Positions 1 through 64,000 of a stretch of 64,000 nucleotides of DNA are shown one piece after another. How positions within the stretch are numbered: position 1 is the stretch's first letter; each line of letters opens with the position of its first letter. The notes under the pieces are model-generated. The model was not told the DNA's origin. It saw only the letters and a program-made list of their open reading frames with translations, and did no database searches. Location: contig NC_089732.1 of the NCBI RefSeq assembly GCF_035083965.1, forward strand, positions 12,167,424-12,231,423, given 5' to 3'. The stretch is from Branchiostoma lanceolatum (taxonomy: Eukaryota; Chordata; Leptocardii; Amphioxiformes; Branchiostomatidae). A program made the translations under genes and the position numbers.

Positions 1-3000
1 AGTAGTTTCTGCATTCGATGGAGTCTGTGTAGTTTTCACGGTTGTTGGGGCATTTGTAGTTTTTACCGTGGTTGGAGTTCTTGTAGTTTTAACCGTAGTT
101 GGTGCATTTGTCGTTTTTGTTGTTGTTTTAGAGACTGTAGTTTTCATTGTGGATGGTGTCAACGTTGATAGAGGTTGAGTAGTTTCTGCATTCGATGGAG
201 TCTGTGTAGTTTTCACAGTTGTTGGGGCATTTGTAGTTTTTACTGTGGTTGGAGTTTTTGTAGCTTTTACTGTAGTTGGAATCCGTGTAGTTGCCATTTT
301 TGTTGTAGAGGCTGTAGTTTTCATTGTAGACGGTGTCTGTGTAGTCTTCACCGTCGAAAGGAATGGCGTAGTTCCCACCGCTGTTGTAGAAACTAGTGTA
401 GTTTCTCCTGTTGATAGATGTCGTGTAGTTTCTATTGGAGTTTGAGTCTGTGTAGTTATTGTTGTTGTTGTTGCAGAGGCTGTAGTTTTCATTGTGGATG
501 GTGTCTGTGTAGTCTTCACCGTTGATGGTGATGGTGAAGTTCCCACCGCTGTTGTAGAAACTAGTGCAGTTTTTCCTGTGGTCAGCGACACTGTAGTTTC
601 TCTTTTGGTTGGAGTTTGTGTCGTGTCCTCCAATTTCGTAGTTTCTCTAGTTTCGACCACTGTTGGAGGTTGGGTTGTTGCTGCTGTTGTTGTTGGAATC
701 TGTGTAGTTTTCATCGTTGTTAGAAGCTGCGTAGTTCCTTCTGTAGTTGGAGTATGTGTTGTTTTCGACGTTGTAAGGGGATGTGTAGTTTCTGCTGTAG
801 TTTGAGCTTGTGTAGTTTCCATCGTGGTTGCAGCTTTTGTAGTTTGCATCGTGGTTGGAATCCATGTCGTTCTTGTTGTTGTCGTTGTAGAAGCTGAAGC
901 TTCCATTGTGGCTTGTGCCTGCGTAGTCTTAGCCGTTGATAGACTTTGAGTAGTTTCTTCATCCGTAGGACCCTGTGTAGTTTTCATTGTGGTTGGGACA
1001 TTTGTAGTTTTTACCGTGGTTGGAATTCGTGTAGTTGGAATCCGTGTTGTTGCAGAGGGTGTGGTTTTCATTATGGATGGCGTCTGCGTAGTTTTCACCG
1101 TCGATAGGAATGGTGTAGTTCCCACCACTGCTGTAGAAACTAATGTAGTTTCTTCTGTTGATGGAGGCTGTGTTGTTTCTATTCGGGTCGGAGTTTGTGT
1201 AGTTATTTTGGTTGTTGTTGCAAAGGCTGTAGTTTTAAATGTTGATGGCGTCTGCGTAGTCCTCACCGGTGATGGCGATGGTGTAGTTCCCAACGCTGTT
1301 GTAGAAACTAGTGTAGTTTTTCCTGTGGTCAGCGACTCTGTAGTTTCTCTTGTGGTTGGAGTTTGTGTCGTGTCCTCCAATTTCGTAGTTTCTCTAGTTT
1401 CTACCACTGTTGGGGGTTGTGTAGTTTCTGATGTGGTTGGAATCTTTGTAGTTTTCATCGTTGTTAGAAGCTGCGTAGTTTCTTCTGTTGTTGGAGCCTG
1501 TGTTGTTTTCAACGTTGTTAGGGGATGTGTAGTTTCAGCAGTAGTTTGAGCTTGTGTAGTTTCCACCGTGGTTGCAGCTTTTGTGGTTTTCATCGTGGTT
1601 GGAATCCATGTCGTTCTTATTATTGTCGTTGTAGAAGCTGAAGTTTTCATTGTGGATGGTGCCTGCGTAGTCTTCGCCGTTGATAGAGTTTGAGTAGTTT
1701 CTTCATCCGTAGGACCCTGTCTAGTTTTCACGGTGGTTGGGGCATTTGTAGTTTTTACCGTGGTTGGAATTCGTGTAGTTGGAATCCGCGTTGTTGCAGA
1801 GGGTGTGGTTTTCATTATGGATGGCGTCTGCGTAGTTTTCACCGTCGATAGGAATGGTGTAGTTCCCGCCACTGCTGTAGAAACTAGGGTAGTTTCTTCT
1901 GTTGAGAGAGGCTTTGTAGTTTCTCTTCTGGTTGGAGTCTGTGTAGCTATTGTTGTTGTTGCAGAGGCTGTAGTTTGCATTGTGGACGGTGTCTGCGTAG
2001 TCCTCACCGTCGATAGGAATGGTGTAGTCCCCATCACTGTTGTAGAACCTAATTTAGTTTCTCCTGTTGATAGAGGCTGTGTAGTTTCTCTTTTGGTTGG
2101 ATTTTGTGTAGTGGCCTCCATTTTTGTGGTCTCTCTTGTTTCCATTACCGTTGGAGGCTGTGTGGTTTCAGCTGTTGTTAAAGCCTGTGTAGTTTTCACC
2201 GCTGTTCCAGGCTGTGTGGTTTCTGCTGTTGTTAAAGCCTGTGTAGTTGTCACCGTTGTTCCATGCTGTGAAGTTTCTGCTGAGGTTAATGCCTGTGTAG
2301 TTTTCACCGTTGTTCCAGGCTGTGAAGTTTCTGCTGTTGTTAAAGCCTCTGTAGTTTTCACCGTTGTTCCAGGCTGTGTGGTTTCTGCTGACGTTAAAGC
2401 CAGTGTAGTTTTCACCGTTGTTGAAGGCTGTGAAGTTTCTACTGTTGTTGAAGTCTTTGTAGTTTTTGGCGTTGTTAAGGGATGTGTGGTTATTGAAGGC
2501 TGCGTAGGTTTTGCTGTGGTTTGAGTCTGTGTAGGTTTCACCGTTGTTAGCATATGTGTCCTTTCTATCGTTGTTAGAGGCTGTGTACTTTTCGTGGTTG
2601 TTTGAGCATCTGTAGTTTTCATCGTTGGTAGAGACTGTGTTGCGTCCGTTGTGGTTGTAGCCTGTGTAGTTCCCACCGTGCTTGTGATATTTGTAGTTTT
2701 CACCGTAGTTGGAGCATTTGTAGACTCCGTGATTGGAGCATTTGTTGTTTTCAACGTGGTTGGAATCCGAGTAGTTGTTGTTGATGAGGCTGTAGTTTCC
2801 ATTGTAGATGGCACCTGTGTAGTTTCCACCGTCGATAGGAACGGCGTAGTCCCCACAACTGTTGTAGTTTCTGCTGTTGATTGAGATAGTGTGGTTTCTC
2901 TTCTGGTTGAAGTTTGTGTAGTGACCCCCGCTTCTGTAGTTTCTCTAGTTTCTACCACTGTTGGAGGCTGTGTAGTCTCTGCTGTAGTCGGAGACCGTGT

Positions 3001-4321
3001 GGTTGTCATCGTCGTCATCGGCTGTGTAGCTTCTACTGATGTTGGAATCTGTGTAGTTTCCACCGTTGTTAGAAGTTGTGTAGTTTCTTCTGTGGTTGGA
3101 GTCTGTGTTGATTCCATCGTCGTTAGAGACCGTGTAGTTTCTAACGTTGTTACAGGTGTTGTATATTCTGTTGGAATCGCTGTACTCCTTACTGTTGTTG
3201 GGAAGTCTGTAGTGTCCACCGTGGTTGGCGATTTTGTAGTTTTCACCGTGGTTGAAGGCTGAGTAGTTTTTACTGTGGATAATGACGGTGTAGTTTCTAA
3301 CACTGTTGACAGAAGCTGTGTGGGTTCTGCACTTGTTGGAGTCGGTGTAGATTTGACCGTTGTTACCATGTATGTAGATTCTTCTGTGGTTGGAGTTGGT
3401 GTAATTCTTGCTGTCGATTTAGATGCTGTAGTTGTAACCGTAGTTGAAGGCTCAGTAGGTATAACAGTGGATAGTGATTGTTCAGTTCCTAGCACTGTTG
3501 ATACAATGTGTGTAGATTCTTCTGAGTTTGGATTTGTACTTTCTGTCGATGTTAGAACACGTGTAGTTTCCACAGTGGTTGGAGTCGCTGTAGTTCGTGT
3601 CGTTGATTTAGAGGCTGTAGTTGCAACCGTAGTTGACGACTCTGTAGGTAAAACTGTAGATAGTGATGATGTAGTTCCTAGTATCGTTGATGCAATATGT
3701 GTAGATTCTTCTGCGGTTAGCGTTGTACTTTCTGTCGATGTTAGAACACGTGTAGTTTCCACAGTGGTTGGAGTCGCTGTAGTTCGTGTTGTTGATTTAG
3801 AGGCTGTAGTTGCAACCGTAGTTGACGACTCGGTAGGTAAAACTGTAGATAGTGATGATGTAGTTCCTAGTATCGTTGATGCAATATATGTAGATTCTTC
3901 TGCGGTTAGCGTTGTACTTTCTGTTGTTTCCACAGTGGTTGGAGTCGCTGTAGTTCGTGATGTTGATTTAGAAGCTGTAGTTGCAACCGTGGTTGAAGGC
4001 TCAGTAGGTATAATTGTGGATAGTGATGGTTCAGTTCCTAGCACTGTTGATGCAATAATTGTAGATTCTTCTGCGGTTGGAGTCTGTGTTGTTAGAGGCC
4101 GTGTAGATTCTTCTGTGGTTTCTGCCGATGTTAGAGCATCTGTAGTTTCCACAGTGGTTGGAATCAGTGTGGTTCTCACCGTGCTTGGAGACGCCGTAGT
4201 CTCAATTGTAGTTGGTAGCTGTGTCGTTTTCTCGGTGGAAGGTATTACAGTCGAAGGTAACCTTGTAGTTTCAATCATGGTTGGCGTCTCAGTTGTTTCA
4301 ACCGTAGTTGAAGATGGGAAT
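1..4321 (-). CDS. Exon 26 (partial): Thr/Val/Lys-rich mucin repeats, runs off the window
   Basis: On the minus strand one frame is open from the acceptor at 4322 to position 1 (1 base plus 1,440 codons). It reads as repeats such as PTTVKTTQTPSNAETT. The acceptor has a strong pyrimidine tract (cttcttttttccag) and supplies one base, which completes the Pro codon left by exon 25 (phase 2). Repeats are short, about 10-20 residues: between about 2150 and 2460 a 20-residue (60-bp) unit reading roughly ALTTAETTQPGTAVKTT is tandemly repeated. From 3300 to 4100 a longer unit carrying acidic and aliphatic residues is repeated two to three times. No donor or stop is seen, so the exon continues beyond the window. 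Several Val-rich plus-strand ORFs over this interval are antisense shadows of the Thr codons. Confidence 0.85.
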
Positions 4322-4613
4322 CTGGAAAAAAGAAGATGTAGCTTTTGCCTATCTTTTCCAGTTATTTCAGAGGCGAAAAAGTCCAGTTGTTTCACTACTT
4401 TACGCAAAACACAAAAGTACAGCAAAACCCGATTAGAGCTAGACATGCAAGCAATAAGATAGAATCTGCTTCAACTATATGCAATGATGTGTATGCAAAG
4501 GAAACAATAAGTTTCCACCAGATTGGCAAAAAATGAGATATCTACCCAGTATCGTAGCTACAAACAGCCACTTAGAGCTAGTAGAACGATAGAAATATGA
4601 AAATTGTACATAC

Positions 4614-6645
4614 GGAGTTGTTGAAGCCACGGTTGAGGTGGAACGAGTTGTGACCAGCTGTGTGGTGGGCTCGTAGACTGTTTGCTTTGCAGTCGTTAAC
4701 GCTGGCGTTGTCGTTACGGATGGAGTCGAAGTTTGCATCGTTGTAGAAGGTGCAGTCGATACCTGCACAGTAGATGATGGCTCTGTGGAAGAGGCTGACG
4801 TTGAAGTTGCTTCGGATGTGACTTCTGTAGTCAGAGTTGTCGTTTCGTCTTCGGTAGTTGGTTGAATTGTAGTCATACCTACAGTTGTAGATTGTCCTGT
4901 TGTTGTAGCAGGTTGATCTGTGAAGTAGTGAGTTGATAACTCTGATGTAGTCAGTTCTTCTATACTAAACTCCGTTGTGCCAATTTCCATACTTGATGGT
5001 TCTGTTATAATCAAGGTCGTTTGCTCTTCAGTTGTGGGTGGCGTTGCCGTGATTTCAAGGGTAGTGAGAGGAATTTCTGTTGTGGACAATGTACTTGGCA
5101 CTTCTACGGTGGATGGTGACTGAGTGGACGACCCTACAGTTGAAATTGCCTGGGGTATAGTCGTTGTTTGGGATGTTACGTCTGTAGTCAGTGTTGTGGT
5201 TTCGTCTTCGGTAGTTGGCTGAATTGTAGTCGGCTGAATTGTAGTCAGTCTTCTTGTAGTACGCTCCGTGGTCTCAAATTCGATAGTTGAGAGTGCGGTG
5301 CCTGTTAGAGTCGTTTGCTCTTCAGTTGTGTGCGACACTGTTGTAGTGAACGGATGTTCTGTTGTGGGTAATGTAGTTGACACCTGCGCTGTTGATGGTG
5401 ACTGTGTGGATGACCCTACAGTTGAAATTGCTTGGGGTATAGTCGTTGTTTGGGATTCTGTAGTCAGTGTTGTGGTTTCGCCTTCGGTAGTTGGCTGAAT
5501 TGTAGTCGGCTGAATTGTAGTCAGTCCTCTTGTAGTACGCTCCGTGGTCTCAAATTCGATAGTTGAGGGCTCAGTGTTAGTTAAAGTCGCTTGCTCTTCA
5601 GTTGTGTGTGGCACTGTTGTAGTGAACGGATGTTCTGTTGTGGGCAATGTAGTTGACACCTGCACAGTTGATGGTGATTGTGTGGATGACTCTAATGGTG
5701 TAGTAGTTTCTGCTGTCGTGTCAAATTCCGTAGTTGACGGTTCAGTGGTAGGCACAGCCGTTGTTTGCTCTTGAGTTGTGGATGGCAGTGTTGATGACTG
5801 TGGCGACGAAGCTGATGTTGAAGCTGCATGAGATGTTGGTTCTGTAGTCAACTCTGTCGTTATGTCAGCGATAGTTGATGGTTGTATTGTAGACATATCA
5901 ACAGTGGACTCATCTGTGAAAAATGGAGTTGATGTTTCTTTACTAGTGTAGGGCGTAGTTGAAAAAGCTGTTGTAGCAGAGGTTACAATGGTTGTCTGTA
6001 TGGTAGATTGTGACGGTGTCGATATGGTCATGAGGGTGGCGGTTCCTGGCAATGTTGTTTGTAAGCGTGTAGTAGTAGCGCCAGGTGTTGTGTGAGCTTG
6101 CGATGTAATTGCAGCAGTTGACGTTAGCTTTCTGGTGCTTTGTGTTGTATCAAGATTTGTGGAAGATATCGTCGGATGGGAACTAGTTGTCGACTCGGGC
6201 TCTTCAAAGAGTGTCTCTGGTAACTCTGAGGTTTTTGAGCGTGTGGTTGACGGTAAAGTGATCGTTTGTAAGGTAGAGCTGGGAGATGTGTTGATATCGT
6301 AAAGCATCGTGGTGGTGGCTTCTTGAGTAAATGTTGTTGAGAAAAGATGATTGGTGGATAAAGTGGATGGGAATGCAGTTGCTGTTAAAGATAAATCTGA
6401 TGAGGTAGCGACGCGTGTGTTTCCCTTCTGTGTTATGACCGATGTTGTGGTGAGTGGTGTTGATATGCCTGCTGTTGTATGCATTGGAGTACTTGATTGT
6501 ACTGTTGTATTTGCTGCTGTACATGTTGTTGGTGGATGATTTGTGGTGTATGAATCACTGGATGGAGGAGCTGGAGTAGAGGGTACAGAGGATGCATGTA
6601 CTGTTGATGATGGCTGTGCTGTTGTAGTCTTGATAGGAGTGGTTT
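4614..6645 (-). CDS. Exon 25: Thr/Ser-rich mucin exon
   Basis: The exon begins after 'catgtcag' in phase 1 (Glu, then TTPIKTTTAQPSST) and ends at CC|GTATGT in phase 2, matching exon 26. The length of 2,032 bp fits 2 + 3x676 + 2. It encodes about 677 residues of Thr/Ser/Pro/Glu-rich sequence without cysteine. A unit of about 92 residues (276 bp), marked by TTIQPTTIQPTTE and TTLPTTEHPFTTTV, is tandemly repeated between about 5150 and 5700. The rest is irregular PTS sequence. The residues before the acceptor (VYLFVDMS) are intronic, although they read open. The role is inferred to be an O-glycosylated stalk. Confidence 0.85.
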
Positions 6646-6890
6646 CTGACATGTCGACAAAAAGATACACCAATGCAAGGTATAATTAAATGGAGTCGTT
6701 GAAGATTTTGCATGTTGAACAGTAGTATTTTTAAAGCCATGTCTTATAATTTTTTTCCAGCTATATAGTACCTCCTGCATTTCAAAGCAACAGCATTTTT
6801 GAAAAATAAACAAGCAATGAAAGTAACAAGAAACAGATAAATCTGCATTACTAAGTATCTCCATGATATATTCTTCTAATAAAAACTTAC
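6646..6890 (-). other. Intron 24 (exon 24 to exon 25)
   Basis: This 245-bp AT-rich intron has donor GAGG|GTAAGT and its acceptor at 6646. I see nothing else in it. Confidence 0.7.
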
Positions 6891-7130
6891 CCTCTGCTGT
6901 CGGTTGTATTGTTAACGTATCAGTCGTGATCTCCAACAAAGTGCTTTGTGTTGTAGTCATTTCGCGTGTAGTTTCTGACTCTGCGGTTGAAGTAACTTTG
7001 ATGGTCATTTCTGTGCTGGGTTCGGCTGTGGTCAGCTCGTGGGTCACTGCTGTTTGCTTTGTCGTAGTCGGCACGACTGTACCTGTGGAAGTCGTTGTAC
7101 CGTCTGTCGTTGGGTACATTACAGATGGTT
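6891..7130 (-). CDS. Exon 24: phase 1-1 PTS cassette exon
   Basis: This 240-bp exon (80 codons) has phase 1 at both ends. The acceptor follows a pyrimidine tract (gtttttcctcgcatgactacag). It encodes EPSVMYPTTDGTTTSTG and further Thr-rich residues and ends in TIQPTAEG at a GAGG|GTAAGT donor. The terminal QPT-x-EG signature marks it as a member of the cassette family also seen in exons 7-15, 17, 22 and 23. It could be skipped without a frameshift. Confidence 0.75.
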
Positions 7131-7327
7131 CTGTAGTCATGCGAGGAAAAACACTCTTTGGAAAATCGTTTTAACAGAAAGCACGGTGTAGTTGCCTATT
7201 TGGTTGGTTGTAATCGAGAGAGATTTCTGACATGCATATGGTGAACATTTGCTTTGAATTCAATTTTCTAAGGAACCACATCCATAAGATTAAGGGACCT
7301 CGTGATATTTTTACACATGAATCTTAC

Positions 7328-7522
7328 CTTCTGATGTTGGCTGTATCGTTGAAACGGCACTCGTAATGTCCGATACAACTCTTTGCGTTGTAGTCATTGG
7401 GTTCGACGTCGATGTTGTGGCCATGGTTACTTCAGTTGTCGCCGTTGTCGTTACATCATTTGATGTCTGAGTTGTAGTGACAGCCACACTGGTGGATTTC
7501 CCTCCTGTTGCAGTCACACGAT
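7328..7522 (-). CDS. Exon 23: phase 1-1 PTS cassette exon
   Basis: This 195-bp exon (65 codons) starts after 'atacataacag' with DRVTATGGKSTSVAVTTT. It ends STIQPTSEG at the GAAG|GTAAGATTC donor. It is Thr/Ala/Val-rich and cysteine-free. The PTSEG terminus places it in the same cassette family as its neighbours. Confidence 0.75.
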
Positions 7523-7868
7523 CTGTTATGTATATGAAGTTAGGAAGATTTTAGATGTTTTCCAACTAAAAATCAAGTATCATCGAAATTTTCGACTGAC
7601 AGTCCTCTTGAGCTATCTGAAAAAATCTGGACATGTGACTTCATGCACGTGTGTCGTAATAGGTCAAAGGTTGTTTAAATTCGATATTGTACCCTTGCAT
7701 ATTTGCTTCGTCCATATTTACCGCTAAGTGTATCGAGTGAGTTGTATGCTAATATTTGTTAAAGTAAAGACATGAAAACGTATGTTTTCCAGTGGAATAA
7801 CACTGTATAGAGCATGATAAATAAGGACTCGATAGCACGACAAAAACTATACATTCATCAACATTTAC
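7523..7868 (-). other. Intron 22 (exon 22 to exon 23)
   Basis: This is 346 bp of AT-rich intronic sequence with no gene or clear repeat. Confidence 0.7.
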
Positions 7869-8272
7869 CTTCTGGTGTTGGCTGAACAGTTGAGCCATCT
7901 GTCGTTGGCTGAACAGTTGAGACATCTGTCGTTGGCTGTACTTTTGAGGCATCTGTCGTTGGCTGTACTATTGAAGCATCAGTCGTTGGCTGTACTTTTG
8001 AGGCATCTGTTGTTGGCTGCACTGTTGAGGCATCAGATGTTGGTTGTACTATTGAGACATCTGTCGTTGTCTGTACTTTTGAGACATCTGTCGTGGGCTG
8101 TACTGTTGAGATATCTGTCGTTGGCTGTATTGTTGAGACATCTGTCGTTGGCTGTATTGTTGAAGCGGCACTTGTTGTAGCGGAGGTGGTTGACGATGTA
8201 TGGTATGGTGTTGGTGACACTGATGTCACTACTGGTGCCAGGCACTGGGCATTGTCGTATGCCTGCGTGCAG
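7869..8272 (-). CDS. Exon 22: end of EGF domain plus 10-residue tandem repeats
   Basis: The exon begins one base into a codon (phase 2) after 'ccttactttcag'. The first residues, C-T-Q-A-Y-D-N-A-Q-C, supply the fifth and sixth cysteines of the EGF domain started in exon 21. After a short Ser/Pro linker comes a clean tandem array of a 10-residue unit, VQPTTDASK and variants (30 bp), about eleven copies, ending STVQPTPEG at GAAG|GTAAATG (phase 1). The length of 404 bp equals 1 + 3x134 + 1. The alternation of Asp, Lys and hydrophobic residues makes this segment less purely mucin-like than the giant exons. Confidence 0.8.
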
Positions 8273-8786
8273 CTGAAAGTAAGGATGAACTTTGGTGATG
8301 AGACACAATATTACAACGTGAATAAAATCCATTCCTTTAATCTTTTTCTGTTAGTTTAAGTTGATGAAAATCTAGTTTATGTAGAAGGGTTGTCGTAAAA
8401 TGTCGGCAACACAGTACACAACGCTAACATAAAATAAACGCTTCTTACAATTTCATGAACATTTAAGTGTTCATCAATCCCCATAAGATGCAATAATACA
8501 TAAGTCGTATTAATTATTCAATACATGTAGCTACGTCGTTGCATAATCTCAAAAAGGTATCAATTAGTAACTAATTGTCAGAATTTATTATCAAAAGGCA
8601 TTCCCTTTAAGGCAATTAAAAAGAGGGAAAATATACATACATAGATAATCTAGGGTGAAAATACTTAACTGCTCCAAAATCATGAATCTAAATGAAAGCC
8701 AATGATATATTTCTTTGTTTAAAAGTGAATTAAATGATTGATAGTTTTTGTTAGTGTTGTTGTTATGTGACCCATGCAGCACTTAC
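8273..8786 (-). other. Intron 21 (inside the EGF domain)
   Basis: This 514-bp AT-rich intron splits the EGF domain in phase 2 between cysteines 4 and 5. I see nothing else in it. Confidence 0.7.
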
Positions 8787-8856
8787 TCGCATATTCTGGA
8801 TGAATCCGTGGCCTGACATTCCATGTTTACCAGACAGTAATCGGAAGCACAGAGCT
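8787..8856 (-). CDS. Exon 21: first four cysteines of a six-cysteine EGF domain
   Basis: This is a small 70-bp exon, phase 1 to phase 2, with acceptor 'gtttctattccag' and donor GA|GTAAGT. It encodes E-L-C-A-S-D-Y-C then C and C before the splice. Joined to exon 22 the spacing is C-x4-C-x5-C-x8-C-x1-C-x8-C, the canonical EGF pattern. The EGF follows directly after SEA domain 2, the SEA-EGF order common in membrane mucins. The short ORF read through this exon on the minus strand extends into introns and is not a separate gene. Confidence 0.8.
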
Positions 8857-9292
8857 CTGGAATAGAAACAAATGATTTGTACATCACATGTATCATGCAT
8901 AGATGGCCGGGTAACAAAGCTCTTTGTACACAACAAGACTGACGTGCTGGTGAGCGTCTGTCATCTTCCTCAGGGCAATGCTGACTGGTTCTGTTAAGCA
9001 CTTTAGGTAGGTGGCGCTACTAACAGATGCGGTCCCAAATGTGACGTGTCTACGTATATCATACATAGATAATTGAGAATCACTGATTATGGGCAATCGG
9101 CTGAAACATGATCGCACTCTTTATCTCACTAGGATTGCCAATAAACCTCTGCGAGTGCATTAAAGAATGCACATCTAAAAAAGGCGATTGCTCACAATAT
9201 GATCTGCAAATGTTCGTCAGTGCAATGTAAGCGTAAAGCTTGGCCACTGTTTGAATACCCTGTTGTTGCATAATAGAACAACTTTAACTCAC
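8857..9292 (-). other. Intron 20 (after SEA domain 2), left edge of a segmental duplication
   Basis: This is a 436-bp intron. Its part from about 9060 to 9292 is clearly similar to 41465-41683, the intron after SEA domain 1. The shared blocks include a variant of 'attgagaatcac' and 'atctcac'. The similarity fades on the side nearer exon 21, so the EGF exon 21 was not part of the duplicated block or was lost from the other copy. Confidence 0.65.
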
Positions 9293-9482
9293 CTGTTGTG
9301 TTGACTTCCATGTTAACTCCGATAGACTGAATGAATGCTTGCTGTAGGGCCTCTGCTGTGAGACTAGCGGCTGAGTCAGCCGTGATTGTCGTCTCAACAA
9401 TGAGACTGCCACTGGTAAGAGACGTTACAATCACGGAGTAGATGTTGTCTGCGACAGAACTTTTTGAGTAGACGTCGAGGAT
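9293..9482 (-). CDS. Exon 20: SEA domain 2, C-terminal half
   Basis: This 190-bp exon, phase 0 to 1, lies between 'ccctttacactgtag' and ACAG|GTGAGTT. It encodes ILDVYSKSSVADNIYSVIV, then TSLTSGSLIVETTITADSA and a helix LTAEALQQAFIQSIGVNMEV. The pattern of a hydrophobic strand, then G-S-L-I-V in a second strand, followed by a helix matches SEA domains, in which autoproteolysis occurs at G|S-[VIL]-V-V. It is paralogous to exon 6 (near-identical YSVIVTS and GSLIVET). SEA domains in mucins yield a non-covalently joined two-chain protein. Cleavage here is inferred, not shown. Confidence 0.82.
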
Positions 9483-9865
9483 CTACAGTGTAAAAGGGAA
9501 AGAAAAATAAACACTGACTTTGAATAGCTATCCCACTGTGTATTTATCATTTAAGCAAAGCATTGGCATCTAACCACAAGAGACATCATAATAGCAGCTT
9601 TGAAATATGTACATTATCTATAAGAATTCGCGCTTGAAAATTGTATTAAAGTGATTCCTTCATCGAAGGCACATATCCCCCTCGTACAAGCTACGGCTCT
9701 ATTCCAAATTCTTACTCCGAGGCTAACTGCAAGCCACGGTCACAGGAAAAAGGCCAAAAGTAAAGAACAGTTATGATACTGTAAAACATATCACTACTCT
9801 AATTCAAAAGCTAGCTCTAAATCCATTCGATATCAAACTATATTTGTTGCAAAAGCCAGACTAAC
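9483..9865 (-). other. Intron 19 (within SEA domain 2)
   Basis: This 383-bp phase 0 intron is homologous to the intron at 41877-42266. The paralogue carries an extra piece resembling a LINE tail, which is absent here. Confidence 0.6.
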
Positions 9866-9978
9866 CAGTGCTGTCATGTTTTCTTTGGTAGCTGTAAAGT
9901 CAGCAGATCTGCAGTCAGCCAGGGAATCTCGGTACGCCAGGTCGGTGAACCTGGCACTCTGTGAAAAGCCGCTGGAAA
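9866..9978 (-). CDS. Exon 19: SEA domain 2, N-terminal half
   Basis: This 113-bp exon, phase 1 to 0, begins after 'tttccatttcag' or its equivalent ctgaaat acceptor and ends CTG|GTTAGT. It encodes VSSGFSQSARFTDLAYRDSL, then ADCRSADFTATKENMTAL. The F-x2-LAYRDSLADCRSADF segment fits the first strand and helix of SEA domains. No start codon precedes it, so simple ORF calling does not show it. It is about 85-90 per cent identical to exon 5. Confidence 0.82.
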
Positions 9979-10514
9979 CTGAAATGGATTTGAAAAAGTT
10001 TAGCTCGCTGTAGGGTTAATGAATCTAGATCTTCCACTGGTCATAATGGAAAAGACAAACGCCATGTATAGTATTTACAGGTTCATTGTGCCGGGAAAAC
10101 TCCCCAAGCTCTTTTTCAACAAGTGCAGTTAACTTTGGCTTTAGAACAGCGACCATTTCCTTTAGCGAACATGTCTGGTGAGTGACAACGACCGGGATTC
10201 GAACTCACAGTCTCTTGGTCCAGAGGAAGGGTCGCCAAACACTGAACTACACACATTAAGATAATTGCGACGTTGGTCAATCCAGTTTCATGTATAGATT
10301 TAGCCAAATATATAACATGTATCTTTCGACTCTAGAAATCTAGTGCATCTGAAAAGATGGAAGGATGCCTACATCTTTCAACTCTAGAAAAAAATCATAT
10401 TCAACGGTCTTCAGGTAAGCAACCACCATTAATGCACAACAGAATTTTAGTACTACTATTATGGTGACAAAAATTGTCACCAGAATATGAAAAAGAAACG
10501 AAATTCACTCTCAC
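9979..10514 (-). other. Intron 18, with a tRNA-like relic
   Basis: This is a 536-bp intron, homologous to 42380-42829. It contains the tRNA-like segment listed at 10190-10255 and otherwise AT-rich sequence. Confidence 0.65.
10190..10255 (-). repeat. tRNA-derived SINE-like relic (A and B boxes)
   Basis: On the minus strand, TAGTTCAGTG (10240-10249) fits the polymerase III A box. GAGTTCGAATCCC (about 10194-10206) fits the B box and T arm, about 35 bases further on. No full cloverleaf closes, so I read this as a decayed tRNA-derived element, not a working tRNA. A sister copy sits in the paralogous intron at about 42570-42630. Confidence 0.5.
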
Positions 10515-13500
10515 CTAGCGCGCATGTCGTTCCGTCTCCTTCGAATCCTTGTTTACATTGACAAGTTCCGTCCGCAAGCATTTCCGCATATTTGTCACAT
10601 CCATCATTGCAATCTCCCAACTGAGTGGTCGTCCCAATTGTTCTTACAGTTGTAGACGGCTCTGTTGTAACTTGTTGGTTGGTCAGCGTTGTTTGTACTG
10701 TTCTTATGGTCGATGTTGTTGGCTCTGCCGTTGTCGATTGCACTGTGGTGCCTTTAAAAGTAGTCGCAGACTGAGCTGTCGTAGAATGGACAGAGGATGT
10801 TGCCTGCGTCGGCAAGACTGATGTTGCTCTTGCAGGAAATGTCGTTTGTTCTTCTGTGGTCATCTCCGTCGTGGGTTGTTCTGTCGTTGTAAAAGGCGTG
10901 GTGTCCTCGTCTGTTGTTACTGATGTTGTTTGCTCGCCTGTAGTTAAATGTGGGGTTGTAGTAACAAACTCACTCGTGTACTGTGGCGTTCTTTTAAGCG
11001 GCGTTGTTTTCACATCAGTCATTACTGATGTTGTAGTTAGCACTGAACTTGCTGAAAATGTGGTCGGTTCTCCCCTAGTCACCTTCGTCGTTTGCTCGTC
11101 TGCAGTTAAATGTGGGGTTGTAGTCATTGCTGCACTTGTGGGTTGTTCTGTCGTTGTAAGGCGTGTGGTCTTCAAATCTGTTGTTACTGATGTTGTAGTC
11201 GGCAATGAAGGAAGTGTGGTTGGTTCTCCACTAGTCACCTCCGTAGTTTCCATGTCTGTAGTTAAATGTAGGGCTGTAGTAGCGGCTGCACTTGTAGGTT
11301 TTTCTGTCGTTGTAAGGCGTTGAGTTTTCTCACCTGTTGTAACTGATGTTGATGTAAGCTGTGTAGATCTTTCAGCAGTCGTTTGCTCTGCAATAGTCGG
11401 CTGGACTACTATGCTTGTTGTGGTAGCCATAGGTTCCACAGTTGAGAATGAGGGAGTCGACACGGGGGTAGAGGTTGATTCGAGTGTTGGCGAATATGAA
11501 CCTGCTAGAAATGTGGTAGATTCTTGCTCTATTATTACTGTAGTTTCCCCGCCTGTAGTTAAAGGTAGAACTTCAGTTCCCTCATTTGTTGTTGCTAATA
11601 TTGGAGTTAGCTGTGTAGTTCTTTCATCAGTTGTTACTGGCATTGTAGCTGTGCTTGCAGATGTAGTTGCAGCCTGCACTGTTGTGCGAGGTTCGGTTGT
11701 CAATTGTCTGGTTGTTACTGACTTTGTTGACAACAATGGCGAAGTGTTTTCCGGAAATGTGGTCGATGTTCCTCCAGCCATCTCCGTAGTTGCTTCGATG
11801 GGCATTTCTGTAGTTTGTTGACGTGTTGTTGCTAATCCTGTTGTCACATGAGTAGGTTCGACTGCAGTTGTTTTATACGTTGTTTTAGCCATAGTGCTCG
11901 TTCTTGTTGTAGGAGTGGTCAATGTGGTACTTTCGGGAAATTCGGTCGGTATTTCCGTAGACATCTCCGTCGTTGCTTCGGTGGTCATCGCTGAACTTGG
12001 TTGGGTTGTCGAGGCTGAAGTTGATGTAACCTGAGTATATTGGTCTGTAGTTGTTTTATACGTTGTTGGCGGTTTGTACGTAGTGCTCTTTCTTGCAGTA
12101 GAAGTGTAGAAGTTATCTGCAGTCGTCGATGTAGTACCTTCCGGGAATGTAGTCGGCATTTCTGTAGACATCTCCGTCGTTGCTTCGCTGGCCATCGCTG
12201 TAGTTGGTTGGTTTGTTGTGGCCAAAGTTGTGGTCACCTGAGTAGATTCGGCTGCAGTCGTTTCCCCTGCAGTCGTTGATAATATTGTTGACGTCGAAGA
12301 AGTAGTGATATGTGGAGTTTTAAATGTTGTTGCCGGTATATCAGTGCTTGGTAAACTCATAGTGCTCTCACTTGTTATAGAAGTGGTATGCTCTGCAGTC
12401 GTCGATATGGTTCTTTCCGACGATGTCGTCGGTGTTTCTGTAGATATCTTCGTACTAGCTTCGGTGAACACTGCTGTGCTTGGTTGGGTTGCTGTTGCTG
12501 AGGTTGTTATTTGCGTAGATTCGCCAGTAGTTGTTTGATATACGGTCGTCGATGATGCAGTTGGTGTTGATGAACTAGTGCTGTGCGCTGTTGTATGCAT
12601 CGTTGACGGTTTTCCAGTGGTGTGGAGAGTACTTGACAAAGCTGAGGTGCTCTGCTTTGTTGTAGGAGGTCCTTCTGTGCTGGTCTGTGCCGTTGTCTCA
12701 TCAGGGACTGTCGTCTCTGCAAGAGTAGATGCCAGCGTACTTTGCTCCATTGTAGCCGTCACTGTTCGAAATGTGGTTCGTTGTGAGGTTTGGGGGTTTG
12801 TACCTGGTTGGGCGGTGGTTTGTGATGTTGTTGCTGCCAAAAATGTACTGCTTGGTGGCGTGAAAAGTCCAGTTGTTCCTTTATGTGTTGCGGGCGAGGT
12901 TGTGGTGAGTTGAGTAGATTTGTCTACAGTGGTATCCTCTACAGCCGTCGATGAAATAGTTCCTGGCAAAGTGGTTAATGTCTCTGTAGACATCTCCGTC
13001 ATTGCTTCCGTGGCCATCGCTAAACTTGGCTGGTTTGTCGTGGCCAAAGTTGTTGTCACTTGAGTAGATTGGTCTGCAGTTGTTTTCTCTGCAGTCGTCG
13101 ACGGTATAGGCAACGTCGAGGAAGTAGTAATGTGCTCTATTTTATATGTTGTTGACGGTTTACCAGTGGTGTAAGAAGTACTTGCTGAACCCATGGTGCT
13201 CTTTCTTGGTGTATGAGTTGTATGTTCTGCAGACGTGAATATAGTGCTTTCCGGCAATGTGGTCGATGTTTCTGTAGATGCCTCCATAGATGCTTCAGTG
13301 GCCATCGCTGTACTTCGTTGGTTTGTTGTTACTGTTGTTGCTTTAGCGGAAGTTGCTGTACTTGATTTACTTGTTGTTGATACGGTCGTTATATGCGTAG
13401 ATTCGTCAGCAGTTGTTTGCTCAGCAGTCGTCAATGGAACAGTTGAGGTTATGAAGGTTGTGGTACGCGCTGTTGTAGATGCTATTGACGGCTTTTCAGT

Positions 13501-16500
13501 GGTATAGGGCGTACTCGGTACTACTGTCGTGCTCTTCATTGTTGTAGGTAGTCCTACTGTACTAGTCTGTATCGTTGTTGCAACAGGGACTGTTGTCTTC
13601 TCGGGCGTAGATGCTAGCGTACTTTGCTCCATTGTAGCCGGCACTGTTCGAAATGTGGTTCGTTGTGTAGTTATCGGGACGGTACTTTCTTGCACAGTGG
13701 TTTGTGACTTGAGCGTGGTAAATGCCGGAGAAGTCACAAAGTATTTAGGTGTTGTTGCTGTCGAAAAAGTACTGCTGGATGACGGGGGAAGGCTAATTGT
13801 TTTCTTGTCTGTTGTTAGCGAGGTCGTGGTTTGTTGAGTAGATTTGTCTGCAGTGGTTTCCTCTGCTGCCGTCGATGCAGTACTTTTTGGAAATGTAGTC
13901 GGGTTTTTTGTAGACATTTCCGTAGTTGCTTTGGTGGTCTTTGCTGAACTTGCTTGGTCTGTTGTGGCCAAAGCTGATGTAACTTCAGTTGATTTCTCTG
14001 TAGTATGATCTGAAGTTGTCGATGGTATAGTTGACGTTGAAGAGGTAGTGAAATGCGTTGATTTAAATGTTGTTGGCGATTCATTTGTGGTGCTCTTTCT
14101 GGTTGTAAGAGTAGTATGCCCGAGCTCTGCAGTCGTCAATGTAGTACTTTTCGGAAATGTTGTCGATGTCGGTGTCTTTGTAGACATCTCCGTCGTTGCT
14201 TCTGTGGCCATCGCTGTACTTGGTTGCTTTGTTGTGGTCAAAGTTGTTGTTACTTGAGTAGATTGGTCTGCAGTTGTTTTCTCTACAGCAGTTGATTGTA
14301 AAGTTGTATATGTTGTTGACGGTTTATCAGTGGTGTAAGAAGTACTTGAAAAACCCGTGGTGCTCTTTCTCGAAGTATGAGTGGTATGGTCTGCAGCCGT
14401 TGATACAGTTGTTTCCGGCAATGTGGTCGGTGTTTTTGTAGATGCCTCCGTAGTTGCTTCAGTGTTCATTGCTGTACTTGGTTTACTTATTGTTGATAAG
14501 GTTGTTATCTGCGTAGATTCGTCAGCAGTTGTTTGCTCAGTAGTCGTCAATGGACCAGTTGAGGACAAGAGAGTAGTGGTACGCCCTGTTGTGTGTATTG
14601 TTGACGGCTTTTCCGTGGTGTAGGGGGTAGTTGGTACGACTGTCGTGCTCTTCATTGTTGTAGGAGATCCTTCAGTACTGGTCTGTACCGTTGTCTCATC
14701 ATGGACTGTGGTCTCTTTAAGAGTAGATGTCAGCTTACTTTGCTCCATTGTAGCCGGCACTGTTCGAAATGTGGTTCGTTGTGTAGTTTCAGGGACTGTA
14801 CTTTCTTGTACGGTTGTTTGTGACTTGAGCGTGGTAAATGACGGAGAGGTGACCCAGGATGTAGGTGTTGATGCTGTCGAAAACGTAGTGCTTGATGACG
14901 TGGTAGGGCCAGTTGTTACCTGGTGTGTCGTGGGCGACATTGTGGTTAGTTGAGTAGATTTGTCTGAAGTGGTATGCTTTTCAATTGTCGATGAAGTGCT
15001 TTCCGGAAATGTAGTCGGTTTTTCTGTAGACTTTTCAGTTGTTGCTTTAGTGGTCTTTGCTGAACTTTGTTGGTGTGTTGTGGGCAAAGTTGTTCTCACC
15101 TCAGTAGATTTCTCTGCAGTTGCAGTTGTCGATGGCAAAGTTGATTTGTCCGCAGTCGTTTGCTCTGCAGCCGTCGATGTAGTACTTTCCGGAAATGTGG
15201 TCGGTGTTTTTGTAGACATCTGCGTCGTTGCTTCTGTGGTCATCGCTGTACTTGGTTGCTTTGCTGTGGTCAAAGTTGTTGTCAACAGAGTAGAGTGGTC
15301 TGCAGTTGTTTTCCCTGCAGTAGTTGATTGTAAAATTTTAAATGTTGTTGACGGTTTATCAGTGGTGTAAGAAGTACTTGCTAAACCCGTGGTGCTCTTT
15401 CTTTGTGTATGAGTGGTATGGTCTGCAGTCGTTGATGTAGTACCTCCCGGTAATGTGGTTGGTGTTTCTGTACTTGCTTCGGTTGACATTGCTGTACTTG
15501 GTTGGGCTGTTATCTCTAGGGTTGTTCTCTGTGTAGATCCGCCTACAGTTGTGTGATCTACAGTCGTCGATGAAGCAGTAGATGTTGAGAATGTTGTGGT
15601 GTGCGATGTTGTAGGTATCGTTGACGGTTTTGGAGTGGTGTCGGAACTGCTTGACAAAATTGAAGTACTCTGCTGTGTTGTAAGATATCCTTCTGTGCTG
15701 GTCTGTACCGTTGTCTTACCAGGGGCTGTGATATGATCAAGAGTAGACGTCAGCGTACTTGGCTCCATTGTAGCCGGCACTGTGAGGAAGGTGGTTCGCT
15801 GTGCAGTTTTCGGGGCGGTAATTGCTTGGGAGGTGGTTTCTGTCTCGGGCGTGGTAGACACCAGAGAGGAGACTAAGGATGTAGATGAAGTTGTTTTCAT
15901 TGGAGATGTGCTGCCGGATGAAGTGGTACGGTCGGTGGTTTCTCCGAGTGTTGTGGGGGATGTTGTTGTCAGTCGGGTAGATCTGTCTGCAGTTGTATGC
16001 TCTGCAGTCGTCAATGTAGTACTTTCCAGAAATGTGGTCGATGTGGTCATATCTGTAGCTGCGTCGGTGGTTGTGACTATCCCTGCCATCGTCGATGTAA
16101 TACTCTCCAGAGACCCGGTCGATTTTCCTGTGGTCATCTCCGTAGTTCCTTCGTCGAACCCCACCGTACTTGGCTGGTTTGACGTAGCTAAAGCTGTTGT
16201 CACCTGTGTAGATTGATCTTTTGTTGTTTGCTCCGCTGGAGTTGACGTAGTACTTTCCAGAGACTGTGTCGATTTTCCTGTGGTCATCGCCATAGTTGCT
16301 TCGGTGGACGACACCGTACTTGGTTGGTTTGTTGTAGCTGAAGTTGTTGTCACCTGAGTAGATTCCCCTACAGTTGTATACTCCGCTGTCGTTGATGTAG
16401 TACTTTTCAAAGACCTAGTCGATGATCCTGTGGTCATCTCCGTAGTTGCCTCGGTGGTGGACAATGTACTGGGGTGGCTTGTTGCAGCTAGTGTTGTTGT

Positions 16501-18902
16501 CACATGTGTGGATTCATCTGTGGTTGGCTGATCCGTCGTCGTTGACGAATCACTTGAGGTAAGGGATGTAGTGGTACCATCTGTTGTGTATATTGTTGAC
16601 GGTTTTCCAGTGGTATAGGCGGTACTTGGCAAAACCGTGGTGCTCTGCTTTGTTGTAGGAGATCCTTCTGTGCTGGTTTGTACTGTTGTTTCATCAGGGA
16701 CTGTAGTGTGTTCAAGAGTAGACGTCAGCGTACTTGGCTCCATTGTAGCCGGGACTGTGAGGAAGGTGGTTCGCTGTGCAGTTTTTGGGACGGTAATTGC
16801 TTGGGAAGTGGTTTGAGTCTCGGGTGTTGTAGACGCAAGAGAGGAGGAGACGGATGTAGATGTGGTTGTTTTCATTGGAGATGTGCTGCCGAATGAAGTG
16901 GTTAAGTCCGTGGTTTCTCCAAGAGTTGTGGGGGAGGTTGTGGTTAGTTGAGTAGATCTGTCTGCAGTTGTATGCTCTGCAGACGTCAATGTAGTACTTT
17001 CCAGAAATGTGGTCGATGTTCCTGTGGTCATATCTGTAGCTGCGTCGGTGGTTGTGACTATCCCTGCAAACGTCGATGTAGTACTTTCCAGAGACCTGTT
17101 CGATTTTCCTGTGGTCATCGCCATAGTTGCTTCGGTGGACGACACCGTACTTGGTTGGTTTGTTGTAGCTGAAGTCGTTGTCGCCTGAGTAGATTCGCCT
17201 TCAGTTGTATACTCCGCTGTCGTCGATGTAGTACTTTTCAAAGACCTGGTTGATGATCCTGTGGTCATCTCCGTAGTTGCCTCGGTGGTGGAAAATGTAC
17301 TGGGGTGACTTGTTGCAGCTAATGTTGTTGTCAGCTGTGTGGATTCATCTGTAGTTGGTTGCTCTGTTGTCGTTGACGGAACAGTTGAGGTAAGAGTTGT
17401 GTATATTGTTGACGGTTTTCCAGTGGTATAGGCCGTACTTGGCAAAACCGTGGTGCTCTGCTTTGTTGTAGGGGATCCTTCAGTGCTGGTTTGTACTGTT
17501 GTTTTATCGCGGACTGTGGTATGTTCAAGAGTAGATGTCAGCGTACTTGGCTCCATTGTAGCCGGCACTGTTTGGAATGTTGTTCGCTGTGCAGTTTTTG
17601 GGACGGTACTCGCTTGTGAGGTGGTTTGTGTCTTGGGCGTTGTAGACGCAAGAGATGAGGACACAAATGTTGATGTAGTTGTTTTCGTTGGAGATGTGCT
17701 GACGTATGAAGTTGTGCGGTCTGTGGTTTCTCCGAGTGTTGTGGGGGATGTTGTGGTAGGCTGAGTAGATTTGTCTGCAGTCGTAGATGTAGTACTTTTC
17801 AGAAATGTGGTCATGTCTGTAGCTGCTTCGGTGGTTGTGACTCTACTTGGCCTGCTTGTTGTGGCTACGGTTGTTGTCACCTGAGTAGATTGGTCTACAG
17901 TTGTTTGCCCCTCTGTTGTAGATGTAGTTCTTTCCAGAGACCTGGTGGATGTTCCTGTGGTCATCTCGGTAGTTGAATCAGTGAACCAGGCCGTACTTGG
18001 TAGTTCTGTTTTGGATAAGGTTGTTGTCACCTGAGTAGATTGATCTACAGTTGTTTGCTCCGCTGGAGTCGATGTAGTACTTTCCGGAGACCCTGTCGAT
18101 GTTTCTGCGGTCATCTCTGTAGTTGCTTCGGTAGATACTACCGTACTTGGCTGGTTGGTTGTGGCTAAGGTTGTTGTCACCTTTGAGGATTGATCTATCG
18201 TTGTTTGCTCCTCTGCCGTCGATGTCGTAATATCTGGAAATGTGGTGAATTTGCCTGTGGTCATCTCCGTAGTTGATTTCGTGGTAGACACTGTACTGGG
18301 GTGGCTTGTTGCAACTAATGTTGTCGTCACCTGGGTAGACTCATTTGTAGTTGGTTGTTCCGTTGTCGTTGACGGAACAGTTGAGGTTAAGAAAGTAGTG
18401 GCACTCGTTGTTGTATATATTTCCGAAGGTTTTTCAGTGGTGTAGGCGGTACTAGGCAATACCGGAGTGCTCTGCTTTGTTGTAGGAGATCCTACTGTAC
18501 TGGTCTGCACGGTTGTCTGCTCAGGGACTGTCGTGTCTTTAACAGTAGATGTCAGCGTGCTTTCCTCCATTGTTGCCGGCACTGTTCGAAATGTGGTTTG
18601 TTGCTCAGTTTTCGGGACTGTACTTGCTTGGGCGGTGGTTTGTGTCTCAAACGTGGTAGTCGCCAGAGAGGAGACATCGTGTGTTGTGACATAAGTGGAG
18701 GTCAGTGGCGTAGAATTTTCAACAGTTGTCTGTCCCACAGTCGTTGTTGGTACGGTTGAAGTTAAGAAGGTAGATGTAGACAATGTTGTGTGAGTTGTTG
18801 ACGGACGTTGTGTAGTATATGAAGTTGACAAAATCGTTGACGTAGGAGGCAATGTCGATGCTTGTCTTGTCGATGATAGTTGAGTCGACGATGTCGAGAT
18901 TT
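10515..18902 (-). CDS. Exon 18: 8.4-kb giant mucin exon ending in an EGF-like motif
   Basis: This 8,388-bp exon (2,796 codons) is phase 1-1. It starts after 'ttttatgtcctcgcgtcag' with EISTSSTQLSSTRQASTL and ends CTAG|GTGAGAG. Most of it is higher-order repeat of about 300-350 residues. Each unit is marked by QRTTFRTVPATMEQSTL and contains sub-modules such as STEATTEMTTGTSTRSLEST. Copies are more diverged and irregular than in exon 16. The last ~120 residues leave the repeat and end in a five-cysteine EGF-like motif (C-x3-C-x11-C-x-C-x10-C, with KQGFEGDGTTC). The start I chose excludes the upstream open stretch beginning MSRYMQTITK, which is intronic and shared with intron 15. The region is an extended, presumably O-glycosylated stalk leading into SEA domain 2. 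Confidence 0.88.
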
Positions 18903-19326
18903 CTGACGCGAGGACATAAAAATGCAATTCAAGTTCATGTCTGGTTTTCGTTATTGTTTGCATGTAACGTGACAAAAAGGTTTTTTTAAGTGGAATAAAG
19001 TGTGATATGAAACATTTTGGTGTTTTTTTTCTACCTGTATATACCTTTAAGAATAAAACGCAAGCATTTCTTAACCAATGACTTGTTGCATATGCACACT
19101 TTGCGGTAGATTATAAGGAACAAGTCGCTGGGGGGCCTTAAATCTAACCATTTCCAGGTCTCATCAAGACATACGCACATACCAAATGTCAAGACAATCG
19201 ATATCCATGCGGGCCCTCTCGAGTTATGCTGTTCATCCACCTACACACACACATACAAACGCTACCCAAAAACATAACCTTCTCGGCGAAAGTAATAATG
19301 GTTGTTTATATAATGCTAACTCTAAC
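18903..19326 (-). other. Intron 17
   Basis: This 424-bp intron is related to the intron at 36446-36708; both share the block near 'acgaaaaccagacatgaa' next to the giant-exon acceptor. It also has a short ACACAC run at about 19243-19256. I see no gene in it. Confidence 0.6.
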
Positions 19327-19644
19327 CTTCTGTTGTCGGCTGCATTGTTGAAGGAAGAGTTGTTCCTTTTACTGTAGTGGTTGGACGTGTATCTACACCG
19401 GTGTGTGAGGACGTTGGTTCCACGACCGTAGAAGCGTCAATGGTCGTCGCTGTACTTGGCTGTCCTGTTGTGCTCAGGGTTGTTGTTATCTGTGTCGATT
19501 TGTCTCCTGTTGTGTGCAGTGGTGTTGAAGCTTCTGCAGTTGAAGTTTCAGTCTGTACGGTGGTTGGCGGCTGTGTTGTAGAGACTGGTGTCGAGGTTGC
19601 TTGAGATATTGTTTTTGCTGTAGTCAGCGCTGTCGTGTCATCAC
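19327..19644 (-). CDS. Exon 17: phase 1-1 cassette exon, paralogue of exon 15
   Basis: This 318-bp exon (106 codons) starts after 'gtcaactacag' with GDDTTALTTAKTISQATST and ends TMQPTTEG at GAAG|GTTAGAG. I checked the frame base by base and it has no stop. It contains no early ATG, so it is invisible to ORF calling on the minus strand. Its sequence and position (immediately before a giant exon) match exon 15, showing that cassette plus giant exon were duplicated together. Confidence 0.78.
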
Positions 19645-19867
19645 CTGTAGTTGACGAATAACGTTAAGTTGTAGTCAGGGGAGTAGATTAGATTTTGCGG
19701 AATGTTGCGGAATAGGGGTGTCATGCATGCGGAACACTAAAGACATAAGTCCAGATCCTAATTACTCTGTCGTGACATCGCCTGTTGATGAATAACGATA
19801 AGTTACATGAATAGCTGTAGTCGTGGCGGAAGTTGTAAGTTTTTCTGTCCTTGTAAAGTTTGCTTAC
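19645..19867 (-). other. Intron 16, beginning with decayed coding repeat
   Basis: The first ~60 bases of this 223-bp intron align with the coding repeat of exon 16 (the segment that encodes TTTEKPTSSAT elsewhere) but are shifted and mutated. The rest is unremarkable. Confidence 0.6.
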
Positions 19868-22800
19868 CCATTGTCTCTGATGTTGTGGTAAGCTGTGTAG
19901 ATCTGTCAGCAGTCGTTTGCTCTTCAGTCGTCGGTTGGACTGCTGTGCTTGCTGAGGTAGCCAAAGGTTCCACAGTTGTGAATGAGGAAGTCGACATTGT
20001 TGTGGAAGTTGATTCGAGTGTTGGTGAAAGTGAACTAGCTAGAAATGTGGTAGATTCTTCCTTGGATTCGAGAGTTGGCGAAAGTGTACTTGCTAGAATT
20101 GTGGTAGATTCTTCCTTGGTCATTACTGGCGTTTGCCCGTTTGTAATTGTGGCTGAACTTGTAGGTTTTTCTGTCGTTGTAAGGTGTTGAGTTTTCTCAT
20201 CTGTTGTAGCTAATATTGAAGTAAGCTGTGTAGAGCTTTCAACAGTGAATTGCTCTTCAGTCGTCGGCTGGACTACTGTGCTTGCTGAGGTAGCCAAAGG
20301 TTCCACAGTTGTAAATGAGGGAGTGGTGGAAGTGGATTCGAGTGTTGGTGAAAGTGTACTTGCTAGAATTGTGGTAGATTCTTCCTTGGATTCGAGTGTT
20401 GGCGAAAGTGTACTTGCTAGAATTGTGGTAGATTCTTGCTTGGATTCGAATGTTGGCGAAAGTGTACTTGCTAGAATTGTGGTAGATTCTTCCTTGGTCA
20501 TTACTGGCATTTCCCCGTCTGTACTTAAAAGTACAGCTGTAATTGTTGCTGAACTTGTAGCTTTTTCTGTCGTTGTAAGGTGTTGAGTTCTCTCATTTGT
20601 TGTAGCTAATGTTGTAGTAAGCTGTGTAGAGCTTTCAACGGTGGATTGCTCTTCAGTCGTCGGCTGGACTACTGTGCTCGCTGAGGTAGCCAAAGGTTCC
20701 ACAGTTGTGAATGAGGAAGTCGACATTGTTGTGGAAGTTGATTCGAGTGTTGGTGAAAGTGAACTTGCTAGAAATGTGGTAGATTCTTGCTTGGATTCGA
20801 GTGTTGGCGAAAGTGTACTTGCTAGAATTGTGGTAGATTCTTCCTTGGTCATTACTGGCGTATCCCCGTCTGTAATTGTGACTGAACTTGTAGGTTTTTC
20901 TGTCGTTGTAAGGTGTTGAGTTTTCTCATCTGTTGTAGCTAATGTTGTAGTAAGCTGTGTAGATCTTTCAACAGTCGTTTGCTCTTCAGTCGTCGGCTGC
21001 ACTGATGTGCTCGCTGAGGTAGCCAAAGGTTCAACAGTTGTGAATGAGGAAGTCGACATTGTTGTGGAAGTTGATTGGAGTGTTGGTGAAAGTGAACTTG
21101 CTAGAAATGTGGTAGATTCTTGCTTGGATTCGAGTGTTGGCGAAAGTGTACTTGCTAGAATTGTGGTAGATTCTTCCTTGGTCATTACTGGCGTATCCCC
21201 GTCTGTAATTGTGGCTGAACTTGTAGCTTTTTCTGTCGTTGTAAGGTGTTGAGTTTTCTCATCTGTTGTAGCTAATATTGTAGTAAGCTGTGTAGAGCTT
21301 TCAACAGTGGATTGCTCTTCAGTCGTAGGCTGGACTGCTGTGTTTGCTGAGGTAGCCAAAGGTTCCACAGTTGTAAATGAGGGAGTGGTGGAAGTGGATT
21401 CGAGTGTTGGCGAAAGTGTACTTGCTAGAAATGTGGTAGATTCTTCCTTGGTCATTACTGGCGTTTCCCCGTCTGTACTTAAATGCACAGCTGTAATTGT
21501 GGCTGAACTTGTAAGTATTTCTGTCGTTGTAAGGTGTTGATTTTTGCCATCTGTTGTAGCTAATGCTGTAGTAAGCTGTGTAGAGCTTTCAACAGTGGAT
21601 TGCTCTTCAGTCGTCGGCTGGACTACTGTGCTTGCTGAGGTAGGCAAAGGTTCCACAGTTGTAAATGAGGGAGTGGTGGAAGTTGATTCGAGTGTTGGCG
21701 AAAGTGAACTTGCTAGAAATGTGGTAGATTCTTCCTTGGTCATTACTGGCGTTTGCCCGTCTGTAATTGTGTCTGAACTTGTAGGTTTTTCTGTCGTTGT
21801 AAGGTGTTGAGTTTTCTCATCTGTTGTAGCTAATATTGAAGTAAGCTGTGTAGAGCTTTCAACAGTGGATTGCTCTTCAGTCGTCGGCTGGAGTACTGTG
21901 CTTGCTGTGGTAGCCGAAGGTTCCACAGTTGTAAACGAGGGAGTCGAAACGTCCGTAGTTTCCTCGTCGGTGGTTGAATGTAGGGTTGTAGTCATTGATG
22001 CACTTGTGGGTTGTTTTGTCGTTGTTAGGCGTGTGGCTCCCTCTTCTGTTGTTATTGATGTTGTAGCTTGCACTGAACTTGCCGGAAATGTGGTCGGTTC
22101 TCCACTAGTCACCTCTGTCGTTTGCTCGACTGTAGATAGATGTAGGGTCGTAGCCGTTGCTGCATTTGTAAGTTGTTCTGTCGTTGTGAGGCGTGTGGTT
22201 TCCTCATCTGTTGTTACTGATGCTGTAGTTTGCACTGAACTTGCCGGAAATGTGGTCGGTTCTCCACTAGTCACGTCCGTAGTATCCATGTCTGTACTTA
22301 AATGTAGAGCTGTAGTCGCGAAAGTACTTGTAATTTTTTCTGTCGTTGTAAGGTGTTGAGTTTTCTCATCTGTTGTAGCTAATGTTGTAGTAAGCCGCGT
22401 AGAGCTTTCAACAGTGGATTGCTCTTCAGTCGTCGGCTGGACTGCTGTGTTTGCTGAGGTATCCAAAGGTTCCACAGTTGTAAATAAGGGAGTGGTGGAA
22501 GTGGATTCGAGTGTTGGCGAAAGTGTACTTGCTAGAAATGTGGTAGATTCTTGCATGGATTCGAGTGTTGGCGAAAGTGTACTTGCTAGAATTGTGGTAG
22601 ATTCTTCCTTGGTCATTAAGGGCGTTTCCCCGTCTGTACTTAAATGTACAGCTGTGATGGTGGCTGAACTTGTAGGTGTTTCTGTCGTTGTAAGCTGTTG
22701 AGTTTTGTCATCTGTTGTAGCTAATGTTGTAGTAATCCGTGTAGAGCTTTCAACAGTGGATTGCTCTTCAGTCGTCGGCAGGACTGCTGTGCTTGCTGAG

Positions 22801-25800
22801 GTAGCCAAAGGTTCCACAGTTGTAAATGAGGGAGTGGTGGAAGTGGATTCGAGTGTTGGCGAAAGGGAACTTGCTAGAAATGTGGCAGATTCTTGCTCTA
22901 TCATTACTGTCGTTTCCCCGTATGTAGTTGAATGTTGAATTCCCTCATCTGTTGTTGCTAATATTGAAGTTAGCTGTGTTGTTCTTTCATCAGTTGTTAC
23001 TGGTAATGCAGTTGTGCTTGGAGATGTAGTTGCAGCTTGCACTGTTGTCAATTGTCTGGTTGTTGATGACATTGTTGATAACATCTCCGTAGTTGCTTCG
23101 GTGGGCATCTCTGTAGTTTGTTGAAGTGTTGTAGCTAATCCTGTTGTCACCTGAGTAAGTTCGACTGCAGTTGTTCTATACGTTGTTTTATCCATAGTGC
23201 TCGTTCTAGTTGTAGGAGTGGTCGATGTGGTACTTTCGGGAAATGTGGTCGGTATTTCCGTAGACATCTCCGTAGTTGCTTCGGTGGGCATCTCTGTAGT
23301 TTGTTGAAGTGTTGTAGCTAATCCTGTTGTCACCTGAGTAAGTTCGACTGCAGTTGTTCTATACGTTGTTTTATCCATAGTGCTCGTTCTTGTTGTAGGT
23401 GTGGTATGCCCTGCAGTGGCCAATGTGGTACTTTCCGGAAATGTGGTCGGTATTTCCGTAGACATCTCCGCCGTTGCTTCGGTTGTCATCGCTGTACTTG
23501 GTTGGATTGTTGTGAGTAAAGTTGCTGTCAACTGAGTCGATTGGTCTCCAGTTGTTTTATACGTTGTTGTCGATGTATCCGTGGTGCTCGTTCTTTTTGT
23601 AGGAGTGGTGTGCTGTGAAGTCGTCAAAGTAGTACTTTCCGAGAAGATAGTCGGTATTTCTGTAGACATCGTCGATTCTTCAGTGGCCATCGCAGTACTG
23701 GGTTGGCTTGTCGTGGCTAAAGTTGCTATTACCTGAGTAGATTGGTCTGCAGTTGATGTATAGGTTGTTGGTGGTTTGTATGTGGTGCTCTTTCTTGTTG
23801 TATGAGTATTATAATCTGCAGTCGTCAATGTAGTACTTTCGGGAAATGTGGTCGGTATTTCTGTAGACATCTCTGTCGTTGCTTCTGTGGCCATCGCTGT
23901 ACGGTCTCCAGTCGTTTTATATGTTGCTGTCGGTGTATCCGTTGTGCTCGTTCTTTTTGTAGGAGTTGTGCGCTCTGCAGTCGTCAAAGTAGTACTTTCC
24001 GAGAAGGCAGTCGGTATTTCTGAAGACATCGCCGTCGATTCTTCAGTGGCCATTGCAGTACTTGGTTGGCTTGTCGTGGCTGCCTCGGTGGACACTACCG
24101 TACTTGGCTGGTTGGTTGTGGCTAAGGTTGTTGTCACCTGAGTAGATTGATCTACAGTTGTTTGCCCCTCTGTCGTAGATGTGGTACTTTCCAGAGACCT
24201 GGTGGATGTTCCTGTGGTCATCTCCGTAGTTGCATCAGTGGACACTACCGTACTTGGCTGATTTATTGTGGCTAATGTTGATGTCACCCGGGTAGATTGA
24301 TCTACAGGTGTTTGCTCCTCTGTCGTAGATGTAGTGCTTTCCAGAGACCTGGTTGATTTTTCAGTGCTTATCTCCGTAGTTGCCTCGGTGGTGGATATCG
24401 TACTAGGGTGGCTTGTTGCAGCTAATGTTGTTGTCACCTGTGTGGTTTCATCCGAAGTTGGTTGTTCTGTTGTCGTTGACGGAACAGTTGAGGTTAAGAA
24501 AGTAGTGGTACCATCTGTTGTATATATTGTTGATGGTTTTGTAGTGGTGTAGGCAGTACTGAACAATACATTTGTGCTGTGCTTCGTTGTAAGAGATCCT
24601 TCTGTGCTGGTCTGCACCGTTGTCTTATCAGGGACTGTGGTCTCTTTAAGAGTAGATGTCAGGGTGCTTGGCTCCATTGTGGCTGGCACTGTTTGAAATG
24701 TGGTTCGCTGTGTAGTTATGCGTACGGTACTTGGTTGCGAGGTGGTCTGTGACTTTAGAGTTGTAGACGCCATAGTGGAGGCCAATGGTGTAGATGTTGT
24801 TGTCGGAAATGTGCTACCAGATGTTTCTTTGTGTGTTGTCTGCGATGTTGTGGTCAGATGAGTTGGCTTTCCTGTAGTAGTTTGTTCTTGAGTCGTCGAT
24901 GTAGTAATTTCCGGAAATGTGGTAATTTCCGTACTCACTCCGGTGGACGACACCGTACTTGGCTGATTTGTTGTGGCTAAGGTTGTTGTCAGTTGGGTAG
25001 ATTGATCCATCGTTGTTTGCTCCCCTGGGGTCGATGTAGTACTTTCCAGACACCTGGTGGATGTTCCTGTGGTCATCTCGGTAGTTGCCTCGGTGAACCA
25101 GACCGTACTAGGCAGTTCTGTTTTGGCTAAGGTTGTTGTTACCTGAGTAGATTGATCTACAGTTGTTTGCTCCTCTGTCGTAGATACGGTACTTTCAAGA
25201 GATCTGGTGGATTTTCCTGAGCTCATCTCCGTCCTTGCATCAGTGGACACTACCGTACTTGGCTGATTTGTTGTGGCTAAGGTTGTTGTCACCTGGGTAG
25301 ATAGATCTATCGTTGTTTGTTCTGCTGTCGTCGATGTAGTAGTTTCCAGAGACCTGATCGATGATCCTGTGGTCATCTCTGTACTTCCCTCGGTAGACCA
25401 CACCGTACTTGGCTGGCTGGTTGTGGTCAAGGCTGTTTTTGCCTGAGTAGATATATCTATCGTTGTTTGCTCCGCTGTCGTAGATATAGTTCTTTCCAGA
25501 GACCTGGTCGATGTTTCTGTGGACATCTCCGTAGTTGCCTCAGTTGTCGACAATGTACTGGGGTGGCTTGTTGCAGCTAATGTTGTCGTCACCAGGGTGG
25601 ATGCATCTGCAGTTGTTTGTTCTGCTGTCGTTGGCGGCGCAGCTGAGGTTAAGAAAGTCGTGGTACGCGCAGGTGTATATATTGTTGACGGTTTTTCAGT
25701 GGTGTAGGTGGTACTAGCCAATACCGCGGTGCTCTGCTTTGTTGTAGGAGATCCTTCTGTGCTGGTCTGCACCGTTGTCTCGTCAAGGACTGTCGTCTCT

Positions 25801-28800
25801 TTAAGAGTAGATGTCAGCGTACTTTGCTCCATTGTTGCTGGCACTGTTTGAAATCTGGTTCGCTGTGCAGTTTTGGGCACGGTACTTACTTGCGAGGTGG
25901 TTTGTGACTTTAGAGTGGGAGACGCCATAGTGGAGGCCAATGGTGTAGATGTTATTGTCGAAAATGTGCTACTAGATGAAGTCGTAAGGCTTGTTGTTTC
26001 TTTGTGTGTTGTCTGCGATGTTGTGGTCAAATGAGTTGGATTTCCTGTAGTAGTTTGTTTTAGAGTCGTCCATGTAGTAGTTTCCGGAAATGTCGTCAGT
26101 TCCGTAGTTTTTCCGGTGGACGACACCGTACTTGGCTGATTTGTTGGAGCTAAGGTTGTTCTTACATGACTAGATTGATCGACAGTTGTTGGCTCCGCTT
26201 GGGTCGATGTGGTACTTTCCAGAGACCTTGTGGAGGTTCCTGTGGTTATCTCGGTTGTTGCATCGGTGAACCACACCGTACTTGGCAGTTCTGTTTTGGA
26301 TAAGGTTGTTGTCACCTGAGTAGATTGATCTATAGTTGTTTTGTCCCTTGTCGTTGATATAGTACTTTCCAGAGATCTGGTGGATGTTCCTGTGGCCATC
26401 TCCGTAGTTGCTTCAGTAGACACTGCGGTACTTGGCTGGTTGGTTGTGGCTAAGGTTGTTGTCACTTGAATAGATTGATCTACAGTGGTTTTCCCCTCTG
26501 TCGTAGATGTAGTACTTTCCAGAGACCTGGTCGATGTTTCTGTGGTCATGTCCGTAGTTGCTTTGGTAGACCACACCGTACTTGGCTGGTTTATTGTGGC
26601 TAAGGTCGTTGTCACTTGAGTAGATTGATCTACAGAAATCGACGTAGTACTTTCCAGAGACCTGGTCGATGTTCCTGTGGTCTTCTTCGTTGTTGCTTCG
26701 GTGTTGGACAGTGTACTGGGGTGGCTTGTAGCAGCTATTGTTGTCGTCACCTGGGTGGCTTCGTCTGTAGTTGTTTGCACCGTTGTCGTTGACGGAACAG
26801 TTGAGGTTGAGAAAGTGGTGGTACCATCTGTGGTATGTATTGTTGACGGGTTTTCAGTGGTGTAGGCGGTACTTGGCGATACCGTAGTGCTCTGCTTTGT
26901 TGTAGGAGATTCTTTTGTGCTGGTCTGCACCGTTGTCCCATCAGGCGCTGTGGTCCTTTCAAGAGTAGATGTCAGCGTACTCTGCTCCATTGTTGCTGGC
27001 ACTGTTTGAAATGTGGTTCGCTGTTCAGTTTTCGGCACGGTACTTGCTTGCGACGTGGTTAGTGACTTTAGAGTGGTAGCCGCCATAGTGGAGGCCAATG
27101 GTGTAGATGTTATTGTCGAAAATGTGCTACTAGATGAAGTTGTAAGGCTTGTTGATTCTTTGTGTGTCGTCTGCGATGTTGTCAGATGAGTTGCCTTTCC
27201 TGTAGTAGTTTGTTCTCGAGTCGTCGATGTAGTCGTTTCCGGAAATGTGGTCATTTCCGTAGTTTCTCCGGTGGACGACGCCGTACTTGGCTGATTTGTC
27301 GTAGCTAAAGTTGTTGTCACCTGGGTAGATTGATCCATCGTTGTTTGCTCCGCTGGGGTCGATGTAGTGCTTTCCAGAGACCTGATGGATGTTCCTGTGG
27401 TCATCTCTGTAGTTGCATCAGTGAGCCACACCGTACTTGCCAGTTCGGTTTTGGATAAGGTTGTTGCCACCTGAGTAGATTGATCTACAGTTGTTTGCTC
27501 CTTTGTCGTAGATACGGTACTTTCAAGAGATCTGGTGGATGTTCCTGAGGTCATCTCCGTAGTTGCATCAGTGGACACTACCTTACTTGGCTGATTTGTT
27601 GTGCCTAAGGTTGTTGTCACCTGAGTAGATTGATCTACAGTTGTTTGCTCCTCTGTCGTAGATGCAGTGCTTTCCAGAGACCTGGTTGATTTTTCAGCGC
27701 TTATCTCCGTAGTTTTCCCGGTGGTGGAAAATGTACTAGGGTGGCTTGTTGCAGGTAATGTTGTTGTCACCTGTGTGGATTCATCCGTAGTTGGTTGCTC
27801 TGTTGTCGTTGACGGAGCAGTTGAGGTTAAGAAAGTAGTGGTACTCTCTGTTCTGTATATTGTTGACGGGTTTTCAGTGGTATAGGCGGTACTTGGCAAT
27901 ACCGTAGTGCTCTGCTTTGTTGTAGGAGATCCTTTTGTGCTGGTCTGCACCGTTGTCTCATTAGGCACTGTGGTCTCTTTAAGAGTAGATGTCAGCGTAC
28001 TTTGCTCCATTGTTGCTGGCACTGTTTGAAATGTGGTTCGCTGTTCAGTTTTCGGCACGGTACTTGCTTGCGAGGTGGTTTGTGACTTTAGAGTGGTAGC
28101 CGCCATAGTGGAGGCCAATGGTGTAGATGTTATTGTCGAAAATGTGCTACTAGATGAAGTTGTAAGGCTTGTTGATTCTTTGTGTGTCGTCTGCGATGTT
28201 GTCAGATGAGTTGGCTTTCCTGTAGTAGTTTGTTCTCGAGTCGTCGATGTAGTAGTTTCCGGAAATGTGGTCATTTCCGTAGTTTCTCCGGTGGACCACG
28301 CCGTACTTGGCTGATTTGTCGTAGCTAAGGTTGTTGTCACCTGGGTAGATTGATCCATCGTTGTTTGCTCCGCTGGGGTCGATGTGGTACTTTCCAGAGA
28401 CCTTCTGGATGTTCCTGTGGTCATCTCGGTAGTTGCATCAGTGAACCAAGCGGTACTTGGCAGTTCTGTTTTGGCTAAGGTTGTTGTCACCTGAGTAGAT
28501 TGATCTACAGTTGTTTGCTCCTCTGTCGTAGACACGGTACTTTCATGAGACCTAGTCGATGTTCCTGAGATCATCTCCGTAGTTGCATCAGTGGACACTA
28601 CCTTACTTGGCTGATTTGTTGTGCCTAAGGTTGTTGTCACCTGAGTAGATTGATCTACAGTTGTTTTCCCCTCTGTCGTAGATGCAGTGCTTTCCAGAGA
28701 CCTGGTTGATTTTTCAGTGCTTATCTCCGTAGTTGCCTCGGTGGTGGACAATGTACTAGGGTGGCTTGTTGCAGGTAATGTTGTTGTCACCTGCGTGGAT

Positions 28801-31800
28801 TCATCTGTAGTTGGTTGCTCTGTTGTCGTTAATGGAACAGTTGAGGTGGATTGGGTAGTGGCACTCTTTGTTGTATATATTGTTGACGGTTTTTCAGTGG
28901 TATAGGCGGTACTAGCCAATACCGGGGTGCTCTGCTTTGATGTAGCAGATCCTTCTGTGCTGGTCTGTACCGTTGTATCGTCAAGGGCTGTTGTCTCTTT
29001 AAGAGTAGATGTCAGCGTACTTTGCTCCATTGTTGCTGGCACTGTTTGAAATGTGGTTCGCTGTTCAGTTTTGGGCACGGTACTTACTTGCGAGGTGGTT
29101 TGTGACTTTAGAGTGGTAGCCGCCATAGTGGAGGCCAATGGTGTAGATGTTATTGTCTGAAATGTGCTACTAGATGAAGTGGTAAGGCTTGTTGATTCTT
29201 TGTGTGTCGTCTGCGATGTTGTCAGATGAGTTGGCTTTTCTGTAGTAGTTTGTTCTCGAGTCGTCGATGTAGTCGTTTCCGGAAATGTGGTCATTTCCGT
29301 AGTTTCTCCGGTGGACGACACCGTACTTGGCTGATTTGTCGTAGCTAAGGTTGTTGTCACCTGGGTAGATTGATCCATCGTTGTTTGCTCCGCTGGGGTC
29401 GATGTAGTACGTTCCAGAGACCTGGTGGATGTTCCTGTGGTCATCTCGGTAGTTGCATCAGTGAACCACACCGTACTTGACAGTTCTGTTTTGGATAAGG
29501 TTGTTGTCACCTGAGTAGATTGATCTACTGTTGTTTTCCCCTCTGTCGTAGATGTAGTAATTTCCAGAGACCTGGTGGATGTCCCTGTGGTCATCTCCGT
29601 AGTTTCTTCAGTAGACACTACGGTACTTGGCTGGTTGGATGTGGCTAAGGTTGTTGTCACCTGAGTGGATTGATCTACAGTTGTTTTCCCCTCTGTCGTA
29701 GATGTAGTACTTTCTAGAGACCTTATCGATGTTCCTGTGGTCATCTCCGAAGTTGCTTCGGTGGTCGACAATGTACTGGGGTGGGTTGTTGCAGCTAATG
29801 TTGTCGTCACCTGGGTGGCTTCATCTGTAGTTGGTTGCTCCGTTGTCGTTGACGGAACAGTTGAGGTTGAGAAAGTAGTGGTACCATCTGCGGTATATAT
29901 TGTTGACGGGTTTTCAGTAGTGTAAGCGGTACTTGGCAATACCGTAGTGCTCTGCTTTGTAGTAGGAGATCCTTTTGTGCTGGTCTGAACCGTTGTCTCA
30001 TCAGGCGCTGTGGTCTCTTTAAGAGTCGATGTCAGCGTACTTTGCTCCATTGTAGCCGGCACTGTTTGAAATGTGGTTCGCTGTTCAGTTTTCGGCACGG
30101 TTCTTAGTTGGGAGGTAGTTTGTGACTTTAGAGTTGTAGACGCCATAGAGGAGGCCAATGGTGTAAGTACTGTTGTCTGAAATGTGCTACTAGATGAAGT
30201 TGGAAGGCTTGTTGATTCTTTGTGTGTCGTCTGCAATGTTGTCAGATGAGTTGGCTTTTCTGTAGCAGTTTGTTCTCGAGTCGTCGATGTAGTAGTTTCC
30301 GGAAATGTGGTCATTTCCGTAGTTTTTCCGATGGACGACATCGTACTAGGCTGGCTTGTTGTAGCTGAAGTTGTTGTCTCCAGAGTAGATTGATCTATCG
30401 TTGTTTGCTCCGCTGGGGTCGATGTAGTACTTTCCAGAGACCATGTGGATGTTCCTGTGGTCATCTTGGTAGTTGCATTGGTGAACAAGACTGTACTTGG
30501 TAGTTCGGTTTTGGATAAGGTTGTTGTCACCTGAGTAGATTGATCTACAGTTGTTTTCCCCTCTGTCGTCGATGTAGTACTTTCCAGAGACATGGTCGAT
30601 GTTCCTTTGGTCATCCTTGTAGATGCCTCGGTAGACACTACGGTACTTGGCTTGTTGGTTGTGGTTAAGGTTGTTGTCGCCTGAGTAGATTGATCTACAG
30701 TGGTTTGCTTTGCTGAAATCGATGTAGTACTTTCCAGAGACCTGGTCGATGTTTCTGTGGTTATCTCCGTAGTTGCTTCGGTGGTGGACAATGTAATGGG
30801 GTGGGTTGTTGCAGCTAATGTTGTCGTCACTAGTGTAGATTCATCTGTAGTTGGTTGCCCCGTTGTCGTTGACGGAACAGTTGAGGTTAAGAAAGTAGTG
30901 GTACCACCTGTTGTATATATTGTTGAAGGTTTTGTAGTGGTGTAGGCGGTACTTAACAATACATTTGTGCTCTGCTTTGTTGTAAGAGATCCTTCTGTGC
31001 TGGTCTGCACCGTTGTCTCATCAGGGACTGTGGTCTGTTTAAGAGAAGACGTCAGCTTACTTTGCTCCATTGTCGCCGGCACTGTTCGGAATGTGGTTCG
31101 TTGAGTAGTTGTGGGTACGGTGCTTGCTTGCGAGGTGGTTTGTGACTTTAGAGTGGTAGACGCCAAAGTTGAGGCAGATGGTGTAAGTACTGTTGTCGGA
31201 AATGTGCTACTAGATGAAGTTGTAAGGCTTGTTGTTCCTTCGTGTGTTGTCTGCGATGTTGTGGTCAGATGAGTTGGCTTTCCTGTTGTAGTTTGTTCTC
31301 GAGTCGTCGATGTAGTGGTTTCCGGAAATGTGGTCATTTCCATAGTTTCTCCGGTGGACGACACCGTACTTGTTGTGGCTAAGGTTGTTGTCACCTGGGT
31401 AGATTGATCTATCGTTGTTTGCTCCGCTGGGGTCGATGTAGTACTTTCCAGAGACCTGGTGGATATGCCTGTGGTCATCTTGGTAGTTGCATCAGTGAGC
31501 CACACCGTACTTGGGAGTTCTGTTTTGGATGAGGTTGTTGTAACCTGAGTAGATTGATCTACAGTTGTTTGCCCCTCTGTCGTAGATACGGTACTTTCAA
31601 GAGACCTGGTCGATGCTCCTGTGGTCATCTCCGTAGTTGCTTCAGTAGACACTATGGTACTTGGCTGGTTGGTTGTGGCTAAGGTTGTTGTCACCTGAGT
31701 AGATTGATCCACAGTGGTTTGTTCTTCTGAAATCGATGTAGTACTTTCCAGAGACCTGGTCGGTGATCCTGTGGACATCTCAGTAGTTGCCTCGGTGGTG

Positions 31801-34800
31801 GACAATGTACTGGGGTGACTTGTTGTCGTCACCTGTGTTGTTTCATCCGTAGTTGGTTGCTCCGTTGTCGTTGACGGAGCAGTTGAGGTTGAGAAAGTAG
31901 TGGTACCATCTGTAGTATATATTGTTGACGGGTTTTCAGTGGTGTAGGCGGTACTTGGCAGTACCGTAGTGCTCTGCCTTGTAGTAGATCCTTTTGTGCT
32001 GGTCTGAACCGTTGTTTCATCGGGCGCTGTGGTCTCTTTGAGAGTAGATGTCAGCGTACTTGGCTCCATTGTTGCTGGCACTGTTTGAAATGTGGTTCGC
32101 TGTTCAGTTTTCGGCACGGTACTTGCTTGCGAGGTGGTTGGTGACTTTAGAGTGGTAGATGCCAGAGTGGAGGCCAATGGTGTAGATGTTATAGTCGGAA
32201 ATGTGCTACTAGATGAAGTTGTAAGGCCAGTTGTTTCTTCGTGTGCTGTCTGCGATGTTGTGGTCAGATGAGTTGGCTTTTCTGCAGTAGTTTGTTCTCG
32301 AGTAGTCGATGTAGTGAATTCCGGAAATGTGGTCATTTCCGTAGTCACTCCGGTGGACGACACCGTACTTGGTTGATTTGTCGTAGCTGAAGTTGTTGTC
32401 TCCTGAGTAGATTGATCTGTCGTTGTTTGCTCCGCTGGGGTCGATGTAGTACTTTCCAGAGACATGGTGGATGTTCCTGTGGTCATCTCGGTAGTTGCGT
32501 CGGTGAACCACACCGTACTTGGCAGTTCTGTTTTGGCTAAGGTTGTTGTCACCTGAGTATATTGATCTACAGTTGTTTTCCCCTCTGTCGTAGATGTAGT
32601 ACTTTCCAGGGGCCTGGTGGATGTTCCTGTGGTCATCTCCGTAGTTGTTTCAGTAGACACTACAGAACTTGGTTGGTTGGTTGTGGCTAAGGTTGTTGTC
32701 ACCTGAGTAGATTGATCTACAGTTGTTTTCACCTCTGTCGTAGATGTAGTACTTTTCAGAGGCCTGGTGGATGTTGCTGTGGTCATCTCCGTAGTTGCCT
32801 CGGTGGTTGACAATGTACTAGGGTGGCTTGTAGCAGCTAATGTTGTCGTCACCTGGGTGGCTTCATCTGTAGTTGGTTGCTCCGTTGTCGTTGACGGAGC
32901 AGTTGAGGTTGAGAAAGTAGTGGTACCATCTGTAGTATATATTGTTGATGGGTTTTCAGTGGTGTAGGCGGTACTTGGTAATACCGTAGTGTTCTGCTTT
33001 GTTGTAAGAGGTCCTCTTGTGCTGGTCTGCACCGTTGTCTCATCAGGCGCTGTGGTCTCTTTAAGAGTAGATGTCAGCGTACTTTGCTCCATTGTAGCTG
33101 GCACTGTTCGAAATGTGGTTCGCTGTTCAGTTTTCGGCACGGCACTTGCTTGCGAGGTGGTTTGTGACTTTAGAGTGGTAGACGCAAATGGTGTAAGTAC
33201 TGTTGTCTGAAATGTGCTACTAGATGAAGTTGTAAGGCTTGTTGTTTCTTTGTGTGTTGTCTGCGATGTTGTGGTCAAATGAGTTGGCTTTTCTGTAGTA
33301 GTTTGTTCTCGAGTCGTCGTTGTAGTAGTTTCCGGAAATGTGGTCATTTCCGTAGTTTCTCCGGTGGAAGACATCGTACTAGGCTGGCTTGTTGTAGCTG
33401 AAGTTGTTGTCACCTGAGTAGATTGATCTATAGTTGTTTGCTCCACTGGGGTCGATGTAGTGCTTTCCAGAGACCTTGTGGATTTTCCTGTGGTTATCTC
33501 GGTTGTTGCATCGGTGAACCACACCGTACTTGGCGGTTCTGTTTTGGATAAGGTTGTTGTCACCTGAGTGGATTGATCTATAGTTGTTTTGTCCCTTGTC
33601 GTTGATATAGTACTTTCCAGAGATATGGTGGATGTTCCTGTGGCCATCTCCGTAGTTGCTTCAGTAGACACAACGGTACTTGGCTGGTTGGTTGTGGCTA
33701 AGGTTGTTGTCACTTGAATAGATTGATCTACAGTGGTTTTCCCCTCTGTCGTAGATGTAGTACTTTCCAGAGACCTGGTCGATGTTCCTGTGGTCATCTC
33801 CGTAGTTGCTTCAGTAGACACTACAGAAATTGGCTGGTTGGTTGTGGCTAAGGTTGTTGTCACCTGAGTAGATTGATCTACAGTTGTTTTCCCCTCTGTC
33901 GTAGATGTAGTACTTTCCAGAGACCTGGTGGATGTTCCTGTGGTCTTCTTCGTTGTTGCCTCGGTGGTGGACAATGTACTAGGGTGGCTTGTAGCAGCTA
34001 ATGTTGTCGTCACCTGGGTGGCTTCGTCTGTAGTTGGTTGCTCCGTTGTCGTTGACGGAACAGTTGAGGTTGAGAAAGTAGTGGTACCATCTGCGGTATA
34101 TATTGTTGACGGGTTTTCAGCGGTGTAGGGGGTACTTGGCAATACCGTAGTGCTCTGCTTTGTTGTAGGAGATCCTTTTGGGCTGGTCTGCACCGTTGTA
34201 TCATCAGGCGCTGTGGTCTCTTTAAGAGTAGATGTCAGCGTACTTGGCTCCATTGTTGCTGGCACTGTTTGAAATGTGGTTCGCTGTTCAGTTTTCGGCA
34301 CGGTACTTACTTGCGAGGTGGTTTGTGACTTTAGAGTGGTAACCGCCATAGTGGAGGCCAATGGTGTAGATGTTATTGTCGAAAATATGCTACTAGATGA
34401 AGCTGTAAGGCTTGTTGTTTCTTTGTGTGTTGTCTGCGATGTTGTGGTCAGATGAGTTGGCTTTCCTGTAGTAGTATGTTCTCGAGTCGTCGATGTAGTA
34501 GTTTCCGGAAATGTGGTCATTTCCGTAGTTTTTCCGGTGGACGACACCGTACTTGGCTGATATGTTGGAGCTAAGGTTGCTGTCACCTGGGTAGATTGAT
34601 CTATCGTTGTTTGCTCCGCTCTGGTCGATGTAGTACTTTCCAGAGACCTTGTGGATGTTACTGTGGTCATCTCGGTAGTTTCATCAGTGAACCAAGCCGT
34701 ACTTGGCAGTTCTGTTTTGGATAAGGTTGTTGTCACCTGAGTAGATTGATCTACAATGGTTTGCTCTGCTGAAATCGATGTAGTAATTTCCATTGACCTG

Positions 34801-36445
34801 GTCGATGATCCTGTGGTCTCCTTCGTTGTTGCTTCGGTGGTGGACAGTGTACTGGGGTGAGTTGTTGCAGCTAATGTTGTCGTCACCAGTGTGGATTCTT
34901 CTGTAGTAGGTTGCTCCGCTGTCGTTGACGGAACAGTCGGGGTTACAAACGTAGTGGTACTCTCTGTTGTGTATACTGTTGACGGCTTTTCAGTAGTGTA
35001 GGCGGTGCTTAACAATGCGTCTGTTGTCTGCTTTGTTGTAGGAGAACCAACTGTGCTGGTCTGTACCGTTATCTCGTCAATGACTGTCGTCTCTTTGAGA
35101 GTAGATGTCAGCGTACTTGGCTCCATTGTAGCTGGCACTGTAAGGAATGTGGTTCGCTGTGCAGTTCTCGGGACGGTATTTACCTGGGATGTGCTTTGTG
35201 TCTCGGGCGTTGTAGACCCAAAAGAGGAGAATACGGTTGTTGATGTAGTTGTTTTCATTGGAGATGTGCTGCCGAATGAAGTGGTACTGTCCGTGGTTTC
35301 TCCGAGTGTTGTGGGGGAGGTTGTGGTCAGCTGAGTAGATTTGACTGCAGTCGTCGATGTAGTTCTTTCCAGAAATGTGGTCATATCCGTAGCTTCTTGG
35401 GTGGTTGTGACTCTACTTGGCCGACTTGTTCTGGCTAAGGTTGTTTTATCCTGTGTCGTCGATGTCGTACTTTCCAGAGACCTGGTCGATGTTTCCGTGG
35501 TCATATCCGTAGTTGCCCCGGTAGACCACACCGTACTTGGCTGGTTTGTTGTCGCTATGGTTGTTGTCACCTGGGTAGATTGGTCTACAGTGGTTTGATC
35601 CTCTATCGTCGATACAGTACTTTCCTGAGACGTGGTCGATGTTCCTGTGGTCATCTTGGTAGGTGCTTCAGTGAACCACACCGTACTTGGCAGTTCTGTT
35701 TTGGATAAGGTTGTTGTCACCAGGGCGGATTGGTCTACAGTGGTTTGCTCCTCGGTCGTCGATACAGTACTTTGATGAGACGTGGTGGATGAGCCTGTGG
35801 GCATCTCTGTCGTTACTTTGGTGGTCAACAGTGTACTGGGATGGCTTGTTGTGGCTAATGTTGTTGTCATCCATGTAGTTTCGTCTGAAGCTGTTCGTTT
35901 CGATGTCGTCGCCGGGAGAGTGGAGGAGTGGAAAGTAGTCGTGTGGACTGTTGACGATTCTTCAGTGGTGCTCTGCCTTGGTGTGGGTGATTTTTCTGTG
36001 CTGGTCTGCACCGTTGTCTCCTCAGGGACGGTCGTGTCAAAAGTAGATGGCAGGGTGCTTTCCTCCATTGTTGCCGGCACTGTTTGAAATGTGGTTCGTT
36101 GCTCAGTTTTCGGGACTGTACTTGCTTGCGCGGTGGTTTGTGTCTCAAGCGTGTTGGCTTTTGTCTCAAGCGTGGTGGTTTGTGTCTCAAGCGTGGTGGT
36201 TTGTGTCTCAAGCGTTGTTGTCGCCAGAGAGGAGACCTCGCGTGTTGTGGCAGAAATGGAGGTCAGTGGCGTGGATTTTTCCACAGTTGTCTGTCCCACA
36301 GTCTTTGTTGGTACGGTTGAAGTTAGGAATGTAGATGTAGGCACTGTTGTGTGAGTTATTGGCGGACTATGTGTAGTGTATGAAGTCGGTAGCAAAGTCG
36401 ATGTTTGTCTTGTCGATGATAGTTGAGTCGATGATGTCCAGATTT
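19868..36445 (-). CDS. Exon 16: 16.6-kb giant mucin exon
   Basis: This is a 16,578-bp uninterrupted reading frame (5,526 codons), phase 1-1. It starts after 'tatgtcctctcgtcag' with EIWTSSTQLSSTRQTSTL and ends ATGG|GTAAGC. From about 36.0 to 24.0 kb it consists of higher-order repeats of 1,020 bp (340 residues), or about 1,160 bp with one extra 47-residue module. Each repeat has the order QRTTFQTVPATMEQST, TVQTSTEGSPTTKQST, then STEATTEMTTGTSTRSLEST modules, ELPSTVWFTDATTEM, and a TTHKETTSLTTSSSST tail. From about 23.0 to 19.9 kb a different unit (~90-130 residues; TTEEQSTVESSTQLT and KEESTTILASTLSPTLES) takes over. Only one cysteine was noticed. Thr, Ser, Pro and Glu dominate, typical of mucin domains. 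Confidence 0.9.
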
Positions 36446-36708
36446 CTGACGAGAGGACATAATAATGCAATTTATGTTCATGTCTGGTTTTCGTTATTGT
36501 TTTCATGTCAAGTGACAAAACGACAAAAATAAGTGGAAGAAAGATAGAAACTGTGATATCTGACGTTTTGCTGTTTTTGTTACCTGTATGCACCTACCTC
36601 GAAGTCGAAGAATAAAATGTAAACATTTTTTTCAACCAATAACTTGCACATGCACATGCGGAGGATTACAATGAATGAATATAACATATATATAATGCTA
36701 TCTCTAAC
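36446..36708 (-). other. Intron 15
   Basis: This is a 263-bp intron. Its exon-proximal part reads open into exon 16 and encodes a hydrophobic run (IFLPLIFVVLSL), which I interpret as the pyrimidine tract and not as a signal peptide. Confidence 0.6.
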
Positions 36709-36999
36709 CTTCTGTTGTCGGCTGCATTGTTGATGGAAGGGTTGTCCCTTTGATTGTAGTGGTTGGACGTGTATTCAAACCGGTTTGTGAGGACGTTGGT
36801 TCTACGACCGTAGATGCTTCGATGGTCGTCGCTGTACTTGGTTGCCTTGTTGTGTCTCCTCTTGTTGTGTGCAGTGGTGTTGAAGCTTCTGCAGTTGGAG
36901 TTTCAGTCTGTACGGTGGTTGGCGGCTGTGTTGAAGAGACTGGTGTCGAGGTTGCTTGGGATGTTGTTTCTGCTGCAGTCAGCGCTGTCGTGTCATCAC
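36709..36999 (-). CDS. Exon 15: phase 1-1 cassette exon
   Basis: This 291-bp exon (97 codons) begins after 'catcaactacag' with GDDTTALTAAETTSQATST. It ends STMQPTTEG at GAAG|GTTAGAG. It is Thr/Pro/Ala-rich and cysteine-free, and it is the paralogue of exon 17. Confidence 0.78.
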
Positions 37000-37355
37000 C
37001 TGTAGTTGATGGATAAGTTTAAGTTGTAGTCATGAGAGTAAATTAGATTTCAGTGTTGCGGTAGTAGGGTCTTATGCATATAGAATACCATCTGTTTAAA
37101 AAGAGTTAAAAATAGTTTATTTGTACTTATACTCTCGCTCTGTCTTGAATACCTAACGTTGAACCCTATTTTGCACTCCCGTTTTTAAATACGCTGCTCT
37201 TATAACTTTAGATGGTTGAGGAGATGTTACTAGATTTTACCCCCTTGATGTACTTTAATATCGTTGTAAAGTCTGACACCAATTCAGTCAGTTGACTGCC
37301 ATTGTCAGTTTAAGTAAACCATCCATCAATACTAAAGACATAAGATCTTAATTAC
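37000..37355 (-). other. Intron 14
   Basis: This is 356 bp of AT-rich intron with no feature recognised. Confidence 0.65.
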
Positions 37356-37598
37356 TTTCTGTTGTGGGCTGCATCGTTGAAGGAGGGGTTGTTATCCCGG
37401 ACTCAGTGCTTAGTATTGTAGACATCGGGCGTGTAGTTTCACTTCCCCTGGAGACTGTAGATGCTACCGTTGTGGCACCCTCGATAGTCGTCGGCGTATA
37501 TGTACTGGGCTCGCTCATTGTGGTTAAGGTTGTGGTTAGCTGCGTAGACTTGTCTGAAGTCGTTTGCTCCTCTATCGTCGATAATTCTGTGGAAGATT
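37356..37598 (-). CDS. Exon 14: phase 1-1 cassette exon, start uncertain
   Basis: The exon ends MQPTTE + A|GTAATT, a less typical donor that gives Ser where sister cassettes have Gly. The most plausible acceptor is 'acattccacag' before [18 protein letters not shown] second in-phase acceptor lies 12 bases further in. The frame also stays open upstream through a TA microsatellite to about 37817, where 'ctctgtttaag' would be another phase 1 acceptor giving [17 protein letters not shown] followed by a Tyr-Ile run. I therefore treat 37356-37598 as the minimum exon. Confidence 0.6.
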
Positions 37599-37656
37599 CT
37601 GTGGAATGTAACGATGTACATGTATATGTTGTTGAGAAGTGGACTGAACCCCTGAA

Positions 37657-37772
<116 letters not shown>

Positions 37773-37992
37773 AGAGACTTTCAGTGGTGTACATAGTAGT
37801 GTGCACTATGGTAACTTAAACAGAGTGTTAAAGACGTTATGTTTGATGTGACTTAATAAAAACAAAACGTCACCCCACTTCCTTGAACATGAGCAAGGTT
37901 ATAGACTTAGAGGTTAATACATACTGTTTTGTTTCTTTTAGAAAATGACATTTTGTTGTGTGGAAGAAAAAATGTATGTTTTTAAGCATTAC

Positions 37993-38319
37993 CTTCTGTC
38001 GTTTGCAGTATTGTTGAAGGAAACGTTGTTAAAGCCGATTCTGTGCTTTTGAGGGTCGTTGTTGCTGCTGTCGTTGTTGCTTCAATCGTCTCCGTTGTAC
38101 TGGGTCGGCTTGTTGTTGCTAGGGTTGATGTCAGATGTGTTGACTTCTCTACAGTTGTTTGGTCCGCAGTCGTTGTTGGTATTATTATTGTTGAAACTTG
38201 TTCTGTAGTTAAAGATGATGATGTTGACGCCTGTACGGTTGATAATGGCCGCGATGACGAAGCTGATGATGAAGTTGCTTGGAACGTTGTTTTTTCTCTC
38301 ATAGCTGTCGTTTTATCAA
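37993..38319 (-). CDS. Exon 13: phase 1-1 cassette exon
   Basis: This 327-bp exon (109 codons) begins after 'ctacaatctacag' with VDKTAMREKTTFQATSSSA and ends STILQTTEG at GAAG|GTAATGC. It is longer than its neighbours because it carries an N-terminal Ser-rich part (SSSRPLSTVQASTSSSLTTE), like exon 8. It then has the usual EATT..TTE cassette core. Confidence 0.78.
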
Positions 38320-38505
38320 CTGTAGATTGTAGTTTAATTGCAATGAAACATCAGGTTGGCAATTGATAAACAAAATGTTAGAAACGCACTTGAAGAACTT
38401 CGCAAAGCTTTCTTATCATGGAAATAACAGAATTAGAAAGAGTGCCATATATTTCCTGGTGAAAGGCTGAAGATTTTAGACTAAATCTTTTCGTCTATTT
38501 CTTAC

Positions 38506-38727
38506 CTTCGGTTGTTGGTTGCATTGTTGAAGGATTGGTTGTCAACTCCAGTTCTGTGCTTTGCATTGTAGTCATGGTGTGTGTCGTTTTAGCTGTTTTG
38601 GAGGACGTTGGTGCTTCTGTAGTTGCCTCGAAGGTCGTCGTTGTACTGGGTTGCTGTGTTGTAGCTTGGGTTGTGGTGAGATGCGTAGATCCGTGTGAAG
38701 TTGTTTGCTCCGCTGTCGTTGTTGATA
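38506..38727 (-). CDS. Exon 12: phase 1-1 cassette exon
   Basis: This 222-bp exon (74 codons) starts after 'cctcctctacag' with VSTTTAEQTTSHGSTHLTTT and ends STMQPTTEG at GAAG|GTAAGAA. An alternative in-phase acceptor at 38749 would add seven residues. It is diverged from exons 9-11 but clearly of the same family. Confidence 0.72.
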
Positions 38728-38983
38728 CTGTAGAGGAGGTAGTATGAGCTGTTGCTAATGATGTCAACGGTTTTTCACTGATTTCTGTTGCTGTATGCTT
38801 ATGCTTATAATGGCAAATGTAAAGTTTTCACGTGGCAAGGGCATATATAGTTTACATTTGCATCTCTTAGTCGAAAAACAGGACCAATGGTAAAGTTTTT
38901 CAAAGGTACAGAAAATTGTTTTCTAGAGATTGACATAGGCTTACTATCATGAGGAAGACCAAATACATATTTCAAAGTCTAAC

Positions 38984-39208
38984 CTTCTGTTGTTGGCTTC
39001 ATCGTTGAAGGAGCGGTTGTTATTTCTGATTCTGTGCTTTGTATAGAAGTCGTTGCCCGTGTAGTTGCACTGGCTTCTGAAGACGTTTGTGCTGTTTTTG
39101 TAGTTCCTTCGATGGTTGTCAATACACTAGGCTGGCTTGTTGTGTCTACGGTTGTAATGAGATGCGTAGATTCGTGTGAAGTTGTTTTCTCCGTTGTCGT
39201 TGTTGGTA
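38984..39208 (-). CDS. Exon 11: tandem-duplicated cassette exon, copy 3
   Basis: This 225-bp exon (75 codons) starts after 'aaccttctcaacag' with VPTTTTEKTTSHESTHL and ends STMKPTTEG at GAAG|GTTAGAC. It lies exactly 430 bp from exon 10 and, with its intron, is nearly identical to it. Confidence 0.8.
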
Positions 39209-39413
39209 CTGTTGAGAAGGTTGTGGTATGCACTGCTGTTAATGTTGTTCACGACTTATATAGTAATATCTGTAGCTGTATGCTTATGTTTATAATAACA
39301 AAAGGTGACGTTTCCCTGTGAGGAGGGCATAGATAATTTATCATGCATCTCAAAGTCGAAGAACGGCAAATATATATCATGGGGAAGACGAAATACATAA
39401 GTGCAAGTCTAAC

Positions 39414-39638
39414 CTTCTGTTGTTGGCTTCATCGTTGAATAGGCTGTTGTGATCTCCAATTCGGTGCTTTGTATTGTAGGCGTTGCCAGTGTAGTTGCAC
39501 TGGCTTCTGAAGACGTTTGTGCTGTTTTTGTAGTTCCTTCAATGGTTGTCAATACACTAGGATGGCTTGTTGTGTCTGTGGTTGTGGGGAGATGCGTAGA
39601 TTCGTGAGAAGTTGTTTCCTCCGCTGTCGTTGTTGGTA
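39414..39638 (-). CDS. Exon 10: tandem-duplicated cassette exon, copy 2
   Basis: This 225-bp exon (75 codons) starts after 'aaccttctcaacag' with VPTTTAEETTSHESTHL and ends AYSTMKPTTEG. It differs from exon 11 at few positions. The open frame extends upstream into the intron, but conservation of the pyrimidine-rich acceptor in all copies supports this start. Confidence 0.8.
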
Positions 39639-39843
39639 CTGTTGAGAAGGTTGTGGTATGCACTGCTGTTAATGTTGTTGACGGCTTATATAGTGATATC
39701 TGTAGCTGTATGCTTATGTTTATAATGGCAAAATGTGACGTTTGTCTGTGAGATGGGCATAAATAATGTATCATGCATCTCAAAGTCGAAGAACGGCAAA
39801 GATATATCATGGGGAAGACGAAATACATAAATGCAAGTCTAAC

Positions 39844-40068
39844 CTTCTGTTGTTGGCTTCATCGTTGAAGGAGCGGTTGTTATTTCCGATTCTGTGCTTT
39901 GTATTATAGTCGTTGCCAGTGTAGTTGCACTGGCTTCTGAAGAAGTTTGTGCTGTTTTTGTGGTTCCTTCGATGGTTGTCAATACACTAGGCTGGCTTGT
40001 TGTGTCTAAGGTTGTAGTGAGATGCGTAGATTCGTGAGAAGTTGTTTTCTCCGCTGTCGTTGTTGGTT
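39844..40068 (-). CDS. Exon 9: tandem-duplicated cassette exon, copy 1 (no start codon)
   Basis: This 225-bp exon (75 codons) starts after 'cctcctctacag' with EPTTTAEKTTSHESTHL and ends STMKPTTEG at GAAG|GTTAGAC. I translated it fully and it has no stop. It lacks an early Met codon, so it is not found as an ORF although it is as intact as exons 10 and 11. The sequence upstream of the acceptor has diverged from the other copies. Confidence 0.78.
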
Positions 40069-40279
40069 CTGTAGAGGAGGTATTGGAAGCGCTATTGCAA
40101 TGTTGTTGACGGCTTATATAATGGTATACTTATGTTTATAATAGCAAAAGGTGGCGTTTGCCTGTAAGGAGGCCATATATAATTTCCGTACCTTTTGTAT
40201 CTGGAAGAACGGGACCAAGGTCCAATGTTTTCAAAGATATATCATGAGAAAGACGAAATAAAAAGGTTGCAAGTCTAAC

Positions 40280-40618
40280 CTTCTGTTGTTGGCTTCATCG
40301 TTGAATAGGATGTTGTGATCTCCCATTCTGTGCGTTGTATTGTAGTCGTTGCCCCTTTAGTTTTACTGGGTTCTGAAGACGTTTGTGCTGTGGCAGTAGT
40401 TTCTTCGATGGTTGTCAACAGACTGGGCTGGCCTGTTGTGTGTATGGTTGTGGTGAGATGCGTAGATTTGCTTGCAGTTGTTTGGTCTGTAACCGTTGAT
40501 GTGATCATCGTTGAACCTTGTTCAGTAGTGAAAGATGATGATGTTGGCATCTGTACGGAGGATGATGGTTGCGTTGATGCAGTTGATGCTGAAGTCTCTT
40601 GGAATGTTCTTTCATCAC
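40280..40618 (-). CDS. Exon 8: phase 1-1 cassette exon with N-terminal extension
   Basis: This 339-bp exon (113 codons) begins after 'catcattaattacag' with GDERTFQETSASTASTQPSS and ends YSTMKPTTEG at GAAG|GTTAGAC. Its 3' two-thirds match exons 9-11 (TTIEETTATAQTSSEPS). Its first third resembles the start of exons 13, 15 and 17. This suggests the shorter cassettes came from this longer form by loss of the first part. Confidence 0.8.
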
Positions 40619-40967
40619 CTGTAATTAATGATTGGGTTGTAGTCAGAACAACGTAGGTGGAAATTTGTATTATTGTAGTGTGTTTTTTGGTGGTGTGTGA
40701 GGTTCTTGAGATAATTTTAAAGTAACGTTAGAGGGTATGATAGAGATGCATAACTCGAAGAAGAAGAATTCATTCAACGAACTTACTTTAAAACAGCCAG
40801 GTGATGACAATCTTCGGAAAATAAGGTAAGTGTGATATATATCAATATTTACCCTTACTCTATTTCTATTCTTGACTTTACTTCTAGAACTTAAAAACAG
40901 GCAACTTTTTAAGGCTTTAAATATGATACGTGTTCTTTAACAGACTAAAAACGAGCATTTTTTTTAC
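40619..40967 (-). other. Intron 7
   Basis: This is 349 bp of AT-rich intron with nothing recognised. Confidence 0.65.
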
Positions 40968-41168
40968 CTTCTGTTGTTGGATGCATTGTTGCAGGAGCAG
41001 TCGTGATCTCCGAATCTGTGCTTTCAATTGCAGTCATTAGGCGTGTAGTGTCACTGGATTTAGAGGACGTTGGTACTTTGGCCGTAGTTCCTTCTATGGT
41101 CGTCACTGTACTGGTTTGGCTTGTTATATCTTCGACGGAAGTAGTTTGCTCCGGTGCCATCGGTAATA
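40968..41168 (-). CDS. Exon 7: phase 1-1 cassette exon following SEA domain 1
   Basis: This 201-bp exon (67 codons) starts after 'ctctactttctcaacag' with VLPMAPEQTTSVEDITSQT and ends ATMHPTTEG at GAAG|GTAAAAA. It is the first member of the PTTEG cassette series. Confidence 0.75.
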
Positions 41169-41683
41169 CTGTTGAGAAAGTAGAGGTTGAGGAGGTACTG
41201 TATGAATGTATTTTTGCCCTTTTTCGGTGTTGCAGGTATTACTAGATACTACACGTTATCTTTTAATGTCAAATTTTGACTTCAACATGTGATGAGGCAA
41301 GGCGAGAGACTTTTTGTCACGTCTTCTGTTTATATATATGAATCCACTTGTGAAATGGAGCGTCGATGCAAATGATGCAAACGAATAGATAATAAAGTCA
41401 AGCATACTAAGTATATCATCTTATTTTTACGTTTGGATCTCAAAGTAGGATTTATACAAAGTGCATATAAATCATTGAGAATCACAGATTATGAGCAGTC
41501 AAGTCAAACATAATCGCACTATTTATCTCACAAAATACGCGTGTATGAGTTTAAAAATGCACATCTATAGCAGACGAGTGCTCACAACATGATCTGCGAA
41601 TTTTCTATAGTAAAATGTAAGCGTTAAGTTTGGGCGCTTTTGAAGTTAGCTTTTTCTGTATAATAGGAACAATTATAACTCAC
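41169..41683 (-). other. Intron 6 (after SEA domain 1)
   Basis: This is a 515-bp intron. The part from about 41465 to 41683 is homologous to 9060-9292. No counterpart of EGF exon 21 was found in the remainder. Confidence 0.65.
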
Positions 41684-41876
41684 CTGTTGTGTTCATCACT
41701 TCTATGTTAACCTCGATGGACTGAACAAATGCCTCCTCTAAGACCTCATCTGTGATATTAGCGGCTGAGTCAGCCGTGATGGCGGTCTCCACGATGAGAC
41801 TGCCTCTTGTAAAAGACGTTACAATCACGGAGTAGATGTTGTCTGCGACAGAACTTTTTGAGAAGGCTTCCATGAT
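41684..41876 (-). CDS. Exon 6: SEA domain 1, C-terminal half
   Basis: This 193-bp exon, phase 0 to 1, starts after 'ctttgtaaaccgcag' and ends ACAG|GTGAGTT. It encodes IMEAFSKSSVADNIYSVIV, then TSFTRGSLIVETAITADSA and a helix with LEEAFVQSIEVNIEV. G-S-L-I-V sits where SEA domains cleave themselves. It is three bases longer than the paralogous exon 20 near the end (VMNTTG versus VNTTG). Confidence 0.82.
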
Positions 41877-42266
41877 CTGCGGTTTACAAAGGAAAGAATA
41901 CCTACTATGAATAGCTATCTTACTATTTCAAACATGTCACATAAATGTGATGCATAAATTTGAAATGTCAGGAAATTCGAGGTTAATTGTAAGCCACAGA
42001 AAGAAGATCAACAGTGAAGAACAGTATAAAATTTGACTATTATAATCCACACTGCAAAACGACGGGAAGAAGCTGGGATTACATTCACTGGGGGAAATGG
42101 CAGTAGCGGCACAAGACCGAAACCTTTGGAGGAGGAGTATCCGAAGCCGCAGGTTGACCTATGCAACAAAGTTGCGGGAGGATCTAAGGTCTAAGGTAAG
42201 GTAATCCAAATGCTAACTCTATAACCAATTGATATCATAATATATTGTTGCAAAAGCCAGACTAAC
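41877..42266 (-). other. Intron 5 (within SEA domain 1)
   Basis: This 390-bp phase 0 intron is homologous to 9483-9865 but interrupted by a LINE-tail-like insert (about 42056-42200). Confidence 0.6.
42056..42200 (+). mobile_element. LINE C-terminal relic inserted in intron 5
   Basis: On the plus strand one frame reads LGLHSLGEMAVAAQDRNLWR followed by basic residues. The A-Q-D-R-x2-W-R motif is typical of the end of reverse transcriptase ORFs in non-LTR retrotransposons. The block has no counterpart in the paralogous intron at 9483-9865. Confidence 0.5.
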
Positions 42267-42379
42267 CAGTGCTGTCATATTTTCTTTGGTAGCTTCAAAG
42301 TCTGCAGATCTGCAGTCAGCCAGGGAATCTCGGTAGACCAGGTCGGTGAATCTGGTGCGCTGTACAAAGCCGCTGGAAA
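42267..42379 (-). CDS. Exon 5: SEA domain 1, N-terminal half
   Basis: This 113-bp exon, phase 1 to 0, starts after 'aaatccctttcag' and ends CTG|GTTAGT. It encodes VSSGFVQRTRFTDLVYRDSL, then ADCRSADFEATKENMTAL. The fit to the first half of SEA domains is the same as for exon 19. The single Cys is conserved in both copies. Confidence 0.82.
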
Positions 42380-42829
42380 CTGAAAGGGATTTAAAAATAT
42401 TAAGCTCGCTGCACAGCTAATCTAGATATACCAATGGTCGTGACAGAAAAGACAGACGCTATTTACAGTATCTAAAGGTTCACTGTACCGGACAAAATCA
42501 TGATCTCTTTTTGACAAGTGCAATTTACCATTTCCAATAGCTTTCATGCACGTATGTCGGGTAACCGATAACAGCCGGGATTCGAACTTCCAATCTCTTG
42601 GTTCAGAGGCAGGGTTGCTAAACCCTGGACGTTGATCAATTGACAATTCATTTTCATAAATATAGACTTAGCCAAATATATCTTTCAACTCCACAATAAA
42701 AAACAAAACATTTAAATTCTACAGTCTCCGTTGTAGGTAATCAATCAACACCAATGTGTACTTTGAGACTTTGAATACTACTTTTTTGGTAACAAAGATT
42801 ATGTTAAATAAAATCAGATTCACTCTCAC
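42380..42829 (-). other. Intron 4, with a tRNA-like relic
   Basis: This 450-bp intron is homologous to 9979-10514. The B-box-like GTTCGAATCCC (minus strand, about 42576-42586) and neighbouring bases are the sister of the tRNA-like relic at 10190-10255, but the A box is degraded. Confidence 0.55.
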
Positions 42830-43640
42830 CGAGCGTGCATGTCGTTCCGTCTCCTTCGAATCCTTGTTTACATTGACAAGTTCCGTCTGACAGCATTTCT
42901 GCATATTTGTCACAGCCTCCATTACAACCTTCCAACTGAGTGGTCGTCCCAGTTGTTCTTACAGTTGTAAATGAAAACGGCTCTGTTGTAACTTGCTGGT
43001 TGCTCAGTGTTGGTCTTGTTGTTGTAAGGGCTGATGTTATTTTCCCTGCCGTTGTCGACTGCACTGTGGTGCCTTTAAAATCAGTCGTAGCTGTCCTTGG
43101 ATACATAGAGGACGTTGCCTGTGTCGCCAAGACTGATGCTGTACTTGCTGTAGTTGATGATGGGGTTGTAATCTCAACGTCACTCGTGTACTGTGGTGTT
43201 GTAGTCAGAGGCGTGCTTTTCACATCTGTTGTTGTTGCTGGTGTTGTAGTCGGCATTGTACTTGCCGGAAGTGTGGTCGGTTCTCTATTAGTCACTTCCG
43301 TCGTCTCCTCGTCCGTGGTTAAATGTAAGGCTGTAGTCGTTGCTTCCCAATTGAGGTGTTCTGTCGATGCAGGGCGTGTTGTTTCCTTTGTGGTCTCCGA
43401 TTCTGTGCTTTGCATTGTAGTCTTTGTGTGAGAAGTTTCACTAATTTTGGAAAAGGGCGTTGGTGGCAAAGTTGTACTTCCTTCGATGGTCGTTGCTGTG
43501 CTTGGTTGGTTTGTTGTTGTTGTTGAAGTCGTTGTTGTCGCCAGCTGTGTAGGTTTGACTGCAGTTGTATGGTCTTCACCCGTTGATGGGATTATTGTAG
43601 AAGTAGATGAAGTCACGGTTTCGGCAGCAGTAGATGGTGT
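42830..43640 (-). CDS. Exon 4: PTS-rich exon ending in a five-cysteine EGF-like motif
   Basis: This 811-bp exon, phase 0 to 1, starts after 'tgtgttctcaacgcag' with TPSTAAETVTSSTSTIIPST and ends CTCG|GTGAGAG. Most of it is Thr-rich. The last ~35 residues are C-x3-C-x11-C-x-C-x10-C with KQGFEGDGTTC, the end signature of EGF domains of the 'GDG' type, but one cysteine is missing. The 3' part is paralogous to the end of exon 18 (DKYAEML and DGTCQCKQGFEGDGTTC shared). It precedes SEA domain 1. Confidence 0.83.
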
Positions 43641-43889
43641 CTGCGTTGAGAACACAATACTAGAAGTATCCTATTGAGACAAGCCAACAAATGTAAATAA
43701 CTTAAGAGATTTTACATAAAAAGGTAGACTTTGTAGATAAAGATGCATGATGAAAGAACAAATGAAATCCCATCACCCTGAATCGGCCACATTACGTATT
43801 CAGGTATAACCCATTTAAAAAGAAGTGCAAACCATGCAGCTTAACATTGTGCCAGTTATTTAGTCATGTTATTGGTTATCATGTAGACA

Positions 43890-43907
43890 TACACACACAC
43901 ACGCACG

Positions 43908-43983
<76 letters not shown>
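43890..43983. repeat. (CA)n microsatellite
   Basis: This is a CA tract with a few CG and AA interruptions. It is intronic. The Thr-His ORF over it has no meaning. Confidence 0.95.
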
Positions 43984-43985
<2 letters not shown>

Positions 43986-44264
43986 ACCAGAAGACCGTAA
44001 CCTTGATACATTGGGAAAGGCACTTTGCACCTAATTTCTCACTCAACTAAGGTGAAAATGTGTACACAGCTTCGTAAGTCATGATCCACTCACACCTACT
44101 CCTACTCTGGATTAACCTCAGTCAAGTGAGAAAATAGATTCCAAATGCTTTCGAAAGACCACAACACAGCCGGGTGCTAGATTCAAACCAACTTGTCTAG
44201 TCTAAGTCAACAACACAACACCACAAAACTACCTTCCCACCATTTCGTGTTTCTTGAGCAACTT

Positions 44265-44410
44265 CTAGACATGGATGGGACATGTGCGGAGAAAGGACCC
44301 CAAATGACATAACAAGAACAGCACTATGCTAGACCCCAGTAGGGAAAATATAAACAAGGACGAACTAAGATCACATTGCGGAGAACGGTGAAAAAATAGC
44401 TGGAAAGTTT
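44265..44410 (+). mobile_element. Decayed LINE reverse-transcriptase C-terminus
   Basis: Plus-strand frames, with two or three frameshifts, give WMGHVRRKDP, DITRTALC, TPVGK, then QGRTKIT and RRTV. This order of motifs (W-x-GH-V-x-R, G-R-x-K-x-T-W-R-R) is the familiar C-terminal region of non-LTR retrotransposon ORFs. Stops and shifts show it is dead. Confidence 0.55.
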
Positions 44411-44579
44411 CAACAACGCATTAGACAGAGAGCAGCCCGAGAAGCATAAGGGGCAAAAATAAGTAAGCACATCTCGAGCATGTTAGATATTCCACAACAT
44501 AAATGGTAAGGGGTTCCGATGTGAGTTGATCAATACCTTACAGTCCAGTACATGTGATATGCAGATTGTGTGTACTTAC

Positions 44580-47500
44580 GGTGATTTTCTTATCTGGTGT
44601 TGTTTGGTCTGTAATCGGTGTCAAATGTTCCGTTGTTGTTTCTAGACCAATAGTATTTGTGTTTGTGTTTGTTGCAGCCTTTGTTGAAAACCGTGTTGAT
44701 ACATGTTCCGTCGTTGTTTCTGGGCCGCTAGTATGTGTGTTTGCTGCAGCCTTTGAGGTAAACATTCTAGTTGCTGTTTCGGTTGTTGGCACCTCAGTAG
44801 ATATCTGGTATGTTGTCAAATGCTCCGTCGTTACTTTTGGACCAGCAGTATCTATATCTGTTGTGATCTTTGTGGGAAGCATTGTTGATACATTTTCCGT
44901 TGTTGGCTCCTTACTAGAGGTCTGGTAAGTTGTCAAATCTTCCGTCGTTGTTTCTAGGACGGTAGTATGCATGTTTGTTGTGATCTTTGTGGGAAGCATT
45001 GTTGATACATGTGCCGTTGTTGGCTCCTCTGTAGAGGTTTGGTAAATTGTTAAAGCTTCCGTCGTTATTTCTGGACCACTAGTTTGTGTGTTTGTTGCAG
45101 CCTTTGTGGTAAACGTTGCTGATACATGTTCCGTTGTTGGCGTCTCAGTAGAGATCTGGTATGTTGTCAAATGTTCCGTCGTTAATTTTGGACCACTAGT
45201 ATGTATGTTTGTTGCAGGCTTTGTGGGAAACATCGTTGATATATGTTCCGTTCCTAGCTTCTCAGTAGAGGTCTGGTAGGTTGTCAAAACTTCCGTCGCT
45301 GTTTCCAGACCACTAGTATGCATGTTTGTTGCAGCCCTTGTGGGAATCATTGTTGATACATGTTCCGTTGTCGGTTCCTCTGTAGAGGTCTGGTCATTTG
45401 TCAAATGCTCCGTCGTTGTTTCTGGGCCACTAGTATGAATGTTTGTTGCAGCCATTGTCGAAAACATTGTTGCTACATGTTCTGTTGTTGGCTTCTCAGT
45501 AGAGGGCTGGTAAGTTGTTAAAGCTTCCGTTGTTATTTCTTGGCCACTAGTATGTATGTTTGTTGCAGCCTTTGTCGGAAACATTGTTGATACATGTTCC
45601 GTTGTTGGCTCCTCTGTGGAGGTCTGGTAAGTTGTCAAATGTCCCGTCGTTGTTTCTGGGACTGTAGGATGCATGTTTGATGTGATCTTTGTGGAAAATC
45701 GTGTTGATACATGTTCCGTTGTTAGCTCCTCAGTAGAAGTCTGGTAAGTCGTTGAAACTTCCGTTATTGCTTCCGTGCTACTAGTATGTGTGGTTGTTGC
45801 AGCCTTTGTGGGGAACATTGTTGATACATGTTCAGTTGTTGGCATTTCAGTATAGGTCTGGTAGGTTGTCAAAACTTCCGTCGTTGTTTCTGGACCACTA
45901 GTATGTATGACTGTTGCAGCATTTGTCGGAAACATTGTTGATACGTGTTCCGTTGCTGGTTCCTCAGTAGAGGTCCGGTATGTTGTCAAAAGCTCCGTCG
46001 TTATTTCCGGGCTACTAGTATGTGTATTTGTTGCAGCCTTTGTCGGAAACATTGTTGATACATGTTCCGTTGTTGGCTCCTCAGTAGATGTATGGTAAGT
46101 TGTCAAATGTCCCGTCGTTGTTTCTGGGACTGTAGGATGCATGTTTGTTGTGATCTTTGTGGAAAATCCTGTTGACGCCGGTTCCGTTGTTGGCTCCTCG
46201 GTAGAGGTCTGGTAAGTTGTTGAAAGTTCCGTTGTTGTTTGCGAACCAGTAGTGCGTATGTTTGTTGTAGCCTTTTTGGGAAGAGTTGTTGAGACAACTT
46301 CCGTTGTTGGTTCCTCAGTGGAAGTTTGGGAAGTTGTCAAATGTTCTGTCGTTGTGTCTGGGTCTGTACTATGTACGTTTGTTGCAAACTTTGTGGGAAA
46401 CACTGTCGATACTGGCTCCGTTGTTGCTTCTTCAATTGAGGTCTTGTATGTTGTCAAATCATCTATTGTTGTCTCCAGGACAACTGTGGCTGGTTTTGTG
46501 ACGGCTGTTGATGATTTTATTGTCGAAGATGATTCCGTTGTCGCTGCATTTGGTGGCTCCACCGTCTGTAGCATTGTAGTTTGTGCTTTTGTTGTTGACA
46601 GAGTGGTGGTTGTGTCAAACAATGTAGAGGTGCTGGACTTTGATGAAGTCGACAAATCTGGAAGGATAGTACTCTGCATAGGAGCACTGAAAAGCTGTGT
46701 TGTATGCGCTGTTGACATTGCATCGGCGGCGGTAGTGGACGCATCGTTTGTAGGGTGAACGGTACTTGGTGGCAGAGTCGTTAGTAAGTTTGTGCTTGTG
46801 TAGGGGGTCGACCTTGATATGCCCTGTATTGTTTTGTGGCTTGTGGCCAGTTCATTTGTCGTAGCCTCGGAGAAAACACCGGTAGACACCGGTTTAGTAG
46901 TTTCCGGTTGGCTTGATGTCTGATCAGTTGTCAAATAGTTCTTCGTTGTTTCAGGTGAAGTTGTTGATATAGTTGTAATGACAGTCGGCGATAAGGTAGT
47001 TGGTGTTTTTGTTGTGAATAATGTGGAAGCTGGATGTAGTTTCGATGTGATGTGAGTTGAGGAGGGAACAGTCGTGGTGTCTTTGGTGCTTGCAGAGTGA
47101 GATGTGGAAGGGGATTCTGTTTTGATTATTGTTGTTGACTCCATCGTCGGCGATACAGTAGTTGGAGTTTTTGTTGTGAATGATGTAGAAACTGGTGGCA
47201 GTTTCGATGTGATGTGAGTTGAGGAAGGAACAGTCGTGGTGTCTTTGGTGCTTGTAGAGTGGGGTGTGGAAGGGGATTCCGTTTTGATTATTGTTGTTGG
47301 CTCCATCGTCGGCGATAAAGTAGTTGGAGTTTTTGTTCTGAATAATGTAGAAACTGGTGGCAGTTTCGATGTGATATGAGTTGATGAAGGAACAGTCGTG
47401 GTGTCTTTGGTGCTTGTAGAGTGAGATGTGGAAGGGGATTCTGTTTTGATTATTGTTGTTGGCTCCATCGTCGGCGAGAAAGTAGTTGGAGTTTTTGTTG

Positions 47501-50500
47501 TGAATAATGTAGAAGCTGGTGGCAGTTTCGATGTGATGTGAGTTGAGGAAGGAACAGTCGTGGTGTCTCTAGTGCTTGCAGAGTGAGATGTTGAAGGGGA
47601 TTCTGTTTTGATTATTGTTGTTGGCTCCATCGTCGGCGATACAGTAGTTGGAGTTTTTGTTGTGAATAATGTGGAAACTGGTGGTAGTTTCGATGTTATA
47701 TGAGTTGAGGAGGGAACAGTTGTGGTGTCTTTGGTGCTTGTAGATATGGAAGTAGCGACAGTGGCGGTGCTGGAGGTTTTTAGGGTAGAGTCAAGAGTAC
47801 TTGGCTGATAAGATGTTTCCGACAATGTTGTTGTGTCAAAGGAAGAAGTCTGTATGGATGGTGATCCTTCTGTACTGGTCTGTTCGAGAAGTGTGGTGCT
47901 TTCAAGAGCAGATGTCAGTGTGCTTTGCTCTGTTGTTACTTGCATTGTAGGAAATTTGGTTTCCTGCGTACTTGACTGATGAGTCGTTTCAAGCAGCGTG
48001 GACCTGACTGTCGATGGATCTTTCGTGCTGGTTTGCACCGTAGAATCATCACGGACCGTGGTCCTTCCAAGGGTAGATGCCAACGTGCTTTGCTCCGTTG
48101 TTACCAGCTTTGTAGAAAACCTGGTTTCTTGCGTACTTGACTGATGGGTCGTTTCCAACAGTGCGGTGGTGTCAATGGTGGACCTGATTGTTGACTGTTC
48201 TTCTGTGCTTGTTTGCACCGTTGTTTCATCAGAGGCCATTGTCTCATAGAGAGTAGATGCCAGTGTGCTTTGCTCAGATATTGTAGAAAACCAGCTTCCT
48301 TCCGTGTTTAACTGGTGCGTCGCTTCCGACATTTTGGTTGTATCAATGGTTGATCTGATTGTCGACGGTTCTTCTGCTGTGCTTGTGTGCACTGCTGTCT
48401 GATCAGTGACTGTAGTCTCTCCTTGGAAAGATGTCCTTTGTTCTGTTCCTACTCCAATTGTAGAAAACCAGTTTTCTCGTGTGTTTGATTGATGAGTCGT
48501 TTCAAACATTGTGGTTTTGTCGAGGGTAGACCTCGCGGTTGACGGTTCTTCTGTGCTGGTTTGCACCGTCGTATAATCAGAGAATGTGTTCTCTTCAACA
48601 GTAGATGATGGCGTGCTTTGCTCTATGGTTACTGGCATTGTAGGAAACCTGGTTTCTTGCGTACTTGACTGATGAGTCGTTTCCAATTGTGTGGTTGTAT
48701 CAGGGGTGGATCTGACCGTCGACGGTTCTTCTGTGCTGGTTTGCATCGTTGTCTTATCAGGGACTGTTGTATCTTCCAAAGTAGATGTCAGTGTGTTTTT
48801 CTCTGTTGTTATTGCCATTGTAGAAAACCCGGTTTCTTCTGTATTTGATTGATGAGTCGTATCGGATAGTGTAGTTGTGGCAAGGGTTGACCTGATGGTT
48901 GACGGTTTTTCTGTGCTTGTGCGCATCGTTGTCGGATCCGTGACTGTAGTCTCTCCTTGGGAAGATGTCAAAATATTTTGTTCTGTTGTTACTGACATTG
49001 TAGAAAGCCTGGTTTCTTGCGTATTTGACGGATGAGTCGTTTCCAATAGTGTGGTTGTATCAGTGGTGGATCTGATTGTCGACGGTTCTTTGGTGCTAGT
49101 TTGCATTGCTGTCTCATCGGAGACTGTCGTGTCTTCAAGAGTAGATGTTGACGGGCTTTCCTCTGTTGACACTTGCATTGTGGAAAACGTTCTTCCTTGC
49201 GTACTTGACTGAGGAGTTGTTTTCAGCAGTGCGGTGGTGTCATGTGTAGACTTGATTGTCAGCGCTTCTTCTGTGCTTGTGTGCACAGTTGACTGGTCAG
49301 GGACTGTTGTCTCTTCAAGAGTAGATGTCAGCGTGCTTTGCTCTGTTGTTACTTGCATTGTTGGAAACCTGGTTTCTTGCGTACTTAATCGATGGGTCGT
49401 TTCCAACATTGAGGTGGTGCCAAGGGTTGGTCTAATTGTCGATGGTTCACCTGTGCTGCTTTGCATATCAGACACTGTGGTGTCCTTAGGAGTAGACGTG
49501 CTTTGGTCCGTTGTTTCATGCATTGTAGAAAATCTGGTTTCTTGTGTACTTGGCTGATGTGTCGTTTCTAACATTATAGTGGAATCATGGGTAGATCTAA
49601 TTGTCGACGGCTCTTTTGTGCTTGTATGAACCGTTGTCTGATCGATGACTGTAGTCTCTCCTTGGGAAGATGCCATCGTACTGTGTTCTGTTCTTACTCC
49701 CATTGTAGAAAACCTGGCTTCTTGCGTGCTTGGCTGATAAGAGGTTTCCAACAGTGTAGTTGTGTCAAAAGTGGATCTGATTGTCGACGGTTCTTCCGTG
49801 CTGGTCTGCAACGTTGTCTCGTCAAAGAATGTAGATGCCAGAGTATCTTGCTCTGTGGTTACCTGCATTGTAGGAAACCTGGTTTCTTGCGTGTTTTGCT
49901 GGTGAGTCATTTCCAAACGTGTGGTCGTGTCAACGTTGGACCTGATTGTCGATGGTTCTTCTGTACTGGTTTCCACCGTTGTGTCATCAGGTACGGTGGT
50001 CTCTTTCATAGTAGATGTCAATGTAATTTTCTCTGTTGCTTCCAGCATTGTAGAAACCGTCCTTCCTTGCGTACTTGATTGATGAGTCGTTTCCGGCATT
50101 GCGGTGGTGGCTATGCTGGACCTGATTGATGACGGTTCTTCTGTGTTCGTGTGTACCGTTGTCTGATCAGTGACTGTTGTCTCTTCAAGAGTAGATACCA
50201 TCGTGCTTTGTTCCGTTGCTACCTGCATTGTAGAAAACGTTCTTCCTTGCGTACTTGGCTGATGAGTCGTTTCCAACAATGTGGTGGTGTCAAGTGTGGA
50301 CCTGATTGTCGACGGTTCTTCTGTGCTGGTGTACACCGTTGTCTGATCAGGAACTGTTGTCTCCTTAAGAATAGATGACAACGTGCTTTGGTCCGTTGTT
50401 ACCTGCATTGTAGAAAACCCGGTTTCTTGCGTACTTGGCCGAAGAGTCGTTTTTGACATTGTGGTGGTGTCAAAAGTGGACCTGATTGTCAACGGTTCTT

Positions 50501-52262
50501 TTGTGCTGGTCAGTACGGTTTTCTCATCAATGACTGTGGCCTCTTCAACAGTAGATGCCAGCGAACCTCGTTCTGTGGTTACCTGAATTGTAGGAAACCT
50601 AGTTTCTTGCGTACTTGACTGGTGAGTCGTTTCTAACAGTGTGGTTGTGTCAAGGTTTGACCTGATTGTCGACGGTTCTTTTGTGCTGGTGTGCACCGTT
50701 GTATCTTCAGGGAATGTGGTCTCTTTAAGAGTAGACGTCAATGTGATTTTCTCTGTTGCTCTTGGCATTGTAGAAATCCTGGTTTGAGTCGTACTTGACT
50801 GATGGGTCGTATCCAACAGTGTGGTGGTGTCATATGTGAACCCGGTTGTCGACGGTTCTTCTGTACTGGTGTGCACTGTTGTTTGATCGGTGCCTGTAGA
50901 CTCTTCTTGGGAATATGTCAACGTACTTTGTTCTGTTCTTACTCCCATTGTAGAAAACCTGTTATCCTGCGTATTTGACTGATGAGTCGTTTCCATCAGT
51001 GTGCTGATGTCAGAGGTGGAACTGATTGTCGAGGGTTCTTCCGTGCTAATCTGTACCGTTGACTCATCACGGACTGTGGCCTTTTCAGCAGTAGATGCCA
51101 GAGTGCTTTGTTCTGTAGTTACTTGCATTGTAGGAAACCTGGTTCCTTGCGTACTTGACTGATGAGTTGTTTCTAGCAGTGTGGTTGTTTCAAGGGTGGA
51201 ACTGATAGTAGACGGTTCATATGTGCTTGTTTGCATCGTTGTCTGATCAGAGACTGTATTCTCTTCAACAGTAGATACTGTCGTACTTTGCTCCGGTGTT
51301 ACCTGCATTGTAGGAAACTTGGTTTCTTGCGTACTTGACTGATGAGTTGTTTCTAACAGTGTTGTTGTGTCGAGGTTTGACCTGAGTGTCGACGGTTCTT
51401 CTGTACTAGTTTGCATTGTTGTCTCATCAGTTACTGTTGACTCTTCAAAGATGGATGTCAGGGTGCTTTCCTCCTGTGTTACTTGCATAGTAGAAAACCT
51501 GGTTTCTTGCGTGCTTGACTGATGAGTCGTTTCCAACGGTGTTGTGGTGTCAAGGGTGGACCCGATTGTCGTTGTTTCTGGCGCAGTTGTTGATGGAATA
51601 GTGACAACAGCTGACGTTTGGGGTGTTGTATGTAGTTCTGTTGTTTGCTCCAACGTTTGCAGTATTGTGGCTACTTTTGTAGGAGATTGAGTGGCGGTTG
51701 TTTCATGAGAAGAAACAGTGGTCGTTTGTGTAGAGGATGACAAATCAGGTCGATTGCTGCTGTGCAGACTTGAGCTCAATGATTTTGTGGTGTCAACAGT
51801 TGATGATGGTGTCTTTGAAGTGTCTTCATAGGTAAGAGTTGTTTGCTCTGTTGTAGAAGCTGAGGCAGATGTGGGAAATGGAACTGTTGTGTGCATGGTC
51901 GTTTGTGTCGTGGCTTGTGAGGTTAAAGCTGAAGAAGCAGTTCTTTCGTTGGTGGGATTAAACATGGTGGGCCCTTCCGTGGTTACTTCAGTAGAGGAGG
52001 TAAGATCTTTACCAGTTGTTATGGCTGTTGTTAAAGGTATTGACGCTGACGATTGATATTGTGCATGCGTGTTAGACATGTCCGACGTTTGTGAAGTTGG
52101 GTATGAAATTGTATTTTCTTTAGCTGCAGTGATTGTTGCCTGTGCAGTTTGACTTGAAGAGGTCTCAGATGTTGTCTCTCTAGTTGTCTCCTCAACTAGT
52201 GTGGTTGGGACGTTTGTGGTGTCTGATGGTGTCGTTGTTTCTGATAAACTAGCTGTAGATAT
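44580..52262 (-). CDS. Exon 3: 7.7-kb giant mucin exon with three repeat families
   Basis: This 7,683-bp exon (2,561 codons) is phase 0-0. It starts after 'tcctcctcttcacag' (ISTASLSETTTPSDTT) and ends ACC|GTAAGT. After ~220 irregular PTS residues comes a 60-residue (180-bp) repeat with TTLLETTHQSSTQETRF and TVQTSTEEPSTIRST, about 22 copies (51.5-47.8 kb). Next are about five copies of a 54-residue (162-bp) repeat with TTTVPSSTHITSKLPP (47.7-47.0 kb). After a linker, a 39-residue (117-bp) repeat with LTTYQTSTEEPTTEHVSTMF follows (46.4-44.7 kb). The composition is Thr/Ser/Pro/Glu-rich without Cys. The open frame continues upstream into the intron to an ATG at 52349 with a hydrophobic stretch; I prefer the acceptor because its phase matches exon 2. 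Confidence 0.88.
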
Positions 52263-52966
52263 CTGTGAAGAGGAGGATGATTGATTGTTTTCTACCATAC
52301 TATAAAGAATACTACATGCAAATAGGAGATGAGTTAGCTGGCCATACATAGAGTGCAGTTTGCATCCTAGGGAGGGGGGGATGTTACCCTCGCCGCTGTT
52401 TCACCAACTGGCCAATACTTCACATTATTTCTAACGGATTCTACTATTAATAACCCCTTATAGAGGCCTGACGAAGGCTAGACAATTGAAGAAGAGTCTA
52501 TGTTGCCCAACAACAATCAATTGTCTTCCATCAGGACATTGTGGACTAAATTGCCTCCAAACATCCTCTACCATCATCAATAAACAAATGTAAATGTGCA
52601 AAATATGAATGTATTTGCATATGACTAATGGGAAATACCGCAATACCTCGGTGGTGATTGATTGGAGTATGTAAACGTCAACATGGTTAGATACTAACCA
52701 TTCAAGTTAGGATTTACTTACTCTTCTTACCTGACGTCTACCGATGAGCAACATATTGCAGCTTTCAAGTGAAACCCCAGATTGGATCATTTAATATTAA
52801 ATGTACATGTTATACTATCATCGTACAGCCAGCAAATGTTAGTGTAGATACCTCAGATTTTATATCATAGTCATGGCAAATCCAAGACCGTGGAAAAGTT
52901 GCAGTATATCAAGTCGTTATTGTAAGTTATACACTGTTGGCGGTAAAAGAAACACGGTAACCATAC
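52263..52966 (-). other. Intron 2
   Basis: This is a 704-bp phase 0 intron (GAG|GTATGG donor). It is AT-rich, apart from a short 'gaggggggg' run near 52371. No gene is seen. Confidence 0.65.
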
Positions 52967-53718
52967 CTCTTTTGTGGTTTTTGTGCTGGCACTTGTTGAG
53001 GCTTCTCTGGTAGGCCCAAGCGTTGGTATCATAGTGGCACCATCAGTAGACTGTCGTGTCGTCTCAAAGTTGGTGGTAGTTTCTTCATCTGTAGTAGCTC
53101 CGGTAGTTGACGCCACAGTCTGCTCGAATATTGTAGGCATTCCTGGGGTTTCCATTGTTGTAGTTTCCGTTGTATCTCCTATATTTACAGCCGTGAGTCC
53201 CACAGAATATGTCTCAGTTTGTCTCTCTGACGTTATAACATCTTCTGTCGTGGATGAACTAGTTCTGTGGCCTGTATCTGTCACCACACCAGTACTTTGC
53301 GAACTGGTTGTCTCAAACGTCCTCTCTTCACCTTCAAACACTGTCGACATATCATTCGTCGTTTGCGACGATGTTTGTCCGATACTTTCTGTAGAAAATG
53401 ATGACATTGTATGTTCTACAATATCAGAGGTAGTTAGTTCACTCTCTTTAACTACTGTAAGTTCACTAGTATGACTAGAAGGATATATTACATCCGTACT
53501 GCTTGGCAGACGGTCTTGTGTATCTGTTGTGTCTCTTGTTAATGATTCCGTCGATGCCTCCGTTGGCGACGACAGAGTTTCTATTCCTATTGTTGTAGGC
53601 ACGATATCTGTGCTTTCTTCTTCTAATTCGTCGTTTCTTCTAAATCTGTGATGACTTTGTAACTCTTGTTTCATTGTCAGTTCTGTGTTGTGACTTTGTC
53701 CAGACTGACTGGTGCGAC
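52967..53718 (-). CDS. Exon 2: N-terminal region of the mucin with furin-like site
   Basis: This 752-bp exon, phase 1 to 0, starts after 'cttcttcaatattttag' with GRTSQSGQSHNTELTMKQEL and ends AAAGAG|GTATGG. About 25 residues in is H-H-R-F-R-R-N-D, a fit to the furin consensus R-x-R/K-R, followed by an acidic stretch (ELEEEST). The rest is Ser/Thr-rich but less repetitive and richer in Glu, Ile and Val than the later exons. It directly follows the signal-peptide exon, so this is the N-terminus of the mature protein. Confidence 0.82.
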
Positions 53719-54017
53719 CTAAAATATTGAAGAAGGCAATAGATTCGATTATGATACAAAGAAAATTATTTCCAGCAATAGACATGACTTTCAAAGTATA
53801 GGTTAACATTCATGAATGTGCGAATTGGACAGTTATAGGGTTTCAGTTACTAGTATCTGATTATGTGCGAAGGGACCTGTTTGTGTTACAATAATCTTTT
53901 GACCGTCTAAAATGTAAAATGATTGAAATACAATTTGTTATTCCTCACTTACACAAAGATACAATACATTTTCGTAGTTTGGGACACAAATAAATGTAAG
54001 TACCATATATATGCGCG

Positions 54018-54090
54018 CACACACACATTCACACATTCATACATTCACACACACACACACACACACAAGCATGCACACACATACACAAAC
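54018..54090. repeat. CA-rich simple repeat
   Basis: This is an imperfect CA/CATA tract in intron 1. Confidence 0.85.
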
Positions 54091-54851
54091 ATACACAACC
54101 ACCTCTTTGCATTAATGTTGTATATGTAACGTCAACAAATATGACTCATAAGAAGATTTGTACAAAGACGACATACCAACATTGCATCTGAATTGCAAAT
54201 GATGACAATTACTCCATGTTCCCAAAACGTTCGAAAGCAACTCTCGTATTCAAGTATTCAAGATTTTATTCGTGTGTTTGTGAATAGCTGCAAGGTACAA
54301 CTAATTTTTTTCATTGAAATGGACTTAATGAATATTTCTTTGGCAGGCGCAGATTTTCCAGTGAGTCTAAAATTTGTCGATCCTTACACAGTTTGTTACG
54401 AGTGAACTAATTGGACGGGGACTTTCTAAGGTGACGTCATAATAGGGGATAATTGTCTGTTTAAATGTCAAAAAGCTAATCATACCCAATCATCGGCAGT
54501 AGTCTAATTGACAGATAGTCGTCACAAAGTGCCAGTTGCTCCCCGTGGCATGCTCTTACCAGAGCATACAATGAGCATGCAATCTTAACACAAAAAGGTG
54601 AGAAACTTGATTTCAGTAGGTTAAATATCCTTTATCAATTCACTAATTGCATTGAATTATGCATTATTAGAAACGCTTTTTTGCTGCCCTTTCCGGTAAT
54701 AGTCATGGATTAATGACCAGAGTAAGTAAGTGTGTGAAACATAAGTATAAGCTCCAACATTAACCACGATCATATGTCCGTTGCTTCTTAGAGACTAGTG
54801 TTATGTGTGACATCATTGAAAACTGTTTTTCGCAGTCTCATAAGATTGTAC

Positions 54852-55112
54852 AGCCCCCCTCTCCCCCCCTCTCACTGGACACGCGGCACGCTGGTGGCGT
54901 CGATGCGGCCGACTGAATAGAAAAAGTACTCAACAAATGTCATCGACAAAAAAACGAATCTTTGTAAGCTTTGTGTGTTTTGTTATCTTTCTGATCATAC
55001 TTGTACGTTTTGAATAATATTCCCATTATAAATTAAAGTCAATGGTAACAAAAATCTAGTTTAGGACGCAGCGACGCCGCCAGCGTGCCTCTGGTCCAGT
55101 GACAGGGGGGCT
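54852..55112. mobile_element. MITE-like element with ~45-bp terminal inverted repeats
   Basis: The left end reads agcccccct...tcactggac...gcacgctggtggcgtcg. The reverse complement of the right end reads agcccccctgtcactggac...gcacgctggcggcgtcg. The left arm has a ~10-bp C/T insertion. The interior (about 160 bp) is AT-rich and non-coding. Length near 260 bp, long TIRs and no ORF fit a non-autonomous DNA transposon. I could not define a target-site duplication with certainty. Confidence 0.75.
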
Positions 55113-56587
55113 TAGCATAATCACGCGTTAAATTTGTGCAAGGAGCTTGCTAGTTTTCTGAAAGCAGTCCCTACTTTACAACGTGCCCTATGAAACCATT
55201 CAACTTTTTCAAAACCTTAAGCCATGAAAAGCTGACTCAGAACAAAGCTACAGAGAGAATACATGTAATAGTCCTGAAAACATGTCGTTGAGTTGTTGGA
55301 TCAGTTTCGTCACTAGACCGCGGTATTTATATGTATCAACAGACACCTGTTCACACAGTGCATCATCAGTGTCGCGGCAGGGGGCATGTAAAACTAATCA
55401 TGGCCCAGTTAACTTGTTGTTCCAGATCGTGGAATGATTATTACAAAACGGCTGTTTGAAGTTTGAAAATATTTGTCCTGTATGTTAATGCTTTCTGTTT
55501 TGCGTGTTTATTGAGGCATGTGTTTGAAAAGATTCTGCAGATATTGCAAAATGTAGTGCACGTTTCATAGACTAAATTTTCCGTAAGTCGTCTGACGTCA
55601 CTGCATGAAGGCACTGTATCTTATACTTAATCTTACGGCATCAAAGCAGCCATCTTGGGGAGGGGGGTGATAGTTGACTTTCGACGACTACATTTATGAT
55701 CTTCTAAAGCATTTTCACATTTTCTATAAAGGTTGACTTCAGCAAATTATGGACATGTCAAAGTTTAACCATACTAATCCTAGAGAAAATTGCAAAGTTT
55801 GTACAATTTCTGGCAAGCAGTAATTTGGCACAGTCGAGTAAGATACCCGGTTTATAGATTACCATAAGACAATAACCTGAGTGGTGAGAAATATCACAGG
55901 CCGCTAAAATCACAGAAAAGAGTCTGAATTTGAAAGGACATAGACATTTGAGGTTTCTAAAGAAATAACCGTCATTTGTGTGGAGGATGGGGGTGAGGAA
56001 TTTTGCTTGTTTCTGTTTCCTTGTAATTGTCCCCGCACCCTTCACTAATAACACACCAAACATAACGTCTGGTTTATATCCATGTTAACAGCTGGTGTAT
56101 AATTCCAGAGGGTTAACAACCACTGACGTCTCTAGGGATAAAAAAAACACCAGTTTATTTTCACACGGCCCGTAGTTATCTCTAAAAGTCGTGCTTTAGA
56201 TCCAGTATGTAAGCTCTTTAGGTAGGGAATTGCTCGTGCTTTGTGTTTAACGCTAGAGATAATCTTAGAATCCGTAACTTAATGCCTTCTTCTCACGCGC
56301 TGCCAGCAAATAATTGTCGTCCTTCAAACTAAAGTGGTTTTAGAAATAATAAAAAATCGGAATAGACCAATTATGAAAGAATGTATGTCAAGGATATGAA
56401 ACAATGTCTCAAGGTGGCACTATAAAAACATTATTCTATGAAGAATTCCTTCGGACCACACTGAGTTGATTTTATGGATAGAGTCTTCCATACACAACAA
56501 AACTGATACGAGTGAGCGAAAAGAATGTGGGGAAATGTCTAAATATTGACTAATTGGGCATGGTATAATAAACAACATTCTTTGTTC

Positions 56588-56760
56588 TTGTTCTGTCAGG
56601 AGTTCCGTTGTTTCGTTTCAGACAATCCTGCAACAAATTAACTTCTACAATTGTTCTTATAGAATTTAGGTTGTCTTGTTTCAGAAGATATTGTAACAAA
56701 CTAACTTAATATACAATTGTTCCTTCAGGGGTTGCGTTCTACTGCTGTTTTAGAAGAAGC
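56588..56760. repeat. Low-copy tandem repeat, ~65-bp period
   Basis: Diverged copies start near 56588, 56651 and 56717. They share 'ttgttc...cag...gtt' and 'aacaaa(t/c)taactt..tacaattgttc'. Confidence 0.55.
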
Positions 56761-57739
56761 TAAATTCTCTAACTAAGAAACTCACATTTGGCAGTTACCT
56801 GTATTTGTTTATTCAGAACACAAATAAGTATGTCGCTAGGATCGTGCCATGTTCCGTGAAGTCTCATGTAAACATTCATTTCCGTTCACTGATGAAAGAT
56901 GTCGGGTGGGCATCTATAACGTCTGGTATCTCTCCTATTGCAATCCAGTTGAATGTGTAGATTGAATTAAAGTATCATATTGAACTAGACAGGCAACATT
57001 TGCACGAGCAAATACAACATGTATCGCCCATTTCCCTCCCCATGCAAAAAGCGGCTGTTCTAATGGAAAAAAAAAACTAACGTTTGTTGTATGCTGCAAT
57101 GTGGGTATTTGAATAAAGAATTGAATTGAAGACCAGTCATAAATGGATCTCTCCCAAGTTGAAACCCTATGCATGGATGGGCTCTTCCAGGCACCCATAT
57201 TCATACTGGACCATATTCAAAAAACACCTCTACCAAAAAAACAGGACTTTTTTGATAAGCAACCGAGCCCAAAATTGAATTTTCAAAAACTGAATGACTA
57301 ATCTTATCAAAGGTAACTGCATTCGTTCTTTCGTGAGGACCCCTCTGACTATTGTCCCAAGCTTCTCATACAACCTTGCAAACGTAAATTCAGACATCTA
57401 GGTTAATACTACAGATCCTTGTATTCAGGACTCTTTGTTGTTCTTTTGACGGCGACTTAATGTACTTGCTTTGTGGCACGCCTACGCACCTGCCCAACCC
57501 AGCCCTACCCAACATTGATAGCATGCCAGTCGGGAATGGTACCGCTTAACTTCACAAAGTCTTTTGTGTTGCTACAATTTGGGAACGCGGCGAAATTACA
57601 AGTCGCAAATTTATTTACTTGTAGTTCTAAAAGCCCCCCTCCCCCTCACACACACACACAAACACACAAACATCTGAAGGGCCACTATATAAGACTAGGG
57701 TAAACTAGAATGGCAACATTTTCGGGAAAATGCAGGATA

Positions 57740-59150
57740 TTCCCCTCCCATTACCTACACCTCAAATATGACATCCTTAGCATTGACTGTAAGGGTATGA
57801 TGTAGTTTCTGCATAGATTATGCAAACAAGGTATGCATTAGCATAATTTATGGTCAGGTGTGTCAGATAGACCAACTTGCTTGGGATGTAGGGGTGAGGT
57901 GTGAAGATCTAGACCAACTAATGGCGGACCGTGATGCCTGGCATTAGCATAATTTATGGCCAGGTGTATTCACCTTTACCTACAAGTCAAATATGACATC
58001 CGTAGCTTTTACGGTAAGGAAAATTCAAGTTTATGCATAAATCATGCAAACGAGGCCCTCATTAGCATAATTTATGGCCAGGTTTTCTGACCTTTCCTAA
58101 TGGTACCTACATCTCAGATATGACATCCATTTCTTTTACGGTAAGGAAAATATAAGTTTATGCATAAATTATGCAAATGATGTCCTCATTAGCATAATTC
58201 ATGGCCAGGTGTGTTCACCTTTCCTAAAGGTACCTACATCTCAAATATGACGTCTGCAGCTTGACGGTAGGGGAAATACACGTTTACGCATTAATTATGC
58301 AAATGAGGTCTCCATTAACATAATTTATGTCCAGGTGCTTTCACCTGTCCTAAAGGTACCTACATGTAAAATATGACATCCGCAGCTTTTACGGTAAGGG
58401 AAATGCAAGTTTATGCATAAATTATACAAACGAGGTCTTCATTAGCATAATTTATTGCCAGGTGTGTTCACCTTTCCTAAAGGTACCTACATCTCAAATA
58501 TGACATCTGCAGCTTTAACGGTGAGGGAAATACAAGTTTATGCATGAATTATGCAAATGATGTCCTCATTAGCATAATTCATGGCCAGGTGTGTTCACCT
58601 TTTCTAAAGGTACCTACATCTCAAATATGACATCTGCAGCTTTAACGGTGAGGGAAATACAAGTTTATGCATGAATTATGCAAATGATGTCCTCATTAGC
58701 ATAATTCATGGCCAGGTGTGTTCACCTTTCCTAAAGGTACCTACATCTTAAAGATGACATCCGCAGCTTTCACGGAAAGGGAAATACAAGTTTATGCATA
58801 AATTATGCAAATGAGGTCCTCATTAGCATTATTCATGGCCAGGTGTGTTCACCTTTCCTAAAGGTACCAACATCTCAAATATGACATCTGCAGCTTTTAC
58901 GGTAAGGGAAATACAAGTTTATGCATAAATTATGCAAATGAGGTCACCATTAGCATAATTTATGTCCAGGTGTGTTCACCTTTCCTAAAGGTACCTACAT
59001 CTCAAAGATGACATCCGCAGCTTTTACGGTAAGGGAAATACCAGTTTATACATAGATTATGCAAATTAGGTCCTCATTAGCATAATTTATTGTCAGGTGT
59101 ATTCACCTTTCCTATAGGTACCTACATCTCAAATATAACATCCGTAGCAT
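57740..59150. repeat. Minisatellite array, ~127-bp unit, about 11 copies
   Basis: Units recur with 'cacctttcctaaaggtaccta' junctions at about 58468, 58596, 58723, 58850, 58977 and 59104 (period ~127 bp). More diverged units lie on the left. Each unit contains 'tgacatc', 'tttatgcataaattatgcaaatga' (split here only for description) and 'cattagcataatttatg'. Several units contain the octamer ATGCAAAT. The array is non-coding. Confidence 0.9.
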
Positions 59151-59229
59151 GTATTGTAAGGTACATAGTCTATAACTTTCTGCAATACCATTAGTAGAGC
59201 TACCTCCGCACATCTACTTGGTTTTTGGC

Positions 59230-59276
59230 AGAAGAAGAAGAAGAAGAAGAAGAAGAAGAAGAAGAAAGAAGAAGAA
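59230..59276. repeat. (GAA)n microsatellite
   Basis: This is a GAA tract of about 15 units with one shift. The Phe-rich minus ORF over it is spurious. Confidence 0.95.
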
Positions 59277-62200
59277 CAGGCAAGCAAAAACAGTATATCC
59301 CCCTTCCCACTGGAAGGGGAATATAAAAAAGAAAAATGCCGTACCATATTTTTAAATAGTGTCTACCGGTGGCCAGCTGTTCTTGTTAACAAACAGGAAA
59401 GTCTAGTTCGAGAGAGTGTGTCTCACTTAGCGAACCTTGTGTAGTTTGTTTTTACACAGTTCACACCACCAGGAATACGAAATATCGATGCGAATATGCT
59501 AAAAATGTGTTGTATATGTCATTCATATAAAAGTTTTGTTCTCGAGATTTTTTTAATTTTGGCGTACAAATCTTTAATACAAAGTGCATCTTTAAATTGG
59601 CGAAAATCGCGCTCGTCGATGTCATCCATAATACGAATTTAATGCGGCCCATGTACATACTATTATACATGTGCCTTCAGTTTCCATCTCAAAAAGACGT
59701 CGAATGTTGTCAGAAGTTTCAAAGCTTCTCCAAGCCAGTGATTTCACACAGAAAGATGCTATTATGTTCTATAGAGTGCTCTGAGCCTTTAGGTCACCAT
59801 TTGCCGGAAGAATTGCATAAAAATACTCGGTATTATCGTGACTCGGTCATGCAAATAATGACATATGTTAAACAGTTTTCAGTTCACATGTTTTCTTATC
59901 CAACAGCCTAAATACTCGTTTGTTGACCTCCACCAAAAAGCTTGGGCATGTCATGACATCAAAGGCCTTCTTCTGCACAATCTTGTTCACTCACGCTGTA
60001 ACTTCTATAATTATATAATTCCACCCTAAGACCTATATATTAAAGGAAAACGGTATATCGAGCATGCACTTCACAAGAATGTCTTGAACACCTGGATATC
60101 TAACGTATGCATACCTCAGTGACTACTTATGTTGTATTCATTTCGTAGATATAGATATCTATCTTTAACTTCATCTTTTTTTTCAAATGTCCAATATTTT
60201 GGTAATCTTATGTATGTAGTATATGCTCTGTATCTTCTAACTGCGCCACAATACAGACAAAACATTAAGAATATTGGGTTTATTTGTGTGTGTAGGAGAA
60301 CACTTCTTTACTTATTTTTCTTCTATATGAATTCTAGTTTTAAACCTTTTCTGTATCCTGTGCGATAGCTGGCGAAACGTTGACTTGTGTAAAATCTTAC
60401 CACTGGTTAACAAGTGATCTCGCTAATGATACTCTTAAAAGTAATGGAATCATTTTCTTGGCATCAAAGTTCTTGAAGTGAGACAATTTCTTTAGACTTA
60501 GATAAAAATGAGCAATTAAAATCTAAAGAATAGTCGTATAAAAAGACTATTTTCTTAACTCTGTTTTGATAGCATGTACATGTAATAAATATTTGGAGTT
60601 AGAACGTGTATGTAGAAACATAATCGATGTTTTTGGTACCAAGAGAGAAAACTTGTTTGAGTTCTGAATAAAACCAGTTACACAGCATCATTGACTACTT
60701 ATATAACACAAAAACGCACTAGATAAGCGCAACAATCAACCTTCCTTAAGTTAAAAAGTATCAGTTTCCAAAATTTTGCGCTCAAGTTCCGTCTTTCGAT
60801 GCGTTTTTCTTATTTCTTAGTATCATCAGTTCTGTTATGTAGTATAACGACGCGGACCCTTAGTAAGCAGAATGAAGCTAGCCGTAGGCTATGCATTACT
60901 GTTAAACAAAGGAAATGTGCCAGCCTTCTTTTCAAACAGCCGAACCCTGTAATTATAAGCCTAGCACACGTAGGTCCGGTAAAAGGTTACGTCAACAATG
61001 ATGTCAAACCAGTCATATTTCAATCCAACATGACAGCAAAAATAAGGGCAAATGACAGTCAAATGACATATCATAAGACCATTGGATGTTAATTACACCC
61101 TTGACATACGTACGGCTGTGCACTGTTTAGTGGAACTGAAAGTGGTAAACTTTTGTAATCCGTTCAAATACTTTTTTACACAATTTCACGTTTTGTCCTA
61201 TGACAATCGTACTACACCGCACCAAACCGCACAGATGTGTTAGTTCAGTATCATCCCACGGCCACGCAATACTACAAAACGAACAAATCTACAACTGATG
61301 GTACTCACATGAGTGATCAAGATTTTCAAGTAGGGGTAGATTGAGACAAACATCACAAATATGTGCCCAAGAAGGCTGAAAGGCGCGGTAAACAATACTT
61401 TGATGAGATTATCAGCTAATTTAGATAGCAGAAACACCTCAAATGCCGCGTGGCTGGTGGCACAAAGAATTTTGGTAGTATTGACATCTTTGGGGGCTGA
61501 AAGAAGTTTACGTTTGGGGTCTATCGCGTGTATGTCTATGAAGATGTAGTGAAATGTGTTTGTATATTGTACATCAAAATTTTCGTAGTGTTTCTTTGCA
61601 AATTAACAAACTCGACAATTTTATTTTTGTTGTTGAAACGTGCTCAATTTTGGGTTAAACAAGTAGATAAATTTTGAACATTACAAAAAATAAAATCGAA
61701 ATCTATCCTGTTGCTTGAGTAACTGCCACTATCCGTATCTTATTACCTGGATGTCTTACGTTCCTTGACCATTCTAAGGTCAGATTGTAAGATGTCTAAT
61801 TTTGTTTCGTAGCTTGAGAATTTAATTCTAGGCCTGTGCGTGCGCGAGTGCTCTTTGAATGCACAATACACCACCGCCGTAGGGATTGTTCTAAATTCGT
61901 CACTCTTCCACCAAAATGTCCCTGACTTACTTTTGAGAAGGAAGAATTGTTTAGCACGGGCTTCAACTCTCTCAAACTAATATTTGTACTAGTCAGATAG
62001 TTTGTTGTTGTTGTTTTTTTTTCAAAATACTGCTACAGTGAGAATGCTCACAAATCTAACTCAAAGTAAGCGATCACCTTCTTGAATGTGAATGCATCGG
62101 AATTTGGAACGATCATTTCTGCTGTCTAGTTGCGAACTTTTAAAAAGTTCTTTAAAACCTATCCCTCCAAAATCTTGCTAAAGAAACAACATGATACCTT

Positions 62201-62512
62201 ACTGCCATGTGTGCCGCAGTACACGAAATGTACGAAACAGCAACTAGTACTTGTCCACACATCTACACAACATATGACCTACTAACTCCATACGAAAGTC
62301 ACTGAGATATGTCCTAGAATTTAGATGACGATACAATGACGAAGGGAAAAAAGACCTAAACATGGATATAAATTTCACAAACTCAATGGTAGAAAAGAAC
62401 CAAGTATACAACATTCGTAAACCCTGACAAAAGGCGTAAGCTGCCGCGTAATATATAAGAAAACAAACGTTATCGAAAAGATTACACAAAGAAGTTAGAA
62501 GAATTGTCTTAC

Positions 62513-62582
62513 CTTCAAACAGTCGCTGTACTTGCCATACGATTAATGCAAAAACTACAAACGCGGCTGTCCAACGCAACAT
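62513..62582 (-). CDS. Exon 1: signal-peptide exon of the mucin
   Basis: The coding part is 70 bp, phase 0 to 1, ending TTTGAAG|GTAAGAC. It encodes MLRWTAAFVVFALIVWQVQR and LFE before the split codon. A basic n-region and a hydrophobic core (TAAFVVFALIVW) fit a secretory signal. The ATG at 62582 is the first in this frame: the upstream in-frame stretch starts only with non-ATG codons and encodes no recognisable protein. The base at -3 is G, acceptable for initiation. Phase 1 fits exon 2. The 8.8-kb distance to exon 2 makes this link the least certain of the model. Confidence 0.7.
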
Positions 62583-64000
62583 TTCGTTAAAAAAAAGAGG
62601 ACCTTGTAAAATGTACTCTGTCCAGTTTACGTGCCGTCGAAATGCAGAAGGAAAAAAACTTGTCCAACTAGGTCTTCTCGGATGCGAAGCAGCTGACAAC
62701 AAGCCGTTCTAAATCCTCTCGTTGTCGGTACAGCTTTCTGGATAGAAACTTGTCAGACATGTCACAGAGATGTCCATCAAACTTTCCTGAAGTTCAGAAT
62801 ATCCGCTCTCCTTTCTTGTAAATAGATAGAAGAGTTTGTCGCATCGAGCGAAGACGCAATGTCGCTGCACAGAGAGAAGTGACCGACTTGTTTGTCATGT
62901 GCGTAACCAAATTAGGGTAAGGAGGAAAATTGCTGGATAAGGCGTGGCTTGGTATTTGCCGCGGGCGACATTTTAATGATTTATTGAAAAAGACTGGTTC
63001 GACGTCTCCATTGTTTTCGATCGAGCCAGTCTTCGTTGCTATGGTGTTAAAACAAATCCAGGACGTTTTTTGTGCTTGGCAATTGAAAAGTGTTCAGGAA
63101 AAAGAGAAATCACGAAAAGAAGAACAAGAAGAAACCGATTGCACGTGCTCTGCAAAGTTTGTTTATGCGTTGCTATAGATACACAACGGATCCTGGGCAT
63201 CATTTTTAGACAAGACTACATTGACACAACGTTTTGAATGACATTAACATTAAAAATTTGAAGACGCATTTTTTTTCCTTTTTTTTGCGTTTGTAATAAA
63301 AAAATATAGATGTAGATCCACTCATTCTTCTTTCATTTTTATAGACTTTTGAATGTCCAAGTGACACTGACATGACTGCCCTACAGAACGAATGGCTCTA
63401 TCGTAATTATTTGACACCTCGCTAGGCTGACTTATCATTAGGATCTAAGTGGTCTACCTATATAATAACCCGTCATCTTTTCCGAGGTGCCATGTACTAG
63501 TATCTTATGTACCGCTCATAGAATCACAATCATTATTGTGCGATAAAACGTCTGGTTATGACGTCATATAACCCATTTACCGCCATTTGCACGGAGAGTG
63601 AAATGTCAAAGGTCAGACAACAAAGAGGGTTGCTACACTGGTTCGGTCACCCCCCCCCTCTCCCACCTTCTTGGAAAAGGAGGTCGCAAATGATAAAGCA
63701 AAACCGGTTGCATGGCTGACTGGGCGCATGCGCAGAAGCAAACATACATGTAGGGACAAGCGTGTATCAGAGTATCAGATTCAGATTCAGATTTATTACA
63801 ATCAACCTTGCATGTTACATCCTTTACATGAAAGTTAACATGAAATATGTTGATAGTTAAATGAAATTGAAGCCATTACATTACATAGTATAAAAATCAC
63901 GCATATCACAAGCGAACACATGGTTAAAACACTTCAAACAGATCATCAATATGTTGTTACATATTAATGTGTATCATCTGTCATAATACTTAAGATATAG
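62583..64000 (-). other. 5' untranslated/upstream region of the mucin gene
   Basis: There is no convincing gene here. It should contain the 5' UTR and promoter, but I see no clear TATA box at a useful distance. Notable items are an inverted repeat at 62992-63032 (gactggttcga ... tcgagccagtc), a CT/C-rich run near 63648-63666 and a short attcag repeat near 63776-63798. An 82-codon plus-strand ORF at 62930-63178 begins with TTG and looks spurious. Confidence 0.5.

Follow-up and report, generated by a model that had tools for sequence, protein, structure and literature searches.

Mucins of the SEA type are the closest described systems to the lancelet locus reported here. In MUC3, MUC12, MUC17 and MUC13, a PTS block is followed by an SEA domain of the self-cleaving type, and this locus has the same order with SEA domains that are putatively of that type; in MUC3/12/17 this domain is placed between the mucin domain and the membrane span (PMC6705488), and Muc13 is described as containing SEA, EGF and PTS (PMC1552070). 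The lancelet gene differs from these in having two SEA cassettes inside the chain, with PTS sequence after each of them, and no membrane span following in the window (the whole stretch of 64,000 nucleotides that was analysed). The EGF-SEA-EGF order of its unit A is presumably reminiscent of MUC3/17. In chicken Muc13, the PTS region extends over several near-identical exons with one repeat each (PMC1552070), which resembles exons 9-11 of the lancelet gene, except that the latter also has giant single exons besides these small ones. MUC16 (CA125) is likewise giant, with a long glycosylated N-terminal part and several SEA domains: approximately 56 are predicted within a stretch made up of ~60 repeats, each 156 residues long, and the same report states that two proposed SEA sites were uncut when assayed, and that the predicted site DSVLV was assayed and found uncut (PMC4456727). 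In contrast, the lancelet gene has only two SEA domains, thousands of residues apart and both with GSLIV. IMPG1/IMPG2 are heavily glycosylated as well and likewise have two SEA domains, one of which is reported to be cut; there, however, SEA-2 alone has the cleavage motif and the proteins are far smaller (predicted 89 and 138 kDa; PMC9478142). The autocleavage pattern is given as GSxxV, with x being V or I (PMC9478142), the cut falls in the loop that links strands 2 and 3 (PMC6954182), and SEA domains of the MUC17 type unfold under force (PMC6705488). A description of the present gene was not found among the literature matches listed, a coverage outside which most subscription papers fall.

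The locus is probably a single Branchiostoma gene on the minus strand, encoding an SEA-type mucin, secreted or bound to the membrane, with a length of at least ~14,900 residues; it is a variant of SEA mucins and no new kind of system. Specifically, a merged model running from 62582 to 1 on the minus strand splices 26 exons into 44,682 nt, or at least 14,894 residues, with 0 stops, and its reading frame is open at the left edge of the window, beyond which lie the C-terminus and any membrane anchor. This agrees with the first-pass annotation, which had arrived at 26 exons with no stop and at least ~14,900 residues, and exon chaining recovered 24 of the 26 exons exactly. Its statement that the product would rank with the largest proteins known is fair, although a length of ~22,152 residues is given for human MUC16 (PMC4456727). 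The chain is 34% Thr and 13% Ser (7,030 Ser/Thr in 14,894 residues), and the overall composition (S+T 47%, P 5.8%), together with repeat periods of 9, 39, 50, 60 and 340 residues, is that of a PTS mucin. Its predicted domain order is signal peptide, PTS, EGF-SEA, PTS, EGF-SEA-EGF, PTS; for the predicted chain, the sequence itself establishes a spliced open frame, two internal EGF-SEA cassettes and PTS blocks that run to thousands of residues.

All exons lie on the minus strand. Candidate exon 1 (62513..62582), with a hydrophobic start and a donor score of 6.7, would contain the start codon and the signal peptide MLRWTAAFVVFALIVWQV. It is followed by PTS-rich exon 2 (52967..53718) and by exon 3 (44580..52262), which is 7,683 bp of PTS with periods of 60/180 and 39/78/117 residues, both from chaining and the merged model. 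Exon 4 (42830..43670; Pfam scan, merged model) reads from PTS into EGF-1 of unit B (~42926-42830), and the Pfam matches place the first half of the unit B SEA in exon 5 (42267..42379) and its second half, with GSLIV, in exon 6 (41684..41876). A run of PTS exons of phase 1-1, present in chaining and the merged model, consists of exons 7 (40968..41168) and 8 (40280..40618), the tandem copies 9 (39844..40068; 225 bp), 10 (39414..39638) and 11 (38984..39208), the last two with weak acceptors (0.5 each), and exons 12 (38506..38727), 13 (37993..38202) and 14 (37356..37598; weak donor, 0.9). The merged model then has PTS exons 15 (36709..36999) and 17 (19327..19644), both of phase 1-1 and paralogues of each other, on either side of exon 16 (19868..36445), which is 16,578 bp of PTS with 50- and 340-residue repeats. 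To our knowledge, a coding exon of 16.6 kb is near the largest such exons known. Exon 18 (10515..18902; Pfam scan, merged model) is 8,388 bp of PTS with a terminal EGF-1 of unit A (~10617-10515), and exons 19 (9866..9978) and 20 (9293..9482) hold the first and second halves of the unit A SEA, the latter with GSLIV (Pfam). Cysteine spacing places the first half of EGF-2 of unit A in exon 21 (8787..8856), and exon 22 (7869..8272; chaining, merged model) contains its end and then PTS with a 9-residue repeat. PTS exon 23 (7328..7522; phase 1-1, weak acceptor, -0.2) is found in the penalty-6 and merged models and is absent at penalties 10-18; skipping it preserves the frame. The remaining PTS exons are 24 (6891..7130; phase 1-1; chaining, merged model), 25 (4614..6645; phase 1-2; merged model), with a doubtful 3′ end taken from the first-pass annotation, and 26 (1..4321; chaining, merged model), which is open at the window edge. 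Weak splice sites are the donors of exons 3, 5, 14 and 25 and the acceptors of exons 4, 10, 11 and 23.

Both SEA domains noted earlier score above the Pfam cut-off (PF01390, 32.5 and 32.7 bits against 26.4), as in an SEA-type mucin. The three EGF-like units reported with them are also present, but less clearly: EGF-1 of both units has five cysteines and stays below the cut-off (EGF_3, 22.8 and 21.1 bits against 28.5), and EGF-2 of unit A is recognised by cysteine spacing only (C-x4-C-x5-C-x8-C-x-C-x8-C), without a Pfam match. GSLIV occurs exactly twice in the 14,894 residues, once per SEA, and fits GSxxV, but its first x is L, whereas V or I is given in PMC9478142. Hydrophobicity is strongest in three stretches of the chain, the candidate signal peptide and the two SEA strands, and indicates no membrane span that follows an SEA inside the window, the C-terminus being outside. 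The VWD domain of gel-forming mucins, which also have a C-terminal cystine knot, had no match in the stretches scanned with Pfam (exons 7-15, 17, 23 and most of 22 left out), and the part of the chain in the window has 20 cysteines only; for the window, outside which the C-terminus lies, this speaks against a gel-forming mucin. A Pfam ACAS_N match in exon 16 (33.9 bits, cut-off 27) was also set aside as a low-complexity chance match, as no single stretch passes.

Stop-to-stop open reading frames on the minus strand reach 5,596, 2,877, 2,620 and at least 1,490 codons, and in exon 16 the coding frame is free of stops, whereas the alternative frames contain 295 and 163. Exons were chained with splice weights and with codon weights trained on four of the large frames in the window, a training that is circular for coding content and not for splice phase, and with the start codon restricted to ~61.4-63.0 kb. 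At an intron penalty of 14, the resulting chain had 26 exons and an uninterrupted frame of 14,746 residues; compared with the merged model, it omits 7522-7328 (acceptor -0.2), closes exon 25 at 4883 and adds a 20-nt exon, the last two changes being seen at penalty 6 too. The chained model depends on this setting, because penalties of 6, 10 and 18 give different exon sets (35, 27 and 23 exons, respectively): the two lower ones bring in small doubtful exons, and penalty 18 loses the SEA and EGF-2 exons of unit A and retains the SEA of unit B. The best chain score was 12,927 on the minus strand versus 32 on the plus strand and 47-93 in all five of five shuffles, controls that all used the weights trained on minus-strand frames. 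One long minus-strand mucin frame without a visible gene boundary is supported.

It had been claimed that all 25 junction phases agree and that separate genes or pseudogenes were unlikely for this reason. When splice sites were picked blind to phase, 19 of 25 junctions agree (binomial p 1.6e-5 against 1/3), compared with a mean of 13.0 for re-paired phases (p 0.001), and 18 of 25 agree in both wider zones. Agreement is above chance but less decisive than claimed: complete agreement is partly a product of site choice, because the zones were built around the frames of the model itself and many exons are tandem copies. The donor of exon 25 at 4614 is outscored within its zone and was adopted since it matches the 2,032 bp previously given for this exon; the phase-blind choice disagrees at the exon 25-26 junction, which is doubtful, and 13,454 residues are left if this join is wrong.

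Comparison of the paralogous exons provides stronger evidence than splice phase. Units A and B are paralogous cassettes, and exons 15-16 and 17-18 are paralogous blocks. EGF and SEA exons are 85-90% identical between the two units, versus 73% for introns 4/18 and 55% for introns 5/19. All 11 of 11 indels that separate paralogous exons have a length divisible by three, versus 11 of 43 between paired introns, with the caveats that parts of introns 14/16 and 6/20 give poor alignments, and that repeat units of multiple-of-three length (e.g. 27 bp) favour in-frame indels even without selection. For the EGF, the exon-16 repeat (0.46 in frame versus 1.20 and 0.83 out of frame) and the first SEA exon, the coding frame shows the lowest dN/dS; this ratio is 0.33 for EGF plus SEA, and 0.18-0.57 in frame in 9/9 pairs of one computed set. 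It does not separate the frames in the tandem exons 9-11, and intron 9/10 is 93% similar versus 91% for exon 9/10. Taken from these alignments, selection on the predicted coding frame is evident at the sequence level.

That the array is a decaying or non-expressed pseudogene, its frame open by chance, is very improbable. While a B. lanceolatum gene model takes part of the locus in another frame, there are no in-frame stops in 14,894 codons, where 1% random change would be expected to produce ~6 in exon 16 alone, and both the indels in multiples of three and the low in-frame dN/dS argue against decay. Two or three tandem head-to-tail mucin genes, with the apparent chain joining neighbours, are unlikely, if less so. 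Each PTS-EGF-SEA unit does resemble a complete mucin ectodomain, the cassettes and exon blocks are paralogous, and 13 hydrophobic ATG starts are listed 3′ of the exon 2 start, 11 of them in introns 2, 3, 6, 11, 15, 21, 24 and 25, and one intronic start (52349) is in frame with exon 3. However, introns after intron 1 are at most 909 bp long, which leaves little room for promoters, and neither SEA is followed by a membrane span within the window. AATAAA/ATTAAA, the only hexamers searched, are present in introns 1, 2, 6, 12, 14 and 21 and absent from introns 15-17, that is, from the regions near 19.7 and 36.7 kb where, by the first-pass annotation, a polyA end of transcripts would speak against one gene. 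We infer one gene rather than several.

Within this single gene, the position of the start is less certain. Among 98 ATGs 5′ of exon 2 with an open frame of 16 or more codons, six have a hydrophobic start, and one of these six (62582) has a phase-1 donor scoring at least 5 (6.7); the plus-strand control has 71 ATGs, six of them hydrophobic and none with such a donor. The previously proposed signal peptide is thus plausible in exon 1 at 62582, although rival starts score nearly alike (203.9 for 63745, 201.9 for 62582, 200.3 for 53809 and 199.9 for 53785). A real gene that starts in exon 2 (53785 or 53809) or in other first exons, with the 62.5-kb exon unrelated, is a serious possibility that we consider somewhat unlikely: besides the similar scores, penalty 10 picked 62116, and the in-frame N-terminus from 53785 is likewise hydrophobic, but that stretch shares sequence with the T-rich tract at the exon-2 acceptor, and only at 62582 does a signal-like start come with a strong donor of matching phase.

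For the single-gene reading, the signal peptide would direct the chain into the secretory pathway, where many of its Ser/Thr may be O-glycosylated, and the glycans would stiffen it to a length on the order of micrometres (estimated from the rise per residue). Each SEA would fold and self-cleave, at G3178|S3179 and G12435|S12436, with the halves remaining bound, so that the mature chain would consist of segments of 3,178, 9,257 and at least 2,459 residues held by two non-covalent couplings and separable under shear. The gene may have grown by duplication of a PTS-EGF-SEA cassette and by tandem duplication of exons and repeats. Tentatively, it might be a mucin of breakaway segments, in which two serial self-cleaving SEA couplings, thousands of residues from each other within the PTS rod, shed the glycoprotein coat of the lancelet surface or feeding net stepwise under shear; in both units the odd cysteine of EGF-1 may pair with that of the SEA and so tie the outer half of the coupling to the EGF of its unit. 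Serial self-cleaving couplings in one mucin are a testable design.

Homologues were searched among 5.8 billion proteins, within restricted candidate lengths. Residues 1-1200 of exon 16 had no match at 1e-10 among 1,040 candidates scored, and the SEA half had none at 0.1 among 169 candidates of 3,575-11,375 aa. A PDB sequence search gave 0 matches at E 1, and a two-sequence profile at E up to 10 returned no SEA, only an amphiregulin EGF (2.1) and a viral envelope protein (8.9). No Rfam family reached its gathering score, ARAGORN predicted no genes, and a pattern search of viral_contigs matched 54 stretches, 0 of them confirmed. The EGF-SEA-EGF query (223 aa) had one match among 809 candidates, a 140-residue Branchiostoma lanceolatum model with 98% identity over 54 SEA residues (exon 6), which is the only relative within the length-limited searches; a lancelet is very probably the source of the DNA. 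One join of this model fits the exon 11/12 junction (the end of exon 11 and the start of exon 12). It departs from the SEA exon ~27 bases before the predicted donor and continues through mucin exons in another frame, in our judgement a prediction error. Since the sole predicted relative is a small fragment, partly in another frame, such genes may escape annotation, and this one offers a concrete lancelet case for the study of the pre-vertebrate origin of SEA mucins.

On the minus strand of the window, stop-to-stop frames of 5,596, 2,877, 2,620 and at least 1,490 codons are found, in each of which Ser, Thr and Pro together make up about half of the residues. An exon-chaining programme, whose splice weights were generic and whose codon weights were derived from four large ORFs in the window, returned at an intron penalty of 14 a stop-free chain of 26 exons and 14,746 residues. 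The merged model used here (44,682 nt, 14,894 residues, 0 stops) has 24 of its 26 exons identical in that chain; exon 23 (7522-7328) was taken in from another chaining run, and the end of exon 25 was set at 4614, as the 2,032 bp given for it by the first-pass annotation implies. The programme itself favours an end at 4883 plus a 20-nt exon. Other intron penalties led to 35, 27 and 23 exons, and at a penalty of 18 the SEA and EGF-2 exons of unit A (the EGF-SEA-EGF cassette of exons 18-22) drop out.

The chain score was 12,927 on the minus strand vs 32 on the plus strand and 47-93 in shuffles (n=5), which is a signal rather than an unbiased test because the codon weights derive from minus-strand ORFs. 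Exon 16 has no stop in the coding frame vs 295 and 163 in the other two, and about 6 would be expected at 1% random change. The claim that all 25 junction phases agree was re-examined by choosing the best donor and acceptor regardless of phase in zones around the exon ends of the model. Agreement was then seen at 19 of the 25 junctions (18 with either of the two wider zones), vs a mean of 13.0 for randomly re-paired phases (p 0.001), many junctions being non-independent because of tandem exon copies with a 430-bp period. With the 150-base zone, junctions 3, 4, 7, 9, 17, 18 and 25 disagree, the 25-26 junction thus being among them. The phase argument therefore stands, but in a weaker form than the unanimous one.

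Several comparisons indicate selection on the coding frame. Indel length is divisible by three in 11 of 11 cases between paralogous exons vs 11 of 43 between paired introns. Two cautions apply to this count: the repeat units have lengths divisible by three in their own right, and part of the alignment is poor for introns 14/16 and 6/20. Between unit A and unit B (the EGF-SEA cassette of exons 4-6), the EGF and SEA exons are 85-90% identical, introns 4/18 73% and introns 5/19 55%, and dN/dS over EGF and SEA is 0.33 (dS 0.31). The comparison by frame covered EGF, exon 5/19 and, in exon 16, the 340-residue repeat (11 windows). In the coding frame dN/dS is 0.20 for EGF (2.83 and 1.02 in the other two frames), 0.41 for exon 5/19 (1.70 and 1.02) and 0.46 for the repeat (1.20 and 0.83). 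Exons 9-11 are of no help (0.36-0.44 in frame vs 0.41-0.66 out of frame), and neither is intron 9/10, whose 93.2% identity matches the 91.1% of exon 9/10.

One gene rather than several would be the best reading of these sequences. Near 19.7 kb and 36.7 kb, where the first-pass annotation had named a transcript end with polyA as evidence against it, no polyadenylation hexamer of the two looked for is seen: AATAAA and ATTAAA are absent from introns 15-17 and present in introns 1, 2, 6, 12, 14 and 21. Internal starts are possible because 13 hydrophobic ATG starts lie downstream of the start of exon 2. For the 5′ end of such a gene, four candidates lie within 4 bits in chain score; the start codon was restricted to about 61.4-63.2 kb in the run that supplied exon 23 and to about 61.4-63.0 kb in the run at penalty 14, and without that restriction the programme favours 63745. 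Among six hydrophobic starts, 62582 alone pairs a signal-like peptide with a strong right-phase donor (0 of 6 on the control strand). Intron 1 is 8,794 bp long and all later introns are at most 909 bp. Exon 2 carries, at about 53.6 kb and close to the predicted N-terminus, an RFRR motif, which fits a minimal furin-type site.

The spliced EGF-SEA units score 32.5 and 32.7 bits for Pfam SEA (cut-off 26.4) and fall below the cut-off for EGF_3 (22.8 and 21.1 vs 28.5). Each EGF-1, the domain preceding SEA, has five cysteines, with one further in the first half of each SEA; EGF-2 (exons 21-22) has six with canonical spacing, and no confident match to it was found in unit B. The scan covered the exons other than 7-15, 17, 23 and most of 22; in it, exons 3, 18, 25 and 26 gave no Pfam domain at E 0.001 and exon 16 a single, low-complexity match. 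The candidate signal peptide and the two SEA strands give the three strongest signals of hydrophobicity, and within the window no membrane span follows SEA in either unit. The protein contains just two copies of GSLIV, one in each SEA; the self-cleaving pattern is given as GSxxV with x being V or I (PMC9478142), from which L at the first x would be a small departure.

These sequence features are observed, and from them we infer a mucin rod, secreted or anchored, with heavy O-glycosylation, whose SEA domains would cleave themselves to yield segments of 3,178, 9,257 and at least 2,459 residues. The SEA cut is located between strands 2 and 3, and the halves are described as staying joined until force or another disruptive event parts them (PMC6954182). 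The SEA folds would keep the cleaved segments together, and the outer segments could come free, that is, be shed, under shear. Self-cleavage is weakened as a proposal because a MUC16 SEA site with the same kind of prediction is reported as not cut (PMC4456727). Lancelets are described as filter-feeding with mucus nets from the endostyle (PMC6109156), and such a net is one site where this mucin could serve.

SEA mucins, giant mucins and two-SEA proteins are already known (MUC16, MUC17, IMPG1/2, Muc13), and MUC16 was described in 2006 as the one mucin then known to have several SEA domains (PMC1552070). A Ser/Thr/Pro-rich rod with two GS-type SEA cassettes embedded in it is a variant of these, of which no description was found in the accessible portions of the open-licence literature. 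An unnamed gene on amphioxus Chr2 has been reported whose SEA domain is the most altered in structure by SNPs (PMC8994340). Within the length range of the protein searches, the sole match was Hypp7040 of Branchiostoma lanceolatum, a predicted protein of 140 residues that covers just a fragment of the gene; the window very probably comes from this species or another lancelet closely related to it. Residues 1-54 of Hypp7040 are 98% identical with exon 6, and the remainder is closest to exons 11 and 12 (78% each), read in a frame that differs from the merged model, the residue at the join being that expected from the exon 11/12 junction in its own frame; other tandem copies resemble this remainder less closely.

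In exon 16, successive copies of the 340-residue higher-order repeat at about 30.8-27.8 kb are 87-94% identical in DNA, with looser copies flanking on both sides; the mid-array copies have perhaps been homogenised recently. The likeness of the two cassettes runs about 220 bp into the intron past the SEA donor (41683-41467 and 9292-9065; 74%) and then ends, and EGF-2, seen in unit A only, lies beyond this breakpoint. The EGF-1/SEA introns of both units share a stretch carrying GTTCGAATCCC, which resembles a tRNA B box (minus strand, 42577-42587 and 10194-10204; two matches in the window, a number reached by 10 of 100 shuffles), perhaps an old tRNA-derived SINE predating the cassette duplication. 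Intron 1 contains a minisatellite at 57977-59148 (127-bp unit, 9.2 copies), and long AT and AC microsatellites lie at 37656-37765 (intron 13) and 43887-43983 (intron 3).
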